Source of the DNA: Erysipelotrichaceae bacterium
GTDB lineage: Bacteria; Bacillota_I; Bacilli_A; RFN20; CAG-826
Length of the DNA: 64,000 nucleotides
NCBI GenBank assembly: GCA_015058945.1
Contig: SVBF01000018.1
Span: 124,001 to 188,000 of the forward strand
Direction: 5' to 3'
In this document: positions 1 through 64,000 of the stretch, one piece after another
How positions within the stretch are numbered: position 1 is the stretch's first letter
Layout of the letters: each line of letters begins with the position of its first letter
The notes under the pieces: model-generated
The model's database searches: none
What the model saw: the letters and a program-made list of their open reading frames with translations, nothing else
Told to the model about the DNA's origin: nothing
Position numbers and translations under genes: made by a program

Positions 1-430
1 CGGCCAAGGCGATGGAGACGACCAAGAGGATGATGCCGAGAGTGGCAAGGTTCTTGTCGCCGATGCTGATCTGGTAGTAGCAGAGCGAGGTGAAGCCCGC
101 GATCACGAAGGCAATGAGACCGACGATCGGGAGCAGGATGAAGCGGATCGAGCGCTTGGCAAAGACCACGATGAGCCCAACCAAGAACAAGAGGGCGCCG
201 AGGTAAACGATACCGGCGGTGGCGATCATGAACATCTTGAGGTTCGCGTCAGCAGAGAACTGGAACGCTAAGCTCGCGATAAAGTTTTTGTAGGCGGCGC
301 TGTCAGAGTTGAGCTGAATCGTCGACACGTTGGATTGGATCACGTAGATGGCGGCGAACACACCGACGGCGATAATCAACAGGGTGACGATGATGCTCGC
401 CACGATTTTTTTGACTTCTTTTTTGTCCAT
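1..430 (-). CDS. Partial membrane protein of unknown function (C-terminus beyond window)
   Basis: An open frame reads from an ATG at 430 leftwards off the window edge (about 143 codons seen). It begins MDKKEVKKIVASI and carries about four hydrophobic spans: one right after the basic N-terminus, one near residues 65-85, one near 92-112 and one at the window edge. This looks like a small integral membrane protein with a short N-terminal cytoplasmic tail and an extracytoplasmic loop between spans 1 and 2. It is the last visible gene of the minus-strand operon that starts at 4158, separated by 29 bases from the gene upstream. I do not recognise the family. The stop codon is not in the window. Confidence 0.8.
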   Translation of the reverse strand, partial: MDKKEVKKIVASIIVTLLIIAVGVFAAIYVIQSNVSTIQLNSDSAAYKNFIASLAFQFSADANLKMFMIATAGIVYLGALLFLVGLIVVFAKRSIRFILLPIVGLIAFVIAGFTSLCYYQISIGDKNLATLGIILLVVSIALA

Positions 431-459
431 TTTTCTATCCTCAGATTTCGTATTTGCGT

Positions 460-1608
460 TTATTTACGGATTTTTCCTTTAACGCTGTGGATGCGGTAGG
501 AACCGCCACGGCTTTCCACCAAGCCTTTGGTGAAGGCGATGGCCTCGGCCTGTGTGTCGAAGACGCGGATCGCCTTAACACCCTTTGCGAGTTTGACTTG
601 CCACCTTCCCGTAGCTTGCTGCTTGGTGATGTGGTAGGTGCGTGGCCCGGCCACCGGAGACGGGGCACTCGCGCGAATTTCAGGCCTAGAAGCAACGGTC
701 GGAACCGGGCGGGATGGTCTCGGCTTCGGTTCGGGTTTGGGTTCTGGGTTCGGCGCGGGTTTCGGTTCTGGCTTCGGCTCGGGCTTGGGCTCAGGCTTCG
801 GTTCTTCTGGTTCAGGCTCAGCCACGGGTGCCGGTTCGGCTTCTTTGGCAGGTTCGGCTTCGGGAGCTTTCTCCTCAGCAGGTTCCTCATAAGGCGGAAT
901 ATCCTTGGGTTCTTCAGCTTTGGGTTCTTCCGGTTCGGCCTTTTCTTCCTTAGCCACGGCCTCCGCTTCCTTTCCGATGGAACGGAGCGCGAGGAGGATC
1001 AAAGCCAAGATGTAGGATCCGACGAGGATTCCGGCGCCCCAAGCGACGGTGATCCACCACTGCGCCATATCGAAATACATGAAGTCATAAAGACGCGGTT
1101 CGGCGGGGATGACTTTGAGGTTTATCAGCGTGCCCATGACGCCGAAATAGATGAGTCCGGGCAAAATGCCGGCGAAAGCGGCGCGCATGCGCAATCTCGG
1201 CTTATTCTCAAAGATAAAGGCGAGGATTCCGAGCACTGGTGCGACGAGGTGGACCCAAAGGTTGTAGCTCGGTTCATAGAGCAACGCCCAATTGTTTCCT
1301 TGCGGCGCCAAATAGGTAGCGACGATGATAAGGTCGGTTGCCGCGACGACGGTCGCCATGAGTTTGAGCACGGCGAAGAAGCGTGGCGCTTTCTTTCCAT
1401 TGAGCGTGGCGATGATCACAAAGATGTAGATCAGCGCGGCGAGCCCTAGGAAAGCGTTCGCCACATTGGTGAAGCCACGGAACGCCTCAATGTAGTTGAC
1501 CGGAGTTAGGTTCCAGAACCCAAAGAGCAGGTTCGAGATGCCAAATCCGACCGCGCCGACAATGAGGATGTTCAGCACTAGGCCCAGGATAAGTCTCCCT
1601 TTCTTCAT
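460..1608 (-). CDS. Six-span membrane protein with Pro/Glu/Lys linker and C-terminal DUF2188-like domain
   Basis: 382 aa. Residues 1-208 hold six hydrophobic spans (about 6-28, 46-70, 77-101, 108-133, 141-162, 185-208). The pattern NLWVHLVAPVLG resembles Pr6Pr/FAR-17a-like membrane proteins, a similarity and not a functional assignment. Residues about 210-300 are a low-complexity linker rich in PEPKPEP units, the kind that spans cell-wall space or acts as a flexible tether. Residues about 322-382 match the DUF2188 pattern (TYHIT..., GRWQVK, RVFDTQAEAIAF, final GKIRK). DUF2188 is widespread but has no established biochemical role. The gene sits between the partial membrane gene and the 635-aa gene in one minus-strand operon (24-base gap upstream). 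Function unknown; the domain call is fairly sure. Confidence 0.8.
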   Translation of the reverse strand: MKKGRLILGLVLNILIVGAVGFGISNLLFGFWNLTPVNYIEAFRGFTNVANAFLGLAALIYIFVIIATLNGKKAPRFFAVLKLMATVVAATDLIIVATYLAPQGNNWALLYEPSYNLWVHLVAPVLGILAFIFENKPRLRMRAAFAGILPGLIYFGVMGTLINLKVIPAEPRLYDFMYFDMAQWWITVAWGAGILVGSYILALILLALRSIGKEAEAVAKEEKAEPEEPKAEEPKDIPPYEEPAEEKAPEAEPAKEAEPAPVAEPEPEEPKPEPKPEPKPEPKPAPNPEPKPEPKPRPSRPVPTVASRPEIRASAPSPVAGPRTYHITKQQATGRWQVKLAKGVKAIRVFDTQAEAIAFTKGLVESRGGSYRIHSVKGKIRK

Positions 1609-1632
1609 ATATTTATTCCCTCCATATATGAA

Positions 1633-3540
1633 TTACCCGATTTTCCCATTCATCATGCCCAGGATCAGGAACACGATACCGGCAATCAGAACAAGCAATA
1701 ATGGGATATAGATGAACATGCTGACTTTCTTCTTATAATCCTTATATAGGAAGAAGCCCCAGAAGCCCTCAAAAGCAGCGGCGATGAATAGGCCGATGCC
1801 GACGGGGGCGAACATAGTTAACGTCTCAGGGATGATGAAATAGACAAGCGCGATGCTGGCTTTGATTAAGGCGTCGAGGCCGACCATTCGCTTGAAGACC
1901 GCGGAACCGCGTTCGTCGCGGCCAAAGCGGGCGCAGACAAAGAAGTGCAGGACGAGTAAGGCGAGTGCGAACGGTGCGGCAATGAGATAGGTGCCATAGT
2001 TCTTGTTACTGAAAACGCCATAAAAGAATCCAAGCAACGCAGCGCAAAGCAATAAAGGCAACACGAGCGCGAACGCGAAGTACAAAGTCTTCAAAGAGTA
2101 ATCCCAAGGCTTGACGTTCGTTTTCGAATACGGCTTGCCAAGAGGACGACGGAAATCGGTGGGATCCTCACCATAAAGTACATGGATATCCGGGTTAGCC
2201 GACTTAACGCAGACCTTATGGGCACGCGGAGAACGAAGGAGGCATTTCTCGAAGTTAATAAAGCGTTTTTGCAGGGATTCATCCAATAAATCAATGCAAT
2301 TCTGCAAAGATTTTGCACATTTATCGAGATTGATGATCTTCTCTTTCTTGTTGTAAATTCCTTCAAGAATCGCGGCCTGCCTTTCGACCTCGATGCCGAG
2401 GGAAAGCGCATATCCGAGGAAGACGATCATCAGTTCGAAGCTGAGACGATTGATCGCGGCGATGAGGTATCCGGTCTTTTCGGCGGACAATCCGGGCATC
2501 GCCAGATACTGGCATAGGACCTCGAATTCGAACTCGTCCGCGGCGCGGATGGAATCGGCATAAGCATAAACGGCGATGGAGAACGCTTCTTCGTCCATAC
2601 GAAGCGCCTCAGCCTTAAGAAAGCGGATGTGGAAATCATGGGCATCCACGGCCTCGCGGTAGTCGTTATGGATGATCCTTTCCGCCTCAAAATAGCCGCG
2701 GAGGTTGAATAACGCCTCGGCGTCTTTGTACTCACGGCGGACGTCGAAAGCATCTACGCAAAGATAGTTATATTCATCCGTGGTCGTGTTGACCAAGAAG
2801 TTAAAACGCTCCGTGGTGAAACGGGAGAAGGAATCGTGGTATTTGCGGATTTCCTCGACAAGGGCGAGGGAAGCGTTTAGCGATTCGAAGGAACGGCCGT
2901 TCGCGATTGCCTCTTTGGCCCGAATCACGCAGCGGAAACCGCGAATCTTGTCACGGAAAACCTCGATTTGTTCGGGCTTATGTATGCCGGTGGGCAATTC
3001 GTCGACGCGCGCAATGAATTCGTCCAGCATTTCTTGGCTAAACGGGGAAAGGCCTTCGCGGATGTTATGGTCGCCGATATGGTCATAGAGGCAGCAACGG
3101 GTCCAGGCGATGATTTCGTCTAAGGTCTTCTGGACATTCAGCTGGTTGCCGTAATCGAAAGAATTCGAGAGATTCTCCAAATCGGCGAGACTTTGCAACG
3201 CCTCGTCATATCGATGGTTGCCATCAAGGAAATAGATTTCTTTGAGATAGGCCTCAAAGCGCTGTTCCAATTCATTGATTTCATCGACGCCCTTGCGGAT
3301 GTTCTCCATCGAACCGATCAGTTTGGCGATCGCGTCGCGATGTTCGCCCATGCGGGAAACGTTTTCCTCGATGCGCGACAAAACAGCGGCGGTCTTAGGA
3401 AAAGAGACATCGACGTTCAACTGTATGGAATCGATGCGGGCGATTTTCTCTTCGGTCTGTTCCAGTTCACGACGGGCTTCGTTCGTCTTTTTCTTCGCCG
3501 CGAGGAGGAGTTCCTGGGTTTGTTCGATGCTATCCGGCAT
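1633..3540 (-). CDS. Helical protein with C-terminal membrane domain, unknown function
   Basis: 635 aa. The first ~480 residues are predicted soluble and mostly helical. Residues 5-45 look like a coiled coil (KKKTNEARRELEQTEEKIA), followed by repeated helical segments with TPR-like or spectrin-like character but no clear repeat consensus. Residues about 490-630 contain four to five hydrophobic spans ending near MMNGKIG. This suggests a large cytoplasmic helical platform anchored by its C-terminus. It overlaps no neighbour but follows the 112-aa gene after one base, so the two are almost certainly co-transcribed and probably translationally coupled. I do not recognise a family. Confidence 0.8.
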   Translation of the reverse strand: MPDSIEQTQELLLAAKKKTNEARRELEQTEEKIARIDSIQLNVDVSFPKTAAVLSRIEENVSRMGEHRDAIAKLIGSMENIRKGVDEINELEQRFEAYLKEIYFLDGNHRYDEALQSLADLENLSNSFDYGNQLNVQKTLDEIIAWTRCCLYDHIGDHNIREGLSPFSQEMLDEFIARVDELPTGIHKPEQIEVFRDKIRGFRCVIRAKEAIANGRSFESLNASLALVEEIRKYHDSFSRFTTERFNFLVNTTTDEYNYLCVDAFDVRREYKDAEALFNLRGYFEAERIIHNDYREAVDAHDFHIRFLKAEALRMDEEAFSIAVYAYADSIRAADEFEFEVLCQYLAMPGLSAEKTGYLIAAINRLSFELMIVFLGYALSLGIEVERQAAILEGIYNKKEKIINLDKCAKSLQNCIDLLDESLQKRFINFEKCLLRSPRAHKVCVKSANPDIHVLYGEDPTDFRRPLGKPYSKTNVKPWDYSLKTLYFAFALVLPLLLCAALLGFFYGVFSNKNYGTYLIAAPFALALLVLHFFVCARFGRDERGSAVFKRMVGLDALIKASIALVYFIIPETLTMFAPVGIGLFIAAAFEGFWGFFLYKDYKKKVSMFIYIPLLLVLIAGIVFLILGMMNGKIG

Positions 3541-3541
3541 A

Positions 3542-3880
3542 TTACTTGCCCTCCTCCGCTAATGCTTTTAACGTCGTGATTCCGACCAAGAAATCTGCGC
3601 AAATCTCATTAAAAGACTTCACTTCTGCGCTAAATTCATTCATCGCTTTGATTTCGCGGTTCATGTTTTCCGCAGCGTTGTCGTTAATCAAAAGGCAAGC
3701 ATTGCGATACTCGTCGGAAAGCGATTTGGCCTTCTCGTCGTTGTGATAGGAAATATTGTCGATGAGCTTTTTGTTCTTAAACTCAAGGACGTCGCAAAAA
3801 GCGAGTTCCTGCGCCAGCTCACGGAGCAATGCGCGGATTTCCTCGTCGTTATCAAGTTGGGAGATGATTTCTTCCGCCAT
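3542..3880 (-). CDS. Small all-helical protein, unknown function
   Basis: 112 aa, acidic and apparently all-helical (MAEEIISQLDNDEEIRALL...), without signal peptide or membrane span. Its start codon overlaps the stop of the 92-aa gene upstream (both touch base 3880) and its stop lies one base before the 635-aa gene, so the three form a coupled set. The size and helical content recall partner subunits of a larger helical protein. No WxG motif is present, so an Esx/WXG100 assignment is not supported. No function is assigned. Confidence 0.72.
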   Translation of the reverse strand: MAEEIISQLDNDEEIRALLRELAQELAFCDVLEFKNKKLIDNISYHNDEKAKSLSDEYRNACLLINDNAAENMNREIKAMNEFSAEVKSFNEICADFLVGITTLKALAEEGK

Positions 3881-4158
3881 TAGTTCTCCTTTAGGCCGTA
3901 CTCGCCATAAGCCCTAAGTAAACGAAGCGTGGACTGATTGTCCGCGTTTTCGATGCATGCTTTGGCGACGGTCAAGAATTCGTTCTGATAATTCTCGGTG
4001 ACGAATCGGGCCTGTTCGATGGAATTCTCTTGGGAGATGGCATAAGCGTTCATTCCTTCTTCCTGAGATTCGTCGGCGTCTGCAGAAAACTCGGCCGCAC
4101 GCGCCTCTAAGCGCTTAGCCAAAATCAGCAGTTCTTGATAACCTAGGTCTTTATCCAT
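3880..4158 (-). CDS. Small helical protein, first gene of the minus-strand operon
   Basis: 92 aa, acidic, helical (MDKDLGYQELLILAKRLEARAAEF...). No Shine-Dalgarno is visible before the ATG at 4158. Instead a TAAAAT hexamer lies at 4171-4166 (minus strand), seven bases before the start, which suggests a leaderless message. This gene opens the operon 4158 to 1. It shares helical character with the 112-aa protein downstream, and the two may be distant duplicates or partners. Function not recognised. Confidence 0.72.
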   Translation of the reverse strand: MDKDLGYQELLILAKRLEARAAEFSADADESQEEGMNAYAISQENSIEQARFVTENYQNEFLTVAKACIENADNQSTLRLLRAYGEYGLKEN

Positions 4159-4165
4159 AAATGAA

Positions 4166-4195
4166 ATTTTACCGCGTATGAAGTTTTAACTTCAA
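4166..4195 (-). promoter_or_regulatory. Promoter and palindromic operator of the 4158-1 operon
   Basis: On the minus strand: TTGAAG (4195-4190), 18-base spacer, TAAAAT (4171-4166), then seven bases to the ATG at 4158. A perfect 16-base palindrome, TGAAGTTTTAACTTCA, occupies 4179-4194 over the -35 and spacer and is a good operator candidate. Confidence 0.55.
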
Positions 4196-4200
4196 CTTCT

Positions 4201-4575
4201 TTATGCGGTAGGAATACCCCCACTACGACCGAATGGATTAGCGATTCCCGTTTTAATCTGTTTCACCTCATCGGCGTTCAAGACACCAGTAACCAAAAGA
4301 TAGTCATAGAACCCGATGGCCGAAAGGAATGGAAAAGTCGTTTTGACCAAACTGTCATAATTCATTTGGCTAGACTGAAGAACGTCGAGCGTATTAACCA
4401 AAGTAAAAATGGCCTCGTATTCGCAATCGGCCGTGCCATTTGCACGAACAAAACGATCGATCGTGGTTAATAAACGAGAAAAAGCCTCAGGGGAATCGGT
4501 CATTCCTTCAAGCTCAGCTTTCACTGAATCGATTTGGCTTTGCTCAAGATATTGCTTAGCGTTGGGTTCTTCCAT
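4201..4575 (-). CDS. Small hypothetical protein
   Basis: 124 aa from the ATG at 4575 (MEEPNAKQYLEQ...). A longer reading from 4614 would overlap the HAD gene and add a hydrophobic stretch, but the start at 4575 is favoured because a TACAAT hexamer sits at 4588-4583, seven bases before it, as in other leaderless starts in this window. The protein looks helical and soluble (repeated pattern of SQ/LL/D, a FYDYLL segment near residue 95). No motif is recognised. It lies between the HAD gene and the 4158 operon and probably has its own promoter inside the 3' end of the HAD gene. Confidence 0.6.
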   Translation of the reverse strand: MEEPNAKQYLEQSQIDSVKAELEGMTDSPEAFSRLLTTIDRFVRANGTADCEYEAIFTLVNTLDVLQSSQMNYDSLVKTTFPFLSAIGFYDYLLVTGVLNADEVKQIKTGIANPFGRSGGIPTA

Positions 4576-4601
4576 TACGGGTATTGTAACGAAAAGCGCG
4601 A

Positions 4602-5240
4602 CTAGCGCAAGCATAAGGCGCGCACAGCGCGAGGCAAATCGGAAATCGATTGGGCAACGGCATCCGGATTCTCAGCAGAGCCAAAGCCATATGCGGCAAA
4701 GACAAAGGGGATTCCGGCGGCAATAGTTGCAGCCTCGTCTTTTGCGGTGTCCCCGATATAGGCTGCGCATTCAATGTCATGAAGCTCCATCAACAGACGG
4801 ATTGTGAACTGCTTCTCCTTTTGGGTATCGCTCCAACACTTATGATCGAGGAAGAGACCGGGGCGAACCAAGGGCAAGAAGGTCTCGATGTAACCAGCTT
4901 GGCAATTAGAAACAATATAGAGGTCATAGTCATGCGACAGTTCTTCAAGGGCTTCAAGTTCGCCATCGAATAAAACGCCGGGGTGACCTTCAAGGTACTC
5001 ACGCTCAAACTCAAAGCACTCATCAACAAAGGCGTTGGCCTTGTCGATAGGAGCGCCTTTTGGTGTCAACGAAAAAGCGATTTCCGACATCGTTTTTCCC
5101 ATTAGTCCCTTCACCTGCTCCACGGTTAACCGATAATCCGGACCAAAATATTTTTGACCGACCAGGCGCCATGCCTCGGTAATTTGGGCGGAGGCGTCCC
5201 ACAGGGTACCGTCAAGATCAAAAATCAGAGCAGGTTTCAT
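4602..5240 (-). CDS. HAD-superfamily phosphatase (phosphoglycolate-phosphatase-like)
   Basis: 212 aa from the ATG at 5240 (MKPALIFDLDGTLWD). Motif I is FDLDGTLWD with the nucleophile aspartate and acid/base aspartate; motif II is seen in YIVSNCQ (S/N); motif III lysine lies in the SDTQKEKQ segment; motif IV is YIGDTAKDEAAT. The helical cap lies between residues 15 and 85. This fits a Gph/PGP-type HAD phosphatase acting on small phosphorylated metabolites in the cytosol; the substrate cannot be told. The alternative start at 5249 adds three residues only. It is divergent from the ROK gene at 5415 and shares the AT-rich intergenic region with it. No Shine-Dalgarno precedes the start. Confidence 0.88.
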   Translation of the reverse strand: MKPALIFDLDGTLWDASAQITEAWRLVGQKYFGPDYRLTVEQVKGLMGKTMSEIAFSLTPKGAPIDKANAFVDECFEFEREYLEGHPGVLFDGELEALEELSHDYDLYIVSNCQAGYIETFLPLVRPGLFLDHKCWSDTQKEKQFTIRLLMELHDIECAAYIGDTAKDEAATIAAGIPFVFAAYGFGSAENPDAVAQSISDLPRAVRALCLR

Positions 5241-5374
5241 AACGAACAATATCTTACCACGCGTACTTACGATACGTTAAATTGACAAAGTTTTAACATA
5301 ATTATAACCGCGACAAATTAGGATTATTCTCCGGGTAAATCATATTTTATATACTCTTTTTACTTTTTATTTTG

Positions 5375-5404
5375 TTTATCGATATGATAAATTTTTAGTA
5401 TAAG
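5375..5404 (+). promoter_or_regulatory. ROK gene promoter with inverted repeat
   Basis: TATAAG (5399-5404) lies ten bases before the ATG at 5415 with no ribosome binding site, so the leader is only a few bases. An inverted repeat TTTATC-GATAT-GATAAA (5375-5391) sits just upstream, a possible operator for autoregulation by the ROK protein or control of the divergent HAD gene. Confidence 0.4.
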
Positions 5405-5414
5405 GGTTTTATTT

Positions 5415-6542
5415 ATGAGGATCGGTTTGAATAATTCTTCACTGAAAACATTCAACAAAGGCTTTGTTTTATGGCTTGTTTTGAGCGGGCAAGCGACCTC
5501 CCGTATCGACATCGCCGCCAAAACTGGTTTAACCAAAATGACTTCCACGAATATCGTTGGCGAATTCATTCACGACAACTACCTAGTGGAAGTTGCTGAC
5601 GCTTCTGAAAATAAGCGGGGGCGCCCGATTCGTAAGTTGGCCCTTTCACCTGCCGCCCCAAAGATTGTTGGAATCTATCTAGGCAAGAAAAACGCGCGCG
5701 TTTCCTTATTTGACCTATCCGGAACACCCGCGAGATCTGCTCGCGTTTCTCTCACGGAAGAAGACGATTCGGTGAACGTTAACAAAATCCTTGAGCCAAT
5801 CGACCAAATCATTCGAACTTCCCTAAGCGAAAGGATTCTTGGTTTCAGCATCGCAACGGTACATGAAATCGGATGTTCCGCTTCTTCCACATCGCTCAAT
5901 GACCGGTTGAAGAACGCTCTAAATGAACGCTATGGTCTGCCTGTGAAAATTGGCGCGGCGGGCGATGCTGCAGCCTTCCTGGAACACCTTACAGGAAAAG
6001 CGAAAAACCTTGATAATTTTGCCCTTTTGAACATTTCTGACGATATCGACGGCTCTCTATATAACGGCGGTGCACCGATCAAAGACAATAAAGGGAACGG
6101 GGTTCGAATCGGTCACATCTCCATTGACTACAACGGACTCTCGTGCAGCTGTGGAAACCGGGGTTGCCTTCAATCATATGCATCGGCGTCGGCGATGGAA
6201 AAGAAGCTTCGTGACATAACAAAACTAAAAGCAGATTTCCAAGGATTCTGTGAGATGCAATCGAAGAAAAACGATTCGCGAATCGATTGGGCGTTGAAGG
6301 ATATGATGGACAAAATAGGCTTTGCTCTATCAACCCTGCAGAACATTTCTCGTTCAGATCTGATCGTCATCGGCGGGAAAGGTGCCTATATACCCGATAG
6401 GTATCTTTCCAAACTAGAAAAAGCTTTGAGTGCCGGAGAAGGTAAAGTGAAAGTAGAAAAGTCGGCGTTCGGTGAAGAAATGCTGGAGCGAGGCGCACCA
6501 GCACCACTGCTGCAAGAATTGCTTAGTGGAAACGTATTTTAG
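5415..6542 (+). CDS. ROK-family transcriptional regulator
   Basis: 375 aa. The N-terminal ~75 residues form a winged helix (SGQATSRIDIAAKTGLTKMTSTNIVGEF...), followed by a ROK sugar-kinase-like fold. The ROK zinc site is visible as CSCGNRGCLQSYASASA near residue 235. The segment IVIGGKGAY near the C-terminus matches the ROK GG motif. Such proteins (XylR/NagC type) bind DNA and are released by a sugar or sugar phosphate. The kinase-type catalytic residues are weak (ISDDIDGSLYNGG replaces a typical phosphate-binding loop), which fits a regulator and not an enzyme. The neighbouring stretch downstream is decayed, so its original target genes may have been lost. Confidence 0.88.
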   Translation: MRIGLNNSSLKTFNKGFVLWLVLSGQATSRIDIAAKTGLTKMTSTNIVGEFIHDNYLVEVADASENKRGRPIRKLALSPAAPKIVGIYLGKKNARVSLFDLSGTPARSARVSLTEEDDSVNVNKILEPIDQIIRTSLSERILGFSIATVHEIGCSASSTSLNDRLKNALNERYGLPVKIGAAGDAAAFLEHLTGKAKNLDNFALLNISDDIDGSLYNGGAPIKDNKGNGVRIGHISIDYNGLSCSCGNRGCLQSYASASAMEKKLRDITKLKADFQGFCEMQSKKNDSRIDWALKDMMDKIGFALSTLQNISRSDLIVIGGKGAYIPDRYLSKLEKALSAGEGKVKVEKSAFGEEMLERGAPAPLLQELLSGNVF

Positions 6543-6789
6543 TCAAGTTCATTTACTTTTCAAATAAAATGCTTTTATTTAATTCTTTTGCTTCCACTTG
6601 ATATTGCTTGATCAAATACAATATAAAATGACATTCGCCAAAGTATAGGTTAAAGCAAAACATACGCTGCAAATGAGCTTCAAGATACGCGGTTACGCGT
6701 TTCTTGATTCAGCCATCGAGAAACAGTTCCCACAGCGTTCATACAAAGGGGATGGTTTTTCGACTGATTAGAAAACCGGTTTAGGCCAG

Positions 6790-7020
6790 GCTCCACAAAT
6801 ACCAGTTCCCACATCAAAAACCTAGGCGAATACCAAACATGCCAAATTGCGCAAGATATTGTCAATGAAAACTTGGCAATCTATCTGTACACCAGGCAAA
6901 GTGATTTGGCCGCTAATCACCACTAGGGGGAACGAAAGAGTGTGCGTCCTAGGAGAGCAAAGATCCCAAGCCTCATCGTCCCCACCCACTTCCAACATAA
7001 TTCCACAAGCCTATTACGCC
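6790..7020 (+). pseudogene. Possible remnant of a LacI-family regulator C-terminus
   Basis: One plus-strand frame, with a frameshift or stop, reads ...GEYQTCQIAQDIVNENLA... then AKIPSLIVPTHFQHNSTSLL. The first piece resembles the helix before the last strands of a LacI sugar-binding domain and the second resembles the family's closing 'ilvPTxLixRxST' pattern. Stops interrupt the frame. Weak evidence; noise is possible. Confidence 0.3.
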
Positions 7021-7215
7021 TCTCTCCAGAGGCTCGACTCACGAAATATTTATCAGAATGAACAGACTAGATCAGCGGCTGATGTCCACATCCTTTTGGC
7101 AGGCATAGATTGTTGTCCCGATACGCCCCCATCAATCTTGGGAACGCGCTTTCATCGTGTTTCCTATGTTCATGGAAGTAATAAAAGCTCTCCTAAGAAT
7201 CGTGGGGATGGCAAA

Positions 7216-7239
7216 CGCGGTCGAAAAGCCGCGCTTTTA
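7216..7239 (+). terminator. Terminator-like hairpin in decayed region
   Basis: CGCGG (7216-7220) pairs with CCGCG (7229-7233), followed by CTTTTAT. It suggests that a transcript once ended here. Confidence 0.4.
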
Positions 7240-7532
7240 TACTTTTCTTTGCCCTTCTTGGAGTAGGTCATCATCAGGAGGACGCCCTTCCTGAATCGTT
7301 CGAAGTTGAGGCGGCCGTTCGATATATTCTTCAGGTCCTAATGCGGTTGTTCAGGCCTTACGCGACCCCGTTGGAGAGCCTCCTTCCCGATTGGGTCCTG
7401 GCGAACCCTTCCTCGAACTGGTCCGGGCCCAGCCCAAACATTTGCAGAAAAAGCGTAGAATTCATATGGGTCTCCTTTCTGTGTTTTTCAGCGAAGACAA
7501 GGGTAGGGAGACCTTTTGAAATATTCAAACCT

Positions 7533-7580
7533 GCTGAAAAACGTGGGGACACAAAAAAACTCATCCCCACGAAATTCAGC
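7533..7580. repeat. Long imperfect palindrome
   Basis: GCTGAA-aaa-CGTGGGGA (7533-7549) mirrors TCCCCACG-aaa-TTCAGC (7564-7580), a 14-bp interrupted stem with a symmetric A-rich internal loop and a 14-base loop. It lies in decayed DNA with no adjacent gene on either strand. Confidence 0.6.
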
Positions 7581-8089
7581 GGGGCCTTAATAAAACTAAA
7601 CATTCATGAGTGGCCTCCCTGTCTTCCAAATAGGCAGGAGAAAAACCGAGTTCGTTAGCGCTCAAACTTGTGAGTTTCTATTCTTCAGCGTGTTTCGATG
7701 ATGCTCTTTATGACCACTGAATAACGAATTTGGCACCATACAAAAATATAAGTTTTGTTTAACGCACAACCCTATTCAGGAATCTATCTTGGCTACCTGT
7801 TTCTAGGTTTCCACCGGCATTTCCAACATCAAATAATGCCAATTTTTTACCTAGTTTTAAAAACTACTTAAGTATATTTTCCCTTTTTGAAGGTTGATTT
7901 AACGGTTGCGAGATTCTACATAAAATTTGCACATTTTCTTTCGATTATTTCTATTTTTTCTATAATTTTGAGAGTAGAAATCTAACCGGACTTATTCCGA
8001 GATTTCTCTCTTAATGAACGAATACAACATCTTTTTGATGCAATCGGTCAGCGCCCATGTATCATATGTCGAGCCTCAAGGAGGTCACT

Positions 8090-9121
8090 ATGGGAAATAA
8101 CACCAATAAAAATTCTAAGGTCGTACCGGTGTTCTTCGGTGCCGACCAGCGATTCACCCCATATCTCATGGTCTGTTTGGCTTCTCTTCTAGACCATGTA
8201 TCCGCCCGTCGTAAATACGAAATCCATATTCTACATACCGATATTAACGAAAAGACCCAGCAGGATATCGTCGCGATGTCCAAGCCTAATGTGAGCATTG
8301 AGTTCAATGATGTCTCGCCGATTATCGATAGCATCGTCGGTTCTTTGCCGATCCGCGACTATTATTCTCCGTCCACATATTTCCGTTTCGTCATCGCTTC
8401 TAGTTTCCCGCAATACGACAAAGCGTTATATGTCGATGCCGATACGGTGATTTGCCAGGATTTGGCCAAACTCTTCGACACCCAAATCGGCAATTCCTAT
8501 GTCGCTGCGGTCCCTGAAGCCGTCATGTCGAACCTCAAAGACGCCGGCGATTATGCCGAAAAGGTGTTAAGCATTGCCCGAGGCAAATACTTCAACGCCG
8601 GCATGATTCTCATCAACTGCAAGCAGTGGCGCAATCACGACGTCCTCGGCCAATTCCTCACCTTAATCGGCTACTACAACTTTGTTGTCGCTCAGGATCA
8701 GGATTACCTCAACGTCATCTGCAAGAACAAAGTCCATTACCTGCCGCGTCGTTGGAACATGGAGACCATCAAGCCCTGGAACGTCGAACGCAAACACTTC
8801 GGCATCGTTCATTACGCTTTTGCCGCCAAGCCTTGGCAGGACATCAATTGCATTTATGGCAACATTTTCTGGAAATATGCCTCTCAGCTGCCCGTTTATA
8901 TGGAAATCAAGGCCGCTTTCGCCGCGATTACCCCCGAAAAGCTCGAAGCCATCAACTTGGTTCCCGAAACCGTCTGCGAAACCTGCAGAAAAGAGATCAA
9001 ACGCAACGATAACTTCCTCCGTCGCGTTAACACCAAGAAAGGCGCAAAGCCGTTATTCGCTGAGCCTCAGCTCGCGGATCTCGTCACTCGTTTGCGTACG
9101 CGCTCCTTTACGCGGAATTAA
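8090..9121 (+). CDS. GT8-family glycosyltransferase
   Basis: 343 aa. The start at 8090 (MGNNTNK) is chosen over 8057 because AAGGAGG lies at 8078-8084, six bases before it. The fold matches glycosyltransferase family 8: residues 12-18 VPVFFGA, metal/UDP-sugar site DAD at 116-118 (ALYVDADTV), FNAGMILIN near residue 178, and a late HYAFAAKPW with the family's conserved histidine. No signal peptide or membrane span, so it acts in the cytosol or at the membrane surface, probably transferring a hexose to a lipid or envelope glycan acceptor. It precedes an acyltransferase and a second GT8 gene, suggesting a glycolipid or envelope glycan route. The acceptor is not known. Confidence 0.9.
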   Translation: MGNNTNKNSKVVPVFFGADQRFTPYLMVCLASLLDHVSARRKYEIHILHTDINEKTQQDIVAMSKPNVSIEFNDVSPIIDSIVGSLPIRDYYSPSTYFRFVIASSFPQYDKALYVDADTVICQDLAKLFDTQIGNSYVAAVPEAVMSNLKDAGDYAEKVLSIARGKYFNAGMILINCKQWRNHDVLGQFLTLIGYYNFVVAQDQDYLNVICKNKVHYLPRRWNMETIKPWNVERKHFGIVHYAFAAKPWQDINCIYGNIFWKYASQLPVYMEIKAAFAAITPEKLEAINLVPETVCETCRKEIKRNDNFLRRVNTKKGAKPLFAEPQLADLVTRLRTRSFTRN

Positions 9122-9135
9122 GCTATACTATTAGC

Positions 9136-9924
9136 ATGTCGTCCGAGCAATTGCCCGATACCATATATTTCACAGACCCCTTGCATGACGAGTTTTCCGT
9201 TATGGAAATCCATTCGGATCCCATCACCAAGGACTATCGGTATATTCGCGATCGTGGCTTTTGGGGACGCATCAAACGCTTTTTCACGTTCCGCATCATC
9301 GCCAAACCGATCGCGAAGATTTATCTAAAATCCAAATTCCGGCACGAAATCGTCGGAAAATGGAAACTCAAACGCTATAAAAAGCAATCCATATTCATTT
9401 ACGGCAACCATACCCAGATTATTGGGGATGCCTTGATGCCCGCGTTTATCTTGTCGCCCCGATACATCAACGTCATCGTCCATCCGAACAACATCAACAT
9501 CCCCGGAATCGGAAAATTCGTCCCTCTTTTAGGAGGACTTCCCTTGCCTGGGGATAAAGAGGCGAAAAAGAACTTCGAGGACGCGATCAATACCAGGGTG
9601 AAACAACATCAGCCGATCGTCATCTACCCTGAGGCCCACATTTGGCCTTACTACACGGGTATTCGACCCTTCGTTAACGATTCGTTCACCTATCCCGTCT
9701 ATTACGGCGCCCCCGTGTTCTGCTTCACCAACACATACCATCGCCGCAAAAACGGCAAAGTCCGCATCCGCACCTATGTCGACGGACCGTTCTTCGCCGA
9801 TTACGAAATCCCTGCGAAAGAAGCCCGCGAAGCACTGCGTAACGAAGTCTATAACACGATGTGCGAACGAGCCGCATTGTCCACCTACGAAAAGATTAAA
9901 TACGTGAAGAAAACCGATGATTGA
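9136..9924 (+). CDS. PlsC-like 1-acyl-glycerol-phosphate acyltransferase family protein
   Basis: 262 aa. The acyltransferase block I is seen as YGNHTQIIGD (histidine then aspartate, spaced by five residues instead of the usual four), and the motif III equivalent is YPEAHIWPYYTG. This fits the LPLAT superfamily, which transfers fatty acyl groups to phospholipid or other acceptors at the membrane face. The unusual HX5D spacing hints at a non-standard acceptor. The start lacks a Shine-Dalgarno; TATACT at 9124-9129 lies six bases before the ATG, so this is a leaderless candidate. The C-terminus overlaps the next GT8 gene by eight bases, a sign of co-expression. Confidence 0.82.
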   Translation: MSSEQLPDTIYFTDPLHDEFSVMEIHSDPITKDYRYIRDRGFWGRIKRFFTFRIIAKPIAKIYLKSKFRHEIVGKWKLKRYKKQSIFIYGNHTQIIGDALMPAFILSPRYINVIVHPNNINIPGIGKFVPLLGGLPLPGDKEAKKNFEDAINTRVKQHQPIVIYPEAHIWPYYTGIRPFVNDSFTYPVYYGAPVFCFTNTYHRRKNGKVRIRTYVDGPFFADYEIPAKEAREALRNEVYNTMCERAALSTYEKIKYVKKTDD

Positions 9925-10744
9925 TTTGCTCTATTGTGGAAACGAAAAAGTCTTCGATGGTGTCCTCACCTCGTTGCTTTCCATCGTCATGCGCGATCCG
10001 TCCAAAGATTCGTATCGCGTGACCATCTTCACAATGAACCTATCTCGGCTAAACCCGGACTACACGCCGATTTCGGATAAGCTGATCAATTTCCTCGACG
10101 GCGTGATGAAACGCTATAACCCCGAATCCTCCGTCCGTAAGGTCGACGTGACCGACCTATATGAGGAATTGCTTGGCCATTCTCCAAACGAAGGATGCTA
10201 TTGCTCCCCGTATACCCTGTTGCGCTTGCTCGCCGATAAAGTGGACGGCTTTTCTTCCCGCCTCCTTTATCTCGACGCGGACATCATGTTCAACCGGGAT
10301 ATCCATCTCCTCACATCATATGACATCTCCAAATACGAATTCGCCGGCAGCAATGACCATTACGGCAAATATTTGATTAATCCACGATATATGAATGCCG
10401 GCGTCATTTACTTCAATTTAGACGAATGCAGGCGGACCGGATTATTTGAGAAAGCTCGCGCTTGGATTTGGCGAAAAAAGTTGGTTTTTGCGGACCAAAG
10501 TGCCATTTTGCGCGCTTGTTCGAAGCGAAAATTGTTGCCGCAAAAATTCAACGACCAGAAGTTTTTGCACAAGCATACGGTCGTCCGCCATTTTTCAAAA
10601 CGGCTGTTCTGGTTGCCTTATCCACACACCGACAACATCAAGCAATGGCAAATCGAAAAAGTGCATCGCATTTTCCATTACCACGCCTTTGATGATATCT
10701 ATGAAGTATATTTAAAAGATAAGGGGGCATATGAGAAGTTATGA
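9917..10744 (+). CDS. GT8-family glycosyltransferase
   Basis: 275 aa. Starts IDLLYCGNEKVFDGVLTSLLSI, typical of family 8; DAD at 120-122 (LLYLDADIMFN) binds the metal and nucleotide sugar; MNAGVIYFNL near 162 and a C-terminal HYHAFDD complete the pattern. The start overlaps the acyltransferase stop by eight bases and its stop overlaps the next gene by four (ATGA at 10741-10744), so translation is coupled. With the neighbouring acyltransferases it probably builds an acylated glycolipid or lipoteichoic-acid-like glycan, an inference from context. Confidence 0.88.
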   Translation: MIDLLYCGNEKVFDGVLTSLLSIVMRDPSKDSYRVTIFTMNLSRLNPDYTPISDKLINFLDGVMKRYNPESSVRKVDVTDLYEELLGHSPNEGCYCSPYTLLRLLADKVDGFSSRLLYLDADIMFNRDIHLLTSYDISKYEFAGSNDHYGKYLINPRYMNAGVIYFNLDECRRTGLFEKARAWIWRKKLVFADQSAILRACSKRKLLPQKFNDQKFLHKHTVVRHFSKRLFWLPYPHTDNIKQWQIEKVHRIFHYHAFDDIYEVYLKDKGAYEKL

Positions 10745-11601
10745 CGCAGGATCCGGAACGTCTCGCCGTTCTCGCTCGCATCGAGGAGTTGGAACGCAAA
10801 GGCATTTTCGATCAGGACGTCGAAGAGGACCCCCCTGGCGAAACCATCCTCCCCGGAACGGTGGATTATATGCAATCCAAGCTTGGGACCAAGCTCCGTG
10901 CCAAGTTCGCTTTTGCCGCGGCGAGGAAGTTCCTGAACAAAATCCTCGCGGACGGCACCCTCCGTATCAAAGACATCATCGGGATCGAAAACCTCGATAA
11001 CCTCACTTCCGGCGCCGTCATCACCTGCAATCATTTCAACGCCTTGGATTCTTTTGCCATGCAGGTCGCCTATGAGCGCTCCTCCTGCCATAAGACGCGC
11101 AAGTTATTCCGCGTCATCCGCGAGGGCAACTACACCTCGTTCCCCGGCTTCTATGGCAAATTGATGCGTTCGTGCAACACATTGCCCCTAAGCTCCAACA
11201 TGGCCACGATGAAGGAATTCATGGATGGCGTGGAACACCATCTGCGCAAAGGGCACCTCGTGCTCGTCTATCCCGAACAATCCATGTGGTGGAATTACCG
11301 CAAGCCAAAGCCGATGAAACGGGGCGCTTTCGTCTTTGCCGCCAAAGCCAACGTCCCCGTCGTCCCCATTTTCATCTGCCAAGAAGACTCCAAGGATTTC
11401 GGCCCGGACGGATTTCCCATCCAGGAGATGACCATCTTTGTATTAAAACCCATCTTGCCCGACCCAACCGTCCATCCCGTCATCGCCTCACAGAAGTTGA
11501 TGGAACAGAATTACGAAGCATGGAAAGAGGTCTATGAGTCTTTCTATAAGGAAAAGCTCACTTATCTATGCGGCGATCCCTTCAATAGGCCGAAAGCATG
11601 A
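10741..11601 (+). CDS. PlsC-family 1-acyl-sn-glycerol-3-phosphate acyltransferase
   Basis: 286 aa. Contains the HX4D motif in ITCNHFNALDSF, glycerol-phosphate-binding residues in the following 60 residues, and a motif III equivalent in VLVYPEQSMWWNYRKPKP with MKRGAFVFA. It should convert lysophosphatidate to phosphatidate or acylate a related lipid at the cytoplasmic membrane. It is the fourth gene in a coupled set (ATGA overlap with the GT8 gene before it, ATGA overlap at 11598-11601 with the exonuclease gene after it). It is longer than the usual ~240 aa, with an extra ~90-residue N-terminal region. Confidence 0.87.
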   Translation: MTQDPERLAVLARIEELERKGIFDQDVEEDPPGETILPGTVDYMQSKLGTKLRAKFAFAAARKFLNKILADGTLRIKDIIGIENLDNLTSGAVITCNHFNALDSFAMQVAYERSSCHKTRKLFRVIREGNYTSFPGFYGKLMRSCNTLPLSSNMATMKEFMDGVEHHLRKGHLVLVYPEQSMWWNYRKPKPMKRGAFVFAAKANVPVVPIFICQEDSKDFGPDGFPIQEMTIFVLKPILPDPTVHPVIASQKLMEQNYEAWKEVYESFYKEKLTYLCGDPFNRPKA

Positions 11602-12362
11602 GGTTTGTCTGTTTTAACGTCAACGGCCTTCGCGCCGTGATGAGCAAAGACTTCGAGGCGACGTTCAAGGCATTGGACGCCGACGTTTTCTTCATTGAGG
11701 AGACCAAGCTCAGCGAAGAGCCGGGCTTGTTCAGCCCCTTTAGCCCAGAAGGATACGAAGCCTATTGGACCGTCTCCAAATTACGCAAAGGCTATTCCGG
11801 CGTCGCGGCTTTCACTCGCGTCAAACCCTTGTCAGTGCATTATGGTTTGCTCGATGGAAAATACGATGAAGAAGGGCGCGTCATCACCTTGGAATTCCCC
11901 TCTTTTTATTTCGTCGGCGCTTACGTTCCTAACGCCGGAGATGGGCTAAAGCGTTTGGACTTCCGTTTACAATACGAGCGGGATTTGCTGGAATATTTCG
12001 CGTTTTTGCAAGCGAAAAAGCCCATTGTTTATGGTGGTGACCTTAACGTTGCGCACAATCCCATCGACATCAAGAATCCAAAATCCAATGAACATAATCC
12101 CGGCTATACCATTGAGGAGCGAACCGCTTTTTCCACGTTGCTTGAAGCCGGTTACGTAGATACCTATCGTTACCTCCATCCCGAGGAAGTTAAGTATTCC
12201 TGGTGGAGCTATCGCTTCCACGCTAGAGAAAACAACGCCGGGTGGCGCATCGACTATTTTCTCGTCAGTGAGGCGCTTAGGCCCAATATCCAAGCCGCGG
12301 AAATCCATAATGAGTTCTTTGGCTCAGACCACTGCCCAATCAGCCTCGATCTAAGCGTTTGA
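11598..12362 (+). CDS. exoA: Exodeoxyribonuclease III / AP endonuclease
   Basis: 254 aa, normal length for the ExoIII/APE1 family. All family signatures are visible: CFNVNGLRA, FFIEETKLS (metal-binding glutamate), VGAYVPNAG, YGGDLNVAHNPIDI (Asp/Asn), GWRIDYFLVS and the final SDHCPISL with the catalytic Asp-His. It repairs abasic sites in DNA and has 3'-5' exonuclease activity in the cytosol. Its start overlaps the acyltransferase stop by four bases, so it rides in the lipid/glycan operon, a common kind of chance coupling. Symbol by family; xthA is the alternative name. Confidence 0.93.
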   Translation: MRFVCFNVNGLRAVMSKDFEATFKALDADVFFIEETKLSEEPGLFSPFSPEGYEAYWTVSKLRKGYSGVAAFTRVKPLSVHYGLLDGKYDEEGRVITLEFPSFYFVGAYVPNAGDGLKRLDFRLQYERDLLEYFAFLQAKKPIVYGGDLNVAHNPIDIKNPKSNEHNPGYTIEERTAFSTLLEAGYVDTYRYLHPEEVKYSWWSYRFHARENNAGWRIDYFLVSEALRPNIQAAEIHNEFFGSDHCPISLDLSV

Positions 12363-12422
12363 TTGGTATCCTTTGTCCCTTTCGCCTGATCCACTAAATA
12401 TTGGTATACTTTGCCTATCAAA

Positions 12423-13856
12423 ATGAAGAACCCTTTCCGCCGGCTCAAAAGTTATTATCAAAGCGGGTCGACCGATAACGCTTTTCGTCTCGATGGCGCA
12501 GTTCCCTTATCGAGGGCCATTCCTTTCGGCATTCAGCATGTCCTAAGCATGTTCGTGGCTAACGTCGCCCCGGTCTTGATCTGTATGTCCTTGGTCCAAG
12601 CGGACGCAGCCGTGACGACCAACGCCATCCAATCCGCCGTCTTCATGGCGGCCGTCGCCACCACGATTCAGCTTTTCCCCATCGGACCGATTGGGGGACG
12701 GCTGCCCATCGTCTGCGGCACTTCCTTTACTTTCCTTGGCGTGGTCGCCATGGTCGGCTCGTCTTATGGCCTTGGAACCATGTTCTTATCCATCGTCATC
12801 GGCGGTTTGATCATCGGCATACTCGGACTATTCGCAAGCAAGTGGCGCCGTTTCATCAAGCCCATCGTCTCGGCGGTCGTCGTGCTCGGCCTTGGACTTA
12901 GTTTATTAAAGGTCGGTATTAATGACTTCTTATCGCTAAGCACGCCGGGCATCGTCGATAACGGCGTCTATCAATTCGGTATCGCTTGGCCCTACCTACT
13001 CGTCGCGTTCATCACGCTTCTCACTGGCATCTTGTGGCAGGTTTTCGTCAAAGGCGTGTGGAAGAACGTCTCCATTCTTGTGGGCTTAGCGGTAGGCTAT
13101 ATCGTCGCGTTATGTTTCACCGGATATAACCATATGGTCGATTTCTCCGCGTTGACGTTTACTAGCGTCACCGACTTCATCAATGTCCCCCGCCCGTTCT
13201 TCACTTTGTTCCCCGTCCAGTGGTCCGACTTCAAGATCGGCGCGATCCTCGTCGTCTTATTGATCTATGTCGTTTCGACTACGGAAGGGATCGGCAGCAT
13301 CTCCTCTTTGACGAGCTCGGGTTTGGGTCGTGAACCGACGGACCGCGAGATTTCCGGCGGCACCGCCGCATCCGGATTCGCCTCGGCATTCGCTGGTTTC
13401 TTTGGCGCGATGCCCTTATCCCCCTATGCCCAAAACGTCGGCATTGTGAACCAGACCAAGGTTGTGAACCGTTTCGTGATCTTCATGTCCGCGATCGTTT
13501 TGTTCCTGGCCTCGCTTTTCCCACCCATCAGCCGTTTCCTTCAAACCATCCCCCAAGCCGTTTTGGGCGGGACGATGCTGATGCTATTCTCCTCTATCGT
13601 CCTCATCGGCATGCAGATGATCGCAGGCATCGGTTTCACTAAGAAAAACGTCTTGATCGCGTCTTTGTCCGTCGGCCTAGGATACGGGCTAACCTTAGTC
13701 CCATCCTTCACCGCGGGCACCTATGAGGTCGATTTCGTCAACTATTTGATGTTGGTCTTGCAAAACCCCGTCGCGAACATGTTCATCATCTCATTGCTCC
13801 TCTCCTATATCATCCCCGATAGCTTCAACAACGAAGACAAGCCAAAAGAAGCTTAA
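12423..13856 (+). CDS. NCS2-family nucleobase permease (uracil/xanthine type)
   Basis: 477 aa from the ATG at 12423. A TTG at 12411 would also be in frame but directly follows the TATACT hexamer (12405-12410), so it would not be transcribed. About 12-14 hydrophobic spans are present, with family hallmarks GIQHVLSMFVANVAPVL at the N-terminus and the central QNVGIVNQTK segment after TTEGIGSISSLTSSGLG. NCS2 carriers import uracil, xanthine, uric acid or hypoxanthine with H+ or Na+. The spacing and the acidic residue in the centre do not let me pick the base. It is a single transcription unit with a leader of only a few bases. Confidence 0.9.
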   Translation: MKNPFRRLKSYYQSGSTDNAFRLDGAVPLSRAIPFGIQHVLSMFVANVAPVLICMSLVQADAAVTTNAIQSAVFMAAVATTIQLFPIGPIGGRLPIVCGTSFTFLGVVAMVGSSYGLGTMFLSIVIGGLIIGILGLFASKWRRFIKPIVSAVVVLGLGLSLLKVGINDFLSLSTPGIVDNGVYQFGIAWPYLLVAFITLLTGILWQVFVKGVWKNVSILVGLAVGYIVALCFTGYNHMVDFSALTFTSVTDFINVPRPFFTLFPVQWSDFKIGAILVVLLIYVVSTTEGIGSISSLTSSGLGREPTDREISGGTAASGFASAFAGFFGAMPLSPYAQNVGIVNQTKVVNRFVIFMSAIVLFLASLFPPISRFLQTIPQAVLGGTMLMLFSSIVLIGMQMIAGIGFTKKNVLIASLSVGLGYGLTLVPSFTAGTYEVDFVNYLMLVLQNPVANMFIISLLLSYIIPDSFNNEDKPKEA

Positions 13857-13891
13857 AATCTGATCTTTCTTCTTTTTATATTTCCTCCTAT

Positions 13892-13908
13892 CTAGTATCC
13901 TTTACTAG
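13892..13908 (+). promoter_or_regulatory. Inverted repeat upstream of degV-like gene
   Basis: CTAGTA-TCCTT-TACTAG, six-base arms perfectly paired, lies about 35 bases before the start at 13944 and overlaps a possible -10 (TATCCT). A candidate operator. Confidence 0.4.
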
Positions 13909-13943
13909 GTAACTTGTTTATCCAAACTAGTTAGGAGTAAAAA

Positions 13944-14792
13944 ATGTCCATCGTATTGTCCTGTGAATTCCAAGTAGACCTTCCCGCTTCTTTCCTCGCC
14001 GAACACCATATCGAAGTCGTCCATATGTACGTCTCTTCGAAAGACAAAACCTACCGTGACGACGAGATGCCCCTCGCCGACTTTTATGAGCTCGCCCGTA
14101 AGGAGGGCAAAATCGGCCAAACCAGCGCGGCCAACGCCTACGACTACGAAACCCACTTCGAAAGATTGCTCAAAGAGCATGACGAAATCATCCACTTCGC
14201 GATCTCCTCTGGCTTATCGAGCGGCTATAACAACGCCTGCATCGCCGCGGGGGATAATCCGCGCATCCACGTCATCGATTCATTGCGCGCATCTGGTGGC
14301 ACCGCGATTCAGCTTCTCTACGCCGAAGACCTCCTCAAGGAAGGCAAAAGTGCGAAAGAGATCGTCGACGCCGTCAAGGCTCGTCAAGGTAAGATCGAAT
14401 GCTCCTTCCAAATCGATACGCTGGAATTCCTCGTCCGCGGCGGACGTTGCTCTAGGGCGAAGATGCTCGGGGCGAACCTTCTCCGCATCAAACCTGTCAT
14501 CGTGTGTAACACAGAGGGCAAACTTGTCTTAGGTAAGTTGCATCGCGGCAAGATGAGGAAGACCGTCACCGACTACTTCGACGAAATCCTGTCTCAACCC
14601 CACATCGACAAGACCCGGGCGATCATCGAATACAGCACCTTGGACGAAGAGGGCATGAAGCTCTATCAGGAATGCCTGCAGCGTATGCGTGACGCGGGCT
14701 TCAAAGAGATTATTGAGGGCTCTTGCTCCCCTATCGCCGCCTATCACGCCGGTCCCAACATCATTGGCGCGCAGTTTTACATCGACCGTTAA
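13944..14792 (+). CDS. DegV-family fatty-acid-binding protein
   Basis: 282 aa, the usual DegV length. Conserved features are visible: ISSGLSSGYNNA (family motif for lipid head-group binding), VIDSLRASGGTA, TLEFLVRGGRCSRAK and the C-terminal GPNIIGAQFYID. DegV/FakB proteins bind a fatty acid in the cytosol and present it to the FakA kinase to make acyl phosphate for phospholipid synthesis. No fakA is in the window. The start follows TTAGGAGT, a good Shine-Dalgarno. The gene stands alone between the permease and the recombinase. Confidence 0.9.
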   Translation: MSIVLSCEFQVDLPASFLAEHHIEVVHMYVSSKDKTYRDDEMPLADFYELARKEGKIGQTSAANAYDYETHFERLLKEHDEIIHFAISSGLSSGYNNACIAAGDNPRIHVIDSLRASGGTAIQLLYAEDLLKEGKSAKEIVDAVKARQGKIECSFQIDTLEFLVRGGRCSRAKMLGANLLRIKPVIVCNTEGKLVLGKLHRGKMRKTVTDYFDEILSQPHIDKTRAIIEYSTLDEEGMKLYQECLQRMRDAGFKEIIEGSCSPIAAYHAGPNIIGAQFYIDR

Positions 14793-14850
14793 AAGATAGG
14801 GCTACTTCGGCAATACTATCCCTACGCGAACCATCGCAGAAAGGATCGAT

Positions 14851-15783
14851 ATGAAGAGCCCTACTTTTTCTTTTTTCCTAAAGCGGTATTTGAAATACCG
14901 TTCCTACCACGTCCGTTACGCTTCCAGCAAACTAAGCGTCGTCATGGTCAACGTCTACCTAAAACCCGAACCCTCCTGGCGGGTAATGGATGCGTTTTCC
15001 TTGGCAGAAAGCCATCGCTTTTACCAAAACGTCCTTAATTCCAAGATATCTGTCGGTTATAAGAATCGTTTGGTTTCCGCTTATAAAAACATGGCGTCCT
15101 TTGCCTTAAGAAACCATCAGATCACCGCGACGGTTTTCTCCCATATCAATGCTGGCTTAGAACCATTGCCCAAACTAACGGCAAAGAAGATCGAACGAGG
15201 AACATACACCAAAGAGGAGATCCAGCGATTCCTTATGGCCACAAGGGAAGAGGATCGTCTGATGTTTGAACTCTTTTGTTATCTCGGCGCGCGCATCAGC
15301 GAATTCTCCGGCCTTACCTGGGATTGCTTCAATCCCGAACTAGGAACCATAGAAATCAAACAGCAATTGCTTGACCAACATAAAGGCAAGTGGGTGCTCG
15401 TTAAGGTATTAAAGACCAGTGAGTCTTATCGCGTCTGTCCTTTGCCATCACGATTGACCTTGCAATTAAAGGAATACTGGTCCTCCCTCCAGGTAAAGAA
15501 AACGTCCTTTATCTTTTCCTTAGCAAGCAACCACTCCACGCCCTATGGGAAAACGACGTTCCGCATGCGTATGGATGAAGCGATCATAAGGGCAGGCTTG
15601 CCTCGGATCACCCCACATTGTTTCCGCCATAGCAAAGCCACGATGCTCTTATCCGTATGTCGGAACATGGAAGAGGCCAAAGCCGCGGCGAAATTCCTTG
15701 GGCATTCCTTAACGATGCTCATGGAGACCTATGGGCACGCGAAAGAAGAGACAATGGTACATCTGATGGAACGGTTGGAATAA
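14851..15783 (+). CDS. Tyrosine recombinase (candidate invertase of the AWF surface-protein cassettes)
   Basis: 310 aa. An N-terminal SAM-like core-binding domain (about 10-105) precedes the catalytic domain. The full catalytic set is visible: R148 (YLGARISEF), K188 (VLKTSES), H256 and R259 (PHCFRHSKA), H285 (FLGHSL) and the nucleophile Y294 (METYGHA). It should therefore be active. Size and the absence of phage or ICE genes nearby fit a stand-alone site-specific recombinase of the kind used in phase variation. It is preceded by AAAGGAT as a ribosome binding site. Directly downstream lie five 10-bp repeats, then a 16-bp repeat inside a signal-peptide-less surface gene whose inverted copy lies in the intact paralogue at 19703-19718. 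The proposed role in inverting that segment is inference. Confidence 0.9.
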   Translation: MKSPTFSFFLKRYLKYRSYHVRYASSKLSVVMVNVYLKPEPSWRVMDAFSLAESHRFYQNVLNSKISVGYKNRLVSAYKNMASFALRNHQITATVFSHINAGLEPLPKLTAKKIERGTYTKEEIQRFLMATREEDRLMFELFCYLGARISEFSGLTWDCFNPELGTIEIKQQLLDQHKGKWVLVKVLKTSESYRVCPLPSRLTLQLKEYWSSLQVKKTSFIFSLASNHSTPYGKTTFRMRMDEAIIRAGLPRITPHCFRHSKATMLLSVCRNMEEAKAAAKFLGHSLTMLMETYGHAKEETMVHLMERLE

Positions 15784-15850
15784 TAAATCAAACGCGGGCA
15801 TCGCACTCTTCAGCGACCCTTCTTATAGGTTTTTGTCATTTCGAAAATTT

Positions 15851-15900
15851 TTTATCATCGTTTGTCATTCTTTATCATTCTTTATTATTTTTTATGATTG
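15851..15900 (+). repeat. Five 10-bp phased repeats beside the recombinase
   Basis: Consecutive units TTTATCATCG, TTTGTCATTC, TTTATCATTC, TTTATTATTT, TTTATGATTG. The 10-bp period equals one helical turn, so bound protein or intrinsic bend would face one side. It may be an arm-type or enhancer site for the neighbouring recombinase. Confidence 0.75.
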
Positions 15901-15910
15901 CGATTCTTAG

Positions 15911-16705
15911 GCCTCTTTTGGTTTTAGACGTTATGTCGCGTGGTTCACTACACAACAAACGGCGACCGTCTCTTATGGGAACATGAAGATCTCAACTGTG
16001 TCGAGCCTGACCGTTTCCGTTAAACAATTGGGATTTGTCGCTGATGCCGATTTCAGCACAGCCGCCCCCTCGTTTCAACGAGAGAACGTAGACATGGGTC
16101 TTGTATCCTCTACTGACGGGAAAGAGTTTGTCGCCCCTGCAGAACTTAAAACGACCAATTCCTATGCTGCTGGTGACATGGCGCATGTAACCACAAAAAC
16201 TGAATGGACTACCGCCAATAATAAGAATAAGTACGTTGGGTATGTCAAATATTTAGTTCGCGTGCAGTCTCCCGCCGACACAGTCGGGTCAAACATGAAT
16301 CTTCGCTGGAAAATCACCATGAGCGACGTTGATTCGGCTTTGACCAATTTATGGAGGGTCGCCTTCTTTGAAGCCACTAGTACTGCTTTTGGTACAAACA
16401 TTGGCCTGTATTCTAATACTTCTGGCTCAAAAGCTGGTTTCACTTGGAGTAATACTGCGGCAGTGGCGGGTAACTACACCACAACCGCATTGCCCGCTAG
16501 CGAGACTTTGCTTGCAAAAAATACGACTACATATGTCAACACCACTGAAGGCATCGACCAGTATTACGGCGTTTCTATTTGGATTGACGGCAACGCAACT
16601 GGAGCGGACAATGCCCTTGGTGGCAAAACGCTTTCCTCTCTTCTGACTTTCGATCTTGTGGCTGGCGATAAAACCATCCCCACCACCCCCACCCCCGCCC
16701 CTTAA
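15911..16705 (+). pseudogene. Silent AWF (TasA/camelysin-like) surface-protein cassette lacking signal peptide
   Basis: The frame runs open from just after a TAG at 15908-15910. It reads ...VAWFTTQQTATVSYG... from 15935 on, followed by a body that is clearly paralogous to the protein at 18952-19797 (VSSTDGKEFVAPAELK versus VSSVDGKDFYAPTDLK), and ends with the family's C-terminal motif VSIWIDG...GGK and a TTPTPAP tail. The hydrophobic signal peptide that should precede AWF is missing, so the cassette cannot be exported as it stands. From the alanine codon of AWF to the stop it is 256 codons; the intact paralogue has 255. The break is exactly at a 16-bp repeat (15936-15951). An internal ATG at 15983 has no ribosome binding site. 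Best read as a silent cassette; simple decay is the alternative. Confidence 0.75.
15936..15951 (+). repeat. Inverted-repeat site A (in silent cassette)
   Basis: TCGCGTGGTTCACTAC, a perfect inverted copy of 19703-19718. It covers the codons for A-W-F-T-T, and both copies are in the same reading frame. The flanks diverge sharply on the left. Proposed recombination crossover site. Confidence 0.7.
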
Positions 16706-16726
16706 TCAAGCCTCGTCAAATACTAC

Positions 16727-16755
16727 GCCCCTCCGATAGATCGCGAGGGGCTTTT
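16727..16755 (+). terminator. Rho-independent terminator after the silent cassette
   Basis: GCCCCTC (16727-16733) pairs with GAGGGGC (16745-16751), followed by TTTT. Confidence 0.7.
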
Positions 16756-16762
16756 AAATTGG

Positions 16763-16787
16763 AAAAAGGGCACCCAAATGGATGCCC
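16763..16787 (-). terminator. Terminator of the minus-strand cassette remnant
   Basis: On the minus strand GGGCATCC-ATTT-GGGTGCCC (16787-16768, one G-T pair) is followed by TTTTT (16767-16763). It ends the remnant at 16811. Confidence 0.65.
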
Positions 16788-16810
16788 AGTAAACTATTGA
16801 CTGACTGTCC

Positions 16811-17260
16811 TTATGGCTCTTGTTGTGAGGCGTGCGTTTCTAGACTAAACTCAACGGTGGCGTTTAATTTCTTGTCTCTAGCCCCGTTTTGATTGCCGTA
16901 GTTGTAGCCCTCCACCCAAATGGACACAACGAATTCAGCATATTGTGCTTTATCCGTCGCTGAGAAATTCTCTATAACCATTGTAGGGGCGCCTGGGTTA
17001 TATGCAGTGATGGTGCTATCAACTCATTGCCTTGCTGAATAACCCAGTGGAATCAACGCCGGCTTTAAAACATCTTTTGGATGATTCATTTGATTTCCAC
17101 CAACGATAGTCTTTATTCCCTTCGCGTTATAAAACCGTCTGTGATTCATTTGCAAAACTATAGACGCGCCTGCTGAGATGCCTCATTTATTCGAATTGAT
17201 TAGTAATTTTGATATTTAAATAGAAGAAAACATCTATTCCATGCTCAACATATTGCAAAT
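16811..17260 (-). pseudogene. Broken AWF-family cassette remnant
   Basis: The minus-strand frame ending at the TAA (16813-16811) reads back through AEFVVSIWVEGYNYGN, the C-terminal motif of the AWF surface family, to VDSTITAYNPG. In-frame TGA codons interrupt it at 17026-17024 and 17185-17183, and a frameshift seems to link it to an upstream piece (VEHGIDVFFYLNIKI) around 17190-17260. The N-terminal half and signal peptide are gone; the toxin gene at 17289 begins where they should lie. It is a dead third cassette. Confidence 0.7.
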
Positions 17261-17282
17261 TGAGATATTTAAATATTAATAT
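17253..17282 (+). promoter_or_regulatory. Promoter of the DUF3990-type toxin-antitoxin pair
   Basis: TTGCAA (17253-17258), 18-base spacer, TAATAT (17277-17282), then six bases to the ATG at 17289 with no Shine-Dalgarno: a leaderless candidate. Confidence 0.55.
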
Positions 17283-17288
17283 CTTGTT

Positions 17289-17927
17289 ATGAAACTATTC
17301 TTTGGGTCGAATCAGTTAATACGCGTTCCAACATTTGGGAAAGGGAACCCCGCGAACGACTATGGCCTAGGTCTATACCTTACCCCGGAAATGGATATGG
17401 CAAGGTTATGGGCATCGAAGTTCCCGAGCGGTGGCTTCGCGATCACCTACGATGTCGATCTTTCTTCGCTGCGAGTATTAAACCTCGCCAATTCAGGGGA
17501 GGAAGCCATCCTTCGGTGGATCACGCTGCTCGTGGAGCATCGTTTCGACCGTCTCCAACGCGCCCGGTATCAAGAACGCGTCGAAGAATTGATTCGTCGA
17601 TACGGAATGGATTTATCCCAATATGACGTCATTATCGGATATCGGGCAGATGATAGTTATTTCCGTTATGCGACGGATTTCTTAGCCAACACTCTTTCCA
17701 TCGATGTTCTTGCCGAAGCCATGAAACTGGGGAAACTTGGCACGCAGGTAGTATTGAAATCCAAAGAGGCCTTCCAGAAGGTGTCTTTCGTATCCGCGGA
17801 GGAAGTATCCCACGATAGCCGTTATGAGCGGTTCCGTTCCTTTACGTTGGACCAATACCACGCTTTGAAAACCACGGACTCCGATAAAAACACCTTCATC
17901 CGGGATATCTTAAGGAGGGGGAAATGA
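17289..17927 (+). CDS. DUF3990-like (ADP-ribosyltransferase-fold) toxin candidate
   Basis: 212 aa. The N-terminus LFFGSNQLI...PANDYGLGLYLTPEMDMARLWA fits the DUF3990 pattern (a short strand then G-x-G-[FL]-Y-L-T-...-A), a family with an ADP-ribosyltransferase-like fold. A later YDVIIGYRADDSYFRY and LGTQVVLKSKEAFQKV repeat in the second copy of this system at 56287-57144 (DIIIAPIADNQ, YRTKKAL). It has no HTH of its own. The next gene overlaps by four bases (ATGATGA), the usual layout of a toxin-antitoxin pair. Role as toxin and target molecule are inferred from family and context. The pair lies inside the proposed invertible segment. Confidence 0.75.
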   Translation: MKLFFGSNQLIRVPTFGKGNPANDYGLGLYLTPEMDMARLWASKFPSGGFAITYDVDLSSLRVLNLANSGEEAILRWITLLVEHRFDRLQRARYQERVEELIRRYGMDLSQYDVIIGYRADDSYFRYATDFLANTLSIDVLAEAMKLGKLGTQVVLKSKEAFQKVSFVSAEEVSHDSRYERFRSFTLDQYHALKTTDSDKNTFIRDILRRGK

Positions 17928-18868
17928 TGAGAACGGCTTGGATCGACCTGGAGAGACTCCAAGATAAATTTGCTACATTGATATGCTTGCTCCATATGGA
18001 TTTGGGGATGAGCCTAAGCGAGATCTCGGGATTGATCTTATCAAACGACTATTTCGATTTCCTGGAAAGAAACGAAGCTGATCGATTTATGAACGCTGGC
18101 TTCGAATCCATTGCGGAAAGGCTATTTGGTAATCCCGTTTCCTTCGATTATCGATCCGAGCTTCCTTCCGAAGTTTATTGGGCGGCCTATCAGTTGATAC
18201 ATATCAGCATCAGCACCCTCACGCCTATAAAGCGCGTGGTTCTCTTGTTTCCCCTAGAACGGATCGTTTCCTTCTTCGAGGTGTATCACGAGATGAACGA
18301 GGCTGAACTCGTAAAGCATTGGCGGGAAACGGAGTCTCGTAGCAGCGTGATCAAAGCCATAGGAAAACCCTATAAAGTCAGGCAGTTATCCTCCGCAACC
18401 GATATCCCCGCAGCCACATTAAATTCCTATTCAGACAATCGAAAACTATTCAACGCGTCCTTCTCCAACATTGATAAATTGAGTCGCGTTCTAGACTGTC
18501 CAATATCGTTATTCCGCGCAGAATCCGCTTTTGTTCCATTAGATCCGATATTGTTCAAGGATGAGCAATTTGTCGATCAGTTATGTTTGAGACTTTCTGA
18601 AATTCTACCAATTAATAATCTCTCCAAGGGCGATGTTCTTCTGGTTGGCAACCCCTTGATAAACAAATCCTCTGTAATTCTGTTTCCCCCGTTTCAAGAG
18701 CCTGAAATCAATGATGTCAAAGCAATAGCAAAGTCCCACCGTGGAATTCTTGCAACCACCTCAGGATTAACTCTGTATAAGTCCTCGGCTAGAGCCTCCA
18801 AAGGTGTTGTGCTAGACGGCTTGTTCTTTTCGGTGTTCCTTGAATGTTACCTGAACTACATAAAGTGA
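17924..18868 (+). CDS. Antitoxin candidate with DUF3791-like domain and HTH
   Basis: 314 aa. Residues about 5-125 resemble the protein at 55802-56290, the partner of the other DUF3990-type gene. The segment PSEVYWAAYQLIHISIS...FEVYHEMNEAELVKHW aligns with PLEVVEWIGYVTRAYAIS...YDAFHTLSVTNAVERL there. Residues about 148-195 (KVRQLSSATDIPAATLNSY...IDKLSRVLDCPISLF) look like an XRE-type helix-turn-helix. The last ~110 residues are not recognised. It probably neutralises the upstream toxin and represses the shared promoter. Start overlaps the toxin stop (17924-17927). Confidence 0.72.
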   Translation: MMRTAWIDLERLQDKFATLICLLHMDLGMSLSEISGLILSNDYFDFLERNEADRFMNAGFESIAERLFGNPVSFDYRSELPSEVYWAAYQLIHISISTLTPIKRVVLLFPLERIVSFFEVYHEMNEAELVKHWRETESRSSVIKAIGKPYKVRQLSSATDIPAATLNSYSDNRKLFNASFSNIDKLSRVLDCPISLFRAESAFVPLDPILFKDEQFVDQLCLRLSEILPINNLSKGDVLLVGNPLINKSSVILFPPFQEPEINDVKAIAKSHRGILATTSGLTLYKSSARASKGVVLDGLFFSVFLECYLNYIK

Positions 18869-18898
18869 AGCGCTAAGGCATTTGTTGCTTTTAATAAA

Positions 18899-18940
18899 AG
18901 CCCCCGCCGTTATATGCAGACGAGGGCTATGTTTTGCTTT
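18899..18940. terminator. Bidirectional terminator between convergent genes
   Basis: AGCCC(CCG) at 18899-18906 pairs with (CG)AGGGCT at 18921-18928; T-rich DNA follows on the plus strand. It separates the antitoxin gene from the convergent surface gene at 18952. Confidence 0.6.
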
Positions 18941-18951
18941 TTTCGGCTAGA

Positions 18952-19797
18952 TTATACTAGACGGAAAGTAACATCGACCGCAGCGGCCTTGGATCCAAAA
19001 TCATTCTGTTTGGTGTTAAGCGTGCCTTCGAGCCAAATAGAAACAACGAAATGCATATACGCATCTTTAGTGGCCGAAGTGAATGTTCCTGTAATGCTCC
19101 CTGCGTCGCCAAACGCCGTCAAGGCGACATCGCTTTTAACAACACCCGAGGCATTGCCGGCTCCCGCAGCAGCAATACCGGTGGTTCCTTGGCCCGTCTG
19201 GGCAAAAACCTTGTGCCAAGTTCCGATGTCTTGTTTCGCGGTTTCCCTGACTGTCTCAGCAGAATCTGGGGTCAATACAGCAGAAGTCGAATAAAGGCCT
19301 ACACGAATCGCGTTCTTCAAAGAAGAATCTTCGGTTTTGTTTTCGACCGTAACAGCAAGGCCACGGCCGCCTTCGCCCAAGCCCGCCTTAACTAAAAGAT
19401 TGGCCTTGTAGAATGCACAATATTTGTTGTTTGTCAGTTCATTTGTCCCTTCAGCAACTGCGGCATAAGTAACATTGGCAGCATCATTCGCGCGCTCAGT
19501 GGACTTTAAATCAGTTGGGGCATAGAAGTCCTTACCGTCAACGGAGCTTACGGAGCCAAGTTCGTGCGTTGTATCACTGACGCCGTTACCATCGGCGGGG
19601 TTCAGGGCACCTGCGGTCTTGGTGACACGATAACCGGTAACAGAGATGGCGGAAGGCGATTTTACGGTTAAAGTTGAAAAAGCTGCTTTGGCAGTTTCCT
19701 GCGTAGTGAACCACGCGAAGGTGGAGGTAACGCCAGCGGCAAGCACCGCGGCGCTCATGACGGAGATCGCTAAGGTAAGTTTAGCTTTCGTCTTCAT
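18952..19797 (-). CDS. AWF-type (TasA/camelysin-like) secreted surface protein, expressed cassette
   Basis: 281 aa. Residues 1-27 are a signal peptide (MKTKAKLTLAISVMSAAVLAAG...), followed by A28-W29-F30-T-T-Q, the junction typical of SipW-dependent TasA/CalY-like proteins. The remainder is beta-rich and ends with VVSIWLEGTL...FGSKAAAVDVTFRLV, the motif shared by all AWF proteins in this window. It is expected to be exported, trimmed by the SipW-like peptidase at 26759 and assembled into fibres or a surface coat, by analogy. It has a Shine-Dalgarno (AGGAAAATTC region) before the ATG. Its AWF codons carry the 16-bp repeat inverted relative to the silent cassette. Confidence 0.85.
   Translation of the reverse strand: MKTKAKLTLAISVMSAAVLAAGVTSTFAWFTTQETAKAAFSTLTVKSPSAISVTGYRVTKTAGALNPADGNGVSDTTHELGSVSSVDGKDFYAPTDLKSTERANDAANVTYAAVAEGTNELTNNKYCAFYKANLLVKAGLGEGGRGLAVTVENKTEDSSLKNAIRVGLYSTSAVLTPDSAETVRETAKQDIGTWHKVFAQTGQGTTGIAAAGAGNASGVVKSDVALTAFGDAGSITGTFTSATKDAYMHFVVSIWLEGTLNTKQNDFGSKAAAVDVTFRLV
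19703..19718 (-). repeat. Inverted-repeat site B (in expressed cassette)
   Basis: The minus strand reads TCGCGTGGTTCACTAC, identical to 15936-15951 on the plus strand. It falls just after the signal peptide, at codons 27-32. Confidence 0.7.
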
Positions 19798-19966
19798 AAA
19801 ATGAATTTTCCTTTCTTTATCGGCGAAACATGGCGATTCCGCCTTTTTCGAATGTTGGGCAATGTCCCTAACGAGAAAAGACCTTGGGCAAAGTTTTTTC
19901 GTTAATCGACTTCTTGATTATAAAAATCTAATGCGAAATTGAAAGCCCTTACATTCATGAAGGCGC

Positions 19967-20003
19967 AAAAAAAGGTGCGCACGCTCTATATAGCGCGAGC
20001 ACC
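19967..20003 (-). terminator. Terminator of the 20023 gene
   Basis: On the minus strand GGTGCTCGCGCT-ATAT-AGAGCGTGCGCACC region (20003-19974; paired with small bulges) is followed by seven Ts (19973-19967). Confidence 0.8.
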
Positions 20004-20022
20004 TAAGAGAGAAGTTTTGGCG

Positions 20023-20808
20023 TTAGTTTGACGCTTTAGCGGCGCTGAAGGTGGTTCTCATTTTGATTCGACCACCACGGGCGATGTCCTGGTTGGCGTC
20101 CATCGTGCCCTCCATCCAAACGGAGATGCGGTAATACTTGAACGTGGATACCTTATAGGTACCAAGGGCGAGGTTGGAACCTTGTTGAACCTTGGTATAG
20201 GCGTCCGGAACGGCTTTGACCGTACCGTTTTTGTCCATGTAGTTTTGCTGCGCTTCGCTGTCTGCCACATAGTAGGCTTTGGTGACTTCATCGGTACCGC
20301 CGAATGAAGTGTCGGTGCAGGAACGCACGCTGACGCGCAGCCAGCTACTGAGCAGGTTGGACGGGGAATGGCTTGCGTTAAACGGCTGCCAAGCGATCTT
20401 CATGCTCAAATTCTGATCTTCCGTCGCCTCAAAGCATTCGACCGCCGCACCAAAGGTGAGGACGCGGGCATTCGCCTCGCTGGTCGTAAGTTCGGAGGTG
20501 CTTCCGGTCGCGGATTTGTTGTAGAAGGTATAGCCGTCATAACCAGACGCGGCGGAGATGGAAACCTTGTTGGTGATGTTTTCCTCACCGGCGTTGAAGG
20601 TCTTTGGACTCTCGAACACGCCGGTACTCGAAAGATCATAAAGATGCACGCGGATGAAGGTGCTGTCGGCGGCGACGGTGATGTTGTTGTAGCCGATGGT
20701 CACGCTATCGGAGATGACGAACCACGCGTAGGTCGCCGTGGCGGCTCCTGCTAAAGAGACGCAGGAGATGGCAGCGCTTAAAAGCGCTAATTTGGTTTTA
20801 GCTTTCAT
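20023..20808 (-). CDS. AWF-type secreted surface protein
   Basis: 261 aa. Signal peptide 1-27, then A28-W29-F30. The C-terminal motif is YRISVWMEGTMDANQD...GGRIKMRTTF, matching the other AWF proteins, so it belongs to the same fibre-like family although its middle differs. A Shine-Dalgarno (AAAGGAT) lies before the ATG; a TATAAT sits at 20909-20904 on the minus strand. It is separated from the cassette gene by a strong terminator and is divergent from the small membrane gene at 21114. Its AWF codons do not carry the 16-bp crossover sequence (only ten bases are shared), so it is probably outside the inversion. Confidence 0.85.
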   Translation of the reverse strand: MKAKTKLALLSAAISCVSLAGAATATYAWFVISDSVTIGYNNITVAADSTFIRVHLYDLSSTGVFESPKTFNAGEENITNKVSISAASGYDGYTFYNKSATGSTSELTTSEANARVLTFGAAVECFEATEDQNLSMKIAWQPFNASHSPSNLLSSWLRVSVRSCTDTSFGGTDEVTKAYYVADSEAQQNYMDKNGTVKAVPDAYTKVQQGSNLALGTYKVSTFKYYRISVWMEGTMDANQDIARGGRIKMRTTFSAAKASN

Positions 20809-20903
20809 TGGAAATCCTTTCTCGTTCGCCCTATGGCAGGCGGAACTATGGGCAATTCCTGAACGGATCCCTTTGGGCGAAGGGATGGTTTTCGGACGAG
20901 ATA

Positions 20904-20926
20904 ATTATAGCTTGCGAAAGCACTCA
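20904..20926 (-). promoter_or_regulatory. -10 element and inverted repeat of the 20023 gene
   Basis: TATAAT at 20909-20904 (minus strand) is directly preceded by GCTT-TCGC-AAGC (20921-20910), a short inverted repeat that could be an operator. No good -35 is seen. Confidence 0.45.
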
Positions 20927-21113
20927 TTTTGGAGGGCGCGGACCCTCGAATTTCAATCAAAATTATTTCGATGCCATCGATGTTTTTCGTTTTTGCTCAA
21001 AAATATGTGAATAACTTTTGTTTTCCTCGCGCATGCCCATGCATGGACTATCTATTGAAGGGCTCTCGCACATCTTCCTACTTTTGAAAACGCGTGCTAG
21101 TATTTTGAATACC

Positions 21114-21491
21114 GTGAGCAAACAAGCGAAATTACGACTTCTCATCATCGGGGCGATCGAGGCGGCGATCGTGATTTTCTGCCTCGTCGTATCCATCCTG
21201 GTCATCGTCACCATCACCGATGTCAACCTCCCCGACCATCAGCAGATGAACCTCGATAACAACGGCCCGCTCATCGGCTGGTTCCAAAACCACTCCACCG
21301 GCTTCTTCTTGATCATCGTCTTACCGCTATTCGTGATCCTCGCGATCGACGTCATCTATTTGATCGTCTATGCGACGCGGCGCGAATCCTCCCTCTCCGA
21401 CGCCGAGCGCAAGGCCATCGAGGCCCAAGCCCGCGAAGAGGCCAGGGCCGAGGTTCTCCGCGAGATGCAGGAAGAATCCAAAAAGGAATAA
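21114..21491 (+). CDS. Small two-span membrane protein with charged helical tail
   Basis: 125 aa, starting from the GTG at 21114 (VSKQAKLRLLIIGAIEAAIV). TATTTT at 21101-21106 lies seven bases before it and no Shine-Dalgarno is present, so the message is probably leaderless; upstream Met codons in the same frame would fall before the promoter. Two hydrophobic spans (about 8-32 and 62-85) are followed by a charged, coiled-coil-like tail (ERKAIEAQAREEARAEVLREMQEES). It could be a membrane adaptor for the fibre operon downstream but has its own terminator. Function not known. Confidence 0.75.
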   Translation: MSKQAKLRLLIIGAIEAAIVIFCLVVSILVIVTITDVNLPDHQQMNLDNNGPLIGWFQNHSTGFFLIIVLPLFVILAIDVIYLIVYATRRESSLSDAERKAIEAQAREEARAEVLREMQEESKKE

Positions 21492-21507
21492 ACCTACGAA
21501 AAACATC

Positions 21508-21530
21508 AGGGCCGGCAACGGTCCTTTTTT
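21508..21530 (+). terminator. Rho-independent terminator
   Basis: AGGGCCG-GCAA-CGGTCC stem-loop (21508-21524, with a GNRA-type tetraloop and one G-T pair) followed by six Ts. Confidence 0.85.
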
Positions 21531-21602
21531 CGTGCAAAACCTGCTTTATTTGTTCGATGGCGTCAGCCTTTCTTAGCTCGCATATACATGGGCGTGCCCC
21601 CC

Positions 21603-21631
21603 TTGCACTTGCCCATGCCTAGGCATAAAAT
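21603..21631 (+). promoter_or_regulatory. Sigma-A-type promoter of the 21.8-38.5 kb operon
   Basis: TTGCAC (21603-21608), 17-base spacer, TAAAAT (21626-21631). The predicted start is near 21638, about 190 bases before the first gene. Confidence 0.65.
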
Positions 21632-21634
21632 TAT

Positions 21635-21648
21635 TGCAAGCGCTCGAG
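21635..21648 (+). promoter_or_regulatory. cre-like operator at the operon start
   Basis: TGCAAGCGCTCGAG fits the CcpA/LacI-type cre consensus TGNAANCGNTNNCA at 12 of 14 positions and overlaps the predicted transcription start, a position that would repress. Confidence 0.4.
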
Positions 21649-21827
21649 GGAAACCTCGAAAAGCTGTGACATAACGACCCCTAGTGCCGGGCAAGCGCGA
21701 AGGTCCACCGCTATGTCTCTGGGCATGGAAGATCTCATTCCAGGCTAATTTTCTATGGCTAAGCCACGAATCGTGATCCTTCCCTTAAGGTGAGATTTCT
21801 TATCTGCACCCGAAAGGAGGTACCTAC
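21639..21827 (+). ncRNA. Long structured 5' leader of the fibre operon, class unknown
   Basis: About 190 untranslated bases. Foldable elements by eye: CGAGG-GAAA-CCTCG hairpin (21645-21658), GACATA...TATGTC stem (about 21669 to 21718) enclosing GACC...GGTC, and CTGG...GGAA...TTCC-AG hairpin (about 21720-21744). It ends in AAAGGAGG before the GTG at 21828. It does not match the c-di-GMP-I, c-di-GMP-II, preQ1, TPP or other riboswitch cores that I can recall. It may be a riboswitch or protein-binding leader. Confidence 0.45.
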
Positions 21828-22733
21828 GTGAGTAAGGACAACAAACCCCTACCCGACGGAGACGCTCGTTTTCCCAAGTCGTTTTCTTTAGCGCGCAACC
21901 GCGCCCTCAAGAAGGCGGCCATATGGACGGGCGCCATTTGCACCACCGCCTTTGGCCTCGTGCTATTGACCGGTGGCTTGCTCGGCGCCAACCACGGTTT
22001 CACGACCAAGATCGACCGCGGATCGTCCTTAGACCAAATCGTCCTGCGCGAAAACCGCCAACAGGCGGGCCAACGCGACCAAGACGGCGTCTATTTTCTT
22101 AACGCAGAGGGCCTGACCAACGCCAAGCCGACCCAAGCCGAAAAGGTCCTGGAGTTTTGCTCCGGACTTTACGAGGATCCGGATCTAGCCGGAAACCACG
22201 TGCTCGTCGACGAGGAAGGCAACCAAAGGGCCTTGGCCTATACCTTCTACTTAGAGAACGCCTCCCAAAAGGCAGAACCTCAGAATTTCACCTTCTACAT
22301 CAGCCTTGACGCCTACATCGCTCCGTCCAACGCCGGAGCCGCCAACCCCTATTCCTACCTTCGCGTCCTCGTCTATCGGAACGTCGAAGGCAGTGGCCTC
22401 CACGAACACACCTTCTACGCTGCCCCTAACGACCAGGGCATGGGAACGGTGGATGGAGGCCCCAACGACTTACGCGAATGTCTCTCCGATTGGGCAGAAG
22501 CCAAGGAAGGCGACAAAACACTCCGCCGTCCGACCTTCTTCGACGGAGAAGTCGGATACTGCAAAAACTTCGCTTCCAACACCAGCGAGCTCATCCGCGA
22601 AGACGACCTCATCGAGAAAGGACAGGTCATCCGTTATACGATCGTGACCTACTTTGAGGGTTTGGACCCCGATTGCATCGGTGCCTATCCCAACAATTCG
22701 TCCCTCTCGCTAAGCGCACATTTCGGAGACTAA
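21828..22733 (+). CDS. Membrane-anchored extracytoplasmic protein, first gene of fibre operon
   Basis: 301 aa from a GTG preceded by AAAGGAGG. A ~30-residue basic cytoplasmic tail is followed by one hydrophobic span (about 31-53), then an exported beta-rich domain. The C-terminus, IRYTIVTYFEGLDPDCIGAY...SLSLSAHFGD, keeps the [VI]xYxEG...LSLxxxF motif of the AWF family, although the AWF junction itself is missing (NHGF instead). It therefore looks like an uncleaved, membrane-tethered relative of the fibre proteins, perhaps an anchor or starter subunit. It is followed after three bases by the AWY protein. Confidence 0.78.
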   Translation: MSKDNKPLPDGDARFPKSFSLARNRALKKAAIWTGAICTTAFGLVLLTGGLLGANHGFTTKIDRGSSLDQIVLRENRQQAGQRDQDGVYFLNAEGLTNAKPTQAEKVLEFCSGLYEDPDLAGNHVLVDEEGNQRALAYTFYLENASQKAEPQNFTFYISLDAYIAPSNAGAANPYSYLRVLVYRNVEGSGLHEHTFYAAPNDQGMGTVDGGPNDLRECLSDWAEAKEGDKTLRRPTFFDGEVGYCKNFASNTSELIREDDLIEKGQVIRYTIVTYFEGLDPDCIGAYPNNSSLSLSAHFGD

Positions 22734-22736
22734 GGA

Positions 22737-23789
22737 ATGAAAAAAGCCAAGGCCAGTCCCATCTACGCGTCCGGCAAACTCTTCGCCGTCGCTTTCGGAC
22801 TCTTCGCTTTGACTTTATCGACCTCGGTCGCCGCGACCTACGCTTGGTATAAGGTCCGCGACTTTGCCCGCATCGACCAACTCTCCATGGCTTTTCAAGG
22901 AGAGGCGAAACTTGAGGCGGGCCTACGCATGGAAGATGGTTCCATCGACTACAAAGCCGTCCTCAACGAAGACGATTTCCGCAAAGTCGACCCCAACTAC
23001 GATTCCAACATCAACCTAAGGGATGTCTCGGGCATGTTCGTTTCTTCCTGGCTCGAAAGCGACGTGGAAGAGAAAACCCCGATCTTGCGCAAAGCCTATA
23101 CCCGTTCATCGGAAACGACGATGACCGAGAAGGCCGAGGAGGGCTTCGTCCAGATCGAGACCTTCTTCCGTAGCGACGTCCCCTGCCACCTCTACCTCAG
23201 CAAAGACACCCGCATCCGTCCCATGGAACGCTATAACCACGAACTCGCAAGGCGTAACGCCTGGAGCGAAGAGGAGCTAAACCGCGTCCTCGACTCGGTC
23301 CGCGTCTCCTTCTATTCCGAGGAAGGCTTCTATATCGCCGAACCCGGACGGGACACCCCGAGCCACACCAAGTTCGGCGGGCCGCTACAAGCCCATAACA
23401 AAGACGGCTTCTTCGATTACGTCGATGGCAAAGAGATCCTCTATGGCGAATATGTCGGCACCCCGACCTATCTCCCCGCCCTAGACGAGGATTCGCCCAT
23501 CCCCGACGATCCAAGCGCCTTCAACGCCAGGCATAAGGCCGGCGTGGAGCGCGTCGACCCGACTTCCGTCGATTACGCGGTGGAAGTCACTCACCCCTTC
23601 AAGGACTTCATCTTTGGGGGAGGACCTAAGGCCGACGGCGCCATCTGCTTAGGCACGCTAAGCCCCGATGAGGATTACCGCCTCGTCATCACCATCTACC
23701 TCGAGGGTTGGGATCTCGACCTCACCGACACCCTCGCCGCAGGCAAGTTCAGCCTCGACCTCAATTTCACCGGTCTAATGGACATCTAA
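22737..23789 (+). CDS. AWY-variant TasA-like secreted protein
   Basis: 350 aa. Signal peptide about 13-35 (LFAVAFGLFALTLSTSVAATY), then A36-W37-Y38 instead of AWF. The body is acidic and beta-rich and ends LVITIYLEGWDLDLTD...GKFSLDLNFTG, the shared family C-terminus. It should be exported and processed by the SipW-like enzyme encoded four genes downstream, then act as a fibre subunit or accessory subunit. GGAG eight bases before the start overlaps the end of the previous gene. No catalytic motif is seen. Confidence 0.8.
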   Translation: MKKAKASPIYASGKLFAVAFGLFALTLSTSVAATYAWYKVRDFARIDQLSMAFQGEAKLEAGLRMEDGSIDYKAVLNEDDFRKVDPNYDSNINLRDVSGMFVSSWLESDVEEKTPILRKAYTRSSETTMTEKAEEGFVQIETFFRSDVPCHLYLSKDTRIRPMERYNHELARRNAWSEEELNRVLDSVRVSFYSEEGFYIAEPGRDTPSHTKFGGPLQAHNKDGFFDYVDGKEILYGEYVGTPTYLPALDEDSPIPDDPSAFNARHKAGVERVDPTSVDYAVEVTHPFKDFIFGGGPKADGAICLGTLSPDEDYRLVITIYLEGWDLDLTDTLAAGKFSLDLNFTGLMDI

Positions 23790-23802
23790 GGAGGCATTCA
23801 CC

Positions 23803-25323
23803 ATGTCAACCACCTACTTCTCCTTCCTCTACGAAGTCTTGCTCTCGTTCGGCACGAACGTCGGCAACATGTTCAAGGGCAGATTCGACCTTAACGCCGA
23901 TTTCGCCAACTACCACCAAATCTACCTCGCCTACGCGGGCGGATTCGGTATCGGCGGATGGATCTTCTACGTCTTGATGATCCTGCTCGCCATCGGCATC
24001 GTCGGCTCGATCTTCGCCCTGCTCATCTATCTCATCCGCAAACTCATGCTCCGCCCCAAGACCAAGAAGGGCGAGGAAGAGAAGATGCGTCGCGAGATCG
24101 AACGGCTCAACCTCGAGCTTTACGACGCGATTCGCGAAAAAGACAAAATCCTCGGCATCAAGACCGCCGAGCGTTCCGGGCTCACCCCTGGCGTCTCCAC
24201 CGAAGGAGAAGGCGACGCCGACCTTTCCAACGCCCGCTTCCCCCGTTTGCTGCAGGTTGACATGAAATATCCGAACGGGGTCACCGTCACCGAACTCCCC
24301 GACGATGCGAAAGACATCGATTTGCCGGGCATCGTCGAGCGTTTCCGCAACTTCGCCTGCTCCCAGATGAAGCTCTATTACACCTTGGATACCTGCCGTC
24401 ACTTCTTCGCCTCCATGGGCGCAGGTAAGCTCATCATCCTCGAAGGTATCTCCGGCACCGGCAAAACCTCGCTCCCTTACTGCATGGGCCGTTTCTTCCA
24501 TAACGGCGCCAACATCTGCTCCGTCCAGCCCTCTTGGAGGGACCGCTCCGAATTGCTCGGCTATTACAACGAATTCACCCACAAGTTCACCGAGACCGAA
24601 TTCCTCCGCGCCATTTACGAAGCCACCTATCGCGACGACGTCGTCTTCGTCGTCCTCGACGAAATGAACCTCGCCCGCGTCGAATACTACTTTGCCGAAT
24701 TCCTCTCCATCATGGAAATGCCCAACACCCAAGAATGGATCATCAACCTCATCTCCGACCCGAGGGAAGACGACCCCAAGCATTTCCAAAACGGCCAGTT
24801 GCTCATCGGCCAGAACATCTTCTTCGTCGGCACTGCCAATAACGACGACTCCACCTTCACCATCACCGACAAGGTCTATGACCGCGCCATGTCGCTCTTC
24901 TTCGATAACAAAGGCCAGCCCTTCGAGGCGCCCTTCACCGAGGCGCTGCCGATGCCTTATGCCTATTTGGAGAACCTCTTTGAGCAAGCGCGCAAAGACC
25001 ATCCCATCTCCGAGGAGACCCTCGCCAAGTTCGCCCAGTTGGACGACTTCGTCATCGATCATTTCAAGCTCGCCTTCGGCAACCGTATCATGAAGCAGAT
25101 CCAGCGCTTCGTTCCCTGCTATGTCGGCTGCGGCGGCACCGAGGTCGGCGGTCTCGATTACCTCTTCAAGGTCAAGATCCTCAAGAAGTTCGAGGTCTTG
25201 AACGTCGGCTTCCTCAAAGACGAGTTGCTCCTCCTCGACGAAGAACTCACCAAACTCTTCGGCAAAGACGAGTTCCCCCTCTCCAGAGAGAAGATCCGCA
25301 CCCTCATTAAGATGAGCAAATAA
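23803..25323 (+). CDS. Membrane-anchored McrB-like AAA+ ATPase
   Basis: 506 aa. One long hydrophobic region (about 51-80) near the N-terminus is followed by a charged linker (90-110) and an AAA+ domain. Walker A is G215-ISGTGKT-222, Walker B VFVVLDE at 281-287 followed by MNLARVEYY, sensor 1 FVGTANNDDS at 341-350, and the arginine-finger block KVYDRAM near 361. The LDEMNLARVE and GTANNDDST blocks are the McrB signature. McrB proteins are normally GTP- or ATP-driven motors of restriction systems, but here there is no nuclease and the protein is membrane-bound inside a secretion operon. It probably remodels or drives export or assembly. AAGGAGG precedes the start. No DNA-binding domain is seen. 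Confidence 0.88.
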   Translation: MSTTYFSFLYEVLLSFGTNVGNMFKGRFDLNADFANYHQIYLAYAGGFGIGGWIFYVLMILLAIGIVGSIFALLIYLIRKLMLRPKTKKGEEEKMRREIERLNLELYDAIREKDKILGIKTAERSGLTPGVSTEGEGDADLSNARFPRLLQVDMKYPNGVTVTELPDDAKDIDLPGIVERFRNFACSQMKLYYTLDTCRHFFASMGAGKLIILEGISGTGKTSLPYCMGRFFHNGANICSVQPSWRDRSELLGYYNEFTHKFTETEFLRAIYEATYRDDVVFVVLDEMNLARVEYYFAEFLSIMEMPNTQEWIINLISDPREDDPKHFQNGQLLIGQNIFFVGTANNDDSTFTITDKVYDRAMSLFFDNKGQPFEAPFTEALPMPYAYLENLFEQARKDHPISEETLAKFAQLDDFVIDHFKLAFGNRIMKQIQRFVPCYVGCGGTEVGGLDYLFKVKILKKFEVLNVGFLKDELLLLDEELTKLFGKDEFPLSREKIRTLIKMSK

Positions 25324-25325
25324 CC

Positions 25326-26756
25326 ATGGCGGAACAAAAGACCAAAGAAAAAACCTTAGCCCAGGCCGGCAAAGACCTCGCCGAAGCCCTCAAAGGTCTC
25401 GCCTCGTCCTCGCCTTCTTTCGCCGCGACCAAAGACCTCGTGAAAGCCGATGGGGAGAACTATCTCCGCCAGACCGAGCGCATCGAGGTGAAGGCCTTCG
25501 ACGATTCTTTCGTCGTCGAGATGGAGGAAGGCTTCGAAGCCATCGGACGCATCATCGCAAACCCCCGCTCCTTCATCAAAGAGCAGCCCGAACTCGTCGA
25601 GGCGGGGCTTGCGAAGAAGATCTCCGCCCTAAGCGTCTCCCACCTCGCCTCCCATTCGCAGTTCGTCCGCCACGTGGACGAGAAGAAGAACGTCCACCCC
25701 GACAAGATCCTCACCATCTTCTCCGAGACCGACAACCAGATCTATGAGAACCGCTTCATCATGACCTTGATCCGCAAATGCATGGTCTTCCTGCAGGAGC
25801 GTTACACCTTCATGATCGAGCACGGCGAGACCTATGACTCCGACTTGCTCTTATTGCACACCAAGACCGAGATCGACGGCCTCACCTACACGATCGATTC
25901 CCGCATCAAGGTGTCCCAACCCTCGAGCGACGCCGGCGAAAGCAAACGCAACGAGGAATTGCTCCGCCGCATGGCGACCCTCCGTCAACGCGTCGCCTAC
26001 TTCAACCGCTCCCCCTTCATGGAGGAGATGAAAGGCGCCAAGGAAGTCTCCTCCCCGATCCACATGACCAACATGTTGCTCAAACAGCCCGATTATCATC
26101 GCGCCTATGAGCTCTGGTGCTTCCTCGACGAATACGAATCGATGGGCATCTCCTTTGACGTCACCGAGACCAACCAAAGGTTTGATCCCAATTACTTCGA
26201 CCGCATCTATAACCTGCTCACCGCGTCGCTTTTGACTCTTTCGAGCCACCGCGTCAAAGACCGCGTCCCCCATACCCCAAACAACACAGAGAAAACCACC
26301 TTCGAACCCGCGGTGATCTTCACCTTGGAGGACGAGACCTACGATAACGGCCGCTTTCTCTATAACCACTTCCCCGAGGAAAAGAAGAAACGCGAGAACC
26401 CCTTGGCCTTGACGCCAGAGGAAGCCGTCGCGGAGCAAAAGGCCCTCGAAGCCCTCATCGAGAAGCAGCGTAAGGCCAAGCCCCAAATCGAGGCCGACAT
26501 CCTCCATGACAAAGACCGCATCGTCTTGGAACTCGCGACCGCGCGAAAGAAAGCCAAAGAGGAATTGGATCAAAAGAAGAAAGAGGCCGAAGGTAACCGT
26601 AAGGCCAAAGAAGCCAAAGCCAAGAAAGAGGCCGATGAAAAGCGCCTCGCCGTCACCAAATCGGAAGCCAAGTCCGAAGAAGAAGGCGCCGAAGCCGCCC
26701 GCAAAGCGGCCATAGCCAAAGGAAAGGAAGACCGTCGCAAAGACCGCTCACGTTAA
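25326..26756 (+). CDS. DUF2357-like partner of the McrB-like ATPase
   Basis: 476 aa. The pattern ETDNQIYENRFIMTLI near residue 140 and the ~200 residues around it recall DUF2357 proteins, which accompany McrB-like ATPases in defence loci. The PD-(D/E)xK nuclease domain that usually follows DUF2357 is not visible. Instead the C-terminal ~110 residues are a highly charged coiled coil (KKEAEGNRKAKEAKAKKEADEK). It is encoded two bases after the ATPase stop, without a Shine-Dalgarno, so it depends on coupled translation. I infer that it forms a complex with the ATPase. The family call is moderate, the pairing is sure. Confidence 0.7.
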   Translation: MAEQKTKEKTLAQAGKDLAEALKGLASSSPSFAATKDLVKADGENYLRQTERIEVKAFDDSFVVEMEEGFEAIGRIIANPRSFIKEQPELVEAGLAKKISALSVSHLASHSQFVRHVDEKKNVHPDKILTIFSETDNQIYENRFIMTLIRKCMVFLQERYTFMIEHGETYDSDLLLLHTKTEIDGLTYTIDSRIKVSQPSSDAGESKRNEELLRRMATLRQRVAYFNRSPFMEEMKGAKEVSSPIHMTNMLLKQPDYHRAYELWCFLDEYESMGISFDVTETNQRFDPNYFDRIYNLLTASLLTLSSHRVKDRVPHTPNNTEKTTFEPAVIFTLEDETYDNGRFLYNHFPEEKKKRENPLALTPEEAVAEQKALEALIEKQRKAKPQIEADILHDKDRIVLELATARKKAKEELDQKKKEAEGNRKAKEAKAKKEADEKRLAVTKSEAKSEEEGAEAARKAAIAKGKEDRRKDRSR

Positions 26757-26758
26757 AC

Positions 26759-27562
26759 ATGGATAAGGGAAAGAGAAGGAAAATCATCTCCTACTCCATC
26801 GATGCCTTCTTGGGCCTCGTGATCGTTTTCCTGCTCTCCATCCAGATCCAGATGATGGCCACTTCCGGCCAAAACCATGGCGTCCCCCGCGCCTATGGCC
26901 TCTCCTTCCTCTACGTCGGCACCGATTCCATGGAAGGCGAGAAAGAGGATTCCCTTAATCGCGGCACGGGCATCATCGTCCAGCAAGCTGACGCATCCAG
27001 TCTGCATATGGGCGACATCGTGACCTTCTATGACGCGAATTTACGCGCCCCGAACACCCATCGTCTTAGCGAGGAACCCTACGTCGAAAACGGCGTCTAC
27101 CACTTCCACACGATGGGCGACAACGTCGACGCCGCGACCTACCAATATACCGGCGAATACTTCACCGACGCCGAGCTGATCGGCAAAGTCATCGGCCATA
27201 ACGATGGCCTAGGCACCTTCCTGACCTACGTCTCCCCTAGTGCCTCGGGCATGGCCCAAGCCGCGGGGAACAAAGGCGCGGCGACCTGGCTCTTCCCCCT
27301 CGTCGTCCTCCTTCCCTTAGCGGGCATCGCCGGCATCTCCATCGCCGGCACAGTCCATGAGGCGAGAAAGCAAAAGAAAGAAGACGAGGCGGAGATGAAG
27401 AAAGCCATGGAAGAAGCGGGCATCGATCTTAACGACGAAGCCGCGGTCATGCGCTTCGAAGAGAAATACCGCTTCAAGAAGGAATACCGCGAAGAACTCG
27501 AAAAAGAAAAAGCGAAGGCCAAGAAGAAGGCCTTGAAGGAACTCAGGAGGAACGAGTCATGA
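26759..27562 (+). CDS. SipW-type signal peptidase I (ER type, Ser-His)
   Basis: 267 aa. One N-terminal membrane anchor (about 11-33), then the catalytic core: nucleophile S57 in VGTDSME, H101 in APNTHRLSE in the position where ordinary bacterial SPase I has lysine, and the GDNVD motif at 120-124. A second membrane span lies near 176-198, followed by a ~65-residue charged cytoplasmic coil. The Ser-His arrangement is the hallmark of SipW, which processes TasA and related proteins in Bacillus. The operon contains several AWF/AWY substrates, supporting that role. ATGA overlap with the next gene. The long tail is unusual and may bind the ATPase complex. Confidence 0.9.
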   Translation: MDKGKRRKIISYSIDAFLGLVIVFLLSIQIQMMATSGQNHGVPRAYGLSFLYVGTDSMEGEKEDSLNRGTGIIVQQADASSLHMGDIVTFYDANLRAPNTHRLSEEPYVENGVYHFHTMGDNVDAATYQYTGEYFTDAELIGKVIGHNDGLGTFLTYVSPSASGMAQAAGNKGAATWLFPLVVLLPLAGIAGISIAGTVHEARKQKKEDEAEMKKAMEEAGIDLNDEAAVMRFEEKYRFKKEYREELEKEKAKAKKKALKELRRNES

Positions 27563-28989
27563 AGAAACGGAGTGTGTTTCCCATCATATTAGGATGCATC
27601 TTCCTCGCCTTAAGCGGCGTCGCCTTTGGCTTTGGCATCACTTTCCTCGCCCTCATCACCTTCGCCTCCGCCGAACTCGCCTATCTCCCCTATTCGCTTT
27701 ATGCGATTTCCGGCGGACTCGTCCTCATCATCATCGCTTTGCTAATCCTTATTCTTAATAAGAGAAAAGGAAAAGAAGAGGATCCGTTCCAAGGCGAATT
27801 CCTTAAGCCGCACGTTGACCTTCTCGAAACCGACGTTTTCCTCAAGACGTTAAATAAGCAACGCCGCGTCCCCGTCGGCGCGATCGGCTATCTCATCCTT
27901 TCGACTTTAAGTGAGGATGAACGCGCCGAGATCTCCGCCCGCATCAACGAGATCGTCTATCTCCGCATCCGCGATTTCTTCCCGGAGGAGAGTTCCACGC
28001 TTGGCTATGAAAAAGGCGTCTTCCGCGTTTACGCGAGCAAAGGCGACATCCGGGCCAAGATGGAAGAGGTCGCAAAGCAAACCATCGCCTCCTTCGCCCT
28101 CGATCCCACGCTGCCTGACCTCCGTCTCTTGCTCGGATTAGAAGCAAACGGGGCCGAAATGGAACCGAAGCTTCGCCTCGAGCACGCGGTCACCGCGATG
28201 GGTTATGACGCCCTCTCCCGTCTAAGCGGCGTCCTTAGCGACTACGACCCCGCGATGGAAATCGATTATCGCGGCTTGACGTTCGATCTGCAGGCCGCCT
28301 TAGACGAAAACCGCGTCGAGATTTCCTATGCGCCGCTACTCAACAAGGCGAACAAGACCTACGCCTACCGCCGCGTCCTTCGCCTCTTTGATCCGAGCCG
28401 TGGCCTCATCGAGGAAGACGAACTCCGCCGCCTCTCCGATAATATCGGCCAAGGCGACTTACTCGACCGTTACGCTTTGGAAAAGACCCTCGATGACCTC
28501 GCCCTTTGGGACGAAGGTGTCCGTCATAAACTTTCCTGCGTCTTGCTCTCCATCGGCAAATCCTCCTTCTACCGCGCCTCCTTCCTCCATGAACTCCGTC
28601 GCGCCTTCACCGAAAGGGGGTTCGACCTCGGGCGTCTTTGCCTCGCAATCAACGGCGCCGACCTCGTCTCGGACGAAGCTTATTGCGCTTCTTTCTCCAA
28701 GCGTGCCCATGCCTTGGGGATCAAGACCGCGATCGTCGGTTTCTCCTCCCGTTGCCCCCTAGTCCGCATCAACGAGATGAACCCGGACATCGTGAGCTTC
28801 GCCCCATCGTTTTTCGAACAGGACCCGCGCCTAGGCAAAGCCAAGATCGAGGTGCTCAAGAACACCGCCTTGACCATCGCCTCTGGCGGGGACGAATTCG
28901 CCACCATCCCCGACTTATATCCCGAGAAGGACGTCACCCCCGCCCTCGCCCTCGAACGGCTGCAGAATGAGGAGGAATTCCGTCGATGA
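27559..28989 (+). CDS. Membrane protein with degenerate GGDEF and EAL domains
   Basis: 476 aa. Two N-terminal membrane spans (about 5-35 and 45-70) precede a diguanylate-cyclase-like domain (about 85-195) in which no GGDEF motif is left, then an EAL-like domain (about 245-470). In the latter, FDPSRGLIEEDELRRLSDNIG and LGIKTAIVGFSS... align with EAL phosphodiesterase segments, but the EAL motif is absent (AYRRVLRLF), the first catalytic Glu block reads AINGAD, the DDFG block reads VGFSS and the lysine is missing. It cannot be an enzyme of the usual type, and may bind c-di-GMP or act structurally. AGGAGG before the start; ATGA overlaps on both sides. Confidence 0.78.
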   Translation: MKKRSVFPIILGCIFLALSGVAFGFGITFLALITFASAELAYLPYSLYAISGGLVLIIIALLILILNKRKGKEEDPFQGEFLKPHVDLLETDVFLKTLNKQRRVPVGAIGYLILSTLSEDERAEISARINEIVYLRIRDFFPEESSTLGYEKGVFRVYASKGDIRAKMEEVAKQTIASFALDPTLPDLRLLLGLEANGAEMEPKLRLEHAVTAMGYDALSRLSGVLSDYDPAMEIDYRGLTFDLQAALDENRVEISYAPLLNKANKTYAYRRVLRLFDPSRGLIEEDELRRLSDNIGQGDLLDRYALEKTLDDLALWDEGVRHKLSCVLLSIGKSSFYRASFLHELRRAFTERGFDLGRLCLAINGADLVSDEAYCASFSKRAHALGIKTAIVGFSSRCPLVRINEMNPDIVSFAPSFFEQDPRLGKAKIEVLKNTALTIASGGDEFATIPDLYPEKDVTPALALERLQNEEEFRR

Positions 28990-29714
28990 TCGCCATCATT
29001 GCCACCCATCCCGACGACCTGCTTTACATCAAAGCCAGGCTCACGCTCCTCACCGGCGAACGCGAGTTGCGCGAAGGGGTCAAGACCACCCACGGTTTCT
29101 ATGGCTCCGAGGAAGTCGTCCTTTTGTCGACCGGTCCGAGCAGCTACATGTCCGCCCTTTTGACCGACCTCATCATCAACCGTTATGACCCTGATGTCGT
29201 CTATGGCGTCGGCGATTGCTTCGCCTTATCGCCCCTCATCAAGGAAGGCGACGTCATCATCGGCTCGAAGTGCTATCTCCATGGCGTCAACCACCATGCG
29301 ACCGGCGAGCCTTATGGCGTCATCCCCGGACTCCCCGAGTCCTTCCCTTGCTCCGCTTCTCTTGGTTCTCGCGCCTTAGGCCTAGCCGGGTCTAGTGGCA
29401 TCCGCGCGTTCGCCGGCGCAATGCTTAGCGGCGAAAAAGCCATCTTCGATAAGGACGAATTCGACGAGATCCTCACCCGCCGCTACGCGGGCAAAGACCT
29501 CTATGGTTACGATAATTCCACCGCAGGTATCGCCCTCTCCTGCTATCTGCAGAAGAAATCCTTCCTCTCATTACGCGTTGTCTCCTATGTCCCGGGCATC
29601 GAGGAATCGCGGCTTCGTTATCATCGCATCGCCCTCGAATCCTTGCCAGGCGTCGGGCGTATCATCTTCGGCCTATGCGCCATGCACCAGAGCAAGAAAG
29701 GAGGCGCCAAATGA
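28986..29714 (+). CDS. Degenerate nucleoside phosphorylase/MTA-SAH nucleosidase-like protein
   Basis: 242 aa. The fold resembles the PNP/UDP phosphorylase family: LLSTGPSSYMSALLTDLIINRY...VVYGVGDCFALSPLIKEGDVIIG matches the family's 'TGxGxxxAA...GxAGGLxxxxxxGDVVI' blocks, and DNSTAGIALSCYLQKKSFLSLRVVSYVPG matches 'DMEGAAIAxVC...RxISD'. The catalytic residues are replaced (N-S-T for M-E-G, Y-V-P for S-D), so a nucleoside-binding but inactive protein is more likely than an enzyme. It starts inside the stop of the GGDEF/EAL protein (ATGA) and ends within the start of the next one (ATGA). It could sense a nucleoside or nucleotide for the operon. Confidence 0.7.
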   Translation: MIAIIATHPDDLLYIKARLTLLTGERELREGVKTTHGFYGSEEVVLLSTGPSSYMSALLTDLIINRYDPDVVYGVGDCFALSPLIKEGDVIIGSKCYLHGVNHHATGEPYGVIPGLPESFPCSASLGSRALGLAGSSGIRAFAGAMLSGEKAIFDKDEFDEILTRRYAGKDLYGYDNSTAGIALSCYLQKKSFLSLRVVSYVPGIEESRLRYHRIALESLPGVGRIIFGLCAMHQSKKGGAK

Positions 29715-32599
29715 AAAAGACCCTGACTTATCGCCCCACCGCCTTACTCGGTTTGTTCGGCTTGCTCTTCCTCACCGGCGGATGGATCTGCCTCATCCTC
29801 TTCTTCTCTGGCGCGCCGACATGGATGAAATACGTCGTCTATGGCTGCTTCGCCGTGAGCTTTGTCTTCATTCTTATTGGTCTCCTCGTCTTATTAAGCA
29901 GAAGGAAGAAAGACGCCGCCGCAAGCGCCCAGGCGATCATGAATCTCGAGGCCATGAAAAAAGGCGACCTTTCGCCTCGCCTCGTCCCTCCTTCTAGCGC
30001 ACCAGTCCAAGACATCGCTTTGGCCATCGCCTCCTTGTCAGAAGAGAGCTTTGAAAACAAGCCTCAGGAGGACGTCCTAAGCAAAGAGCGATTCGAAGAA
30101 TATCTGAAAAACACCTTATCCCTCAGCCCAAGCGTCCGTTCCTGCCTCATCCTCATCGGCCTAGATTCCCGCGGCACCCCCGAGGAATACGAAGACCTCA
30201 AGGAGAAAGTCCGCGCCGCCTACCCCTCTTTGGCCATGGGCGAAATCAAAGGCGGATTCGCCTTATTCCACCAAAACGCCTTAAGCGAGCAGGAAGAGGC
30301 GGGCAAAGCCAAGCGCTTCATCGAGGGATACGCCTCCATCAACGACCCCTCTTCCATCAAGCCGGTCGTCGCTGGGGCGAAAGCCGCCCTCGTCTTCTAT
30401 CCCGATTTCCGGATGGAGGAACTTTGGGAAGTCGCTTACGCTTCCTTCGCCGAGGCTAAGCCCATCAAAGTGGCTTCTAACGGGGAAGCGAACCTCACCC
30501 CATTCACCGCTTCCGAGCATTCCCGCAAGAACGAAATCCCCTATGAGGATTACGAGATGATGATGGCTAAGGCGGGTGACGCCAAAGACCGTAAGCAGGC
30601 GTTACGCCTCTTGCTCATCAAAACCGCGTTAGGCTTAGGCTATGACCAAGTCGGCCTCGCCTTATATGATCCAAGCCGCCTCGCCTATCGCTTGATCGAG
30701 GAAATCCATGTCGAAGGCAAAGTCCCCGCCTTCAAGACGCTTGAGGAAGAAGGCTATATCGCCGAGGATCGCCTCAACCCCTATTACGACCTCGCCTTAG
30801 GGCAAAGGCTTTATTGCGTCCAAGACGCCTTGTCCTTACCCTCACGTCCCGCGGCCATCCTCGATTCGCTCGGCCTTCGTTCCATCGCCGTCAGCGCGAT
30901 CGGCACCAAGGAGAACCGCATCGGCATCATATATCTGACTGCCGGCGCGCCTTCTGGTGAGATCGATTACCGTAAACAATTCGCCTTAAAGCGTCTCTTC
31001 TTAACGCTGCGCGAACATCTTCTCCTAGAGAAAACCATCCTGGATGCGGAAGGAAGCGCAAAGACCGAATCGCTGCTCACCGAGAACTCCGGGCGTTATT
31101 CCTATGAAATCGATCCGCGCACCCACCGTTTGCTCCACCTTTCCGCCAATCTCGCCAAGGCCTTCCCCAAGGCACGCGTCGGCCAATATTGTTTCAAGGC
31201 GTTGCTCGGTTTGAACGAGCCTTGCCACAACTGTCCTTTGGTGAACGAGGAAGGGTTCCGTAAATCCTTAGCCCCCATTGGGCCAGGACTACTCTCCTTC
31301 TCCGCCTTATCCAAGGTGCCCACCGCGACGATTTGCCTAAGCAAGCAAGAACGCGGTCTCACCCCAAGACGCCTCGACCCGAAACTTTATATCCTCAATC
31401 GTCGCGCCCTCATGGCGGACCTTGAAGGCGCCTTGCTCCAAGAGAAGGAAGGCATCGCCTTGCTCTTCCGCATCGATAACGCGGTCATGTCCGCCGGCAA
31501 GATCAAAGACGGCACCGTCGACGACGTCATGGCCTCGGTCGTGTCGCGCTTATCCATCTCCTCTCTCGACGAAGGCTTGTACCGTTATGATGACGACACT
31601 TTGGGTTACCTTTTGCCCGACGAAAGCAAAGAGGGTGCTTTTGAGGTCGCGAAGGAAGTCGCGACGGCTTTGTCGAACGCCTTGCCTTTGCAAGACGCTT
31701 CCTTCGTCCCGGAACTCAGTTATGTCATCTTCGCCTACCCGATTGAGGTGAGCTGCGTCTTCGATTTGGAATCGTTGACCCGTACCTGCATGGAAAAGGT
31801 TCCTAATCTTGGCAAGGGGCGCGTCATTCCCTTTGATGATGGCGAAGCCCCGCTGGTCTTGCCTCGCGCCTATAAAGAGGATGCGCTTAAGAAAGCGATG
31901 GCCAAGGGCACGTTCCCGCTTTGCTATAGCCTCGTGCGAGAGAATTCCTCCTTACGTCCGCGTTACGCCGAAGTCGGCGCCCTTATCAGTCTCGCCCGCG
32001 GCGAGAAGACCAACCCCGAAGAACTGCGCGCCCTCTTACCGGACGAGCGCATGGTCGCCAAACTCGAGGAAGGCGAACTGAGCAGCTTCTTCGCCTCCTT
32101 CAAAGCCAACGCGAAAGCCTTTAAGTCCTCGAGCCTCAAAGGCGTGATCCTGCGCATCGGCAAAGCGAGCCTCTTCTCCTCGACCTACATGCGCGTGTTA
32201 GGCCGCGGCATCAAGGACGCCCATATCCCGGCGGGCTACATCCACCTCGTCATCCCCTCCGCGTTTAAGGAAGAAGAGCGGGAAAAACTGCAAAATGCCC
32301 TGCAAATCCTTAAGGAAAACAAGGTCAATGTCTTGCCGATCTATGGCGAAGGTGAGAAAAGCGACCTCGCGTTGTTGAAGCAAGACGACTTGCTCCACGC
32401 CTTCCATAGTGGCCTAGCCGAAGAGGAACTTCGCGCCAGGGTGAAGAAGGCGCAGGAAGAGCGCGTGAGCCTCATCTTGCCGCGCGTCGACGAAGACGAA
32501 CAAAAGAGCTACGCCCTAGCCCTAAGCATCCCTTATGGCGAAGGTAAACTTTATGGCGAACATTTGGAGGAAAAAGACTTCTTAAAGGAAATCGCGTAA
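29711..32599 (+). CDS. Large membrane protein with degenerate GGDEF, GAF, PAS, GGDEF and EAL-like domains
   Basis: 962 aa from the ATG at 29711 (AAAGGAGG just upstream). Two membrane spans (about 8-32 and 37-60). Then a cyclase-like domain without GGDEF (about 120-260), a GAF-like domain (about 285-440), a PAS-like domain with the Cys motif EPCHNCPL (about 455-540), a second cyclase-like domain in which the catalytic site reads YRYDDDTLGY in place of GGDEF (about 565-720), and an EAL-like domain (about 725-960) lacking the usual catalytic acids. It is likely a signal-sensing scaffold, possibly partnered with the degenerate protein at 27559. Function inferred only. Confidence 0.78.
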   Translation: MKKTLTYRPTALLGLFGLLFLTGGWICLILFFSGAPTWMKYVVYGCFAVSFVFILIGLLVLLSRRKKDAAASAQAIMNLEAMKKGDLSPRLVPPSSAPVQDIALAIASLSEESFENKPQEDVLSKERFEEYLKNTLSLSPSVRSCLILIGLDSRGTPEEYEDLKEKVRAAYPSLAMGEIKGGFALFHQNALSEQEEAGKAKRFIEGYASINDPSSIKPVVAGAKAALVFYPDFRMEELWEVAYASFAEAKPIKVASNGEANLTPFTASEHSRKNEIPYEDYEMMMAKAGDAKDRKQALRLLLIKTALGLGYDQVGLALYDPSRLAYRLIEEIHVEGKVPAFKTLEEEGYIAEDRLNPYYDLALGQRLYCVQDALSLPSRPAAILDSLGLRSIAVSAIGTKENRIGIIYLTAGAPSGEIDYRKQFALKRLFLTLREHLLLEKTILDAEGSAKTESLLTENSGRYSYEIDPRTHRLLHLSANLAKAFPKARVGQYCFKALLGLNEPCHNCPLVNEEGFRKSLAPIGPGLLSFSALSKVPTATICLSKQERGLTPRRLDPKLYILNRRALMADLEGALLQEKEGIALLFRIDNAVMSAGKIKDGTVDDVMASVVSRLSISSLDEGLYRYDDDTLGYLLPDESKEGAFEVAKEVATALSNALPLQDASFVPELSYVIFAYPIEVSCVFDLESLTRTCMEKVPNLGKGRVIPFDDGEAPLVLPRAYKEDALKKAMAKGTFPLCYSLVRENSSLRPRYAEVGALISLARGEKTNPEELRALLPDERMVAKLEEGELSSFFASFKANAKAFKSSSLKGVILRIGKASLFSSTYMRVLGRGIKDAHIPAGYIHLVIPSAFKEEEREKLQNALQILKENKVNVLPIYGEGEKSDLALLKQDDLLHAFHSGLAEEELRARVKKAQEERVSLILPRVDEDEQKSYALALSIPYGEGKLYGEHLEEKDFLKEIA

Positions 32600-32603
32600 A
32601 CAA

Positions 32604-33518
32604 ATGACACGGGCAAGGGAAAGGAAATTAAGGATGCTCATGATGATCGGCTTTGCCGTCCTTTCGACATCCTCTTTGGCCGTGGCGTCCTTTGCCTGGT
32701 TCACCGCGAGCACCAAGGCGAGCGCGAACTTCTCCAACCTGACCGTCCTCTCCCCCGATAGCGTCGTCCTTTACGCCTATAAGGGAAATCCCGATCCTTC
32801 ATATGTGCCAGAGAAAGACGGCAACAAATTCGATGACGATTTCGTTCCTCTCGATAACAACACCCAAGAATCGATCCGCACCCAATACGCCGACTTCAAT
32901 GGCATGTATCCCGGCAAGGCGATGACTTTCGCATTTAAGATCGAAAACAAGTCTTCCGCGGCTTTGTCCATCACCAAACTCACTTCAAACGACGCCTTAT
33001 TAGAAGGGTTAAAGGGCACGGACAACCAACATCAATACCGTTACGTGGCGAATTCGACGCCAAGCGAACTAATCAACATCGGCTGGGCCATGGATATATA
33101 CGTAACTACCCTGACGTCAGATTCGGGCTATTCGTCGTTTGCGAATGATCCCTCCAATAACTACGCTGCCGAAGATAAATTCCTCTATGGGAGCGATGCG
33201 GTCGTTGAATCCAAGTACCGCAAAGAAACCTATTTAGCAGGTACCACCGCTAATAACGTCATCACCCTAACGAATCAAATCCCTTTGTTCTCTAGCGATG
33301 AATTAGATGCAGACGCCACCACTTATCTCTTCTTTAGCGTCCTTTTTTCAGACCATGATTCCACTTATTACCAAGAAGTGAACGGAAACTCGGGAACCGC
33401 GACGGATTTAGATGTCATTCCCACTAGCGGCGATCGTTATTTCAGAAAAACAACGTCCGGCAATTCAAATTGCTATAGCAATTTAACATTTGCCATCAAC
33501 GAACTATCATTAAGGTAA
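32604..33518 (+). CDS. AWF-type secreted protein
   Basis: 304 aa. Signal peptide about 10-30, then A31-W32-F33-TASTKASA. Camelysin/TasA-like beta-rich body: ANFSNLTVLSPDSVVLYAYKG near the N-terminus matches the second strand region of the cassette proteins (AAFSTLTVKSPS). The C-terminal LTFAINELSLR is shorter and lacks the W-L-E-G motif, but YLFFSVLFSDHDS stands in the same place. It lies between the sensor scaffold and the giant protein in the same operon and is a likely major or linking subunit of the surface structure. Confidence 0.82.
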   Translation: MTRARERKLRMLMMIGFAVLSTSSLAVASFAWFTASTKASANFSNLTVLSPDSVVLYAYKGNPDPSYVPEKDGNKFDDDFVPLDNNTQESIRTQYADFNGMYPGKAMTFAFKIENKSSAALSITKLTSNDALLEGLKGTDNQHQYRYVANSTPSELINIGWAMDIYVTTLTSDSGYSSFANDPSNNYAAEDKFLYGSDAVVESKYRKETYLAGTTANNVITLTNQIPLFSSDELDADATTYLFFSVLFSDHDSTYYQEVNGNSGTATDLDVIPTSGDRYFRKTTSGNSNCYSNLTFAINELSLR

Positions 33519-33524
33519 GGCGCA

Positions 33525-36500
33525 ATGGGGAAAGGAAGAGCGAAAATTCCATTCTGGCTGTTAATCGTCTTCTCGGCGGTAACCATTTTCACCACCGCGA
33601 TTTCCACCTTAGCCTGGTTCACTTTATATGCCCCGCCTTCTAGTTCGATGGTCGCTGGGTCTTCGGATGTGGAAATCGAAGGCGTCACCGGTTATAAGAT
33701 CAAAGAGACCCGCAAGCCCAATGGTTATGTCGACTATAGCCAAGAAAACCGTATCGTCTCTCAGCAGGATTTGACCACCAACGAATTCACTACGAAGGAA
33801 AACACGAACAAACAGGGCTTTGAGCTCGATTTCGACGTACCCCCTGACGGCATCGGTTATTACGTCGTCGTCCCCAATAGCCTCGGCACCTATAAGATCA
33901 GCGTTGACGATAAGAACTACGCCAAGTTCTCCGCCTACGAGCATGGCAGCGCATATTCCGCCGAAATCTTCGTTTCGGAAGGCGAGGCGTTTCGTATTCG
34001 CTCCTATCAGATGAAGGACTACGAGACCAACCTCACGACCATGACCATCACCAATAGCACCTGCAACGGCGCTACGATCCATGAAGGCAAGGAAGTCACC
34101 CCCGACCACGAAGGCTATTATCGCGTTTGGATCGATACCACCACCGCTAACGACGTTACGACCTGCACGGTTGGCTTGGAATTGTTATCCAAAACTTCTC
34201 CGAATGCCGGACTAGGAAGAAAAATCACAAGGAATAGCCTCAACAACAAAGGCGGACAAAGAATTTGGCTAAACCTAAACGGGCAAGGGTGGCGTAATGA
34301 TAGCGCGCATATCGTTCTAGACGTCTATGATTCAGGTGGACATAGCTGGACTGAAATGACGCGGAATGGTGAGACGGATTATTATTATGCTGACGTCCCT
34401 TCCAATGCGTCTGGGTGGTCCAAGATGATATTCGTCCGAGCGAAATCCACTTGGAGCAGCAGTGCTGGCGCAGATTTTAATGGTTACAAGTGGAACCAAA
34501 CCGGCGATCTTGACTTTCCAGATGACCCAAAAAATTGCTACAAACTAACCGCATACGAAAGTGGCGAGTGGGAAGAATACCAGTCTGCGCGCATAAAAGT
34601 CGGCAGTAACGCATATGCCAATATGACATGGGATGACACGAATTCCGAATGGAATTACACCATCTCGGGCAGCGTTGCTTCGGGGACGGCATTGACATTT
34701 GAAAAATACGGGGAATCTATTTCGATTACCCGCTCGGCGGATGGTTCGGATTTACCCTACATCAATAACCTCAGTGTCAGCGGAACCACTTATAAAATCG
34801 TTACTGGCGGTTCTAATCTAAAAATCTATTTGCACACGGACAACTCAGTTTGGGTGACAACCGTTGAAACCGCAAAAGTTTCCATCGGTGGCGCTACGGC
34901 CCAAACCATGACATACGAGGATGTCAACAGTGGCCAATGGCATTATTCCGCTTCTAACGTAGCCGATAACGCCACCCTAGCTTTCACTTTTAGCGGCGTC
35001 TCCATAACCGTATCTAAGAGCCCTGATTCATCCGCAAAGTGGTATGAAAAGAATAATTTCAGCAGCAATAAAGTCATTCGGGGCAACCAAGGGCTAACCG
35101 GTGGAGGCAACATCGAAATCTACCTACACAAGGATAAGACAGTATGGGTATCAGCCGTCGCGGAAATCCAATCTGGGAGCAAGGGCTGGTACGCACTTAC
35201 TCAAAACCCCAACAACGAAAATGAACTTCAAGCCACGGGGATGAGCGTCTCCGCCAAAGACACCGTCGCCTTGCGCGTTAATGGATCGACCGTAACGTAC
35301 ACGGTGAACTCTGCCGCATACAACAACATCAGCGGAACCTCCATTCTTAAGGATGCCGAAAATGTTGGTATGTTCATCACGAAAGATACTACCAAATCTC
35401 TTTGGGTCGAAGGCAACAAAACCTACGCCCTGTCCATCGGCGGTGTAAGCAAAGGAGAAATGGCCTATCAATCGGCGAGCAGTGTCCATCCCGGCTGGTA
35501 TGGCCTGACTAACATCTCCGCGACAGCGGATACCCTTTCCATCACACTCAACGGCGCTCCGGTCACTGGACTTATCTCTGCTAGCGGTGAAGGTGTTGTA
35601 GACAATAACTTCAACGCGTCTACCGGAAAGGTGCGCAAGGACGGAACCGTTTCCGTCTATTTCGATACTTCCACGAAAGCCGTCCATGTCACCCCAATCT
35701 ATTCGATTACGGTGGGGAGCACCAACCTAATCGCCGAACTCGATAGCGGTTCCTATAAAGCCACTTTCTCCTCATTTGCTGACGATGCGTCCGTGAAGGC
35801 TTTCATCAACGACCAAGAGCAAACGACATATACCGCAGAAGGAAGCCGCGACGCTGGCGCCACACGTAATAACTGCTATGGCCTCGCCGGGGCGTTAAAG
35901 ACATTAAATGGCGTCGATACCAACACCGTCGTCTCATTTAACAAATCCGCTGGGACGATTTGGGTCGATGGCTACGCGCCGACCTATTGGATCAAAGTCG
36001 GTAGTGCCGAATACATCAAGCTGACGGAGGATGAAAGCAATAGCTCAATCTATAAAGCAAACATCACCGCTGCCGCGGGCGATACCATCCTTTTCCGCCG
36101 TAATTCCAGCGGCACCGCCTTCAATAACGACGTAACTCCGGAAGCCCCCACTAACTTGAATAACATCAATGCTTCCCACGTGGTCAATACCGCGGTAGAA
36201 GACGCCACGCTTCGTCTGAATATCGACACCAATCAAGTGTGGCTATCAGGCAAAGAGATAACCTTAAAATTCTATGACCCAGCCACTTCGATCTATATTC
36301 ACCTATGGAATTCCTCCAACACCAGCGTTCGTAATGCCGCTTTCCCTGGCGAGATCATGACCAATACCGGCAACAACGTTCATGCCTATACTTTCACGGT
36401 GGGAAACACCCCGTGGGATAGCGTCCTATTCAGCACGGGCAACATGGGCCGTCAAACCGTGGACATTTCCCTTGCCTCGGATCTTTACGAAGGCAAATGC

Positions 36501-38003
36501 ATTGCCTTTGGCAGATTTAACGATACCGATTCTTCCAAATACGATATCCGCTCCTTCAGCGAAAGCAGTTTGCCTAATGTCGCTAGAGTATATCTTCTCG
36601 ACAAGGGTTCGACTTATTTTGGCGGAACCCCTCAGCTTTACGCCTGGAACGGAGACGCGAACAACGCCGCCTTCCCTGGCACGCCGATGAACGAAATCAT
36701 CCCAGGCGTTTTATGGGGTGGTGTCGTCAATACGGATACCTACGCGAATGTCCTTATCTCCGCTAAAGCATCCGGGGATTGCAACCAGACCGCGGACCAA
36801 ACCATCGCCGCGACGGAAGATAAAGTTTTTGTCGCTAGCGGCACTAGTGGCCATACGGTAACCGGGAATTGGGCAGCCAAAGTAACAGAAGCAACCGTTC
36901 CAGCCGTTGCCTATGTCAATTCCACAGGCACAACGATGGCAATCGGTAACTGGAAAACAGGCGATGGTAGTGACCAAGGCCGAAACAAGTACATCTACGA
37001 ACGCGGTATTCAGGCCGCTAACGGCGATACCCTCTCGGTCAAGATTAACGATGTTGCGGTCACCAGTTTTGTCAGTGCCATGAACAGCTACCCCTATTTG
37101 ACCATCACCGGAAGCACCATCAAAGTCAAATTAGGTGAAGGCGAATCCGCGCGTTTCAACTTCTACATCAACGACAAAGACGAACTCGCCATCATCATGG
37201 TCCCTGACCGCGGCAATGGTTTCTATATCATGCCATACAGCAACAGCGCGGTCGGTTTCATTGGCGCGCATAAGATGAGCTCCGCGAACAACACCACCGC
37301 CCTATATGATGGCTACTACGCGGAAAAGAATTCAAAAATCTACATCCGTTCTTACATCGATTCCAAAGATAAGATTTACCCCCTCGCCGACAGTGTCGAC
37401 GCCAATATCGCCACAGTCGCAGGAACCGTGAACGTCAAAGGCGAAGAGATCGGGGCCATCATCGAATTACAGAAATCATCCTACTACACGATTAACGTCA
37501 GCGCAGGCAAGGTGTACATCACCGAATTCACCATGGACGAGTTCTTGAAAATGAACTCCTTAGACCAATATAACCGCACCGTTAGCAGCCAAACCGATAT
37601 CTTTAATCAGCTGACCTCAATGGTGCTTGCGGTCAAGTTCAAGCCTACCAGTAACAAGTTCGCCATGAGCCCGCAAGTCTTAGTGAAAAACGACGCCGCC
37701 AACTATCTTGGCGTCGCGGCCGCCTTCGTCACAGAAAGCGCGGCGGAAAACCTTAATCCTTACGAGTATATGCGTGCGAGCGCACGATATACGTATAATG
37801 AGACGACAAATCCAAACGGTCTAACCAAGCGTGGGACCGATTTCACTTTGCAGGATGCCAGCTTTGCCACAGCTGTCGGCGGCACTGGATCCTATTACGC
37901 ATTCATCCTCGTCGACTATGTCTATAGCGCATCTCTCTCTGGCATCGCTTATAACTACAGCGAGAACATAAACTTATTCTTGAGGTTGGCCCAAGTATCA
38001 TGA
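33525..38003 (+). CDS. Giant AWF-type surface protein with carbohydrate-binding-like modules and ~95-residue repeats
   Basis: 1492 aa. Signal peptide 9-29, then A30-W31-F32. Roughly residues 235-345 resemble a CBM25/26-type starch-binding module (GGQRIWLNL..., HSWTEMT, KMIFVRAKS, KWNQTGDLDF). Six tandem units of about 95 residues follow (about 345-905), each opening with a SIGG/VGS-type strand and closing with IYLHxDxxVWV or a variant. Two more CBM-like modules (IYIHLWNSS..., PQLYAWNGD) and an unassigned beta region come next. The C-terminus SYYAFILVDYVYSAS...NINLFLRLAQVS resembles the AWF-family end. It may be the adhesive tip or glycan-binding subunit of the structure. ATGA overlap with the following gene. 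Confidence 0.85.
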   Translation: MGKGRAKIPFWLLIVFSAVTIFTTAISTLAWFTLYAPPSSSMVAGSSDVEIEGVTGYKIKETRKPNGYVDYSQENRIVSQQDLTTNEFTTKENTNKQGFELDFDVPPDGIGYYVVVPNSLGTYKISVDDKNYAKFSAYEHGSAYSAEIFVSEGEAFRIRSYQMKDYETNLTTMTITNSTCNGATIHEGKEVTPDHEGYYRVWIDTTTANDVTTCTVGLELLSKTSPNAGLGRKITRNSLNNKGGQRIWLNLNGQGWRNDSAHIVLDVYDSGGHSWTEMTRNGETDYYYADVPSNASGWSKMIFVRAKSTWSSSAGADFNGYKWNQTGDLDFPDDPKNCYKLTAYESGEWEEYQSARIKVGSNAYANMTWDDTNSEWNYTISGSVASGTALTFEKYGESISITRSADGSDLPYINNLSVSGTTYKIVTGGSNLKIYLHTDNSVWVTTVETAKVSIGGATAQTMTYEDVNSGQWHYSASNVADNATLAFTFSGVSITVSKSPDSSAKWYEKNNFSSNKVIRGNQGLTGGGNIEIYLHKDKTVWVSAVAEIQSGSKGWYALTQNPNNENELQATGMSVSAKDTVALRVNGSTVTYTVNSAAYNNISGTSILKDAENVGMFITKDTTKSLWVEGNKTYALSIGGVSKGEMAYQSASSVHPGWYGLTNISATADTLSITLNGAPVTGLISASGEGVVDNNFNASTGKVRKDGTVSVYFDTSTKAVHVTPIYSITVGSTNLIAELDSGSYKATFSSFADDASVKAFINDQEQTTYTAEGSRDAGATRNNCYGLAGALKTLNGVDTNTVVSFNKSAGTIWVDGYAPTYWIKVGSAEYIKLTEDESNSSIYKANITAAAGDTILFRRNSSGTAFNNDVTPEAPTNLNNINASHVVNTAVEDATLRLNIDTNQVWLSGKEITLKFYDPATSIYIHLWNSSNTSVRNAAFPGEIMTNTGNNVHAYTFTVGNTPWDSVLFSTGNMGRQTVDISLASDLYEGKCIAFGRFNDTDSSKYDIRSFSESSLPNVARVYLLDKGSTYFGGTPQLYAWNGDANNAAFPGTPMNEIIPGVLWGGVVNTDTYANVLISAKASGDCNQTADQTIAATEDKVFVASGTSGHTVTGNWAAKVTEATVPAVAYVNSTGTTMAIGNWKTGDGSDQGRNKYIYERGIQAANGDTLSVKINDVAVTSFVSAMNSYPYLTITGSTIKVKLGEGESARFNFYINDKDELAIIMVPDRGNGFYIMPYSNSAVGFIGAHKMSSANNTTALYDGYYAEKNSKIYIRSYIDSKDKIYPLADSVDANIATVAGTVNVKGEEIGAIIELQKSSYYTINVSAGKVYITEFTMDEFLKMNSLDQYNRTVSSQTDIFNQLTSMVLAVKFKPTSNKFAMSPQVLVKNDAANYLGVAAAFVTESAAENLNPYEYMRASARYTYNETTNPNGLTKRGTDFTLQDASFATAVGGTGSYYAFILVDYVYSASLSGIAYNYSENINLFLRLAQVS

Positions 38004-38491
38004 AGAAGCGCGGTTTGATTCTGACATCTCTTTCCCTTCTCATCGGGGCACTCGCGGTAACCGGCGCGACTTCTTTGGCCGCGTTTGAAAGCTCGAAGAG
38101 GGAAATCAAAATCGTGGGCACCAACGGCATGCACGGCAGCACCATCTTCCTATCCGCCGGCGTATGGGAAGATGACGTCGAAGCTTCGTTCCACTTGTTT
38201 TCTTGGGCTGATGGGAAAGAAACGATTTGGCTTTCGCCTGTAGGAAAAGCAACCGAAAACGGCTATTACATCTTTGAATTGGACACGAAGAATTACACCA
38301 ACATCATTTTCGCCCGCATGGATCCCGCGCATAACGCAAAGTCGGACTTTGATCAAAACACCAACTATCTATGGAACAAAACAGCCGACTTAACCTTCGA
38401 TGCCTCAAAGCGTCTCTATAAAATCACCGGCTGGGGAGCATACGGCCAAAAGGTTTCCGTTGGGGAATGGGCCGTTTATAACGATAACTGA
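38000..38491 (+). CDS. Secreted single-module CBM26-like protein
   Basis: 163 aa. Signal peptide about 5-30 (LILTSLSLLIGALAVTGATSLAAF, with AAF in place of AWF), then one module closely similar to the CBM-like modules of the giant protein: ASFHLFSWADGKETIW, YTNIIFARMDP, NYLWNKTADL and ITGWGAYG. It starts inside the stop codon of the giant gene (ATGA at 38000-38003) and is the last gene of the operon. Probable glycan-binding accessory protein, released or bound to the fibre. Confidence 0.82.
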   Translation: MKKRGLILTSLSLLIGALAVTGATSLAAFESSKREIKIVGTNGMHGSTIFLSAGVWEDDVEASFHLFSWADGKETIWLSPVGKATENGYYIFELDTKNYTNIIFARMDPAHNAKSDFDQNTNYLWNKTADLTFDASKRLYKITGWGAYGQKVSVGEWAVYNDN

Positions 38492-38497
38492 CCCTGA

Positions 38498-39685
38498 TTA
38501 TCCAATCGCGTCGGCGTTCAAGCGGAAGTAAGTTTGGAAGCCGACTTTTTCTTTGATTAGCCAGCCCTTTGTCTCAATGTCGCTTAGATGTCTTTTAACC
38601 GTAATGACGGATACGCCTGTTCGCTTTGCGATATCCTCGATCCTCACGCCGAAAGAAGCATAGGAGGTCACGTCCGCTAGATAAGAAAGGATGGCATCCT
38701 TATTTAATAAGACGCCCGCTCCTTCCAATGAGGAACGAAGCATGCGCGATTGTTCTTTCTTCAAGGAAACTTCATCCAATAGCGCATCGTATTCTTCAGA
38801 CAATAAGGAAAGGTTCGGATAAACGAACGTCGATAAATCCGAACGGTTACGGACATCTTGCGTCTGCGTAAAGGCTTTGTAATAGCGGCTTTTCCTTTTC
38901 CCGATCGCGGTCGCTAGACGGAAAGCGACGACCAAAGGCAATTCCTTGGAAGCAAAGCGCGTCATCAGGTAACGTCCGCATCGGCCATTGCCGTCATAGA
39001 AAGGATGGGCGAACTCAAAGATATAGTGCGCGATGAATAATCTTTCCCAAATCGATGGCGTATCCCCTAACGATACTTGAAGGAATACCTTAAGCGCCTC
39101 TTGGATCCTTTCTTCGGGGTACAAGCCATTATGGATCGGCTCAATGCCATTGGTGACCGAGACGACGTCTTTACGGAAGAGCTGACCATCGGGTTTGTCT
39201 TCCGCCGCTAACGCGTCTTCCATCAGCTGGTCATATTCTTTCCGGATGTCTTCCAGGGTTCGGATTTCCTCATCCGCGCCTTCGCTAAGCAATAACTGAT
39301 ATTTGTTCGTGATCGAGCGCACTTTCAGTTTCTTCGTCGAGCCGACGTCATCCATGATGCGATAAATGTCCTTACGGGTGGAAAAGACGCCTTCGATCTC
39401 ATTGGTTTGAATGACTTCTTCGACAAGGCAAGCACGCATGAACTCGCGTTCGGCGACCGAGGGAATCTCTTTTAGGCTTTCCCTAAGGGCGGCATCCTTC
39501 TTTTGGATTTCCCCTAATAGCTCTTCCACCGCTTCATCGCGCGGATAAAAGAGGGGGCTACCGCTGAATTTCAACGGGTATTTGATCGTGGCTTTGTCCT
39601 CACGCCGCGCCAAAAGGTATCGCTCAAACTGGGCGGAATCGCTTTGCACGAAGTGAACGTAAGTGGAAACGAATTTGTGATTCAT
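38498..39685 (-). CDS. Fic-domain protein (class II, AMPylator type)
   Basis: 395 aa from the ATG at 39685 (MNHKFVSTY); the longer frame to 39751 runs into the operator region. The Fic motif HPFYDGNGRCGRY is complete, so the enzyme should transfer AMP to a hydroxyl side chain. An N-terminal inhibitory helix is visible as TNEIEGV, matching the (S/T)xxxE(G/N) autoinhibition motif of class II Fic proteins. A C-terminal winged-helix segment (IEDIAKRTGVSVITVKRHLSDIETKGWL) suggests DNA binding. Target unknown. It is convergent with the fibre operon (six bases apart) and divergent from hipBA, with shared operator half-sites between them. Confidence 0.88.
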   Translation of the reverse strand: MNHKFVSTYVHFVQSDSAQFERYLLARREDKATIKYPLKFSGSPLFYPRDEAVEELLGEIQKKDAALRESLKEIPSVAEREFMRACLVEEVIQTNEIEGVFSTRKDIYRIMDDVGSTKKLKVRSITNKYQLLLSEGADEEIRTLEDIRKEYDQLMEDALAAEDKPDGQLFRKDVVSVTNGIEPIHNGLYPEERIQEALKVFLQVSLGDTPSIWERLFIAHYIFEFAHPFYDGNGRCGRYLMTRFASKELPLVVAFRLATAIGKRKSRYYKAFTQTQDVRNRSDLSTFVYPNLSLLSEEYDALLDEVSLKKEQSRMLRSSLEGAGVLLNKDAILSYLADVTSYASFGVRIEDIAKRTGVSVITVKRHLSDIETKGWLIKEKVGFQTYFRLNADAIG

Positions 39686-39725
39686 CTTAAGAATAAGGTA
39701 ATGAAGTTTGCTTCGATTATCAACA

Positions 39726-39771
39726 AAAATGATACTTTGGACGAAAAACAATCATTTCAAAGTATCATTTT
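39726..39771. promoter_or_regulatory. Large palindrome between fic and hipBA
   Basis: AAAATGATACTTTG (39726-39739) and CAAAGTATCATTTT (39758-39771), 14-base perfect arms separated by 18 bases. The same half-site, AAAATGATA or its complement, recurs at 39887-39896 and ATGATAA at 39910-39916 upstream of hipB. Candidate HipB operator set. Confidence 0.6.
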
Positions 39772-39861
39772 GGAAACCTCACACTTTCCCTTTTCTACTG
39801 ATTTCCAAATAAATATTGGAAAGGGATAGAATTGCTTTTCCGTCAGAAAAAGGCAGCAAAA

Positions 39862-39926
39862 TTCAAAAGCGAAATTGTATAAAATATTATCATTTTCTAC
39901 TATTTTTTCATGATAATTGATAAAAT
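39862..39926 (+). promoter_or_regulatory. hipBA promoter region
   Basis: TTCAAA (39862-39867), 17-base spacer, TATTAT (39885-39890) gives one possible promoter. TAAAAT (39921-39926), seven bases before the ATG at 39934, gives a second, leaderless one. TTATCAT (39887-39893) and ATGATAA (39910-39916) form an inverted repeat over this region. Confidence 0.45.
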
Positions 39927-39933
39927 ATTGTCA

Positions 39934-40242
39934 ATGGTACAGCTTGGCATTGAATTAGAAGACATCATCGGGATCAAAACACCGGAAACGGTCGCAAAAG
40001 AACTCATGGACCGTGTGCGTCTTCGTAGGAAACAAAGAGGATATAGCCGTGCAAAACTAGCCGCCCTTTCCGGCGTCAAAGAAGCGACGATCCGCCATGC
40101 GGAGAACACGGGAAAGATTTCCCTTATCCATCTTTTGTATATCGCTTCTGCCCTGGATTATTTAGACGAATTCAAAGCCCTATTCTCCACCCCGCGTTTC
40201 CGCACCATCGAAGAGGTAATCGCCAGCAATGGAAAACATTAA
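39934..40242 (+). CDS. hipB: HipB-like XRE antitoxin
   Basis: 102 aa from the ATG at 39934 (MVQLGIELED); a start at 39910 would add eight residues. Residues 30-85 form an XRE-type helix-turn-helix (VRLRRKQRGYSRAKLAALSGVKEATIRHAENTG). Small size, DNA-binding fold and position before hipA fit the antitoxin of a HipBA persistence module, which binds HipA and represses the operon. The 3' end overlaps hipA by 14 bases. No Shine-Dalgarno is seen. Operator half-sites lie just upstream. Confidence 0.82.
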   Translation: MVQLGIELEDIIGIKTPETVAKELMDRVRLRRKQRGYSRAKLAALSGVKEATIRHAENTGKISLIHLLYIASALDYLDEFKALFSTPRFRTIEEVIASNGKH

Positions 40243-41380
40243 TCACCTCGATGTACTTTATCGTGGGATCAAAGTAGGCACTCTTGGCCTAGTTCCCGAT
40301 AACCCCTACACCTATTTTTCCTATGACGCGGAATGGCTAAAAAGTGGTTTTTCCATTTCGCCATTCCATCTTCCGCTCAAAGAGGGGCTATTCCGCGCGG
40401 ATAAGCCTTACCTTTTTGGTTTATTCGGCCCGTTCTATGACTGCCTCCCCGACTCATGGGGAAACCGCGTCATCGATTCTTATCTACACCGTAAAGGGAT
40501 ACCCGCGAAAGAAATCAGTATTCTTACTCGCTTATTCCTCTTGAACGACTCCTCCTTAGGCGGGCTTCGCTTCGACCCATCCCAAGGAGAAAAGACCGAA
40601 TTGGGAGACATGGACATCGTTTCGCTCCGCAAGGAAATAGACGCGATTCTCTTTGACGAGAAGCTCGACGAGCAAGACCTCAAACAGATCTATGCCCGTG
40701 CCTCGAGCACCGGCGGCAGCAGGCCCAAGGTCAACGCCATCATCGACGGCAAGGCTTGGATCATCAAATTCCCCTCTCGCGACGACAAAGAAACCATTGG
40801 CCAAATGGAATTCGATTACATGGAGGCGGCCGAGGAATGCGGATTGAATGTGCCCGCGCACCGTTTGATTTCGGATAGCGATGGCCACCGCTACTTTGCC
40901 TGCGAACGCTTCGACCGCGACGAAAATGGCAATGGCATCCACCGTCTCTCCCTCGCCGGTCTACTCGAGACCAACAATGCTTTCCCCCAAGTGGACTACA
41001 TCACGTTTTTGCAAGTCACGGCAAAGCTTTGCCCGCAAGATTTGGAAGAGGCGTTCCGTCTCATGTGCTTCAACGCGTTCGCTGGGAATTTCGATGACCA
41101 CTCCGAGAACTTCTCCTTCATTTATGACGAGCGAGATAAGCAATATCGTTTATCCCCCTGCTATGACTTGACGACCCAAGAGGGGCAGTCCGTACATCAA
41201 CTAGGTTTTGGAAGGCAAGGCACCCCGACTTACGACACCTTCCTCGCCATGGCGGATAAGGTATCCCTGCCTAAATATAGGGCGAAGCAAATCATCGAAA
41301 AGGTCAAAGAGGTCGTTACCCATCGACTTGCCAAATACTACGACTTTTTCGCCTTGGACGGCCGCGACTTCTACCGCTAA
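40229..41380 (+). CDS. hipA: HipA-like serine/threonine kinase toxin
   Basis: 383 aa. N-terminal lobe GVRVGTLG-like segment and FLPLKEGLF-type strand, then the nucleotide loop STGGSRPKVNA, the lysine strand WIIKFPS, the catalytic NAFAGNFDDHSENF and the metal-binding LSPCYDLT. All are typical of the HipA family, which in E. coli phosphorylates glutamyl-tRNA synthetase; the substrate here is unknown. The Gly-rich loop and catalytic Asp are intact, so the kinase should be active. Translation is coupled to hipB through a 14-base overlap. Located between two Fic genes, MFS and transport genes in a stress-module-rich stretch. Confidence 0.88.
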   Translation: MENINHLDVLYRGIKVGTLGLVPDNPYTYFSYDAEWLKSGFSISPFHLPLKEGLFRADKPYLFGLFGPFYDCLPDSWGNRVIDSYLHRKGIPAKEISILTRLFLLNDSSLGGLRFDPSQGEKTELGDMDIVSLRKEIDAILFDEKLDEQDLKQIYARASSTGGSRPKVNAIIDGKAWIIKFPSRDDKETIGQMEFDYMEAAEECGLNVPAHRLISDSDGHRYFACERFDRDENGNGIHRLSLAGLLETNNAFPQVDYITFLQVTAKLCPQDLEEAFRLMCFNAFAGNFDDHSENFSFIYDERDKQYRLSPCYDLTTQEGQSVHQLGFGRQGTPTYDTFLAMADKVSLPKYRAKQIIEKVKEVVTHRLAKYYDFFALDGRDFYR

Positions 41381-41495
41381 AGGCCCATGATCTAAGGGCA
41401 ATTACGCCTAAACTTTTCCATTATGGAAAACGTTTTGTCTTATTCTCATTTGGTAGGACTTCCCATAGGGAACAAAAGAGCCTAATATTTCCGCC

Positions 41496-42692
41496 GTGAC
41501 TAAAAAGCGTCTCTTTCTACTCGCCTGCCCCATCTATCTCTTCTTTTATATGGGCGACGCCCTACTTACGGGTTATTACGCTTTGAATTTCCTTAACCGC
41601 GGCATGGACGAACATCAGCAGTCCGTCTTGCTCGGTTTGATCCCCTTCGCCTTGTTCCTTGGGTGCATCTTCTTCAGCTTCATCGCGAGGACCAGGAAGC
41701 GGGCGATATGGTTATTCCGCATCTGCGCCTTGCTCGAAGCGGGGTTAGTGCTTGGCTACTATTGGTGCGACACCTATGTCTCCCTATTGATCCTTACGCC
41801 GCTGCTCGGCTTCTTTAACGGTGCGCCCTTTGCCTTGATCGAAGGTTATCTCGTCCCCTTGACAGAGAAATACGGCGGCCATTATTCCAACATCCGTATC
41901 TTTGGCTCGCTCGGATATATCGTCTCTTTGGCAGGCGGTTACTTCATTTTGAGCCAGTTACCCCTGCAAAACTCCTACTTTTTCTCCTGTGCGTTCTTCT
42001 TTATTGCCCTCATCCTTTCCTTCTTCCTCTACGACCACAGCGAGGATGACCTACCCTCAAGAACCAATGAGGACATAAAGGAGAAAGAGAAAGACCGTCT
42101 CACCAAGACGGCATTAGTCGCCGCGGGTATCTTCATCGTCGCGAACTTCTTCTTTTATGGCGTCCTTCACGCGGCTACCTACCTTCTTCCCGTCCGATTA
42201 AGGACCCTAGGCTTCCTCGACCAAGACTATTCCATGGCGCGCGCCATCGGGGTCATGATCGAATCCGGGGCGATGTTGCTCATGCCCTTATTGCCGCGCA
42301 TCACCAAAAGCAAATTCATTCCGGTTTATATCGGCGCCTCTTTGTTCGTCGCCGGCGTGAGCATGGGCATCTATTTCAACGACCCCTGGTGGCTCGTCTA
42401 TCTCTTCTTCGCAATCACTGGCATTGGCAAAGCCTTCCTCTTTTCTTATCAATCGTTGTTGCTTGAGGAGATCGTCGGAAAGAAAGCCCTGAGCCTCGTC
42501 TTCACTTTCACCACCGGGGCGATCAACCTCGCCGCCGCCATATGGAACCTCTCCTCCTCGTGGATTTATGACGCGATCGGATTCCAAGGTTTCTTTATCA
42601 TGATCACCGTCGCCGGGGCGGCGGGTGTCTTATTGTTGCTTTTGCTGCTTCTAATGAAACGTCATCACAAACTCTCGCCCGTTTCGGAATAA
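41496..42692 (+). CDS. MFS transporter
   Basis: 398 aa from a GTG at 41496. TAATAT at 41483-41488 with TTCCCA 17 bases upstream places the promoter seven bases before the start: a leaderless candidate. Twelve hydrophobic spans are present in two halves with a charged middle loop (DHSEDDLPSRTNEDIKEKEKDRL). The pattern resembles the MFS_1-like/LacY-nucleoside:H+ subfamily (GSLGYIVSLAGGYF). Substrate unknown: a sugar, nucleoside or drug are all possible. Followed after a short gap by the ABC transporter genes. Confidence 0.85.
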   Translation: MTKKRLFLLACPIYLFFYMGDALLTGYYALNFLNRGMDEHQQSVLLGLIPFALFLGCIFFSFIARTRKRAIWLFRICALLEAGLVLGYYWCDTYVSLLILTPLLGFFNGAPFALIEGYLVPLTEKYGGHYSNIRIFGSLGYIVSLAGGYFILSQLPLQNSYFFSCAFFFIALILSFFLYDHSEDDLPSRTNEDIKEKEKDRLTKTALVAAGIFIVANFFFYGVLHAATYLLPVRLRTLGFLDQDYSMARAIGVMIESGAMLLMPLLPRITKSKFIPVYIGASLFVAGVSMGIYFNDPWWLVYLFFAITGIGKAFLFSYQSLLLEEIVGKKALSLVFTFTTGAINLAAAIWNLSSSWIYDAIGFQGFFIMITVAGAAGVLLLLLLLLMKRHHKLSPVSE

Positions 42693-42732
42693 TTTGCTCC
42701 CCATTGCTTTGTACCTTAGGTACAATTCTTGC

Positions 42733-43437
42733 ATGGGAAAAATAATCATAGAGCACCTGTCCAAGATCTATAACCAAGGGCAGCAAAACGAAGTCCGCGC
42801 CTTAGACGACGTGAGCTTTAGCCTCGACGAAGGCGAACTCGTCGTCATCCTCGGCCCTTCCGGCGCCGGGAAATCCACCTTGCTAAACATCCTCGGCGGC
42901 ATGGATACCGCCACCAGCGGAACCTACTCCATCGGGGGACGCGACGTCGCTTCTTTCAAAGAGAACGAACTCACCTCCTTCCGCCGCAAGGACATCGGCT
43001 TCGTCTTCCAGTTCTATAACTTGGTCCCAAACCTCACCGCGCTTGAAAACGTTGAACTCGCCGCAAGCGTCTCCAAGAACCCATTGGAGCCGCGCCAGGT
43101 CATGGAATCGGTCGGTCTATCCAAGCGACTCAATAACTTCCCGAGTCAACTTTCCGGTGGTGAGCAACAACGCACCGCGATCGCCCGCGCCGTCGCGAAG
43201 AACCCCGAGCTCCTTTTGGCCGACGAGCCTACTGGCGCGCTAGACTCCAAAACCGGTGCCGAGATCCTTGAGCTGCTCAACCATCTCGCCAAGGAATACA
43301 AGAAGACCATCATCATGGTCACCCATAACGCCCAAATCGCCTTGATGGCGGAACGCGTCATCCGCATCGCCGACGGCAAAATCGCCGCCAACGAAATCAA
43401 CGAGCATCCCCTCGATCCCAAGGACATTCAGTGGTAG
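42733..43437 (+). CDS. ABC transporter ATP-binding protein (MacB/LolD type)
   Basis: 234 aa from the ATG at 42733 (MGKIIIEHLSKIYNQG). TACAAT at 42721-42726 lies exactly six bases before it, another leaderless candidate; an earlier start at 42694 would be upstream of this hexamer. Walker A GPSGAGKST (41-49), Q-loop FQFYNL, signature LSGGEQQRTAIA, Walker B LLLADEPTGALD and the switch histidine in MVTHN are all present. It pairs with the FtsX-like permease three bases downstream. MacB-type systems move peptides, lipoproteins or drugs or transmit envelope signals. Confidence 0.93.
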   Translation: MGKIIIEHLSKIYNQGQQNEVRALDDVSFSLDEGELVVILGPSGAGKSTLLNILGGMDTATSGTYSIGGRDVASFKENELTSFRRKDIGFVFQFYNLVPNLTALENVELAASVSKNPLEPRQVMESVGLSKRLNNFPSQLSGGEQQRTAIARAVAKNPELLLADEPTGALDSKTGAEILELLNHLAKEYKKTIIMVTHNAQIALMAERVIRIADGKIAANEINEHPLDPKDIQW

Positions 43438-43440
43438 TCC

Positions 43441-46020
43441 ATGAAGAAAAGACGTTCTTTATCCTCCATCTTCGGCCGTTTGCTCTGGCGTGAGGTCTTC
43501 CGTAATTGGGCCCAGTCTTTGGCTATCGTCGCCATTGGCGCGATCGCCGTCACCCTCTTCGTCGGACTTAGCGCAAATAGCCTCGCCCTCGATACCCGCA
43601 TCGAGACGATGATGAGCCTTTCTTCCCCGGCCGACATTTACGTCACCACCGATCCGAGGAAACTCGGCTCGGAAGACGACACCGACGAAATCCTCAAGCG
43701 CCTCGGCGAAGGGGATTACCTCGAATCGCGCTTCTACACCTACTGCAAGGTCGCTTCCCGCGATTCCACCCTGGCGGTCTCGCCCTTTAGCCCAAAGCTT
43801 TCTAAGGCTTACGACATCACCTTCGATACCGTCCAAAACGACACCGACTATTTCTATATCGACCAATTCGTCGCCGACGACATCAAATCCGCCCTTAAGG
43901 AAAGCCCCTTAGGGAAGACCGTCAGTCTAAGCTTTGACGTCTCCTCCACCACGATGGACGAAAGCACCTTACGCATGGTGGACGCCTTGCTTAACCCTGG
44001 CAAGAAGAACCCCTTCCGCGAGGGCAAGCTCAATTTCGAAGCCCGCGTCAGCGGCATCATGAAGCATCCGGAGAACACCACCAAGGCCTCCCCGATCCCG
44101 ATGCTTGCCATGATGTCCAACTATCGGTTCAAGGAAGCGATCGTCGCTTCGCTCAAAGACTACTTCACCCCCACTGGGGCCGCTTTGATCTATCGCATCG
44201 GCTTCTATGAGAAGCTCGGCTGGGGAGATGGGAACATCGACGGAACCTACGCCTCCTTTCCCAAAGGGAACCAGTATTTGATCCGCCTCAAGGACAAATC
44301 CACCTCAGAAGCGAAGGAAACCGCCATCCGTCAGTATTACCAATCCAAAACGCAAAATAACCTTTATTTGCTGCAAAACCTGGACGAAACCGCGTTCATG
44401 TCCGGCCTTAAGACCGAATCCGACCAAGCCCAAAAACTCACCTGGGTCTTCCCGGTCGTCTTCTTCATCGTCGCCATTCTCGTCATCCTCACCACCTTAA
44501 GGCAAAACATCCTCCGCCGCCGCACCGACATCGGCACCTTCAAAGGACTCGGCTTACGGAAAGGTGAAATCCACGCCCATTTCCTCACCCAGACCGTCGC
44601 GCTTGTGGGCATCGCGAGTCTACTCGGCTCAATCATCGGCCCCCTGTTATTGCCAGCCATCATGACGGGGAAATACTCCTTGCTCTATACACTTCCCGCG
44701 CGTGTCTATGTCTTCCCCTGGGCGAGTGGTCTCATCTCCATCGCGGCCTTCTTGCTCATCAGCCTCATCGCGACTTTCTTAGTCACCTATAAAGAAATCT
44801 CGCTGAAGCCAGTCGAATCATTAAGACCCAAAGCAATGAAAATCCGTAAGGCCACCGCGAGGAAGCAGACCAAGGCCCAAAGCCGTTACGTCTTGTCCCT
44901 TAAGATGGCGGGACGCAACATCGTCCACGATCCCCTGAAGTCCGTTATGGTCGTCCTCGGCGTTGCGGGCTGCACCGCTTTGCTCGTCTGTGGCTTTGGC
45001 ATCGACGACACGTTGGATTATGACGTGAAGACCGACCCCTTCATCAATTCCAACTTCACCGTCATGGCCCATTACGCCGAACCGACGAAAGAAGATAAGA
45101 TGCAGCTCGATTTCGGCGCCGTAAAAGATGAGGCGGGAAAGCAAATGGTCTCCACTTATCAGCCGTATGACCGCACGTCCATGGAACTATTCGTCGGCGA
45201 GGATAGTTACACCTCCTTCCTGACCGTACTTGGCAAACCCATGTCCTATTCGGGCGCGAAGTCCCCGGACCACATGGGTGGCGAATTCCCTGCGGACCAG
45301 GTGTTGATCTCCACCAAAGTGGCGAACCGTCTGCACGCGAAGGTCGGGGATAACGTCCACTTCTACGTGAACAACAAGAAAATCGAAGCCAAGATCAACC
45401 GCGTCTATGAAGCCTTCTATGGCAATGGCGTGATCATCCATGGCGATTCGCCCTTGTTTAATGGCGAATATACCTCATACGCGAACGCGTGGCTTAACGC
45501 GATCGACGGCGTTTCCCAAGACGCCCTGAAATCCGCGCTAAACAAATCGATCCCCGGCTTGCCTCTAGTGGACACCGCCACCGAATGGAACGACCGCATC
45601 GTTTCCACCGTCTCCTCCATCAAGACCATGACGGCCGCCATCAAAGTGTTCGCCATATTGCTCGCGGTAGTCGTCGTCTATAATCTCGGCTTACTCAATT
45701 TCCGCGAACGTCTCAGGGAAATCGCGACCCTCAAGGTCCTCGGCTTCCACACCTTGGAAATCGGCGCGTCCCTTCTCGTCGAGGCCCTTTCGATGGCCCT
45801 TATCGGCGTGAGCTTAGGCCTACTCGTGGGCACGCCATTCATGCATTTCGTCCTCTTCATCAATGAGGTGGAGCTCGTCCAGTACATCTACGTCATCTAC
45901 CCCATCACTTACGTCTTCGCGTCGTTATTCACCTTGCTCGTCGCCTTCTTGGTCAATTTGTTATTGACCCACAAAGTCAAAGGCGTCAAATCGGTCGAAG
46001 CGCTGAAATCCGTCGAATAA
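43441..46020 (+). CDS. FtsX-like ABC transporter permease
   Basis: 859 aa. One membrane span near the N-terminus (about 15-40), a large extracytoplasmic domain (about 45-320), a bundle of three spans (about 325-450), a second span near 495-515, a second extracytoplasmic domain (about 515-720) and a final three-span bundle. The FtsX signatures are visible (TDIGTFKGLGLRKGEI and REIATLKVLGFHTLEIG before each bundle). This duplicated FtsX layout is typical of Firmicute permeases of MacB-like ABC pumps and bacitracin-type exporters. It follows its ATPase by three bases and is followed by a lipoprotein, probably a third component. Confidence 0.9.
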   Translation: MKKRRSLSSIFGRLLWREVFRNWAQSLAIVAIGAIAVTLFVGLSANSLALDTRIETMMSLSSPADIYVTTDPRKLGSEDDTDEILKRLGEGDYLESRFYTYCKVASRDSTLAVSPFSPKLSKAYDITFDTVQNDTDYFYIDQFVADDIKSALKESPLGKTVSLSFDVSSTTMDESTLRMVDALLNPGKKNPFREGKLNFEARVSGIMKHPENTTKASPIPMLAMMSNYRFKEAIVASLKDYFTPTGAALIYRIGFYEKLGWGDGNIDGTYASFPKGNQYLIRLKDKSTSEAKETAIRQYYQSKTQNNLYLLQNLDETAFMSGLKTESDQAQKLTWVFPVVFFIVAILVILTTLRQNILRRRTDIGTFKGLGLRKGEIHAHFLTQTVALVGIASLLGSIIGPLLLPAIMTGKYSLLYTLPARVYVFPWASGLISIAAFLLISLIATFLVTYKEISLKPVESLRPKAMKIRKATARKQTKAQSRYVLSLKMAGRNIVHDPLKSVMVVLGVAGCTALLVCGFGIDDTLDYDVKTDPFINSNFTVMAHYAEPTKEDKMQLDFGAVKDEAGKQMVSTYQPYDRTSMELFVGEDSYTSFLTVLGKPMSYSGAKSPDHMGGEFPADQVLISTKVANRLHAKVGDNVHFYVNNKKIEAKINRVYEAFYGNGVIIHGDSPLFNGEYTSYANAWLNAIDGVSQDALKSALNKSIPGLPLVDTATEWNDRIVSTVSSIKTMTAAIKVFAILLAVVVVYNLGLLNFRERLREIATLKVLGFHTLEIGASLLVEALSMALIGVSLGLLVGTPFMHFVLFINEVELVQYIYVIYPITYVFASLFTLLVAFLVNLLLTHKVKGVKSVEALKSVE

Positions 46021-46033
46021 AGGAGGCATCACC

Positions 46034-47218
46034 ATGCGTAAACTACCCTTAGCCTTATTCTTCCTCTCCACCTTGTCCCTCGCTTCTTGTGGAAGCCAGG
46101 GCGAAGTGACCGACATCGCCTTTGCCCAAAACGCCTATACCTTGGCCGTCGGCGAGACGGCGGCCCTCACCCCGATCCTCACCGGCGGGACCAAGGCGGT
46201 CACCTACTTATCCACCGACGAAAGCGTCGCCACCGTGGACGCCTCGGGTCTTATCACCGCAATCGCGAAGGGCCAAGCCACGATCGTTGGCATCTGCAAC
46301 GACCACCTCGCCAAGGCAATCGTCGAAGTCACCGGAACTTCTACCGCGAAGAAGACCTACCAACGCAAAGGAAAACTGGTTTTCGATGGGGATTTGCCCA
46401 CCTTTGGCATCACGGGCAAGCATGAGGGCGACGTCACCTTCGTTTACGAAGAGGGCACGTTTGGGCAATTCTACGTCGAGCTTCCGGTCGAAGACGATAC
46501 CTTCAACCGAAACGCGATTTCCTTCCTTAATTCCTCACTCGTCCTCGATAACCCGAGCTTCACCGTCCCCCCGGCGTTAAAACGATATTTCGCTCTTCTT
46601 AAAAGCGCGGCCGATCAAGATAAGTTGCCCAGCGTGAGCAAAGGCTATTTCGATGGGGAATACCTCACCGGCTTCTATTTCCACGGTGACCAGAGCCTCG
46701 GCCAAAGCGAATTCGATTTCTCCGACACGGTATCCAAGGCGCGTCTCGCGATCTCCTTCGCCTCGATGCTTCCCGCTTTGCTTGAAAACCCAAGCGACAT
46801 CATCCCCCTACTCTTCAATTATTTGGACGAAGGCGAGTCCAAGCCGAGCCTAGGTGGCGGCGCGGCCCTTCTCGCCGCATTAGTCGCTAACGCAACCGCC
46901 GCGGCCAACAAAGGGGAGAATAGCCTCGGCTTAAGCCTCTATGTCGACGAAACCAAATCCGCGGATTTCCTTAAGGCCATCGGCTTCGACCTCGGCGAAG
47001 GCGCCTCCGTAAGCCGCATCGGCTTAGACGCCTCCTTCCTCCGTGACAATGAAGGGGACGAATTCCGCCTCGACAAACTAAGCTTCGGCTTCGATGCCAC
47101 GCTTAGCGGGCAAAAGAACGTCGCCTCCGTCTCGTTGCTATTGCCCGAAAAGAAAGTCGAGCAACCTAGTGACACCTTGGAGAAGATCAAAGCCTCCTTG
47201 CCTTTCGCCGAGAAATAA
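46034..47218 (+). CDS. Lipoprotein with BIG2-type Ig-like domain
   Basis: 394 aa. A type II signal peptide with lipobox LASC (Cys19) marks it for lipid attachment. Residues about 25-102 form a bacterial Ig-like group 2 domain (TDIAFAQNAYTLAVGETAAL...ATVDASGLITAIAKGQATI). The rest (about 110-394) has no recognised domain and is mostly beta with a helical segment. It is encoded 13 bases after the permease with AGGAGG, so it is probably the surface partner or substrate-binding component of this ABC system. The stop is followed by the LrgA promoter. Confidence 0.85.
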   Translation: MRKLPLALFFLSTLSLASCGSQGEVTDIAFAQNAYTLAVGETAALTPILTGGTKAVTYLSTDESVATVDASGLITAIAKGQATIVGICNDHLAKAIVEVTGTSTAKKTYQRKGKLVFDGDLPTFGITGKHEGDVTFVYEEGTFGQFYVELPVEDDTFNRNAISFLNSSLVLDNPSFTVPPALKRYFALLKSAADQDKLPSVSKGYFDGEYLTGFYFHGDQSLGQSEFDFSDTVSKARLAISFASMLPALLENPSDIIPLLFNYLDEGESKPSLGGGAALLAALVANATAAANKGENSLGLSLYVDETKSADFLKAIGFDLGEGASVSRIGLDASFLRDNEGDEFRLDKLSFGFDATLSGQKNVASVSLLLPEKKVEQPSDTLEKIKASLPFAEK

Positions 47219-47246
47219 ACCATCCTCCTGCTATAATGGGTGACGC

Positions 47247-47651
47247 ATGAAGATATTTAAGCAGTTGCTGCTCATCATGGCCTTTACGTTGGTGGGGACC
47301 TTCATCTCCTATCTTTTGGGTTTGATTCACTTCCCCTTCCCTGGCTCCTTGATCGGCATGATCTTGCTTTTCGTCTTCTTGCTCTTCGGCCTAGTGAAAG
47401 TCGATAGCATCCATGACGTCGGTCAGTTCTTCATCGACAACATGGGCATCTTCTTCGTGCCCGCGAGCATCGCGATCCTAAAGCAGGTTGAGCTCATCTC
47501 CACCATATGGTGGAAGTTGCTCATCATCATCTTCGGCGCTTTCTTAATCTCCTTCACCGCGACCTATTATTCGGTGAAGTTGACCTTATATCTGCAACAC
47601 CGTCATCAGCAGAAGAAAGAGCAGGCCAATACGGAGGTGGAGCATGATTAG
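47247..47651 (+). CDS. lrgA: LrgA/CidA-family holin-like protein
   Basis: 134 aa with four hydrophobic spans; the pattern FPFPGSLIGMILLF is the family's hallmark. TATAAT at 47232-47237 lies nine bases before the ATG and no Shine-Dalgarno is present. LrgA is a small holin-like membrane protein that, with LrgB, influences murein hydrolase export and autolysis; in some species the pair transports pyruvate or acetate. The C-terminal ~20 residues are hydrophilic. It overlaps lrgB by eight bases, so the two are coupled. Confidence 0.9.
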   Translation: MKIFKQLLLIMAFTLVGTFISYLLGLIHFPFPGSLIGMILLFVFLLFGLVKVDSIHDVGQFFIDNMGIFFVPASIAILKQVELISTIWWKLLIIIFGAFLISFTATYYSVKLTLYLQHRHQQKKEQANTEVEHD

Positions 47652-48387
47652 CATCTTCACCTCGCCACTTTTCTATTTCTTCCTCACGGTGGGGATCTAT
47701 TTCCTCTTCGCTTTCCTAAGCAAGAGGTTCAAGACCGCCTTATTCAACCCGTTGCTATGGACGATCATCTTCATCGTCGGCTATATCCTCCTCATCGTCT
47801 TCATCGATAAGAAAGACCTAAGCCAGCCAAATATCGACGCCGAGGTCGACCGTTACCAATCCATCGTCAATGTCTTCGATATCCTTTTGGCCCCCGTCAC
47901 GGTCGCTTTGGCCTTGCCCTTATACGCGAACCGTCATGTCCTCAAGGAGAATTGGCTCGCGATCATCGTCGCCTCGCTTGTTGGCGTAGGCACCTCCATC
48001 GGGGCGGTCGTCTTATTAGGTTGGCTGCTGAACCTCGATGGCTCGATCACCATGGCTCTTTATCCCCGTGGCGTCACCACCGCGATCGCGAAGGAAATCA
48101 CCGTCATCCTCGGCGTCAGTGAGCATACCGCGATCACTGTTGCCGTTGTCGTGCTCACCGGCATCGTCGGAGCGACACTAGGACCCCTGCTCATCAAACT
48201 CTTTCACGACAAGAATGACGTCGTCGTCGGCCTCGCCTTAGGCAGCGCCTCCCACGCGATTGGAACATCCAAGGCGTTTGACTATTCTTCCAAAGCCGGG
48301 GCGATCGCGAGCGTCTCCATCGTCACGAACGGCTTCGTTACCGTCTTAGTCGCCCTTATCGTGCACTTCGCCACGATGGGCGCTTAA
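47644..48387 (+). CDS. lrgB: LrgB-family membrane protein
   Basis: 247 aa, about eight to nine hydrophobic spans, with the family motifs FNPLLWTI near the start, LAPVTVALALPLYANR in the middle and ALYPRGVTTAIAKEI and LGSASHAIGTSKAFDYSSKAGA in the second half. It forms a pair with LrgA by overlap and should sit in the cytoplasmic membrane. Role as for lrgA. No regulator of the LytSR type lies in the window. Confidence 0.92.
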   Translation: MISIFTSPLFYFFLTVGIYFLFAFLSKRFKTALFNPLLWTIIFIVGYILLIVFIDKKDLSQPNIDAEVDRYQSIVNVFDILLAPVTVALALPLYANRHVLKENWLAIIVASLVGVGTSIGAVVLLGWLLNLDGSITMALYPRGVTTAIAKEITVILGVSEHTAITVAVVVLTGIVGATLGPLLIKLFHDKNDVVVGLALGSASHAIGTSKAFDYSSKAGAIASVSIVTNGFVTVLVALIVHFATMGA

Positions 48388-48416
48388 TAATCCTGCCCCT
48401 ATCTTTGGGAAATCAG

Positions 48417-48471
48417 TTTACGATTCGGTTTACGGTTCGTTGTTTATTCGGTTTACGATTCGGTTTATGAT
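48417..48471 (+). repeat. Direct repeats in the promoter of the second fic gene
   Basis: TTCGGTTTA occurs at 48424-48432, 48447-48455 and 48459-48467, and the longer TTTACGATTCGGTTTA at 48417-48432 and 48452-48467. The last unit overlaps a TATGAT -10 (48466-48471) that lies six bases before the ATG. Candidate operator array. Confidence 0.7.
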
Positions 48472-48477
48472 AGGTCT

Positions 48478-49731
48478 ATGGATAATGAGAAATTCGCAGA
48501 GATTTTTACTCACCAGTCCGAAGGCGTCTACTATGGCGCGAAGGAATTGATGTATGGGAATAAGCCTGGCTTTTTTCTCTCCGCCTATGACTATCAACGT
48601 TATTTGGATTATCTCGATCGCCATATCGACGAAAAGGATTGGCGTCTTCCTAGCCCTTCCCTAAAAGTTTTCAACGGGCATCGACTCCATTATTGCCTCA
48701 GTGGCGATGTGCTTTCCCTTATCAACGGCAACATCACCTTGGGCCGTCAGCTTCGTTCCATGGTTTCTTATGACGAGCTGAAACGCTCTCGCATCTATTC
48801 GGAAATCGAGGGTAGCGTCAACATCGAATCCGTCCCCACGACCAGGCGTCGTTTGAAGGAATTGCTTGAGGAAGGCGCTACGGCGACTTCCGTTAACGAT
48901 CGCATCATCCAAAACATGAAGGCGGGCATCGACTTCGTGGAGACTTGCCCTCCCTTTAACGAGTCGAACCTCCACACGCTTTATCTCTTGCTAAGCGAGG
49001 GTTGTCTCCAGGAGGATAACCTCCTCAGGGAAGGGGAACTCTATCGTTATGACGAAGTGGAGATCGATTCCTATCACGGCTGCCCCGCCACGATGATCCC
49101 CGAATGCATGGCGTCGCTATTCGCTTACGTCAATGACGTCCTAACCGATGAAGAGAGCAATGAACGCATCCTTTCTTTGCTCCCCCACATCTGCCATTAC
49201 TATTTGGTTTATATTCACCCCTACTTCGACTATAACGGCCGCACCGCGCGCATGGTGTCTTATTGGATCTATCTGCTCACCGGTTCGCCCTTTATACCTC
49301 CCATCGCCTCCGAGGCCGTCCAACAGACGAAGAGCAAGTATTACGCCGCGATCGAGCAAAGCCGTGACGCCCGTAACGACATCACCTATTTTTTGAAATA
49401 CATGTTAGGTATCGTCGGCGATTACGCGATCTGCTACCAAAACGTCATCGAGATGGACGCGATGCTCTCCAAACATGGCATCTTGCTCACCGAGGTGGAA
49501 CGTAATTACCTAAAACGCATTCTTATTTCCAGCGACGGCTTATTCCATTACGCCGACTTCCTCCGCTTCACCCATACGACGATGTCGAAACAAGGTGCGC
49601 TCAAGATTCTCAATCGCTTTGTTGACTATGGGTTGCTCCGCGAGGTCATCACCCCATCAAAGACCAAGTTCTTTGAAGTCAACCAAGGGGTGATCCCCTA
49701 CCGAATGAAGCATCTTGGAACCAGGAAGTAG
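48478..49731 (+). CDS. Fic-domain protein with variant active site
   Basis: 417 aa. The Fic core motif reads HPYFDYNGRTARM: histidine, Asp, Asn, Gly and Arg are kept but the glycine before Asn is replaced by tyrosine, and the usual Phe by Tyr. A possible inhibitory segment, IYSEIEGS, lies near residue 105. The C-terminal ~90 residues resemble a winged helix. It may AMPylate a target or use another nucleotide; the Tyr next to the phosphate loop could change nucleotide choice. The message appears leaderless and its promoter has direct repeats. A terminator follows. Confidence 0.83.
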   Translation: MDNEKFAEIFTHQSEGVYYGAKELMYGNKPGFFLSAYDYQRYLDYLDRHIDEKDWRLPSPSLKVFNGHRLHYCLSGDVLSLINGNITLGRQLRSMVSYDELKRSRIYSEIEGSVNIESVPTTRRRLKELLEEGATATSVNDRIIQNMKAGIDFVETCPPFNESNLHTLYLLLSEGCLQEDNLLREGELYRYDEVEIDSYHGCPATMIPECMASLFAYVNDVLTDEESNERILSLLPHICHYYLVYIHPYFDYNGRTARMVSYWIYLLTGSPFIPPIASEAVQQTKSKYYAAIEQSRDARNDITYFLKYMLGIVGDYAICYQNVIEMDAMLSKHGILLTEVERNYLKRILISSDGLFHYADFLRFTHTTMSKQGALKILNRFVDYGLLREVITPSKTKFFEVNQGVIPYRMKHLGTRK

Positions 49732-49742
49732 CCCTTATGAAA

Positions 49743-49772
49743 ACCCCGCCTCAGCTTGATGAGACGGGGTTA
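49743..49772. terminator. Bidirectional terminator
   Basis: AACCCCG-C-CTCA...TGAG-A-CGGGGTT (49743-49772) forms a strong stem between the convergent genes ending at 49731 and 49789. Confidence 0.85.
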
Positions 49773-49788
49773 TTCGTAACCGTGAGGA

Positions 49789-52284
49789 TTACTTATCCTC
49801 TTTGTGCTTCCTCTTGAGAGAGAAGGCGATGAGTCCTGCGCCAAGCAAGGCGGCGCCGAAGACGGTGGTTGTCACGATCGCCATGGTACGGCGATTGGAA
49901 TTCGATGTGGAGGAGCGGTTCACGATACCGACGTTCACCATATCGGTGAAACGGCTCATGAAGTCCACATAGCCATTCGGGTTCTCCGTGGACTTAGTGC
50001 CGTATTTATGGATGATGAAGTCATAACGGGCCACGGCCGCTTCGACGGCATTGCCGTTTTCGTTCGCACGGGCATCCATGAAGGCTTCTTGATCATCTTG
50101 GTCAAGTTCGTGGAAGAGATCCGCCAAGCGATCCCAGCGGCTGACGCTCGGGGCGGTCACACCACCATCGCAGGCGATGTTCAACAAGAAACGTTCACCG
50201 AAGCGCAACGCATCTTCGGAATAGGGGCTTGGGGCGACGGAGCTCTCTTCGGGAGCCTCGGAGGTCTCAGCGGGGACTTCAGAGGTCTCAGCGGGCACCT
50301 CGGAGGATTCCACGGGAGTTTCAGAGGACTCGACGGGAGCCTCAGAAGACTCGGCGGGCGCCTCGGAGGATTCCGCGGGAGTTTCGGAGGACTCGGCGGG
50401 AGTCTCGGAGCTCTGTTCGGGAGTCTCGCTCTTAACGTATTCGACCTTCACCGACTGGAGATAGGCGGCGCCGTCCACGGAACGAATGCCAAAGAACTTG
50501 GCGTCAAGCGGGAGGTTCACCTTTAACGAATTCTCGTTAAGGACCGCAAACGGAACGGCATTGGTCTCAAAGAGGTCCGCCGGAGAAGTGAAGGCAGTCT
50601 CGGAAGCATAGACCTGAACGGGCTTTTTGGCGTCATCTTGCGTATATTCGATGGTGATGGACTTAATGTATTCCCCAGTGGATGCCGTGTTGATGATGCC
50701 GGACTTTTTATCGCTGGTGCGAATCTGGATCTTGTTCTGAGTCGAGCTAGTCATGGCATTTGCCAAATACGCGGCTCCGGTATTGCTCGTGGCGGTGGCG
50801 TCGTTATAGCCGGAAGTGGCTTCTCCGAAATCAAAAGTCTCGAAGGCCAAGGTATCCGTGGCTAAGGACGAAGGCGCCTCCAAAACGGTGACGTTGAATT
50901 CCTTTTGTCCAACGACGTCATCGAAGGTGGCGCTGACGGTAACGGTCTGGGCGCCCGCGGTGGTCGGCTTGACCGGGTCGCAGGTGAAGGACGCGCTCGA
51001 AGTTACGGTAACCTCGCTCTCGTCGCTATAAATCGCTTTCGCGATGAGCTCACGGATGTCCCACTCCTCATTAACATATTGAGGAATGGTGATCGTGCCG
51101 CTGACTTCGACACTAGAGACGGTAGCGGCGCTGCTAACGCTGACCAAATTACCATATTTGCCGTAAGACGTCGTCGGGTACAAAGAAGTGTTGAACACGA
51201 CGGTATCGCCAATTTTAATCTTGGTCTGATCGGCGAAAACTACGTTGCCGGTCCCAACGTCATACATCTTAAAAAGCTCGACGGATTCTGTGCCATCGCC
51301 AATCGTCAACGTGGTGGTATAGCCACTGCCGGATGAGGCCCAAGTCAGCGCGGAAACGGTACCGGTAACATAGAGTTTTTCGGATCCGGCAGCCGGGCAG
51401 ATATCTTTGACGATAAGAATGTCGGAAGCCGTTAAAGGATCGGCTTCGGTTCCGAGGTGATCGGCAACCGCGATGTCGCAGGTGGAAGTGAAGTCCCCGT
51501 CGGTGGTGCGAACCGTGATCGTCGTGGTGCCCTTCTTAAGCGGGGTAACGACGCCATTTGCAACGGTCGCAACACTGGGATCGGATGATTCCCACGTGAT
51601 GGACTTATCCGCGGCGGTCTCAGGATAGACGGTCGCCGTCAAAGTGAGACCGGCGGTCGGATTAATAATTTTGAAATGAGTGTCTAAATCGACGCTGGAA
51701 ACCTTGCTATCGTCGACTTGGGAAAGCTTATAGATGGCAATGGGATTTTGACCGCTGGTGTAGCAGGCGATACGCGGACTGCCACTGTTATAGCGCATCG
51801 TGCGGGTGCTGTCCTTGACGTTGGCGACGGTTGGCACTTCTTCCTCGAAAGTGATGGTCCAGCGCGTCTCATCGGCACTGTCGCCTTCAAGCGAGTCGGT
51901 GATGTTAAGCGAATTGCCTGAATGCCAGAACAAATATTTGTCCGTTTCTTCATTAGCCGCCTTGAAACGATAAGATCCTCCATCGGCAGCCACAAGAACG
52001 AAAGGATATTCACCAGCAGGTTCCGATTCGAAGGCATCAGACGTAATCGCGCCATATTTAGTTGAGCCACCGCCGATTCCGGTGAGTTCCTTCTTATCCG
52101 GGGCGGCAAGGACGACGGTGTCACCGGCGGCAAGATCGCTGGCCTTCGTGACTTTGACGTACGAACTAACCACTGCAGCGTTAGCCCCTGCAAAGGTCGT
52201 GGTGGAAATCGCGTAACCAGCTGCGGCACCCACGCCTAAAGTAAGGGCGAAAGCGGCGATTCGCGCAGTCCATGTTTTCTTCAT
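49789..52284 (-). CDS. Large secreted wall or membrane-anchored protein with Ig-like domains
   Basis: 831 aa. Signal peptide 1-37. Residues about 40-195 are a module (YVKVTKASDLAAGDTVVLA to CYTSGQNPIAIYKL) that recurs twice in the protein at 61455. A BIG2-like domain (about 200-275), an OB-like region (about 285-385), another Ig-like domain (about 390-470) and a beta domain (about 480-640) follow. Residues about 645-700 are a run of ETPxESS/ETSEVP repeats. About 705-790 is a helical domain also found in the 61455 protein. The C-terminus is a membrane span and KRKHKEDK tail. Function probably adhesive or glycan binding. A cre-like site lies upstream. Confidence 0.85.
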   Translation of the reverse strand: MKKTWTARIAAFALTLGVGAAAGYAISTTTFAGANAAVVSSYVKVTKASDLAAGDTVVLAAPDKKELTGIGGGSTKYGAITSDAFESEPAGEYPFVLVAADGGSYRFKAANEETDKYLFWHSGNSLNITDSLEGDSADETRWTITFEEEVPTVANVKDSTRTMRYNSGSPRIACYTSGQNPIAIYKLSQVDDSKVSSVDLDTHFKIINPTAGLTLTATVYPETAADKSITWESSDPSVATVANGVVTPLKKGTTTITVRTTDGDFTSTCDIAVADHLGTEADPLTASDILIVKDICPAAGSEKLYVTGTVSALTWASSGSGYTTTLTIGDGTESVELFKMYDVGTGNVVFADQTKIKIGDTVVFNTSLYPTTSYGKYGNLVSVSSAATVSSVEVSGTITIPQYVNEEWDIRELIAKAIYSDESEVTVTSSASFTCDPVKPTTAGAQTVTVSATFDDVVGQKEFNVTVLEAPSSLATDTLAFETFDFGEATSGYNDATATSNTGAAYLANAMTSSTQNKIQIRTSDKKSGIINTASTGEYIKSITIEYTQDDAKKPVQVYASETAFTSPADLFETNAVPFAVLNENSLKVNLPLDAKFFGIRSVDGAAYLQSVKVEYVKSETPEQSSETPAESSETPAESSEAPAESSEAPVESSETPVESSEVPAETSEVPAETSEAPEESSVAPSPYSEDALRFGERFLLNIACDGGVTAPSVSRWDRLADLFHELDQDDQEAFMDARANENGNAVEAAVARYDFIIHKYGTKSTENPNGYVDFMSRFTDMVNVGIVNRSSTSNSNRRTMAIVTTTVFGAALLGAGLIAFSLKRKHKEDK

Positions 52285-52374
52285 ATTTATCCCTCCTATG
52301 AAGATGATGGAAACCCGCAGGAAGAGTAGAGCAAACGTCTTGCGCTCCTAAGTTGGGTTTCGTTTGAACACTTT

Positions 52375-52417
52375 ATTTTATCGCAAGCGCGGGCGAAGGG
52401 AACGGAAAGCGCTACCA
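52375..52417 (-). promoter_or_regulatory. Promoter and cre-like site of the 831-aa surface protein gene
   Basis: TAAAAT at 52380-52375 (minus strand) is a likely -10. A cre-like site (plus-strand GGAAAGCGCTACCA, 52404-52417) fits TGNAANCGNTNNCA at 13 of 14 positions and abuts the -35 region. Confidence 0.45.
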
Positions 52418-52472
52418 AAAGATAGAAACACCACCCATAATCGAAAGAATTATTTTTGAGACCTCATAGCAA

Positions 52473-52496
52473 AAAGCGACCCGTGAAGGCCGCTTT
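52473..52496 (-). terminator. Terminator of the 54662-52511 operon
   Basis: On the minus strand AAAGCGGCC (52496-52488) pairs with GGTCGCTTT (52481-52473), followed by TT and an A/T-rich stretch. Confidence 0.7.
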
Positions 52497-52510
52497 GGTT
52501 TGCCTTAGGA

Positions 52511-52879
52511 TTAGGCGTCTTTCTTCTCGTCGTCTTCCTTGCTCTCGACGACGGCGTTAGCCATCGCAAGGCGCTGCTGACGGCGCAAGGCGCGCTCGGT
52601 GTCGCGATCGCCTTCTTTGGCGAAGACGGTGAGGGCCACCACCGCGATGAACGCGGCGACGACGATGAGGATGATGCCCCAATAACGATAGCCGAGATGC
52701 GACCAGGCTTTGATCCAGCCGTTCTCGCTGGCGGCGATCCAGTTGTCCTCATATAGACCGGGGAAATGGTCGCCGACGATGCCGAAAACAAGCGAGGTCA
52801 ACCCGAGCACCCCGATAACGCCCGAAAGGACATACCAGAAGATTTCTTTGTTGGATAGTTTCTTGGCCTGCTTCGACAT
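52511..52879 (-). CDS. Small two-span membrane protein
   Basis: 122 aa with two hydrophobic spans (about 11-32 and 58-82), an acidic loop between them containing several Trp residues, and a charged C-terminal tail (RDTERALRRQQRLAMANAVVESKEDDEKKDA). Last gene of a three-gene operon, 12 bases after the 299-aa gene. Its layout (two spans and a charged coil tail) resembles the protein at 21114, but I see no clear sequence relation. Function unknown. Confidence 0.75.
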   Translation of the reverse strand: MSKQAKKLSNKEIFWYVLSGVIGVLGLTSLVFGIVGDHFPGLYEDNWIAASENGWIKAWSHLGYRYWGIILIVVAAFIAVVALTVFAKEGDRDTERALRRQQRLAMANAVVESKEDDEKKDA

Positions 52880-52891
52880 TGTTGTTACCTA

Positions 52892-53791
52892 TTAGGCCTT
52901 GGCCTCGGGCTTGACGTCTTCGGCGGTCGCGCCGGTTTCGGGCTTTTCGCCACGGGCGCGCTTCTCATCGTCGGCCTTCACCTGTTCGAGAAGGGCGTTG
53001 ATGATCGCGGGATAGACGGAGCGGAATTTGGCTTCGGCGTCGCGGACATAGAGGTTGATGGTCTCGACGGTCTCACGCATGACGTCGGGGAAGCGCTTGC
53101 CGGAAGGAAGGTCCCTGCGGCCGGTCATGTATTCGCAAAGGGCGACGACCTTGTCTTCCATGTTCTTGTAGACGGCGTCTGTAAGCCTGGCGTTGCCACG
53201 GACGAAGTTGATGTTCTGGATCATGCCGGAGATGTCCTGGCCGATGAAGCGGGAGGCCGGGGTCTCTTCGCCCTTGGCTTCGTTACGGGCTTTGTTGTAT
53301 TCGTCGAAGAAACGGTTGAGGTCCTGGACGAGGGTGAGGAAGGCGACGCCACGATACATGGCTTCTTCCGCGTTAGCGACTTCCTCGACCTGGGCGACGT
53401 CGACGTTTTTGGTCTTCGCGTCGCGGAGGATGCCGAGGATCATCGCGTTGACGTTCTCGTGGATGGGGAGGACGTGCTTATAGATCGCGGGATGTTGGGC
53501 GTGATCGACGCGCAAACCGTCCTCGGCGAGGTGGAGGATGGTGGAGTCTTCGCCGTAGACTTCGGCGTAGAAGTCACGGATGGCTTTCTCGAGCTTCTCT
53601 CCATTTTCGCCGGAGTTGTCGATAATGTTCTTTAACGGGGTGTGCTGATCGACCTCGACGAGGATCGAGCGCTTCTTCTCTTTGAAGAGGTTGGTGTCGT
53701 AGGTGTCCTTGCGGAGGCAATATTCCAAGGTGTCGCGAACTTGGACGGAATAATGGAGCAAGGTGGTGATGACGACGCTGGTCTGGTTCAT
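52892..53791 (-). CDS. Soluble helical protein, unknown function
   Basis: 299 aa, mostly helical and acidic, without signal peptide or span. It opens MNQTSVVITTLLHYSVQVRDTLEYCLRKD and ends in an acidic low-complexity tail (EKPETGATAEDVKPEAKA). No motif is recognised. A Shine-Dalgarno (AAGGAT) lies before the ATG, only four bases after the HAD gene, so it is co-transcribed with that gene and the small membrane protein. The operon's pairing of a helical soluble protein with a membrane protein resembles the 4158-1 operon in style only. Confidence 0.78.
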   Translation of the reverse strand: MNQTSVVITTLLHYSVQVRDTLEYCLRKDTYDTNLFKEKKRSILVEVDQHTPLKNIIDNSGENGEKLEKAIRDFYAEVYGEDSTILHLAEDGLRVDHAQHPAIYKHVLPIHENVNAMILGILRDAKTKNVDVAQVEEVANAEEAMYRGVAFLTLVQDLNRFFDEYNKARNEAKGEETPASRFIGQDISGMIQNINFVRGNARLTDAVYKNMEDKVVALCEYMTGRRDLPSGKRFPDVMRETVETINLYVRDAEAKFRSVYPAIINALLEQVKADDEKRARGEKPETGATAEDVKPEAKA

Positions 53792-53795
53792 GTTG

Positions 53796-54662
53796 TTATC
53801 CTTCTTTCTCGGATGGTGTGCTACCCACCGACGGGCATAGCACGGATCGTAAGTCGGAAACGCGGGAGATGACGTGGGAGGCTTTAGCCTTCACCGAGTC
53901 TTTCGCGTGATTCATGCAGTAGGAGGCGCCATGGTAGGCCTCGAACATGGGGATGTCGTTCCCGGAATCGCCGACAACTACGACATTATCGTGATTTATG
54001 CGCAGATAATCAAGATAAAAGGCAATTCCGGAGGCTTTTGAGCACCCCTTAGGGGTGATTTCGATGAATTGGTTGAGCCAAGTGAACTCGAAATCGGGGT
54101 AACGCTCGCTCCAGTCCTTGGTGAGTTTCTCGGCGAGCAACTGCTTCTTTTTGCTGATGCCGATGAGGATCATCATCTTGCGGACTTTGCCTTTGGAGAG
54201 CTCGCCGTAGAACTTTTGGTCCGAACGCACCCAAGGCTCGCGGTAAGCCCCCTGCACCGCCTCGTAGGCGAAATAGAGGAAGTTCGTGGTCTTGGACACT
54301 TTGGTCCGCGTCATGATCTGGGGGTTATCGTCCGTGGACATGAGGATGAGGCCAGGGCCATATTCCTTACGGATATAGGAGAGCAACTCCTTGGCCTTCT
54401 CCGGGTCGAAGACGCGGTCATAGACGATCTTGCCGTCGACGCTGATGATCGTGCCATCGAAGCCGATGTAGTCCAAAGGCAAGCCTAATTTCCTCTTAGT
54501 CTTCTCGAGGAACTGGCCCGAACGCGAAGAGACCATCGCGACCCTGCCCCCGACCGAAAGGAAATCGCGCAGCAAGGCGCGGTTTTTACGGTTCACCAAC
54601 TTGATCTGCCTTTTGGGGTAGAAGAGGGTTCCGTCTAGGTCGGTCGCAAGCACTTGGTACAT
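53796..54662 (-). CDS. Cof-type HAD phosphatase
   Basis: 288 aa. Motif I YQVLATDLDGTLF, motif II VAMVSSRSG, a large C2-type cap (about 85-190), lysine of motif III in TPKGCSKASGIAF and motif IV VVVGDSGNDIPMFE. This is the Cof/YbjI-YidA subfamily, cytosolic phosphatases for sugar phosphates and nucleotides such as FMN or pyridoxal phosphate. Substrate not identified. TATAAT at 54678-54673 (minus strand) lies ten bases before the ATG at 54662, leaving only a few bases of leader and no Shine-Dalgarno. First gene of a three-gene operon. Confidence 0.9.
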   Translation of the reverse strand: MYQVLATDLDGTLFYPKRQIKLVNRKNRALLRDFLSVGGRVAMVSSRSGQFLEKTKRKLGLPLDYIGFDGTIISVDGKIVYDRVFDPEKAKELLSYIRKEYGPGLILMSTDDNPQIMTRTKVSKTTNFLYFAYEAVQGAYREPWVRSDQKFYGELSKGKVRKMMILIGISKKKQLLAEKLTKDWSERYPDFEFTWLNQFIEITPKGCSKASGIAFYLDYLRINHDNVVVVGDSGNDIPMFEAYHGASYCMNHAKDSVKAKASHVISRVSDLRSVLCPSVGSTPSEKEG

Positions 54663-54798
54663 ACGTGTTGTGATTATACTCCCCCGCGCTTAGTTAGGTG
54701 TAGGCGAGGCGCATGAAAGTGGTCCCAAAGCGTTGCTTTTAGGTCATAGAGGCGATTTCTCGTGGACGGGAACGATTTCTCCTTTAGAGTATGGGTAT

Positions 54799-55800
54799 AT
54801 GAAAATCACGTTTCTCGGATCGGGCGCCTGGGCCACTGCCCTCGCCTATGACTTAGCTAAGGCGGGTCAGCACGACATTTGGATGTATGGCAATAACCCC
54901 GCGGAGATTGAGGACATCTCGTTACGCCACGCGAACTCCAAATACTTCCCGGACATCTCGTTGCCCGTTTGTATTAAAGCGACCCTAGACCCCAAGGAGG
55001 CATTAGCGAAAGCCGATGCTTTGGTCCTTGCGGTGCCTTCAAGCCAAATCAATAACATCGTCGCTTTGCTTAAAGATAACTGCGACACCAAACCCCTACT
55101 CATCAATGTCATCAAAGGCTTTGATCCCAAGACGGGGGTTGGGATCTCGACGTTGATCAAGCAAAGCTTCGACGAATCCTTTTCCCCTCGCGGCATCGTC
55201 TGCTTGGTGGGACCATCCTTTGCTTATGACGTCATCCATGACGATCTGACCGCCGTCTGCGCGGTAAGCGACGTCGAGGAGGACGCGAAAGAGGTCCAAC
55301 ATCTCTTCTCCTCCCCTTCTTTCCGCGTCTATGTGCAACGCGACGTTGTCGGTGCGGAAATCGGCGCGGGCATGAAGAACATCATCGCCATCGCTAGTGG
55401 CATCATGGAAGGCCTAGGTTATAAGGACAACACCCGCGCCGCCTTGATCACCCGTGGTTTGGCGGAGATGACGCGTTATGGCATGAAGCATGGGGCTAAG
55501 GCGGAGACGTTTTTAGGATTGACCGGCGTCGGTGACTTATGCCTTACGGCTTCGAGCCATCGTTCCCGTAATTACGAGTTCGGCATTCTCATCGGCAAAG
55601 ACGATTCGGCCGCGAATGCTTTGGCGAATAACCAAAAGACGGTCGAAGGCGTATACGCTGCAAAGACCATCCATGAGCAAGCATTAAAAGAAGGCATCTC
55701 CGTACCGATCGTAGACTCGGTATATGCCGTGCTCTATGAAGGCAAGAAACCATCAGATGAAGTCAAAGCTCTGATGGAACGTAGCCTGAAAGCGGAATAA
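54799..55800 (+). CDS. gpsA: NAD(P)H-dependent glycerol-3-phosphate dehydrogenase
   Basis: 333 aa from the ATG at 54799. The nucleotide site is FLGSGAWATALA (residues 4-15). The conserved blocks NVIKGFD, GPSFAYDV (the usual GPSxAxEV), the catalytic lysine region AEIGAGMKNIIAIASGI and TFLGLTGVGDLCLTASS...SRNYEFG are all present. The enzyme reduces dihydroxyacetone phosphate to sn-glycerol 3-phosphate for phospholipid synthesis. A longer frame (54733) is unlikely because TAGAGT at 54785-54790 lies eight bases before this start with no Shine-Dalgarno. Convergent with the antitoxin gene (one base between stops). Confidence 0.95.
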   Translation: MKITFLGSGAWATALAYDLAKAGQHDIWMYGNNPAEIEDISLRHANSKYFPDISLPVCIKATLDPKEALAKADALVLAVPSSQINNIVALLKDNCDTKPLLINVIKGFDPKTGVGISTLIKQSFDESFSPRGIVCLVGPSFAYDVIHDDLTAVCAVSDVEEDAKEVQHLFSSPSFRVYVQRDVVGAEIGAGMKNIIAIASGIMEGLGYKDNTRAALITRGLAEMTRYGMKHGAKAETFLGLTGVGDLCLTASSHRSRNYEFGILIGKDDSAANALANNQKTVEGVYAAKTIHEQALKEGISVPIVDSVYAVLYEGKKPSDEVKALMERSLKAE

Positions 55801-55801
55801 T

Positions 55802-56290
55802 CTAGCGGGATTTGCGCAGAAGTCGTTTATATTTCGGGCCAAGGACGCTCTTGGCGATTTCGTAGTCGCTGCGGACGGGATGGTTTTCCAAGTCGATTTC
55901 GCGCAGGCGTTCGACCGCGTTAGTGACCGAAAGGGTGTGAAAGGCATCATAGGTATCCAAAAACGTTTTCACAGGTAGACGCGAAAGGATCTGCCTTGAG
56001 GGGATTTTGGTACTGATGGCATAGGCGCGGGTGACATAGCCGATCCACTCCACCACCTCGAGCGGATAAACCTCGCCTCCCCGACTTTCGACGCTTGGAT
56101 AATCCTGGCGGATCTCTTCGATCGCCTGGGGAATGCTCGGGATAATGTCGTCGCCTTCGTCCAGGCAGCGCGCCAAATCGCTTTGGAGGAACCGCTGAAT
56201 CAAATAGGCAGAGCCGCAAGAAAACCGCTTTTGCAACGCGGCAAAGAGGTCGGCTTGGTAATCGCAGCGAAGGATCTCGTCTTCGTTCAT
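55802..56290 (-). CDS. Antitoxin candidate, DUF3791-like, of the second DUF3990-type pair
   Basis: 162 aa from the ATG at 56290, which overlaps the toxin stop by four bases (ATGA at 56290-56287). A longer frame upstream is the shadow of the toxin. The segment EVVEWIGYVTRAYAIS...LDTYDAFHTLSVTNAVERL aligns with residues about 80-135 of the antitoxin candidate at 17924, and the N-terminal LIQRFLQSDLARCLDEGD aligns with GLILSNDYFDFLERNE there. It has no HTH, unlike the other antitoxin; in this pair the HTH is on the toxin. Probably binds and neutralises the upstream protein. Confidence 0.72.
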   Translation of the reverse strand: MNEDEILRCDYQADLFAALQKRFSCGSAYLIQRFLQSDLARCLDEGDDIIPSIPQAIEEIRQDYPSVESRGGEVYPLEVVEWIGYVTRAYAISTKIPSRQILSRLPVKTFLDTYDAFHTLSVTNAVERLREIDLENHPVRSDYEIAKSVLGPKYKRLLRKSR

Positions 56291-57144
56291 CCTAGAATCT
56301 CCTCGATGTATCTGCCTTGGCGGCGCGCTTGTTTTAAGCAGAGGTCGGCTTTGTCTTTGCTGATGCGTTTCTTTTCGCTTCTGGCCTTGTTCAGGCCTTC
56401 GCGTTCGAGCGTGCAAAGAAAGAATCGCTCGACGCAATCGATCGCGGCGAGGGCCTTCTTCGTCCGATAGACATGCTGCTTGCCTAAATAGGAGGCAGAG
56501 AGGGCGAGCATCGCCTGGTCGTCCGTGATCTCGCCTAAAGTAAACCTGCTGATAATTCGGTACATTTGATTATCCGCGATCGGGGCGATGATAATGTCCG
56601 CACCTTCGACTTCGTGGATGATCCGATTGAGAACGGGGCAGGAGTCGTAGTCTCGAAGCTCGCCACGGTAATGGCCCACGAGGAGCATCCATTCAAGGGA
56701 AACGTCATACCGTTTGATGACTAAGTCGTCGGCGTCTTTTGTTTGGAACCCATAGACAAAGGGATAACGGTAAGAACATACATAGCTAGCGGCGGTCTCA
56801 TAGGACTCGGAGAGATAGAATCCAGGCCCGAGGTCATTCGCGTGGCGGGAATGATTCAAGTCGATGGGAAAATCGATTTCTTTTGGGGTTCCATGAAAGA
56901 GGATATTGCCAAACATGTCCGTGGCTAGTTGAGCCTTGATTTGGTTTAGACGAACAGGATGTGGGGGATAATTGTACGCAACGCAAAATAACTGGTCCAA
57001 GGTGGATAAATGGATATCCGTGTAGTCCTTAAGAAAACGACTCACCGTGCTCGGGGCGATGGATGCCGAGCGAGCGAAGTGGGATGCGCTCACCCCCATC
57101 GCTTGGGCCATGATGCTGAAGTCGTCATGGATATCGTATTTCAT
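56287..57144 (-). CDS. HTH-DUF3990-like fusion, toxin candidate
   Basis: 285 aa. Residues 1-60 form a helix-turn-helix (FSIMAQAMGVSASHFARSASIAPSTVSRFLKDY). From residue ~78 a DUF3990-like domain follows: FGNILFHGTPKEI, DLGPGFYLSESYETAASYV, DIIIAPIADNQMYR and KQHVYRTKKALAAI. This is the same family as the 17289 toxin but with a fused DNA-binding domain, so the toxin itself may repress the promoter. TAATAT at 57156-57151 lies exactly six bases before the ATG, a leaderless candidate. The antitoxin gene overlaps its end by four bases. Confidence 0.78.
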   Translation of the reverse strand: MKYDIHDDFSIMAQAMGVSASHFARSASIAPSTVSRFLKDYTDIHLSTLDQLFCVAYNYPPHPVRLNQIKAQLATDMFGNILFHGTPKEIDFPIDLNHSRHANDLGPGFYLSESYETAASYVCSYRYPFVYGFQTKDADDLVIKRYDVSLEWMLLVGHYRGELRDYDSCPVLNRIIHEVEGADIIIAPIADNQMYRIISRFTLGEITDDQAMLALSASYLGKQHVYRTKKALAAIDCVERFFLCTLEREGLNKARSEKKRISKDKADLCLKQARRQGRYIEEILG

Positions 57145-57291
57145 GCCATCATATTACTATAAATTTCACTTTGTTGCATTTTGTAAAAGTGAATTTGTTG
57201 TGAAATGGTCGGTTTTTTTCGAATTTGAGAATATGACAAAAATTGTTTGTCAAATTTTTTACAAGCAATTTTCGTGCGGTGCGAACAACTT

Positions 57292-57318
57292 AAAAAGCCC
57301 ATCCAGATTCGAATGGGC
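57292..57318 (-). terminator. Terminator of the convergent end of the minus-strand surface gene
   Basis: On the minus strand GCCCAT (57318-57313) pairs with ATGGGC (57302-57297), followed by TTTTT (57296-57292). Confidence 0.75.
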
Positions 57319-57333
57319 ATAGACACTCAACGG

Positions 57334-59226
57334 TTAGGCTTGATGCCTTTTCTTTTTGGACACGAAGTAGGCGGTGCCAATAGCCGCTAGACCGGCAAGG
57401 CCGGAGGCGAGGACGATCCAGAGGGTCGTAGTGAGGGGGGAAGAGTCAGAGGAATAATTCCCAGGGACAAACTTCACGGTCCATTTTCCCGTCGTCGATC
57501 GAGAATAGAGTTCTGTGTATATGTCCGCAATCGCGACTTCCGTTTTGTCAGTATCTTCAACCTCGCCATCCTGATATGTATTGTCCTCTACATAGGTATA
57601 AATGGAGGAGGCACGGAAATCACTGTAACTATCGAGCTCGCTCGTCACAGCGTCATAATAGCCCACCAATGTAGTGGCAAGCGTTTGGTCAATCGAACAT
57701 AAGGTCTCGTCTTCCGCGGTCTCAATCGCCGAGCCAATTTCGAATAGAGCTCGGGCGGCCACCCCCATCGTTCCGGAAACGCCGCCCCAGCCATATTCCC
57801 AATAAACATGTGGCGTGTCCGTGGTTCCGGGGAGATTAACAACACTGCTCCAGCTGGTGCCTCCGTCCAAAGAAATCTTAAACGATAAGGCCGCATTGGA
57901 ATTGAGACCTCGAAGATCATATATAGGAATACGGGCCAAGCCGGTCTTTGTTGACCCATAGTGGCCGCTAAAATGTATAGATGAATAACTAACGGCTGAT
58001 GGCACGGAAGTCCATAGCAACGTGCCCGAAATGCACTCGTCTCCCCCGGACGATCCATTTGGAACCTTATAAGTTACTATGTTCAGTGTCGTATTGCCGC
58101 TCGCGGTGTAAGGAATATATAAATAACCGAGCGTGGCTTTGGATGTCTCATTAATAAAATACAAATCGCCGTCTTTACTATAGTAAATATCGTAGACGCC
58201 GGCTGTGTAACACTTGAAATTCGCTCCTCCACCACCGCGTATATCTCCAGATTCTGCGTTGTAAGCTTCACCAGCACCCGAAGTCGTGTAATAGTTGCAA
58301 TTTGCGCCATCTGCAATTTGGACCAGTCTGAATTCCGCGTTTATAGCGATAGAGATACCCTCCCAATAAGCAACGTCAGTGTTATTGGTGGCTAAGTTAC
58401 CGAGCACAGCGGAGTTCACAGTCCAACCCGTCGCTGTGCCCACACCATCGCCGATTAAATACATGCCAATACTATATTTTGCGTAAAGCACGGTATCGGC
58501 GGTCGGTGACAGCGAGGCAATAGTTGCGGATGTGCAAGCGGAATCTGTACACCACCCGTCGAATTTATAATTTGCTGGGCATTGCTCTTTTTCCAAAGTG
58601 GGCAAAGCACAATTGTTCCCTTTTTTATAAAGGTAGCATGCATGTGTAGTCCAAGAGCCTCCGACTGATGTTTGTATTTTCAGTCTAATTTTGTAGTAAA
58701 ACCCGTCATTTGTTGCGCTTCCACCGCTGATTTTAATCGTATTGCCAGTCGCGCTATTGTAGTTACTCAACGTAGCTTGGTTGTAATAAACGTTGGGGTC
58801 CGAACCTTTCAATCGTTTGATGTAAAGATCTTTTCCATTCAGATTTGTAAGGGTGCCGCTATTTCCGACATAAACCTGGAAATACTGCATTGTAGTAGTT
58901 CCATTAACGCTAACGCTGTTGTATTTGTTTTGAGAGTAGTTGGCAAAGTCGTCCTCTTTTGTTTGCCAATTGTTTGCCATATAGGTTCCATCGCCCCAAA
59001 CAGCAGTATTTACGTTAGAGTCAGTCCACCAATCGCCGTTTGGCAAAACGAAACGAAGATACCTGTCGTTATCTGCCTCAGTTTCAGCCCCCGTCTCCAC
59101 CACTTCGTTTTGCTGCTCACTAGCAACATAGCTCGCAGCAGCCCCCACTCCTAAAGCCATGGCCAAAGCGCCGAAAAGAGTTAGGAGCTTGGTGGATTTT
59201 CTTTTGAACAGTTTGGAGAGGAACAT
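57334..59226 (-). CDS. Secreted surface protein with Flg_new-like repeat and SPLTTT membrane anchor
   Basis: 630 aa from the ATG at 59226 (MFLSKLFKRKSTK); a TTG at 59307 would add 27 residues without a signal. Signal peptide about 12-36. A Flg_new/Listeria-Bacteroides-type repeat is seen as YKFDGWCTDSACTSATI...TVLYAKYS. A later LIGDGVGTATGW...DGDLYFIN region resembles sugar-binding beta domains. The C-terminus holds SSPLTTTLWIVLASGLAG, a membrane span and SKKKRHQA, the same anchor as in the 61455 protein. Probably displayed on the cell surface. Tandem cre-like sites lie at 59359-59384 upstream. Confidence 0.83.
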   Translation of the reverse strand: MFLSKLFKRKSTKLLTLFGALAMALGVGAAASYVASEQQNEVVETGAETEADNDRYLRFVLPNGDWWTDSNVNTAVWGDGTYMANNWQTKEDDFANYSQNKYNSVSVNGTTTMQYFQVYVGNSGTLTNLNGKDLYIKRLKGSDPNVYYNQATLSNYNSATGNTIKISGGSATNDGFYYKIRLKIQTSVGGSWTTHACYLYKKGNNCALPTLEKEQCPANYKFDGWCTDSACTSATIASLSPTADTVLYAKYSIGMYLIGDGVGTATGWTVNSAVLGNLATNNTDVAYWEGISIAINAEFRLVQIADGANCNYYTTSGAGEAYNAESGDIRGGGGANFKCYTAGVYDIYYSKDGDLYFINETSKATLGYLYIPYTASGNTTLNIVTYKVPNGSSGGDECISGTLLWTSVPSAVSYSSIHFSGHYGSTKTGLARIPIYDLRGLNSNAALSFKISLDGGTSWSSVVNLPGTTDTPHVYWEYGWGGVSGTMGVAARALFEIGSAIETAEDETLCSIDQTLATTLVGYYDAVTSELDSYSDFRASSIYTYVEDNTYQDGEVEDTDKTEVAIADIYTELYSRSTTGKWTVKFVPGNYSSDSSPLTTTLWIVLASGLAGLAAIGTAYFVSKKKRHQA

Positions 59227-59358
59227 GCGGGTTCTTGGTGGATCCGTAGATGAGGGGAGAGGGTTTCTTATCTTTTGATAAGAGAGACAAGTATCTCTAC
59301 TAATCAAAAACCTCCCTTTCGACGGGTTACGCTCATTTTAAAGCCCACTTTTCGCGTA

Positions 59359-59384
59359 TGCAAGCGCTTTCGTAAGCGGTTTCA
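59359..59384 (-). promoter_or_regulatory. Tandem cre-like operators upstream of the 630-aa surface gene
   Basis: Two overlapping copies read on the plus strand: TGCAAGCGCTTTCG (59359-59372) and CGTAAGCGGTTTCA (59371-59384), each 13 of 14 matches to TGNAANCGNTNNCA. They suggest control by a CcpA/LacI-type regulator. Confidence 0.5.
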
Positions 59385-59546
59385 GTTAAGCAAATAGGTA
59401 ATAATGCTACTCAAAACTGCGAATTTATAGGCATACCCTGCTCTAAAGATCTAGCGGTGTTGCCAAATCGAACAACTTTTTCATGGAATTGTCTATTTAT
59501 TCCAGCGGATCGGTCGCGTTATGCTTTGGCCGAAGGAGGCACCAAC

Positions 59547-59759
59547 ATGTACGTCACCGCAACGGAATTCAAAAACCATCTTGGGGAATACCTCGACATC
59601 GCCCTAAAAGAGGAAGTCATCATCACAAGGAACAAGAAAGAGCGTTTCAGGTTGAGTCCTTATGGCAGTCGTTCGTCTATCGATATCGAATCTTTGTTTG
59701 GAATCCTTCCAAGCGACATAAACGAAAAGAAAATCCTCGCGGACAAACCACGAGGATAA
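59547..59759 (+). CDS. Orphan Phd/YefM-family antitoxin-like protein
   Basis: 70 aa from the ATG at 59547, preceded by AAGGAGG (spacing seven). MYVTATEFKNHLGEYLDIALKEE followed by VIITRNKKERFRL fits the DNA-binding Phd/YefM N-terminal fold. Such proteins repress their own promoter and neutralise a Doc, YoeB or VapC-type toxin. No toxin gene follows; the next gene is convergent (HesB-like). The C-terminal ~25 residues (IDIESLFGILPSDINEKKI) match the usual toxin-binding tail. It may be an orphan antitoxin or a stand-alone repressor. Confidence 0.78.
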   Translation: MYVTATEFKNHLGEYLDIALKEEVIITRNKKERFRLSPYGSRSSIDIESLFGILPSDINEKKILADKPRG

Positions 59760-59774
59760 GCCGGTGCTTGTCGA

Positions 59775-60155
59775 CTACGCTTCGTGATGGCAGCAGCCGT
59801 CTTCGCAGCAGCAACCGTCTTCATGGTCGCAGTCACAATGATCATGATCACAATCGCAGTCATCATGGTGATGCCCGTGGCAGCAACCGCAGCCACGCAT
59901 CGGCATGGTGACTTTTAAGTTATCGCCTTCCGCGTCGAACACGGCCTTCTCCATGAAGGCTTCGTCTTCTTCGTTGATGTCGATCTTGATGCCGTTGACT
60001 TCGATAAGGCGCTTGGCCCCTGCTTCTTCAATTAAGCCAAGGTTCAATCCGACCCTGCCGTCGCCCTCATCATGCAAGAACATGTTGACTACGGGCTTGC
60101 CACTGCGGGACATGGCCTCTAGGAATACTTTTTTGCCAGCGTCGGTGATCGTCAT
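59775..60155 (-). CDS. IscA/HesB-like iron-sulfur family protein with Cys/His-rich tail
   Basis: 126 aa. Residues 1-85 have the HesB/IscA-like fold (LHDEGDGRVGLNLGLIE..., IEVNGIKIDINEEDEAFMEKA), but the three conserved cysteines of true IscA are not in their usual places. The last ~38 residues are a Cys/His/Asp-rich tail (CGCCHGHHHDDCDCD and further CDCDH, GCCCEDGCC units) that should bind metal, probably Zn, Ni or Fe. The start has GAGG ten bases upstream and TATAAT at 60187-60182 on the minus strand. A metal-storage, metal-sensing or Fe-S carrier role is possible; the tail is the unusual part. Confidence 0.8.
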   Translation of the reverse strand: MTITDAGKKVFLEAMSRSGKPVVNMFLHDEGDGRVGLNLGLIEEAGAKRLIEVNGIKIDINEEDEAFMEKAVFDAEGDNLKVTMPMRGCGCCHGHHHDDCDCDHDHCDCDHEDGCCCEDGCCHHEA

Positions 60156-60192
60156 AGTAGGTACCTCAAAACAACCGCTTCATTATACGCGT

Positions 60193-61446
60193 TTATTCTT
60201 GAATGTCTTTCTTCTCGGGCAAGCCACGGTTTCTTAGCCCTCGTATGGAGACGATATAGAGCTTCACCGTGGTGACGATGAAGATCGCGGCTACCCCGCC
60301 TAAGACCACTAAGGCGATCCAAGAATAAGCCGTCTCGTTTTGCATATAGCTCAGCGCGTTAAGAAGGACCGTATAAAGGGTCGTCACGGTGAGTAGGTAA
60401 CCGGTGTAGCAAAGGGATATGGTCGCGGGGTCACTGTCTCTCTTCGCATGGACCAAGTCAAGGATCGAGGCGATGAGGCGATAGACGAAGAAAGACCCGG
60501 AGACGAAGATGGTCCAACTAAAGGGTGCCCCACCCTTATGCAGTTCCGCGAAGACGGTCAAGGTCGTTCCGAAAGCGCCGAGCAGCACACTGACGCCGAT
60601 CGCGTTGAATAACATGATCTGGTATTGGCTATGAAGGCGTTTGGCCTCGTCTTTCATATGGCTGACCTTAAGTCGCCAGAAATAGGTGATGAGGCGGATG
60701 ATGGACATGCCCACGAACGCATGTCCTACGGACACTAGAGTATTCTCCTTGAATGCGCCGATGTAATAGATGATGCCTAAGGTCAAGGAGAACGAGGTAC
60801 CGAAATAGAAGAAGATGCCGGCTTTGTTTAACGCCCGTATCGCCAAAGAGAAACGCTCGGATACCCTGGATTCTTTTTTGATCGCGCCGCGAACGATGCT
60901 CGAGGCGGTAAATAGGACCGTGACGATCGTTAACGAGGCGTTGAATATCAACATCGGAATAAAGACGCCTAGCGAATTAAACGGAACCTTATAGAAATAG
61001 AGCAACGAGGTAATGAAGGCATCTAGGGCATAGATAAAGGCGCAGAGATAATAGTTGGCCATGCCTTTGCCATAAGGCTTATCCCACACGCTGTATAAAT
61101 ATAGGATTAAGTAACTTAGGGTACCTAAGCCATAAATGAGGATGCTCGGCACATCGGCTTTGCCTTGCTCCCAATTAAAGAGCATCAAGAACAATAACCC
61201 GAAGTCGAGCACGAAGATCGAGGCGCAGGAGACGATGCCGGCGATGAAATCGCGGTGGTATGAATCCTTGAAATATCGGATGGGCAATAGATGGAATAGT
61301 TCCATCAAAGCCACCCCGAAGAAGAACAGCGTGAACGTCAGATATAGATAGTTGCCGCGTATGGCGTCATAAAGCGAAAAGCCTAGTAGCCCCATCGAGG
61401 CCAATAGGCTTGCGAAATGTATGGATAACCTACGATACCGCTGCAC
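60193..61446 (-). CDS. Polytopic membrane protein, unknown function
   Basis: 417 aa starting from a GTG at 61446, eight bases after the stop of the 61455 gene and without a Shine-Dalgarno, so probably translated from the same message. Eleven to twelve hydrophobic spans are spread over the whole length; a basic loop (RLKVSHMKDEAKRLHSQYQ) lies in the middle. It does not match the MFS, MATE or ABC permease patterns that I know. Possibly a transporter or a membrane enzyme scaffold; no function is proposed. Confidence 0.78.
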   Translation of the reverse strand: MQRYRRLSIHFASLLASMGLLGFSLYDAIRGNYLYLTFTLFFFGVALMELFHLLPIRYFKDSYHRDFIAGIVSCASIFVLDFGLLFLMLFNWEQGKADVPSILIYGLGTLSYLILYLYSVWDKPYGKGMANYYLCAFIYALDAFITSLLYFYKVPFNSLGVFIPMLIFNASLTIVTVLFTASSIVRGAIKKESRVSERFSLAIRALNKAGIFFYFGTSFSLTLGIIYYIGAFKENTLVSVGHAFVGMSIIRLITYFWRLKVSHMKDEAKRLHSQYQIMLFNAIGVSVLLGAFGTTLTVFAELHKGGAPFSWTIFVSGSFFVYRLIASILDLVHAKRDSDPATISLCYTGYLLTVTTLYTVLLNALSYMQNETAYSWIALVVLGGVAAIFIVTTVKLYIVSIRGLRNRGLPEKKDIQE

Positions 61447-61454
61447 GAAGATAT

Positions 61455-64000
61455 TTAAGCGCGTTCACGTTTCTTCTTCGAGAAGAAGTAAGCTGCGCCG
61501 ATCGCGGCAAGTCCGGTCATACCCGAGGCAAGAACGATCCATAAGGTAGTCGTTAGCGGGGAATCAGGATTCGCATATCGACCGGGGATATAACCCGATA
61601 AAGAAGGCGTGCGCACCGAGGACATGAAGGGCGTCTTTTCATAATTCAGTACGACAAAGTCGTATGTCTTTAGCGCCCGTTGCAAGCAATCTCGCTCAAC
61701 TCCAGGCGTTCCACCCCTAGTGTCATTTTCCCAAGTGGCATAGCCATACTGAAGCATCGCCTTAGCATGGCTTAACTCTGCAGAGGTCAACTTATATGTA
61801 CCGTAGGTGCCGGCATCATCACCGGTGTTCTCGGTGACGAACAAAGCGGTGTATTTGTTGCTCACGTTGGTCCAGGCCGTGTTGAAGGCCGCGGAAGAAT
61901 CATCCACCACATCCGCCCCGCAAACATCAGCGGCAGCCATTTGTTCGTTTAGATAGGTGGCGAATTCGATGACGGCTTTCTGGGCTTTGAGGTTTACATT
62001 GGCGAATTCAGCCTCAGGAATATGATCCATATATTTGTAAAGAGCGATGGGATCCTGCCCATTAGAATAACAGCTAAAAAGTGGGTCGCCGCCATTATAG
62101 TTGTAACGCAAATGGTTTCTGCTAAATTCTCCCTGAGCGACCGCGGTGACGGCGCCGGAATCGATCGCAAGGTTAAAACTCGCATTGGCGTCCTGAACCT
62201 CGACCGTCTTCGCGTGGTTAGAGGAATCAGATGCCGCAGCGATGTATTGATTCGTTGAGTTTTCCTTAAACGACCAGCTTCCGCTCTCCGTACCAGATTC
62301 CACCGTGTATGTTTCGGTGGCACCCGCAGGAGTAATCTCGTGCAAAGTCCCAACTATAGATTGCGTCGCCGCCACGGAACGAATGTTGTGGTATTGGGAG
62401 TCATAAACCTTCGTTGTATATAAATCGGCCGACTCGGTGTAATTTGCAATAATAACCCGGTCCCCGGCACTAAGTTCGGAAATGCTTTCGATTCGGAAAT
62501 AGCCACTTTCGGCTCCGGCCTCGCGCTTAATAGAGTTCAGACGTGGCGTGATCGAAACCGGTTGGTTCTGACCGGTACGAGCGCCTTTATAGAACGCGAC
62601 AAGGAACTTACCATCGTCCGCGGCCGTGAAGGGATAACTCAGCGCAAGCGGAGTGCCTTCGGAAGAGGGCGTGCTCGTATCGTAAAGGCCTAAATGAATT
62701 TGGTTCTCACCGGTTCCAACGTTGCTCACGTCCAAACTTGTACTGGGAACACCACTCTTCCAGGTTACGGTAAAGGACCACGAGGCCGTGTTTACAGCCT
62801 GAGCAATAGTCGTCCCTGCAAAGCAATCAATCGTTCCGCGACTGGTCCAGCCCAATGTTTGGGCTTCATCGGGATGCATCGTAACGCTTACTGAATTGGC
62901 ATCTATATCAACTTCATGGTAGGCATAACTCACTGAGAAAGATGTGGTATTCGACGTCGGCGATGCCGGTGATATCGTTGCATCTCCGGACGAAACCAAA
63001 TCGGCCAAGGAAACCGTGTCGTCTAAAGAATCGTCATCCCAATGTCTGGCCACAGATAAACCCGTGAAATCCCACTCAATGCCATCGGCATAGTAGTAAT
63101 CATGTTTAACATCAAGGCCTTGGATGAGCTCAACCTGAATGACGCTGGCTGAACCATGTGACGCGGCGACAATGTTTACTGTATCCGTATCACTAGTAGG
63201 CGTACCACCCGGGGCATAGGTAATGGTAATTAAGTTGTCGCCCTCGACCAAAGCCGCTTGTCCAAGGGGATAAGTGATTACAAAATCGGTCGTCGCTTCG
63301 GTCGTCCCGTCACCATAAACAATATTAACGTTGAAGTCGCTGGCAGAGACTGTGGCGTCTTCGTAATAGTTTTTCTCTGGATTCGACAAGGATGCGGAAA
63401 TCCCAACCATTTCTGGATCGTCTTCAACGTAGCGATACATTGTGACGACGTTTTGCGAAGACGAATAATAACGGAAGCGGTGACCACCACTGTTATATTG
63501 AAGCGTCGAGCCAGACGCTTGGACGCTAGCGATTGTGGCCGTTCCATTATTCGCAATAGAAATGGTGTTTGTTAATTCGTTTGCGGTCTGTATTTTGCCA
63601 TTACTTGCTGTACCAATCCGATAAGCCGTCGCGGCATGAGAAATCAACGTGCCGGAAGATGCGTCCCAAGTAAATCTAGCCCTATCGACCGCAGTCGAAC
63701 TGGAGATAGTTTTTGTTTGGCTAATTGATACAGATATATAGTTGTTTTCGCTGTCGAGGGATGCCGCCGCTAGGTAACCGTTCAATACCACTGATGCAGT
63801 TTCGGCAACAATAAGATAATCTCCACTAGCAAGGCTGCCAGCTGTCGTTACCTTTTCATAATGGTGCCCGCTTTCCGCTGCTGCCACCGTCACGCTATAG
63901 GTGTCCTCTTTTCCTAGATAATTGACGGCAATCGTCTGCAATCCTATGGTGTATCTGTCGTATCCAGTAAATATCAAATTTGGATTGTCGTTTGAAATGA
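61455..64000 (-). CDS. Large secreted Ig-like surface protein with SPLTTT anchor (N-terminus beyond window)
   Basis: At least 847 aa; the frame stays open to the window edge at 64000, so a TTG at 63977 is not a real start. From the left: end of a Big_3-like domain (IFTGYDRYTIGLQTIAVNYLGKE), then a module (YEKVTTAGSLASGDYLIVA to RYYSSSQNVVTMYRYV) shared with the 49789 protein, two more Ig-like domains, a second copy of that module (YFRIESISELSAGDRVIIA to CYSNGQDPIALYKYM), a helical domain also shared with 49789, and the anchor SPLTTTLWIVLASGMTG plus SKKKRERA. Likely adhesive or polysaccharide-binding surface protein. Confidence 0.85.
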   Translation of the reverse strand, partial: ISNDNPNLIFTGYDRYTIGLQTIAVNYLGKEDTYSVTVAAAESGHHYEKVTTAGSLASGDYLIVAETASVVLNGYLAAASLDSENNYISVSISQTKTISSSTAVDRARFTWDASSGTLISHAATAYRIGTASNGKIQTANELTNTISIANNGTATIASVQASGSTLQYNSGGHRFRYYSSSQNVVTMYRYVEDDPEMVGISASLSNPEKNYYEDATVSASDFNVNIVYGDGTTEATTDFVITYPLGQAALVEGDNLITITYAPGGTPTSDTDTVNIVAASHGSASVIQVELIQGLDVKHDYYYADGIEWDFTGLSVARHWDDDSLDDTVSLADLVSSGDATISPASPTSNTTSFSVSYAYHEVDIDANSVSVTMHPDEAQTLGWTSRGTIDCFAGTTIAQAVNTASWSFTVTWKSGVPSTSLDVSNVGTGENQIHLGLYDTSTPSSEGTPLALSYPFTAADDGKFLVAFYKGARTGQNQPVSITPRLNSIKREAGAESGYFRIESISELSAGDRVIIANYTESADLYTTKVYDSQYHNIRSVAATQSIVGTLHEITPAGATETYTVESGTESGSWSFKENSTNQYIAAASDSSNHAKTVEVQDANASFNLAIDSGAVTAVAQGEFSRNHLRYNYNGGDPLFSCYSNGQDPIALYKYMDHIPEAEFANVNLKAQKAVIEFATYLNEQMAAADVCGADVVDDSSAAFNTAWTNVSNKYTALFVTENTGDDAGTYGTYKLTSAELSHAKAMLQYGYATWENDTRGGTPGVERDCLQRALKTYDFVVLNYEKTPFMSSVRTPSLSGYIPGRYANPDSPLTTTLWIVLASGMTGLAAIGAAYFFSKKKRERA

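Follow-up and report, generated by a model that had tools for sequence, protein, structure and literature searches.

A probable CoCoPALM-type fibre or adhesin export operon in a clade that appears to have lost the c-di-GMP control seen in relatives

Do eleven adjacent genes that join a SipW/TasA-like export kit to a membrane McrB/DUF2357 pair and to c-di-GMP-type domains form one system, and what would such a system do? The genes (p1-p11) lie at 21828-38491 of the window, that is, the whole 64,000-nucleotide stretch analysed here, and were originally predicted to be an undescribed-looking surface-fibre or adhesin machine, powered by the ATPase and gated by nucleotide sensing. That interpretation is supported in part. 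We consider it probable, with real room for doubt, that the genes make up a fibre/adhesin export operon of the CoCoPALM type, and that the clade it comes from no longer has the c-di-GMP control found in relatives. Its function is most likely that of a regulated surface-fibre/adhesin exporter, the substrate of the motor being putative.

Operon layout and conservation

All eleven genes are encoded on one strand, with plausible ribosome-binding sites and with junctions that are either short gaps (2-13 nt) or ATGA overlaps of 4 nt, which bears out the predicted co-directional arrangement. The start of p8 is most likely at 29711 (ATGA overlap) rather than 29675. A conserved two-TM gene at about 21114-21491 (p0), which probably starts with GTG at 21114 and has an aligned counterpart upstream of p1 in many relatives, is counted as part of the operon locus. 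Further upstream, two AWF proteins are encoded divergently on the minus strand, and such genes occupy the equivalent position in L167, the nearest relative, as well as at many other loci. A 418-aa minus-strand ORF over p3 (23806-25062) was set aside as most likely a coding-shadow artefact. The features are as follows.

18952..19797, minus strand: AWF exported protein, candidate fibre subunit (N-terminal TM and TFAWF processing motif)
20023..20808, minus strand: second divergent AWF exported protein (AWF signal)
21114..21491, plus strand: p0, small two-TM protein with a charged cytoplasmic tail (alignment of relatives)
21492..21827, plus strand: p0-p1 leader, no c-di-GMP-I riboswitch, unlike relatives
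21828..22733, plus strand: p1, TasA-like beta-sandwich (AF2 model, structural match, alignment)
22737..23789, plus strand: p2, AWY exported TasA-like subunit (AF2 model, structural match, alignment)
23803..25323, plus strand: p3, membrane-tethered McrB-like AAA+ NTPase (profile match to McrB structures)
25326..26756, plus strand: p4, McrC-like partner, DUF2357 and K/E-rich tail (PF09823)
26759..27562, plus strand: p5, SEC11/SipW-type Ser-His signal peptidase (SEC11A 7P2P)
27559..28989, plus strand: p6, membrane EAL-family protein (EAL match, residue table)
28986..29714, plus strand: p7, MTA/SAH-nucleosidase-fold protein (PF01048, MTAN structures)
29711..32599, plus strand: p8, two-TM protein, degenerate GGDEF and EAL (sub-cut-off domain matches)
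32604..33518, plus strand: p9, AWF exported protein (AWF signal; positional counterpart in L167)
33525..38003, plus strand: p10, giant AWF exported protein (1492 aa), CBM26-like modules (PF16738)
38000..38491, plus strand: p11, exported protein of 163 aa, similar to one of the CBM-like modules in p10

Neighbourhood comparison placed the gene set far beyond this strain. Throughout the GTDB family to which the window belongs, the eight core genes (p1-p8) stand in the same order. The machine core was found in Clostridia and Acholeplasmatales relatives as well, and the export kit and the membrane McrB/DUF2357 pair are conserved as one unit. Because the order recurs in most of the sampled loci not cut by contig ends, a chance gene cluster was rejected in favour of an operon. 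Outside the family, the signal peptidase adjoins the NTPase in 42/51 loci, many of the 51 being cut by contig ends. Type B loci are linked to an ABC transporter and are without c-di-GMP genes; type C loci carry two NTPases with the motif N-N-D-E. The c-di-GMP-linked form is present in Paracholeplasma vituli 92-19, which is recorded as a strain and not as a MAG.

The motor pair, the peptidase and the exported proteins

The domain readings originally given for p1-p11 hold, with one correction: the dead EAL of p6 is limited to the window's clade. The profile of p3 matched McrB structures (E 2.5e-5), and the protein has one TM (residues 57-75) followed by a charged stretch. Its motif, GTANNDD, belongs to a GTA-N-x-D-D pattern found in 77/79 loci, although N-N-D-D fits NxxD as well as the N-x-D signature and no gap occurs there in the alignment to E. 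coli McrB. DUF2357 was detected in p4 above the Pfam cut-off (31.8 versus 23.3 bits), and its K/E-rich, charged tail, seen in the alignment, may form a coiled coil, as judged from composition alone. No nuclease family, including PD-(D/E)xK, matched p4 at E <= 1, and its profile did not reach McrC structures in the PDB. The peptidase p5 matched SEC11A (7P2P, E 7e-14) and has two TM segments, a charged tail and, in the alignment, invariant Ser57 and His101. It scored 35 bits against TIGR02228, under the cut-off, and reached 30.8 bits against a curated cut-off of 190 for the SipW equivalog NF046067; by these scores p5 is a relative of the wider Ser-His signal peptidase group only, not a SipW equivalog.

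Models of the first two products point to a TasA-like fold. The TasA fibre 8AUR is the tied best structural match of p1 (pLDDT 82.9, Z 7.0) and the best match of p2 (pLDDT 82.5, Z 6.4; next 7PNB, FmlH and 7UEG), both scores lying below Z 8 and within the range reached by common sandwich folds. Both archaeal TasA-like filaments rank near the top for these two independently modelled proteins. Foldseek searches of p1 and p2 against the PDB gave no significant match (E > 0.01), and the p2 sequence profile yielded only chance matches there. The p1 protein carries a TM at its N-terminus, lacks an AWF cleavage motif and is a candidate uncleaved membrane anchor of the fibre.

Downstream, p10 approaches the CBM26-like family PF16738 (27.0 bits, E 5e-6; cut-off 28.1), p11 resembles a p10 module (BLASTP E 3e-5), and p10, which has a giant counterpart in L167, is a candidate adhesin or tip cargo. 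Cargo domains differ widely between loci. Since CBMs were sought in the giants of other loci and these mostly showed no known domain, 'starch adhesin' was rejected as a property of the system.

The same proteins could instead serve membrane quality control, with p3-p4 remodelling or extracting SipW-type preproteins or the peptidase, and the AWF/AWY products being separate, non-polymerising surface proteins. AAA+ proteins often extract membrane proteins, and this NTPase is membrane-tethered and usually sits beside the peptidase, also in the type B loci that lack c-di-GMP genes. What argues against it is that p1 and p2 model as TasA-like proteins, TasA and archaeal filaments ranking among their top matches, and that there are several AWF paralogues per operon, as a fibre built from major and minor subunits would require; we regard quality control as unlikely.

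Apparent loss of c-di-GMP input in the window's clade

The c-di-GMP-type domains had been predicted to be dead, and in the window p6 and p8 are indeed degenerate. The EAL domain of p6 scores 73 bits, yet of the catalytic set E, N, E, DD, K, E, Q it retains Q only; the full set is intact in 22/24 aligned relatives, so degeneracy is not in the nature of the system. The nucleosidase-like p7 matched PF01048 (54 bits; PNP/MTAN fold) and, at E about 4e-16, structures of MTAN, but its catalytic positions are altered: the MEA and SD motif positions, which we take to be the MTAN catalytic residues, are changed in the window and in all aligned relatives. For p8, EAL (26.7 bits) and GGDEF (13.5 bits) both fall below cut-off, the GGDEF motif and catalytic positions are missing in 29/29 members, and the window's copy has also lost most ligand residues.

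Outside the window's clade, every family locus that could be tested (20/20) has a c-di-GMP-I riboswitch (RF01051) ahead of p1. The loci searched hold 72 riboswitches, 46 of them directly before p1 and the rest mostly before export cargo, signal peptidase or tether genes. The window's leader gave no RF01051 match at E <= 1 in an Rfam search, nothing credible otherwise, and nothing above 7.2 bits with a home-built riboswitch model and filters off; the p1 leaders of L058, L039 and L043 matched no Rfam family. The leader has a stable RNA fold (z -3.6), and its segment 21721-21780 is 84% identical to the nearest relative, G214, the only one to share these 60 nt. An alignment of the clade's leaders revealed no common motif.

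Riboswitch loss and p6 active-site loss coincide in one clade that includes the window (support 1.0). Because the window sits in this clade, its 'dead' domains are best read, by comparison of the sequences, as lineage-specific decay, with the dead EAL of p6 confined to the clade. Gating by nucleotide sensing fits the family, since p6 is intact in most relatives and the riboswitch is present in the testable loci outside the clade, whereas this genome appears to have lost the operon's c-di-GMP input. In relatives, the sequences indicate that the system is a c-di-GMP device.

The wider genomes agree: GGDEF genes are present in 83/84 genomes having the system versus 3/39 having only other McrB systems (Fisher p 9e-36; within-genus CMH p 5e-11), and these are not the operon's own, because 0/24 p6 proteins gave a GGDEF match. 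It is highly improbable that the links to the riboswitch and to EAL are incidental, with c-di-GMP-I riboswitches simply common in these genomes and co-occurrence no more than a reflection of genome size and shared ancestry. Genomes of one family do share ancestry, and reduced genomes lose many systems together, but family genomes have <=6 riboswitches each and these nonetheless stand before p1, tether, signal peptidase or cargo genes in the loci read, the co-occurrence persists within genera, and Paracholeplasma and Clostridia show the link too. An anti-phage system akin to type IV restriction, with recruited surface proteins, is suggested by the McrB/McrC ancestry and by a p3 match to PDC-M26A, a candidate defence family (E 5e-37, residues 188-319), but was rejected as scarcely credible because no nuclease domain matched in p1-p10, the signal peptidase and exported subunits are conserved and relatives carry the riboswitch; a TM segment where a nucleic-acid-binding domain would be and conservation across a family also speak against it.

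Proposed mechanism and known systems

In the fibre/adhesin exporter that we favour, AWF/AWY preproteins would pass through Sec and be cut beside W by p5, freeing an N-terminal strand that could slot into the next subunit in the manner of TasA fibres. Retained by its TM, p1 would form the cell-proximal base, and p2 an early or terminating subunit, while p9, p10 and the two divergently encoded AWF proteins would supply the shaft and adhesive cargo. The p3-p4 pair may form a ring NTPase at the inner face, where it would extract preproteins, hold them or pass them on to p5, or set the pace of fibre growth; we infer, in line with the original prediction, that the ATPase powers assembly. A membrane sensor complex may be formed by p6-p7-p8, in which p6 of relatives could hydrolyse c-di-GMP and p8 could act as receptor or scaffold; in the window the three could be ligand-binding or structural parts only. 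More tentatively, these loci might represent a distinct class of surface-fibre machine in Gram-positive and wall-less bacteria, one whose McrBC-type NTPase, anchored in the membrane, would drive or gate the building of TasA-like fibres and giant adhesins, with c-di-GMP switching the machine transcriptionally and post-translationally and one clade rewired to a different signal.

If so, the barely described CoCoPALM class would gain a function in regulated fibre/adhesin export, an McrBC motor would be found working at the cell surface instead of in DNA restriction, and a TasA-like system would have its own NTPase. The system occurs in uncultured gut and rumen bacteria, and a c-di-GMP output would be added for rumen/gut Bacilli and Acholeplasmatales.

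Among known systems, LapD-LapG/LapA (PMC3032553) likewise places a membrane degenerate GGDEF-EAL protein beside a surface-adhesin system, as p8 does in relatives, but no LapG-like protease was matched here, the window's p8 lacks most ligand residues, and phylum and fibre type differ. Type IV restriction by E. coli McrBC shares the McrB AAA+ fold and DUF2357 partner; here no nuclease or DNA-binding specificity domain was matched, and a membrane tether and export genes are found instead. To our knowledge, the three-gene TapA-SipW-TasA system is without an NTPase, DUF2357, EAL/MTAN genes or a riboswitch. The Bacillus subtilis system (PMC9674648) resembles this operon in its SipW-type Ser-His peptidase, AWF-type short signal and donor-strand beta-sandwich subunits, the last predicted here by modelling; unlike SipW, p5 falls far under the equivalog cut-off.

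The closest likeness is to CoCoPALM, a name that Bell et al. 2024 (PMC11090510) gave to McrB-like GTPases that have an NxD motif and TM/coiled-coil parts and lie next to signal peptidases. Contrary to the original impression, the class is therefore not wholly undescribed, although we found no description beyond this naming, which occupies one paragraph, defers the class to later work and mentions neither c-di-GMP nor TasA. Its features are an NxD motif usually followed by D/E, an FtsB-like TM/coiled coil fused to the NTPase and a McrC homologue with a coiled-coil extension (PMC11090510), and p3-p4-p5 appear to fit: an NxD(D/E) McrB-like NTPase with a TM, a DUF2357 partner with a charged tail and, directly after p4, a signal-peptidase-family protein. 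Beyond that text lie the TasA-like subunits (p1 and p2 modelling best on the TasA fibre subunit), the riboswitch and EAL/MTAN/GGDEF-EAL module that point to a c-di-GMP device, the subtypes and the decoupled clade.

Operon layout and conservation

The operon lies in a 1.46-Mb draft genome whose closest named relatives are rumen 'Bacilli/Erysipelotrichaceae' MAGs, and its genes (p0-p11) and flanks are arranged as follows.

Upstream of p1-p11, divergent orientation: two AWF genes (AWF/AWY, processing motif of SipW/TasA-type exported proteins)
About 21114-21491, directly ahead of p1-p11: p0, a conserved gene with two transmembrane segments (TMs)
21828-38491, one strand: p1-p11, with spacing of 2-13 nt or ATGA overlaps
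38498-39751, - strand: Fic-domain protein, adjoining the operon end
39910-41380, + strand: HipBA-like toxin-antitoxin pair, adjoining the operon end

p3 is a McrB-like NTPase with a single TM and invariant Walker and GTANNDD motifs, p4 joins DUF2357 to a charged tail whose length varies greatly, and p5 is a SEC11/SipW-type peptidase with Ser57 and His101. No nuclease domain was found in p4. At loci L042, L044 and others the p4 tail after DUF2357 is very long and E-, K- and P-rich (p4 totals 1596 aa at L042 and 1308 aa at L044), and it diverges strongly between relatives.

The p3-subtype NTPase was detected in 84 of 196 sampled genomes of the window's GTDB family (profile E < 1e-180; subtypes are our own division, drawn at a wide E-value gap), and a DUF2357-like match to p4 in 102. 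Across 40 neighbourhoods, analysed by ORF calling and profiles, most loci without contig-end cuts keep the order p1-p2-p3-p4-p5-p6-p7-p8. Named genomes hold at least 578 p3 relatives, the best 80 of which include Clostridia, Ruminococcus and Oscillospiraceae MAGs, Acholeplasmataceae and Paracholeplasma vituli, and several of these 80 share the core [EAL proteins]-p1-AWF(s)-SPase-McrB-DUF2357-(AWFs)-SPase (SPase, signal peptidase). The gene order thus recurs in the family and the core in relatives outside it, so the gene set that the original prediction proposed as one system is not confined to the window's strain. In one Oscillospiraceae locus (L110), an HD-EAL fusion occupies the EAL slot (L110:2104-3507) and the giant cargo bears BspA-type LRRs.

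Link to c-di-GMP and its loss in the window's clade

Among 24 aligned p6 proteins, all but those of the window and L047 retain the full EAL catalytic set (22/24). None of the 29 p8 members has GGDEF or the catalytic Glu, but some of the family retain E, N, E, D, K and Q, a pattern compatible with ligand binding without catalysis. An Rfam search placed a c-di-GMP-I riboswitch ahead of p1 in L105, L125, L116, L096 and L098, and a genome-wide search found many more adjoining type-A operons (the c-di-GMP-linked form). A covariance model trained on 23 of these, which therefore match it by construction, detected 72 in the loci searched; 46 of the 72 lie directly ahead of p1 and most of the others in front of genes for tethers, cargo or peptidases. 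Some giant cargo genes and AWF genes come with a riboswitch of their own (as in L070, L071, L045, L072 and L046), which ties cargo to machine.

Among the 196 family genomes, 83 encode both the p3 subtype and GGDEF, 18 GGDEF only, 94 neither and 1 the operon only. GGDEF genes therefore occur in 83/84 operon genomes (Fisher P = 9e-36, inflated by shared ancestry), and in 3/39 genomes with other McrB subtypes only. The association persists within genera (CMH P = 5e-11, likewise inflated) and is not due to GGDEF domains inside p6, because 0/24 p6 proteins match PF00990.

In the p3 tree, the window groups with its nearest relative L167 (genome G214), L039, L058, L047, L081, L041 and L043 in a single clade with a local support of 1.0. 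The riboswitch ahead of p1 is absent from the window and all other clade members, and present in 20/20 testable family loci outside the clade. p6 is degenerate in the window, L167, L039 and L047, missing together with p7 in the close relatives L041 and L043, and beyond contig coverage in L058 and L081. The window's genome still has 7 matches to GGDEF and three strong ones to EAL, and so keeps c-di-GMP signalling, which suggests that uncoupling from c-di-GMP hit the operon, not the cell. One of its GGDEF genes lies directly behind a c-di-GMP-I riboswitch (L168:8636-10258; contig C15), possibly providing feedback control over c-di-GMP synthesis; the same layout occurs at L039:1-1200. The window's p1 leader has a stable fold (z -3.6) and a 60-nt block (21721-21780) 84% identical to the G214 p1 leader (L167:15004-15060). 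This block has no Rfam match and could be a control element replacing the lost riboswitch. Two type-A operons coexist in genome G169 (L039/L069) and likewise in genome G188 (L047 and contig C6): one of each pair belongs to the decoupled clade, and the other has the riboswitch and an intact EAL.

Probable TasA-like subunits and putative mechanism

AlphaFold models of p1 and p2 had good confidence. The TasA fibre ranks first among structural matches to p2 (Z 6.4) and joint first with PorA-N for p1 (Z 7.0); near runners-up were the Sulfolobus 0406 filament, Pyrobaculum bundling pili and chaperone-usher pilins. These scores are insufficient alone as proof of homology, which is nonetheless likely because the same pattern appears in two independent models and accompanies AWF/AWY signals and a peptidase. 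p1 lacks the AWF cleavage motif and retains its TM, which would make it the natural anchor.

Gene content, conservation, riboswitches and active-site loss are established at the sequence level, and the models support a TasA-like fold of p1 and p2. In the mechanism we propose, the peptidase would cut the AWF site, subunits would polymerise via a donor strand on a base formed by p1, p3-p4 would act as the motor for assembly or extraction, and p6-p8 would form a sensor complex.

Relation to described systems

Two other McrB-DUF2357 arrangements occur in the family and order, with no c-di-GMP genes seen in either. Type B (L159, L160, L163, L077 and L078) combines AWF-like proteins with a match to the peptidase profile and an ABC transporter that has large permeases; type C (L075, L076 and L161) has two McrB-like NTPases around DUF2357, and giant membrane proteins. 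The literature searched yielded no account of CoCoPALM, a class of McrB-like NTPase systems, other than Bell et al. (2024, PMC11090510), who gave this name to McrB-like GTPases with an NxD motif and TM/coiled-coil parts that neighbour signal peptidases; that text makes no mention of c-di-GMP or TasA. Judged against this text, the window's operon is likely a member of the CoCoPALM class, and the c-di-GMP-linked, TasA-like branch, with its decoupled form in the window, is likely new.
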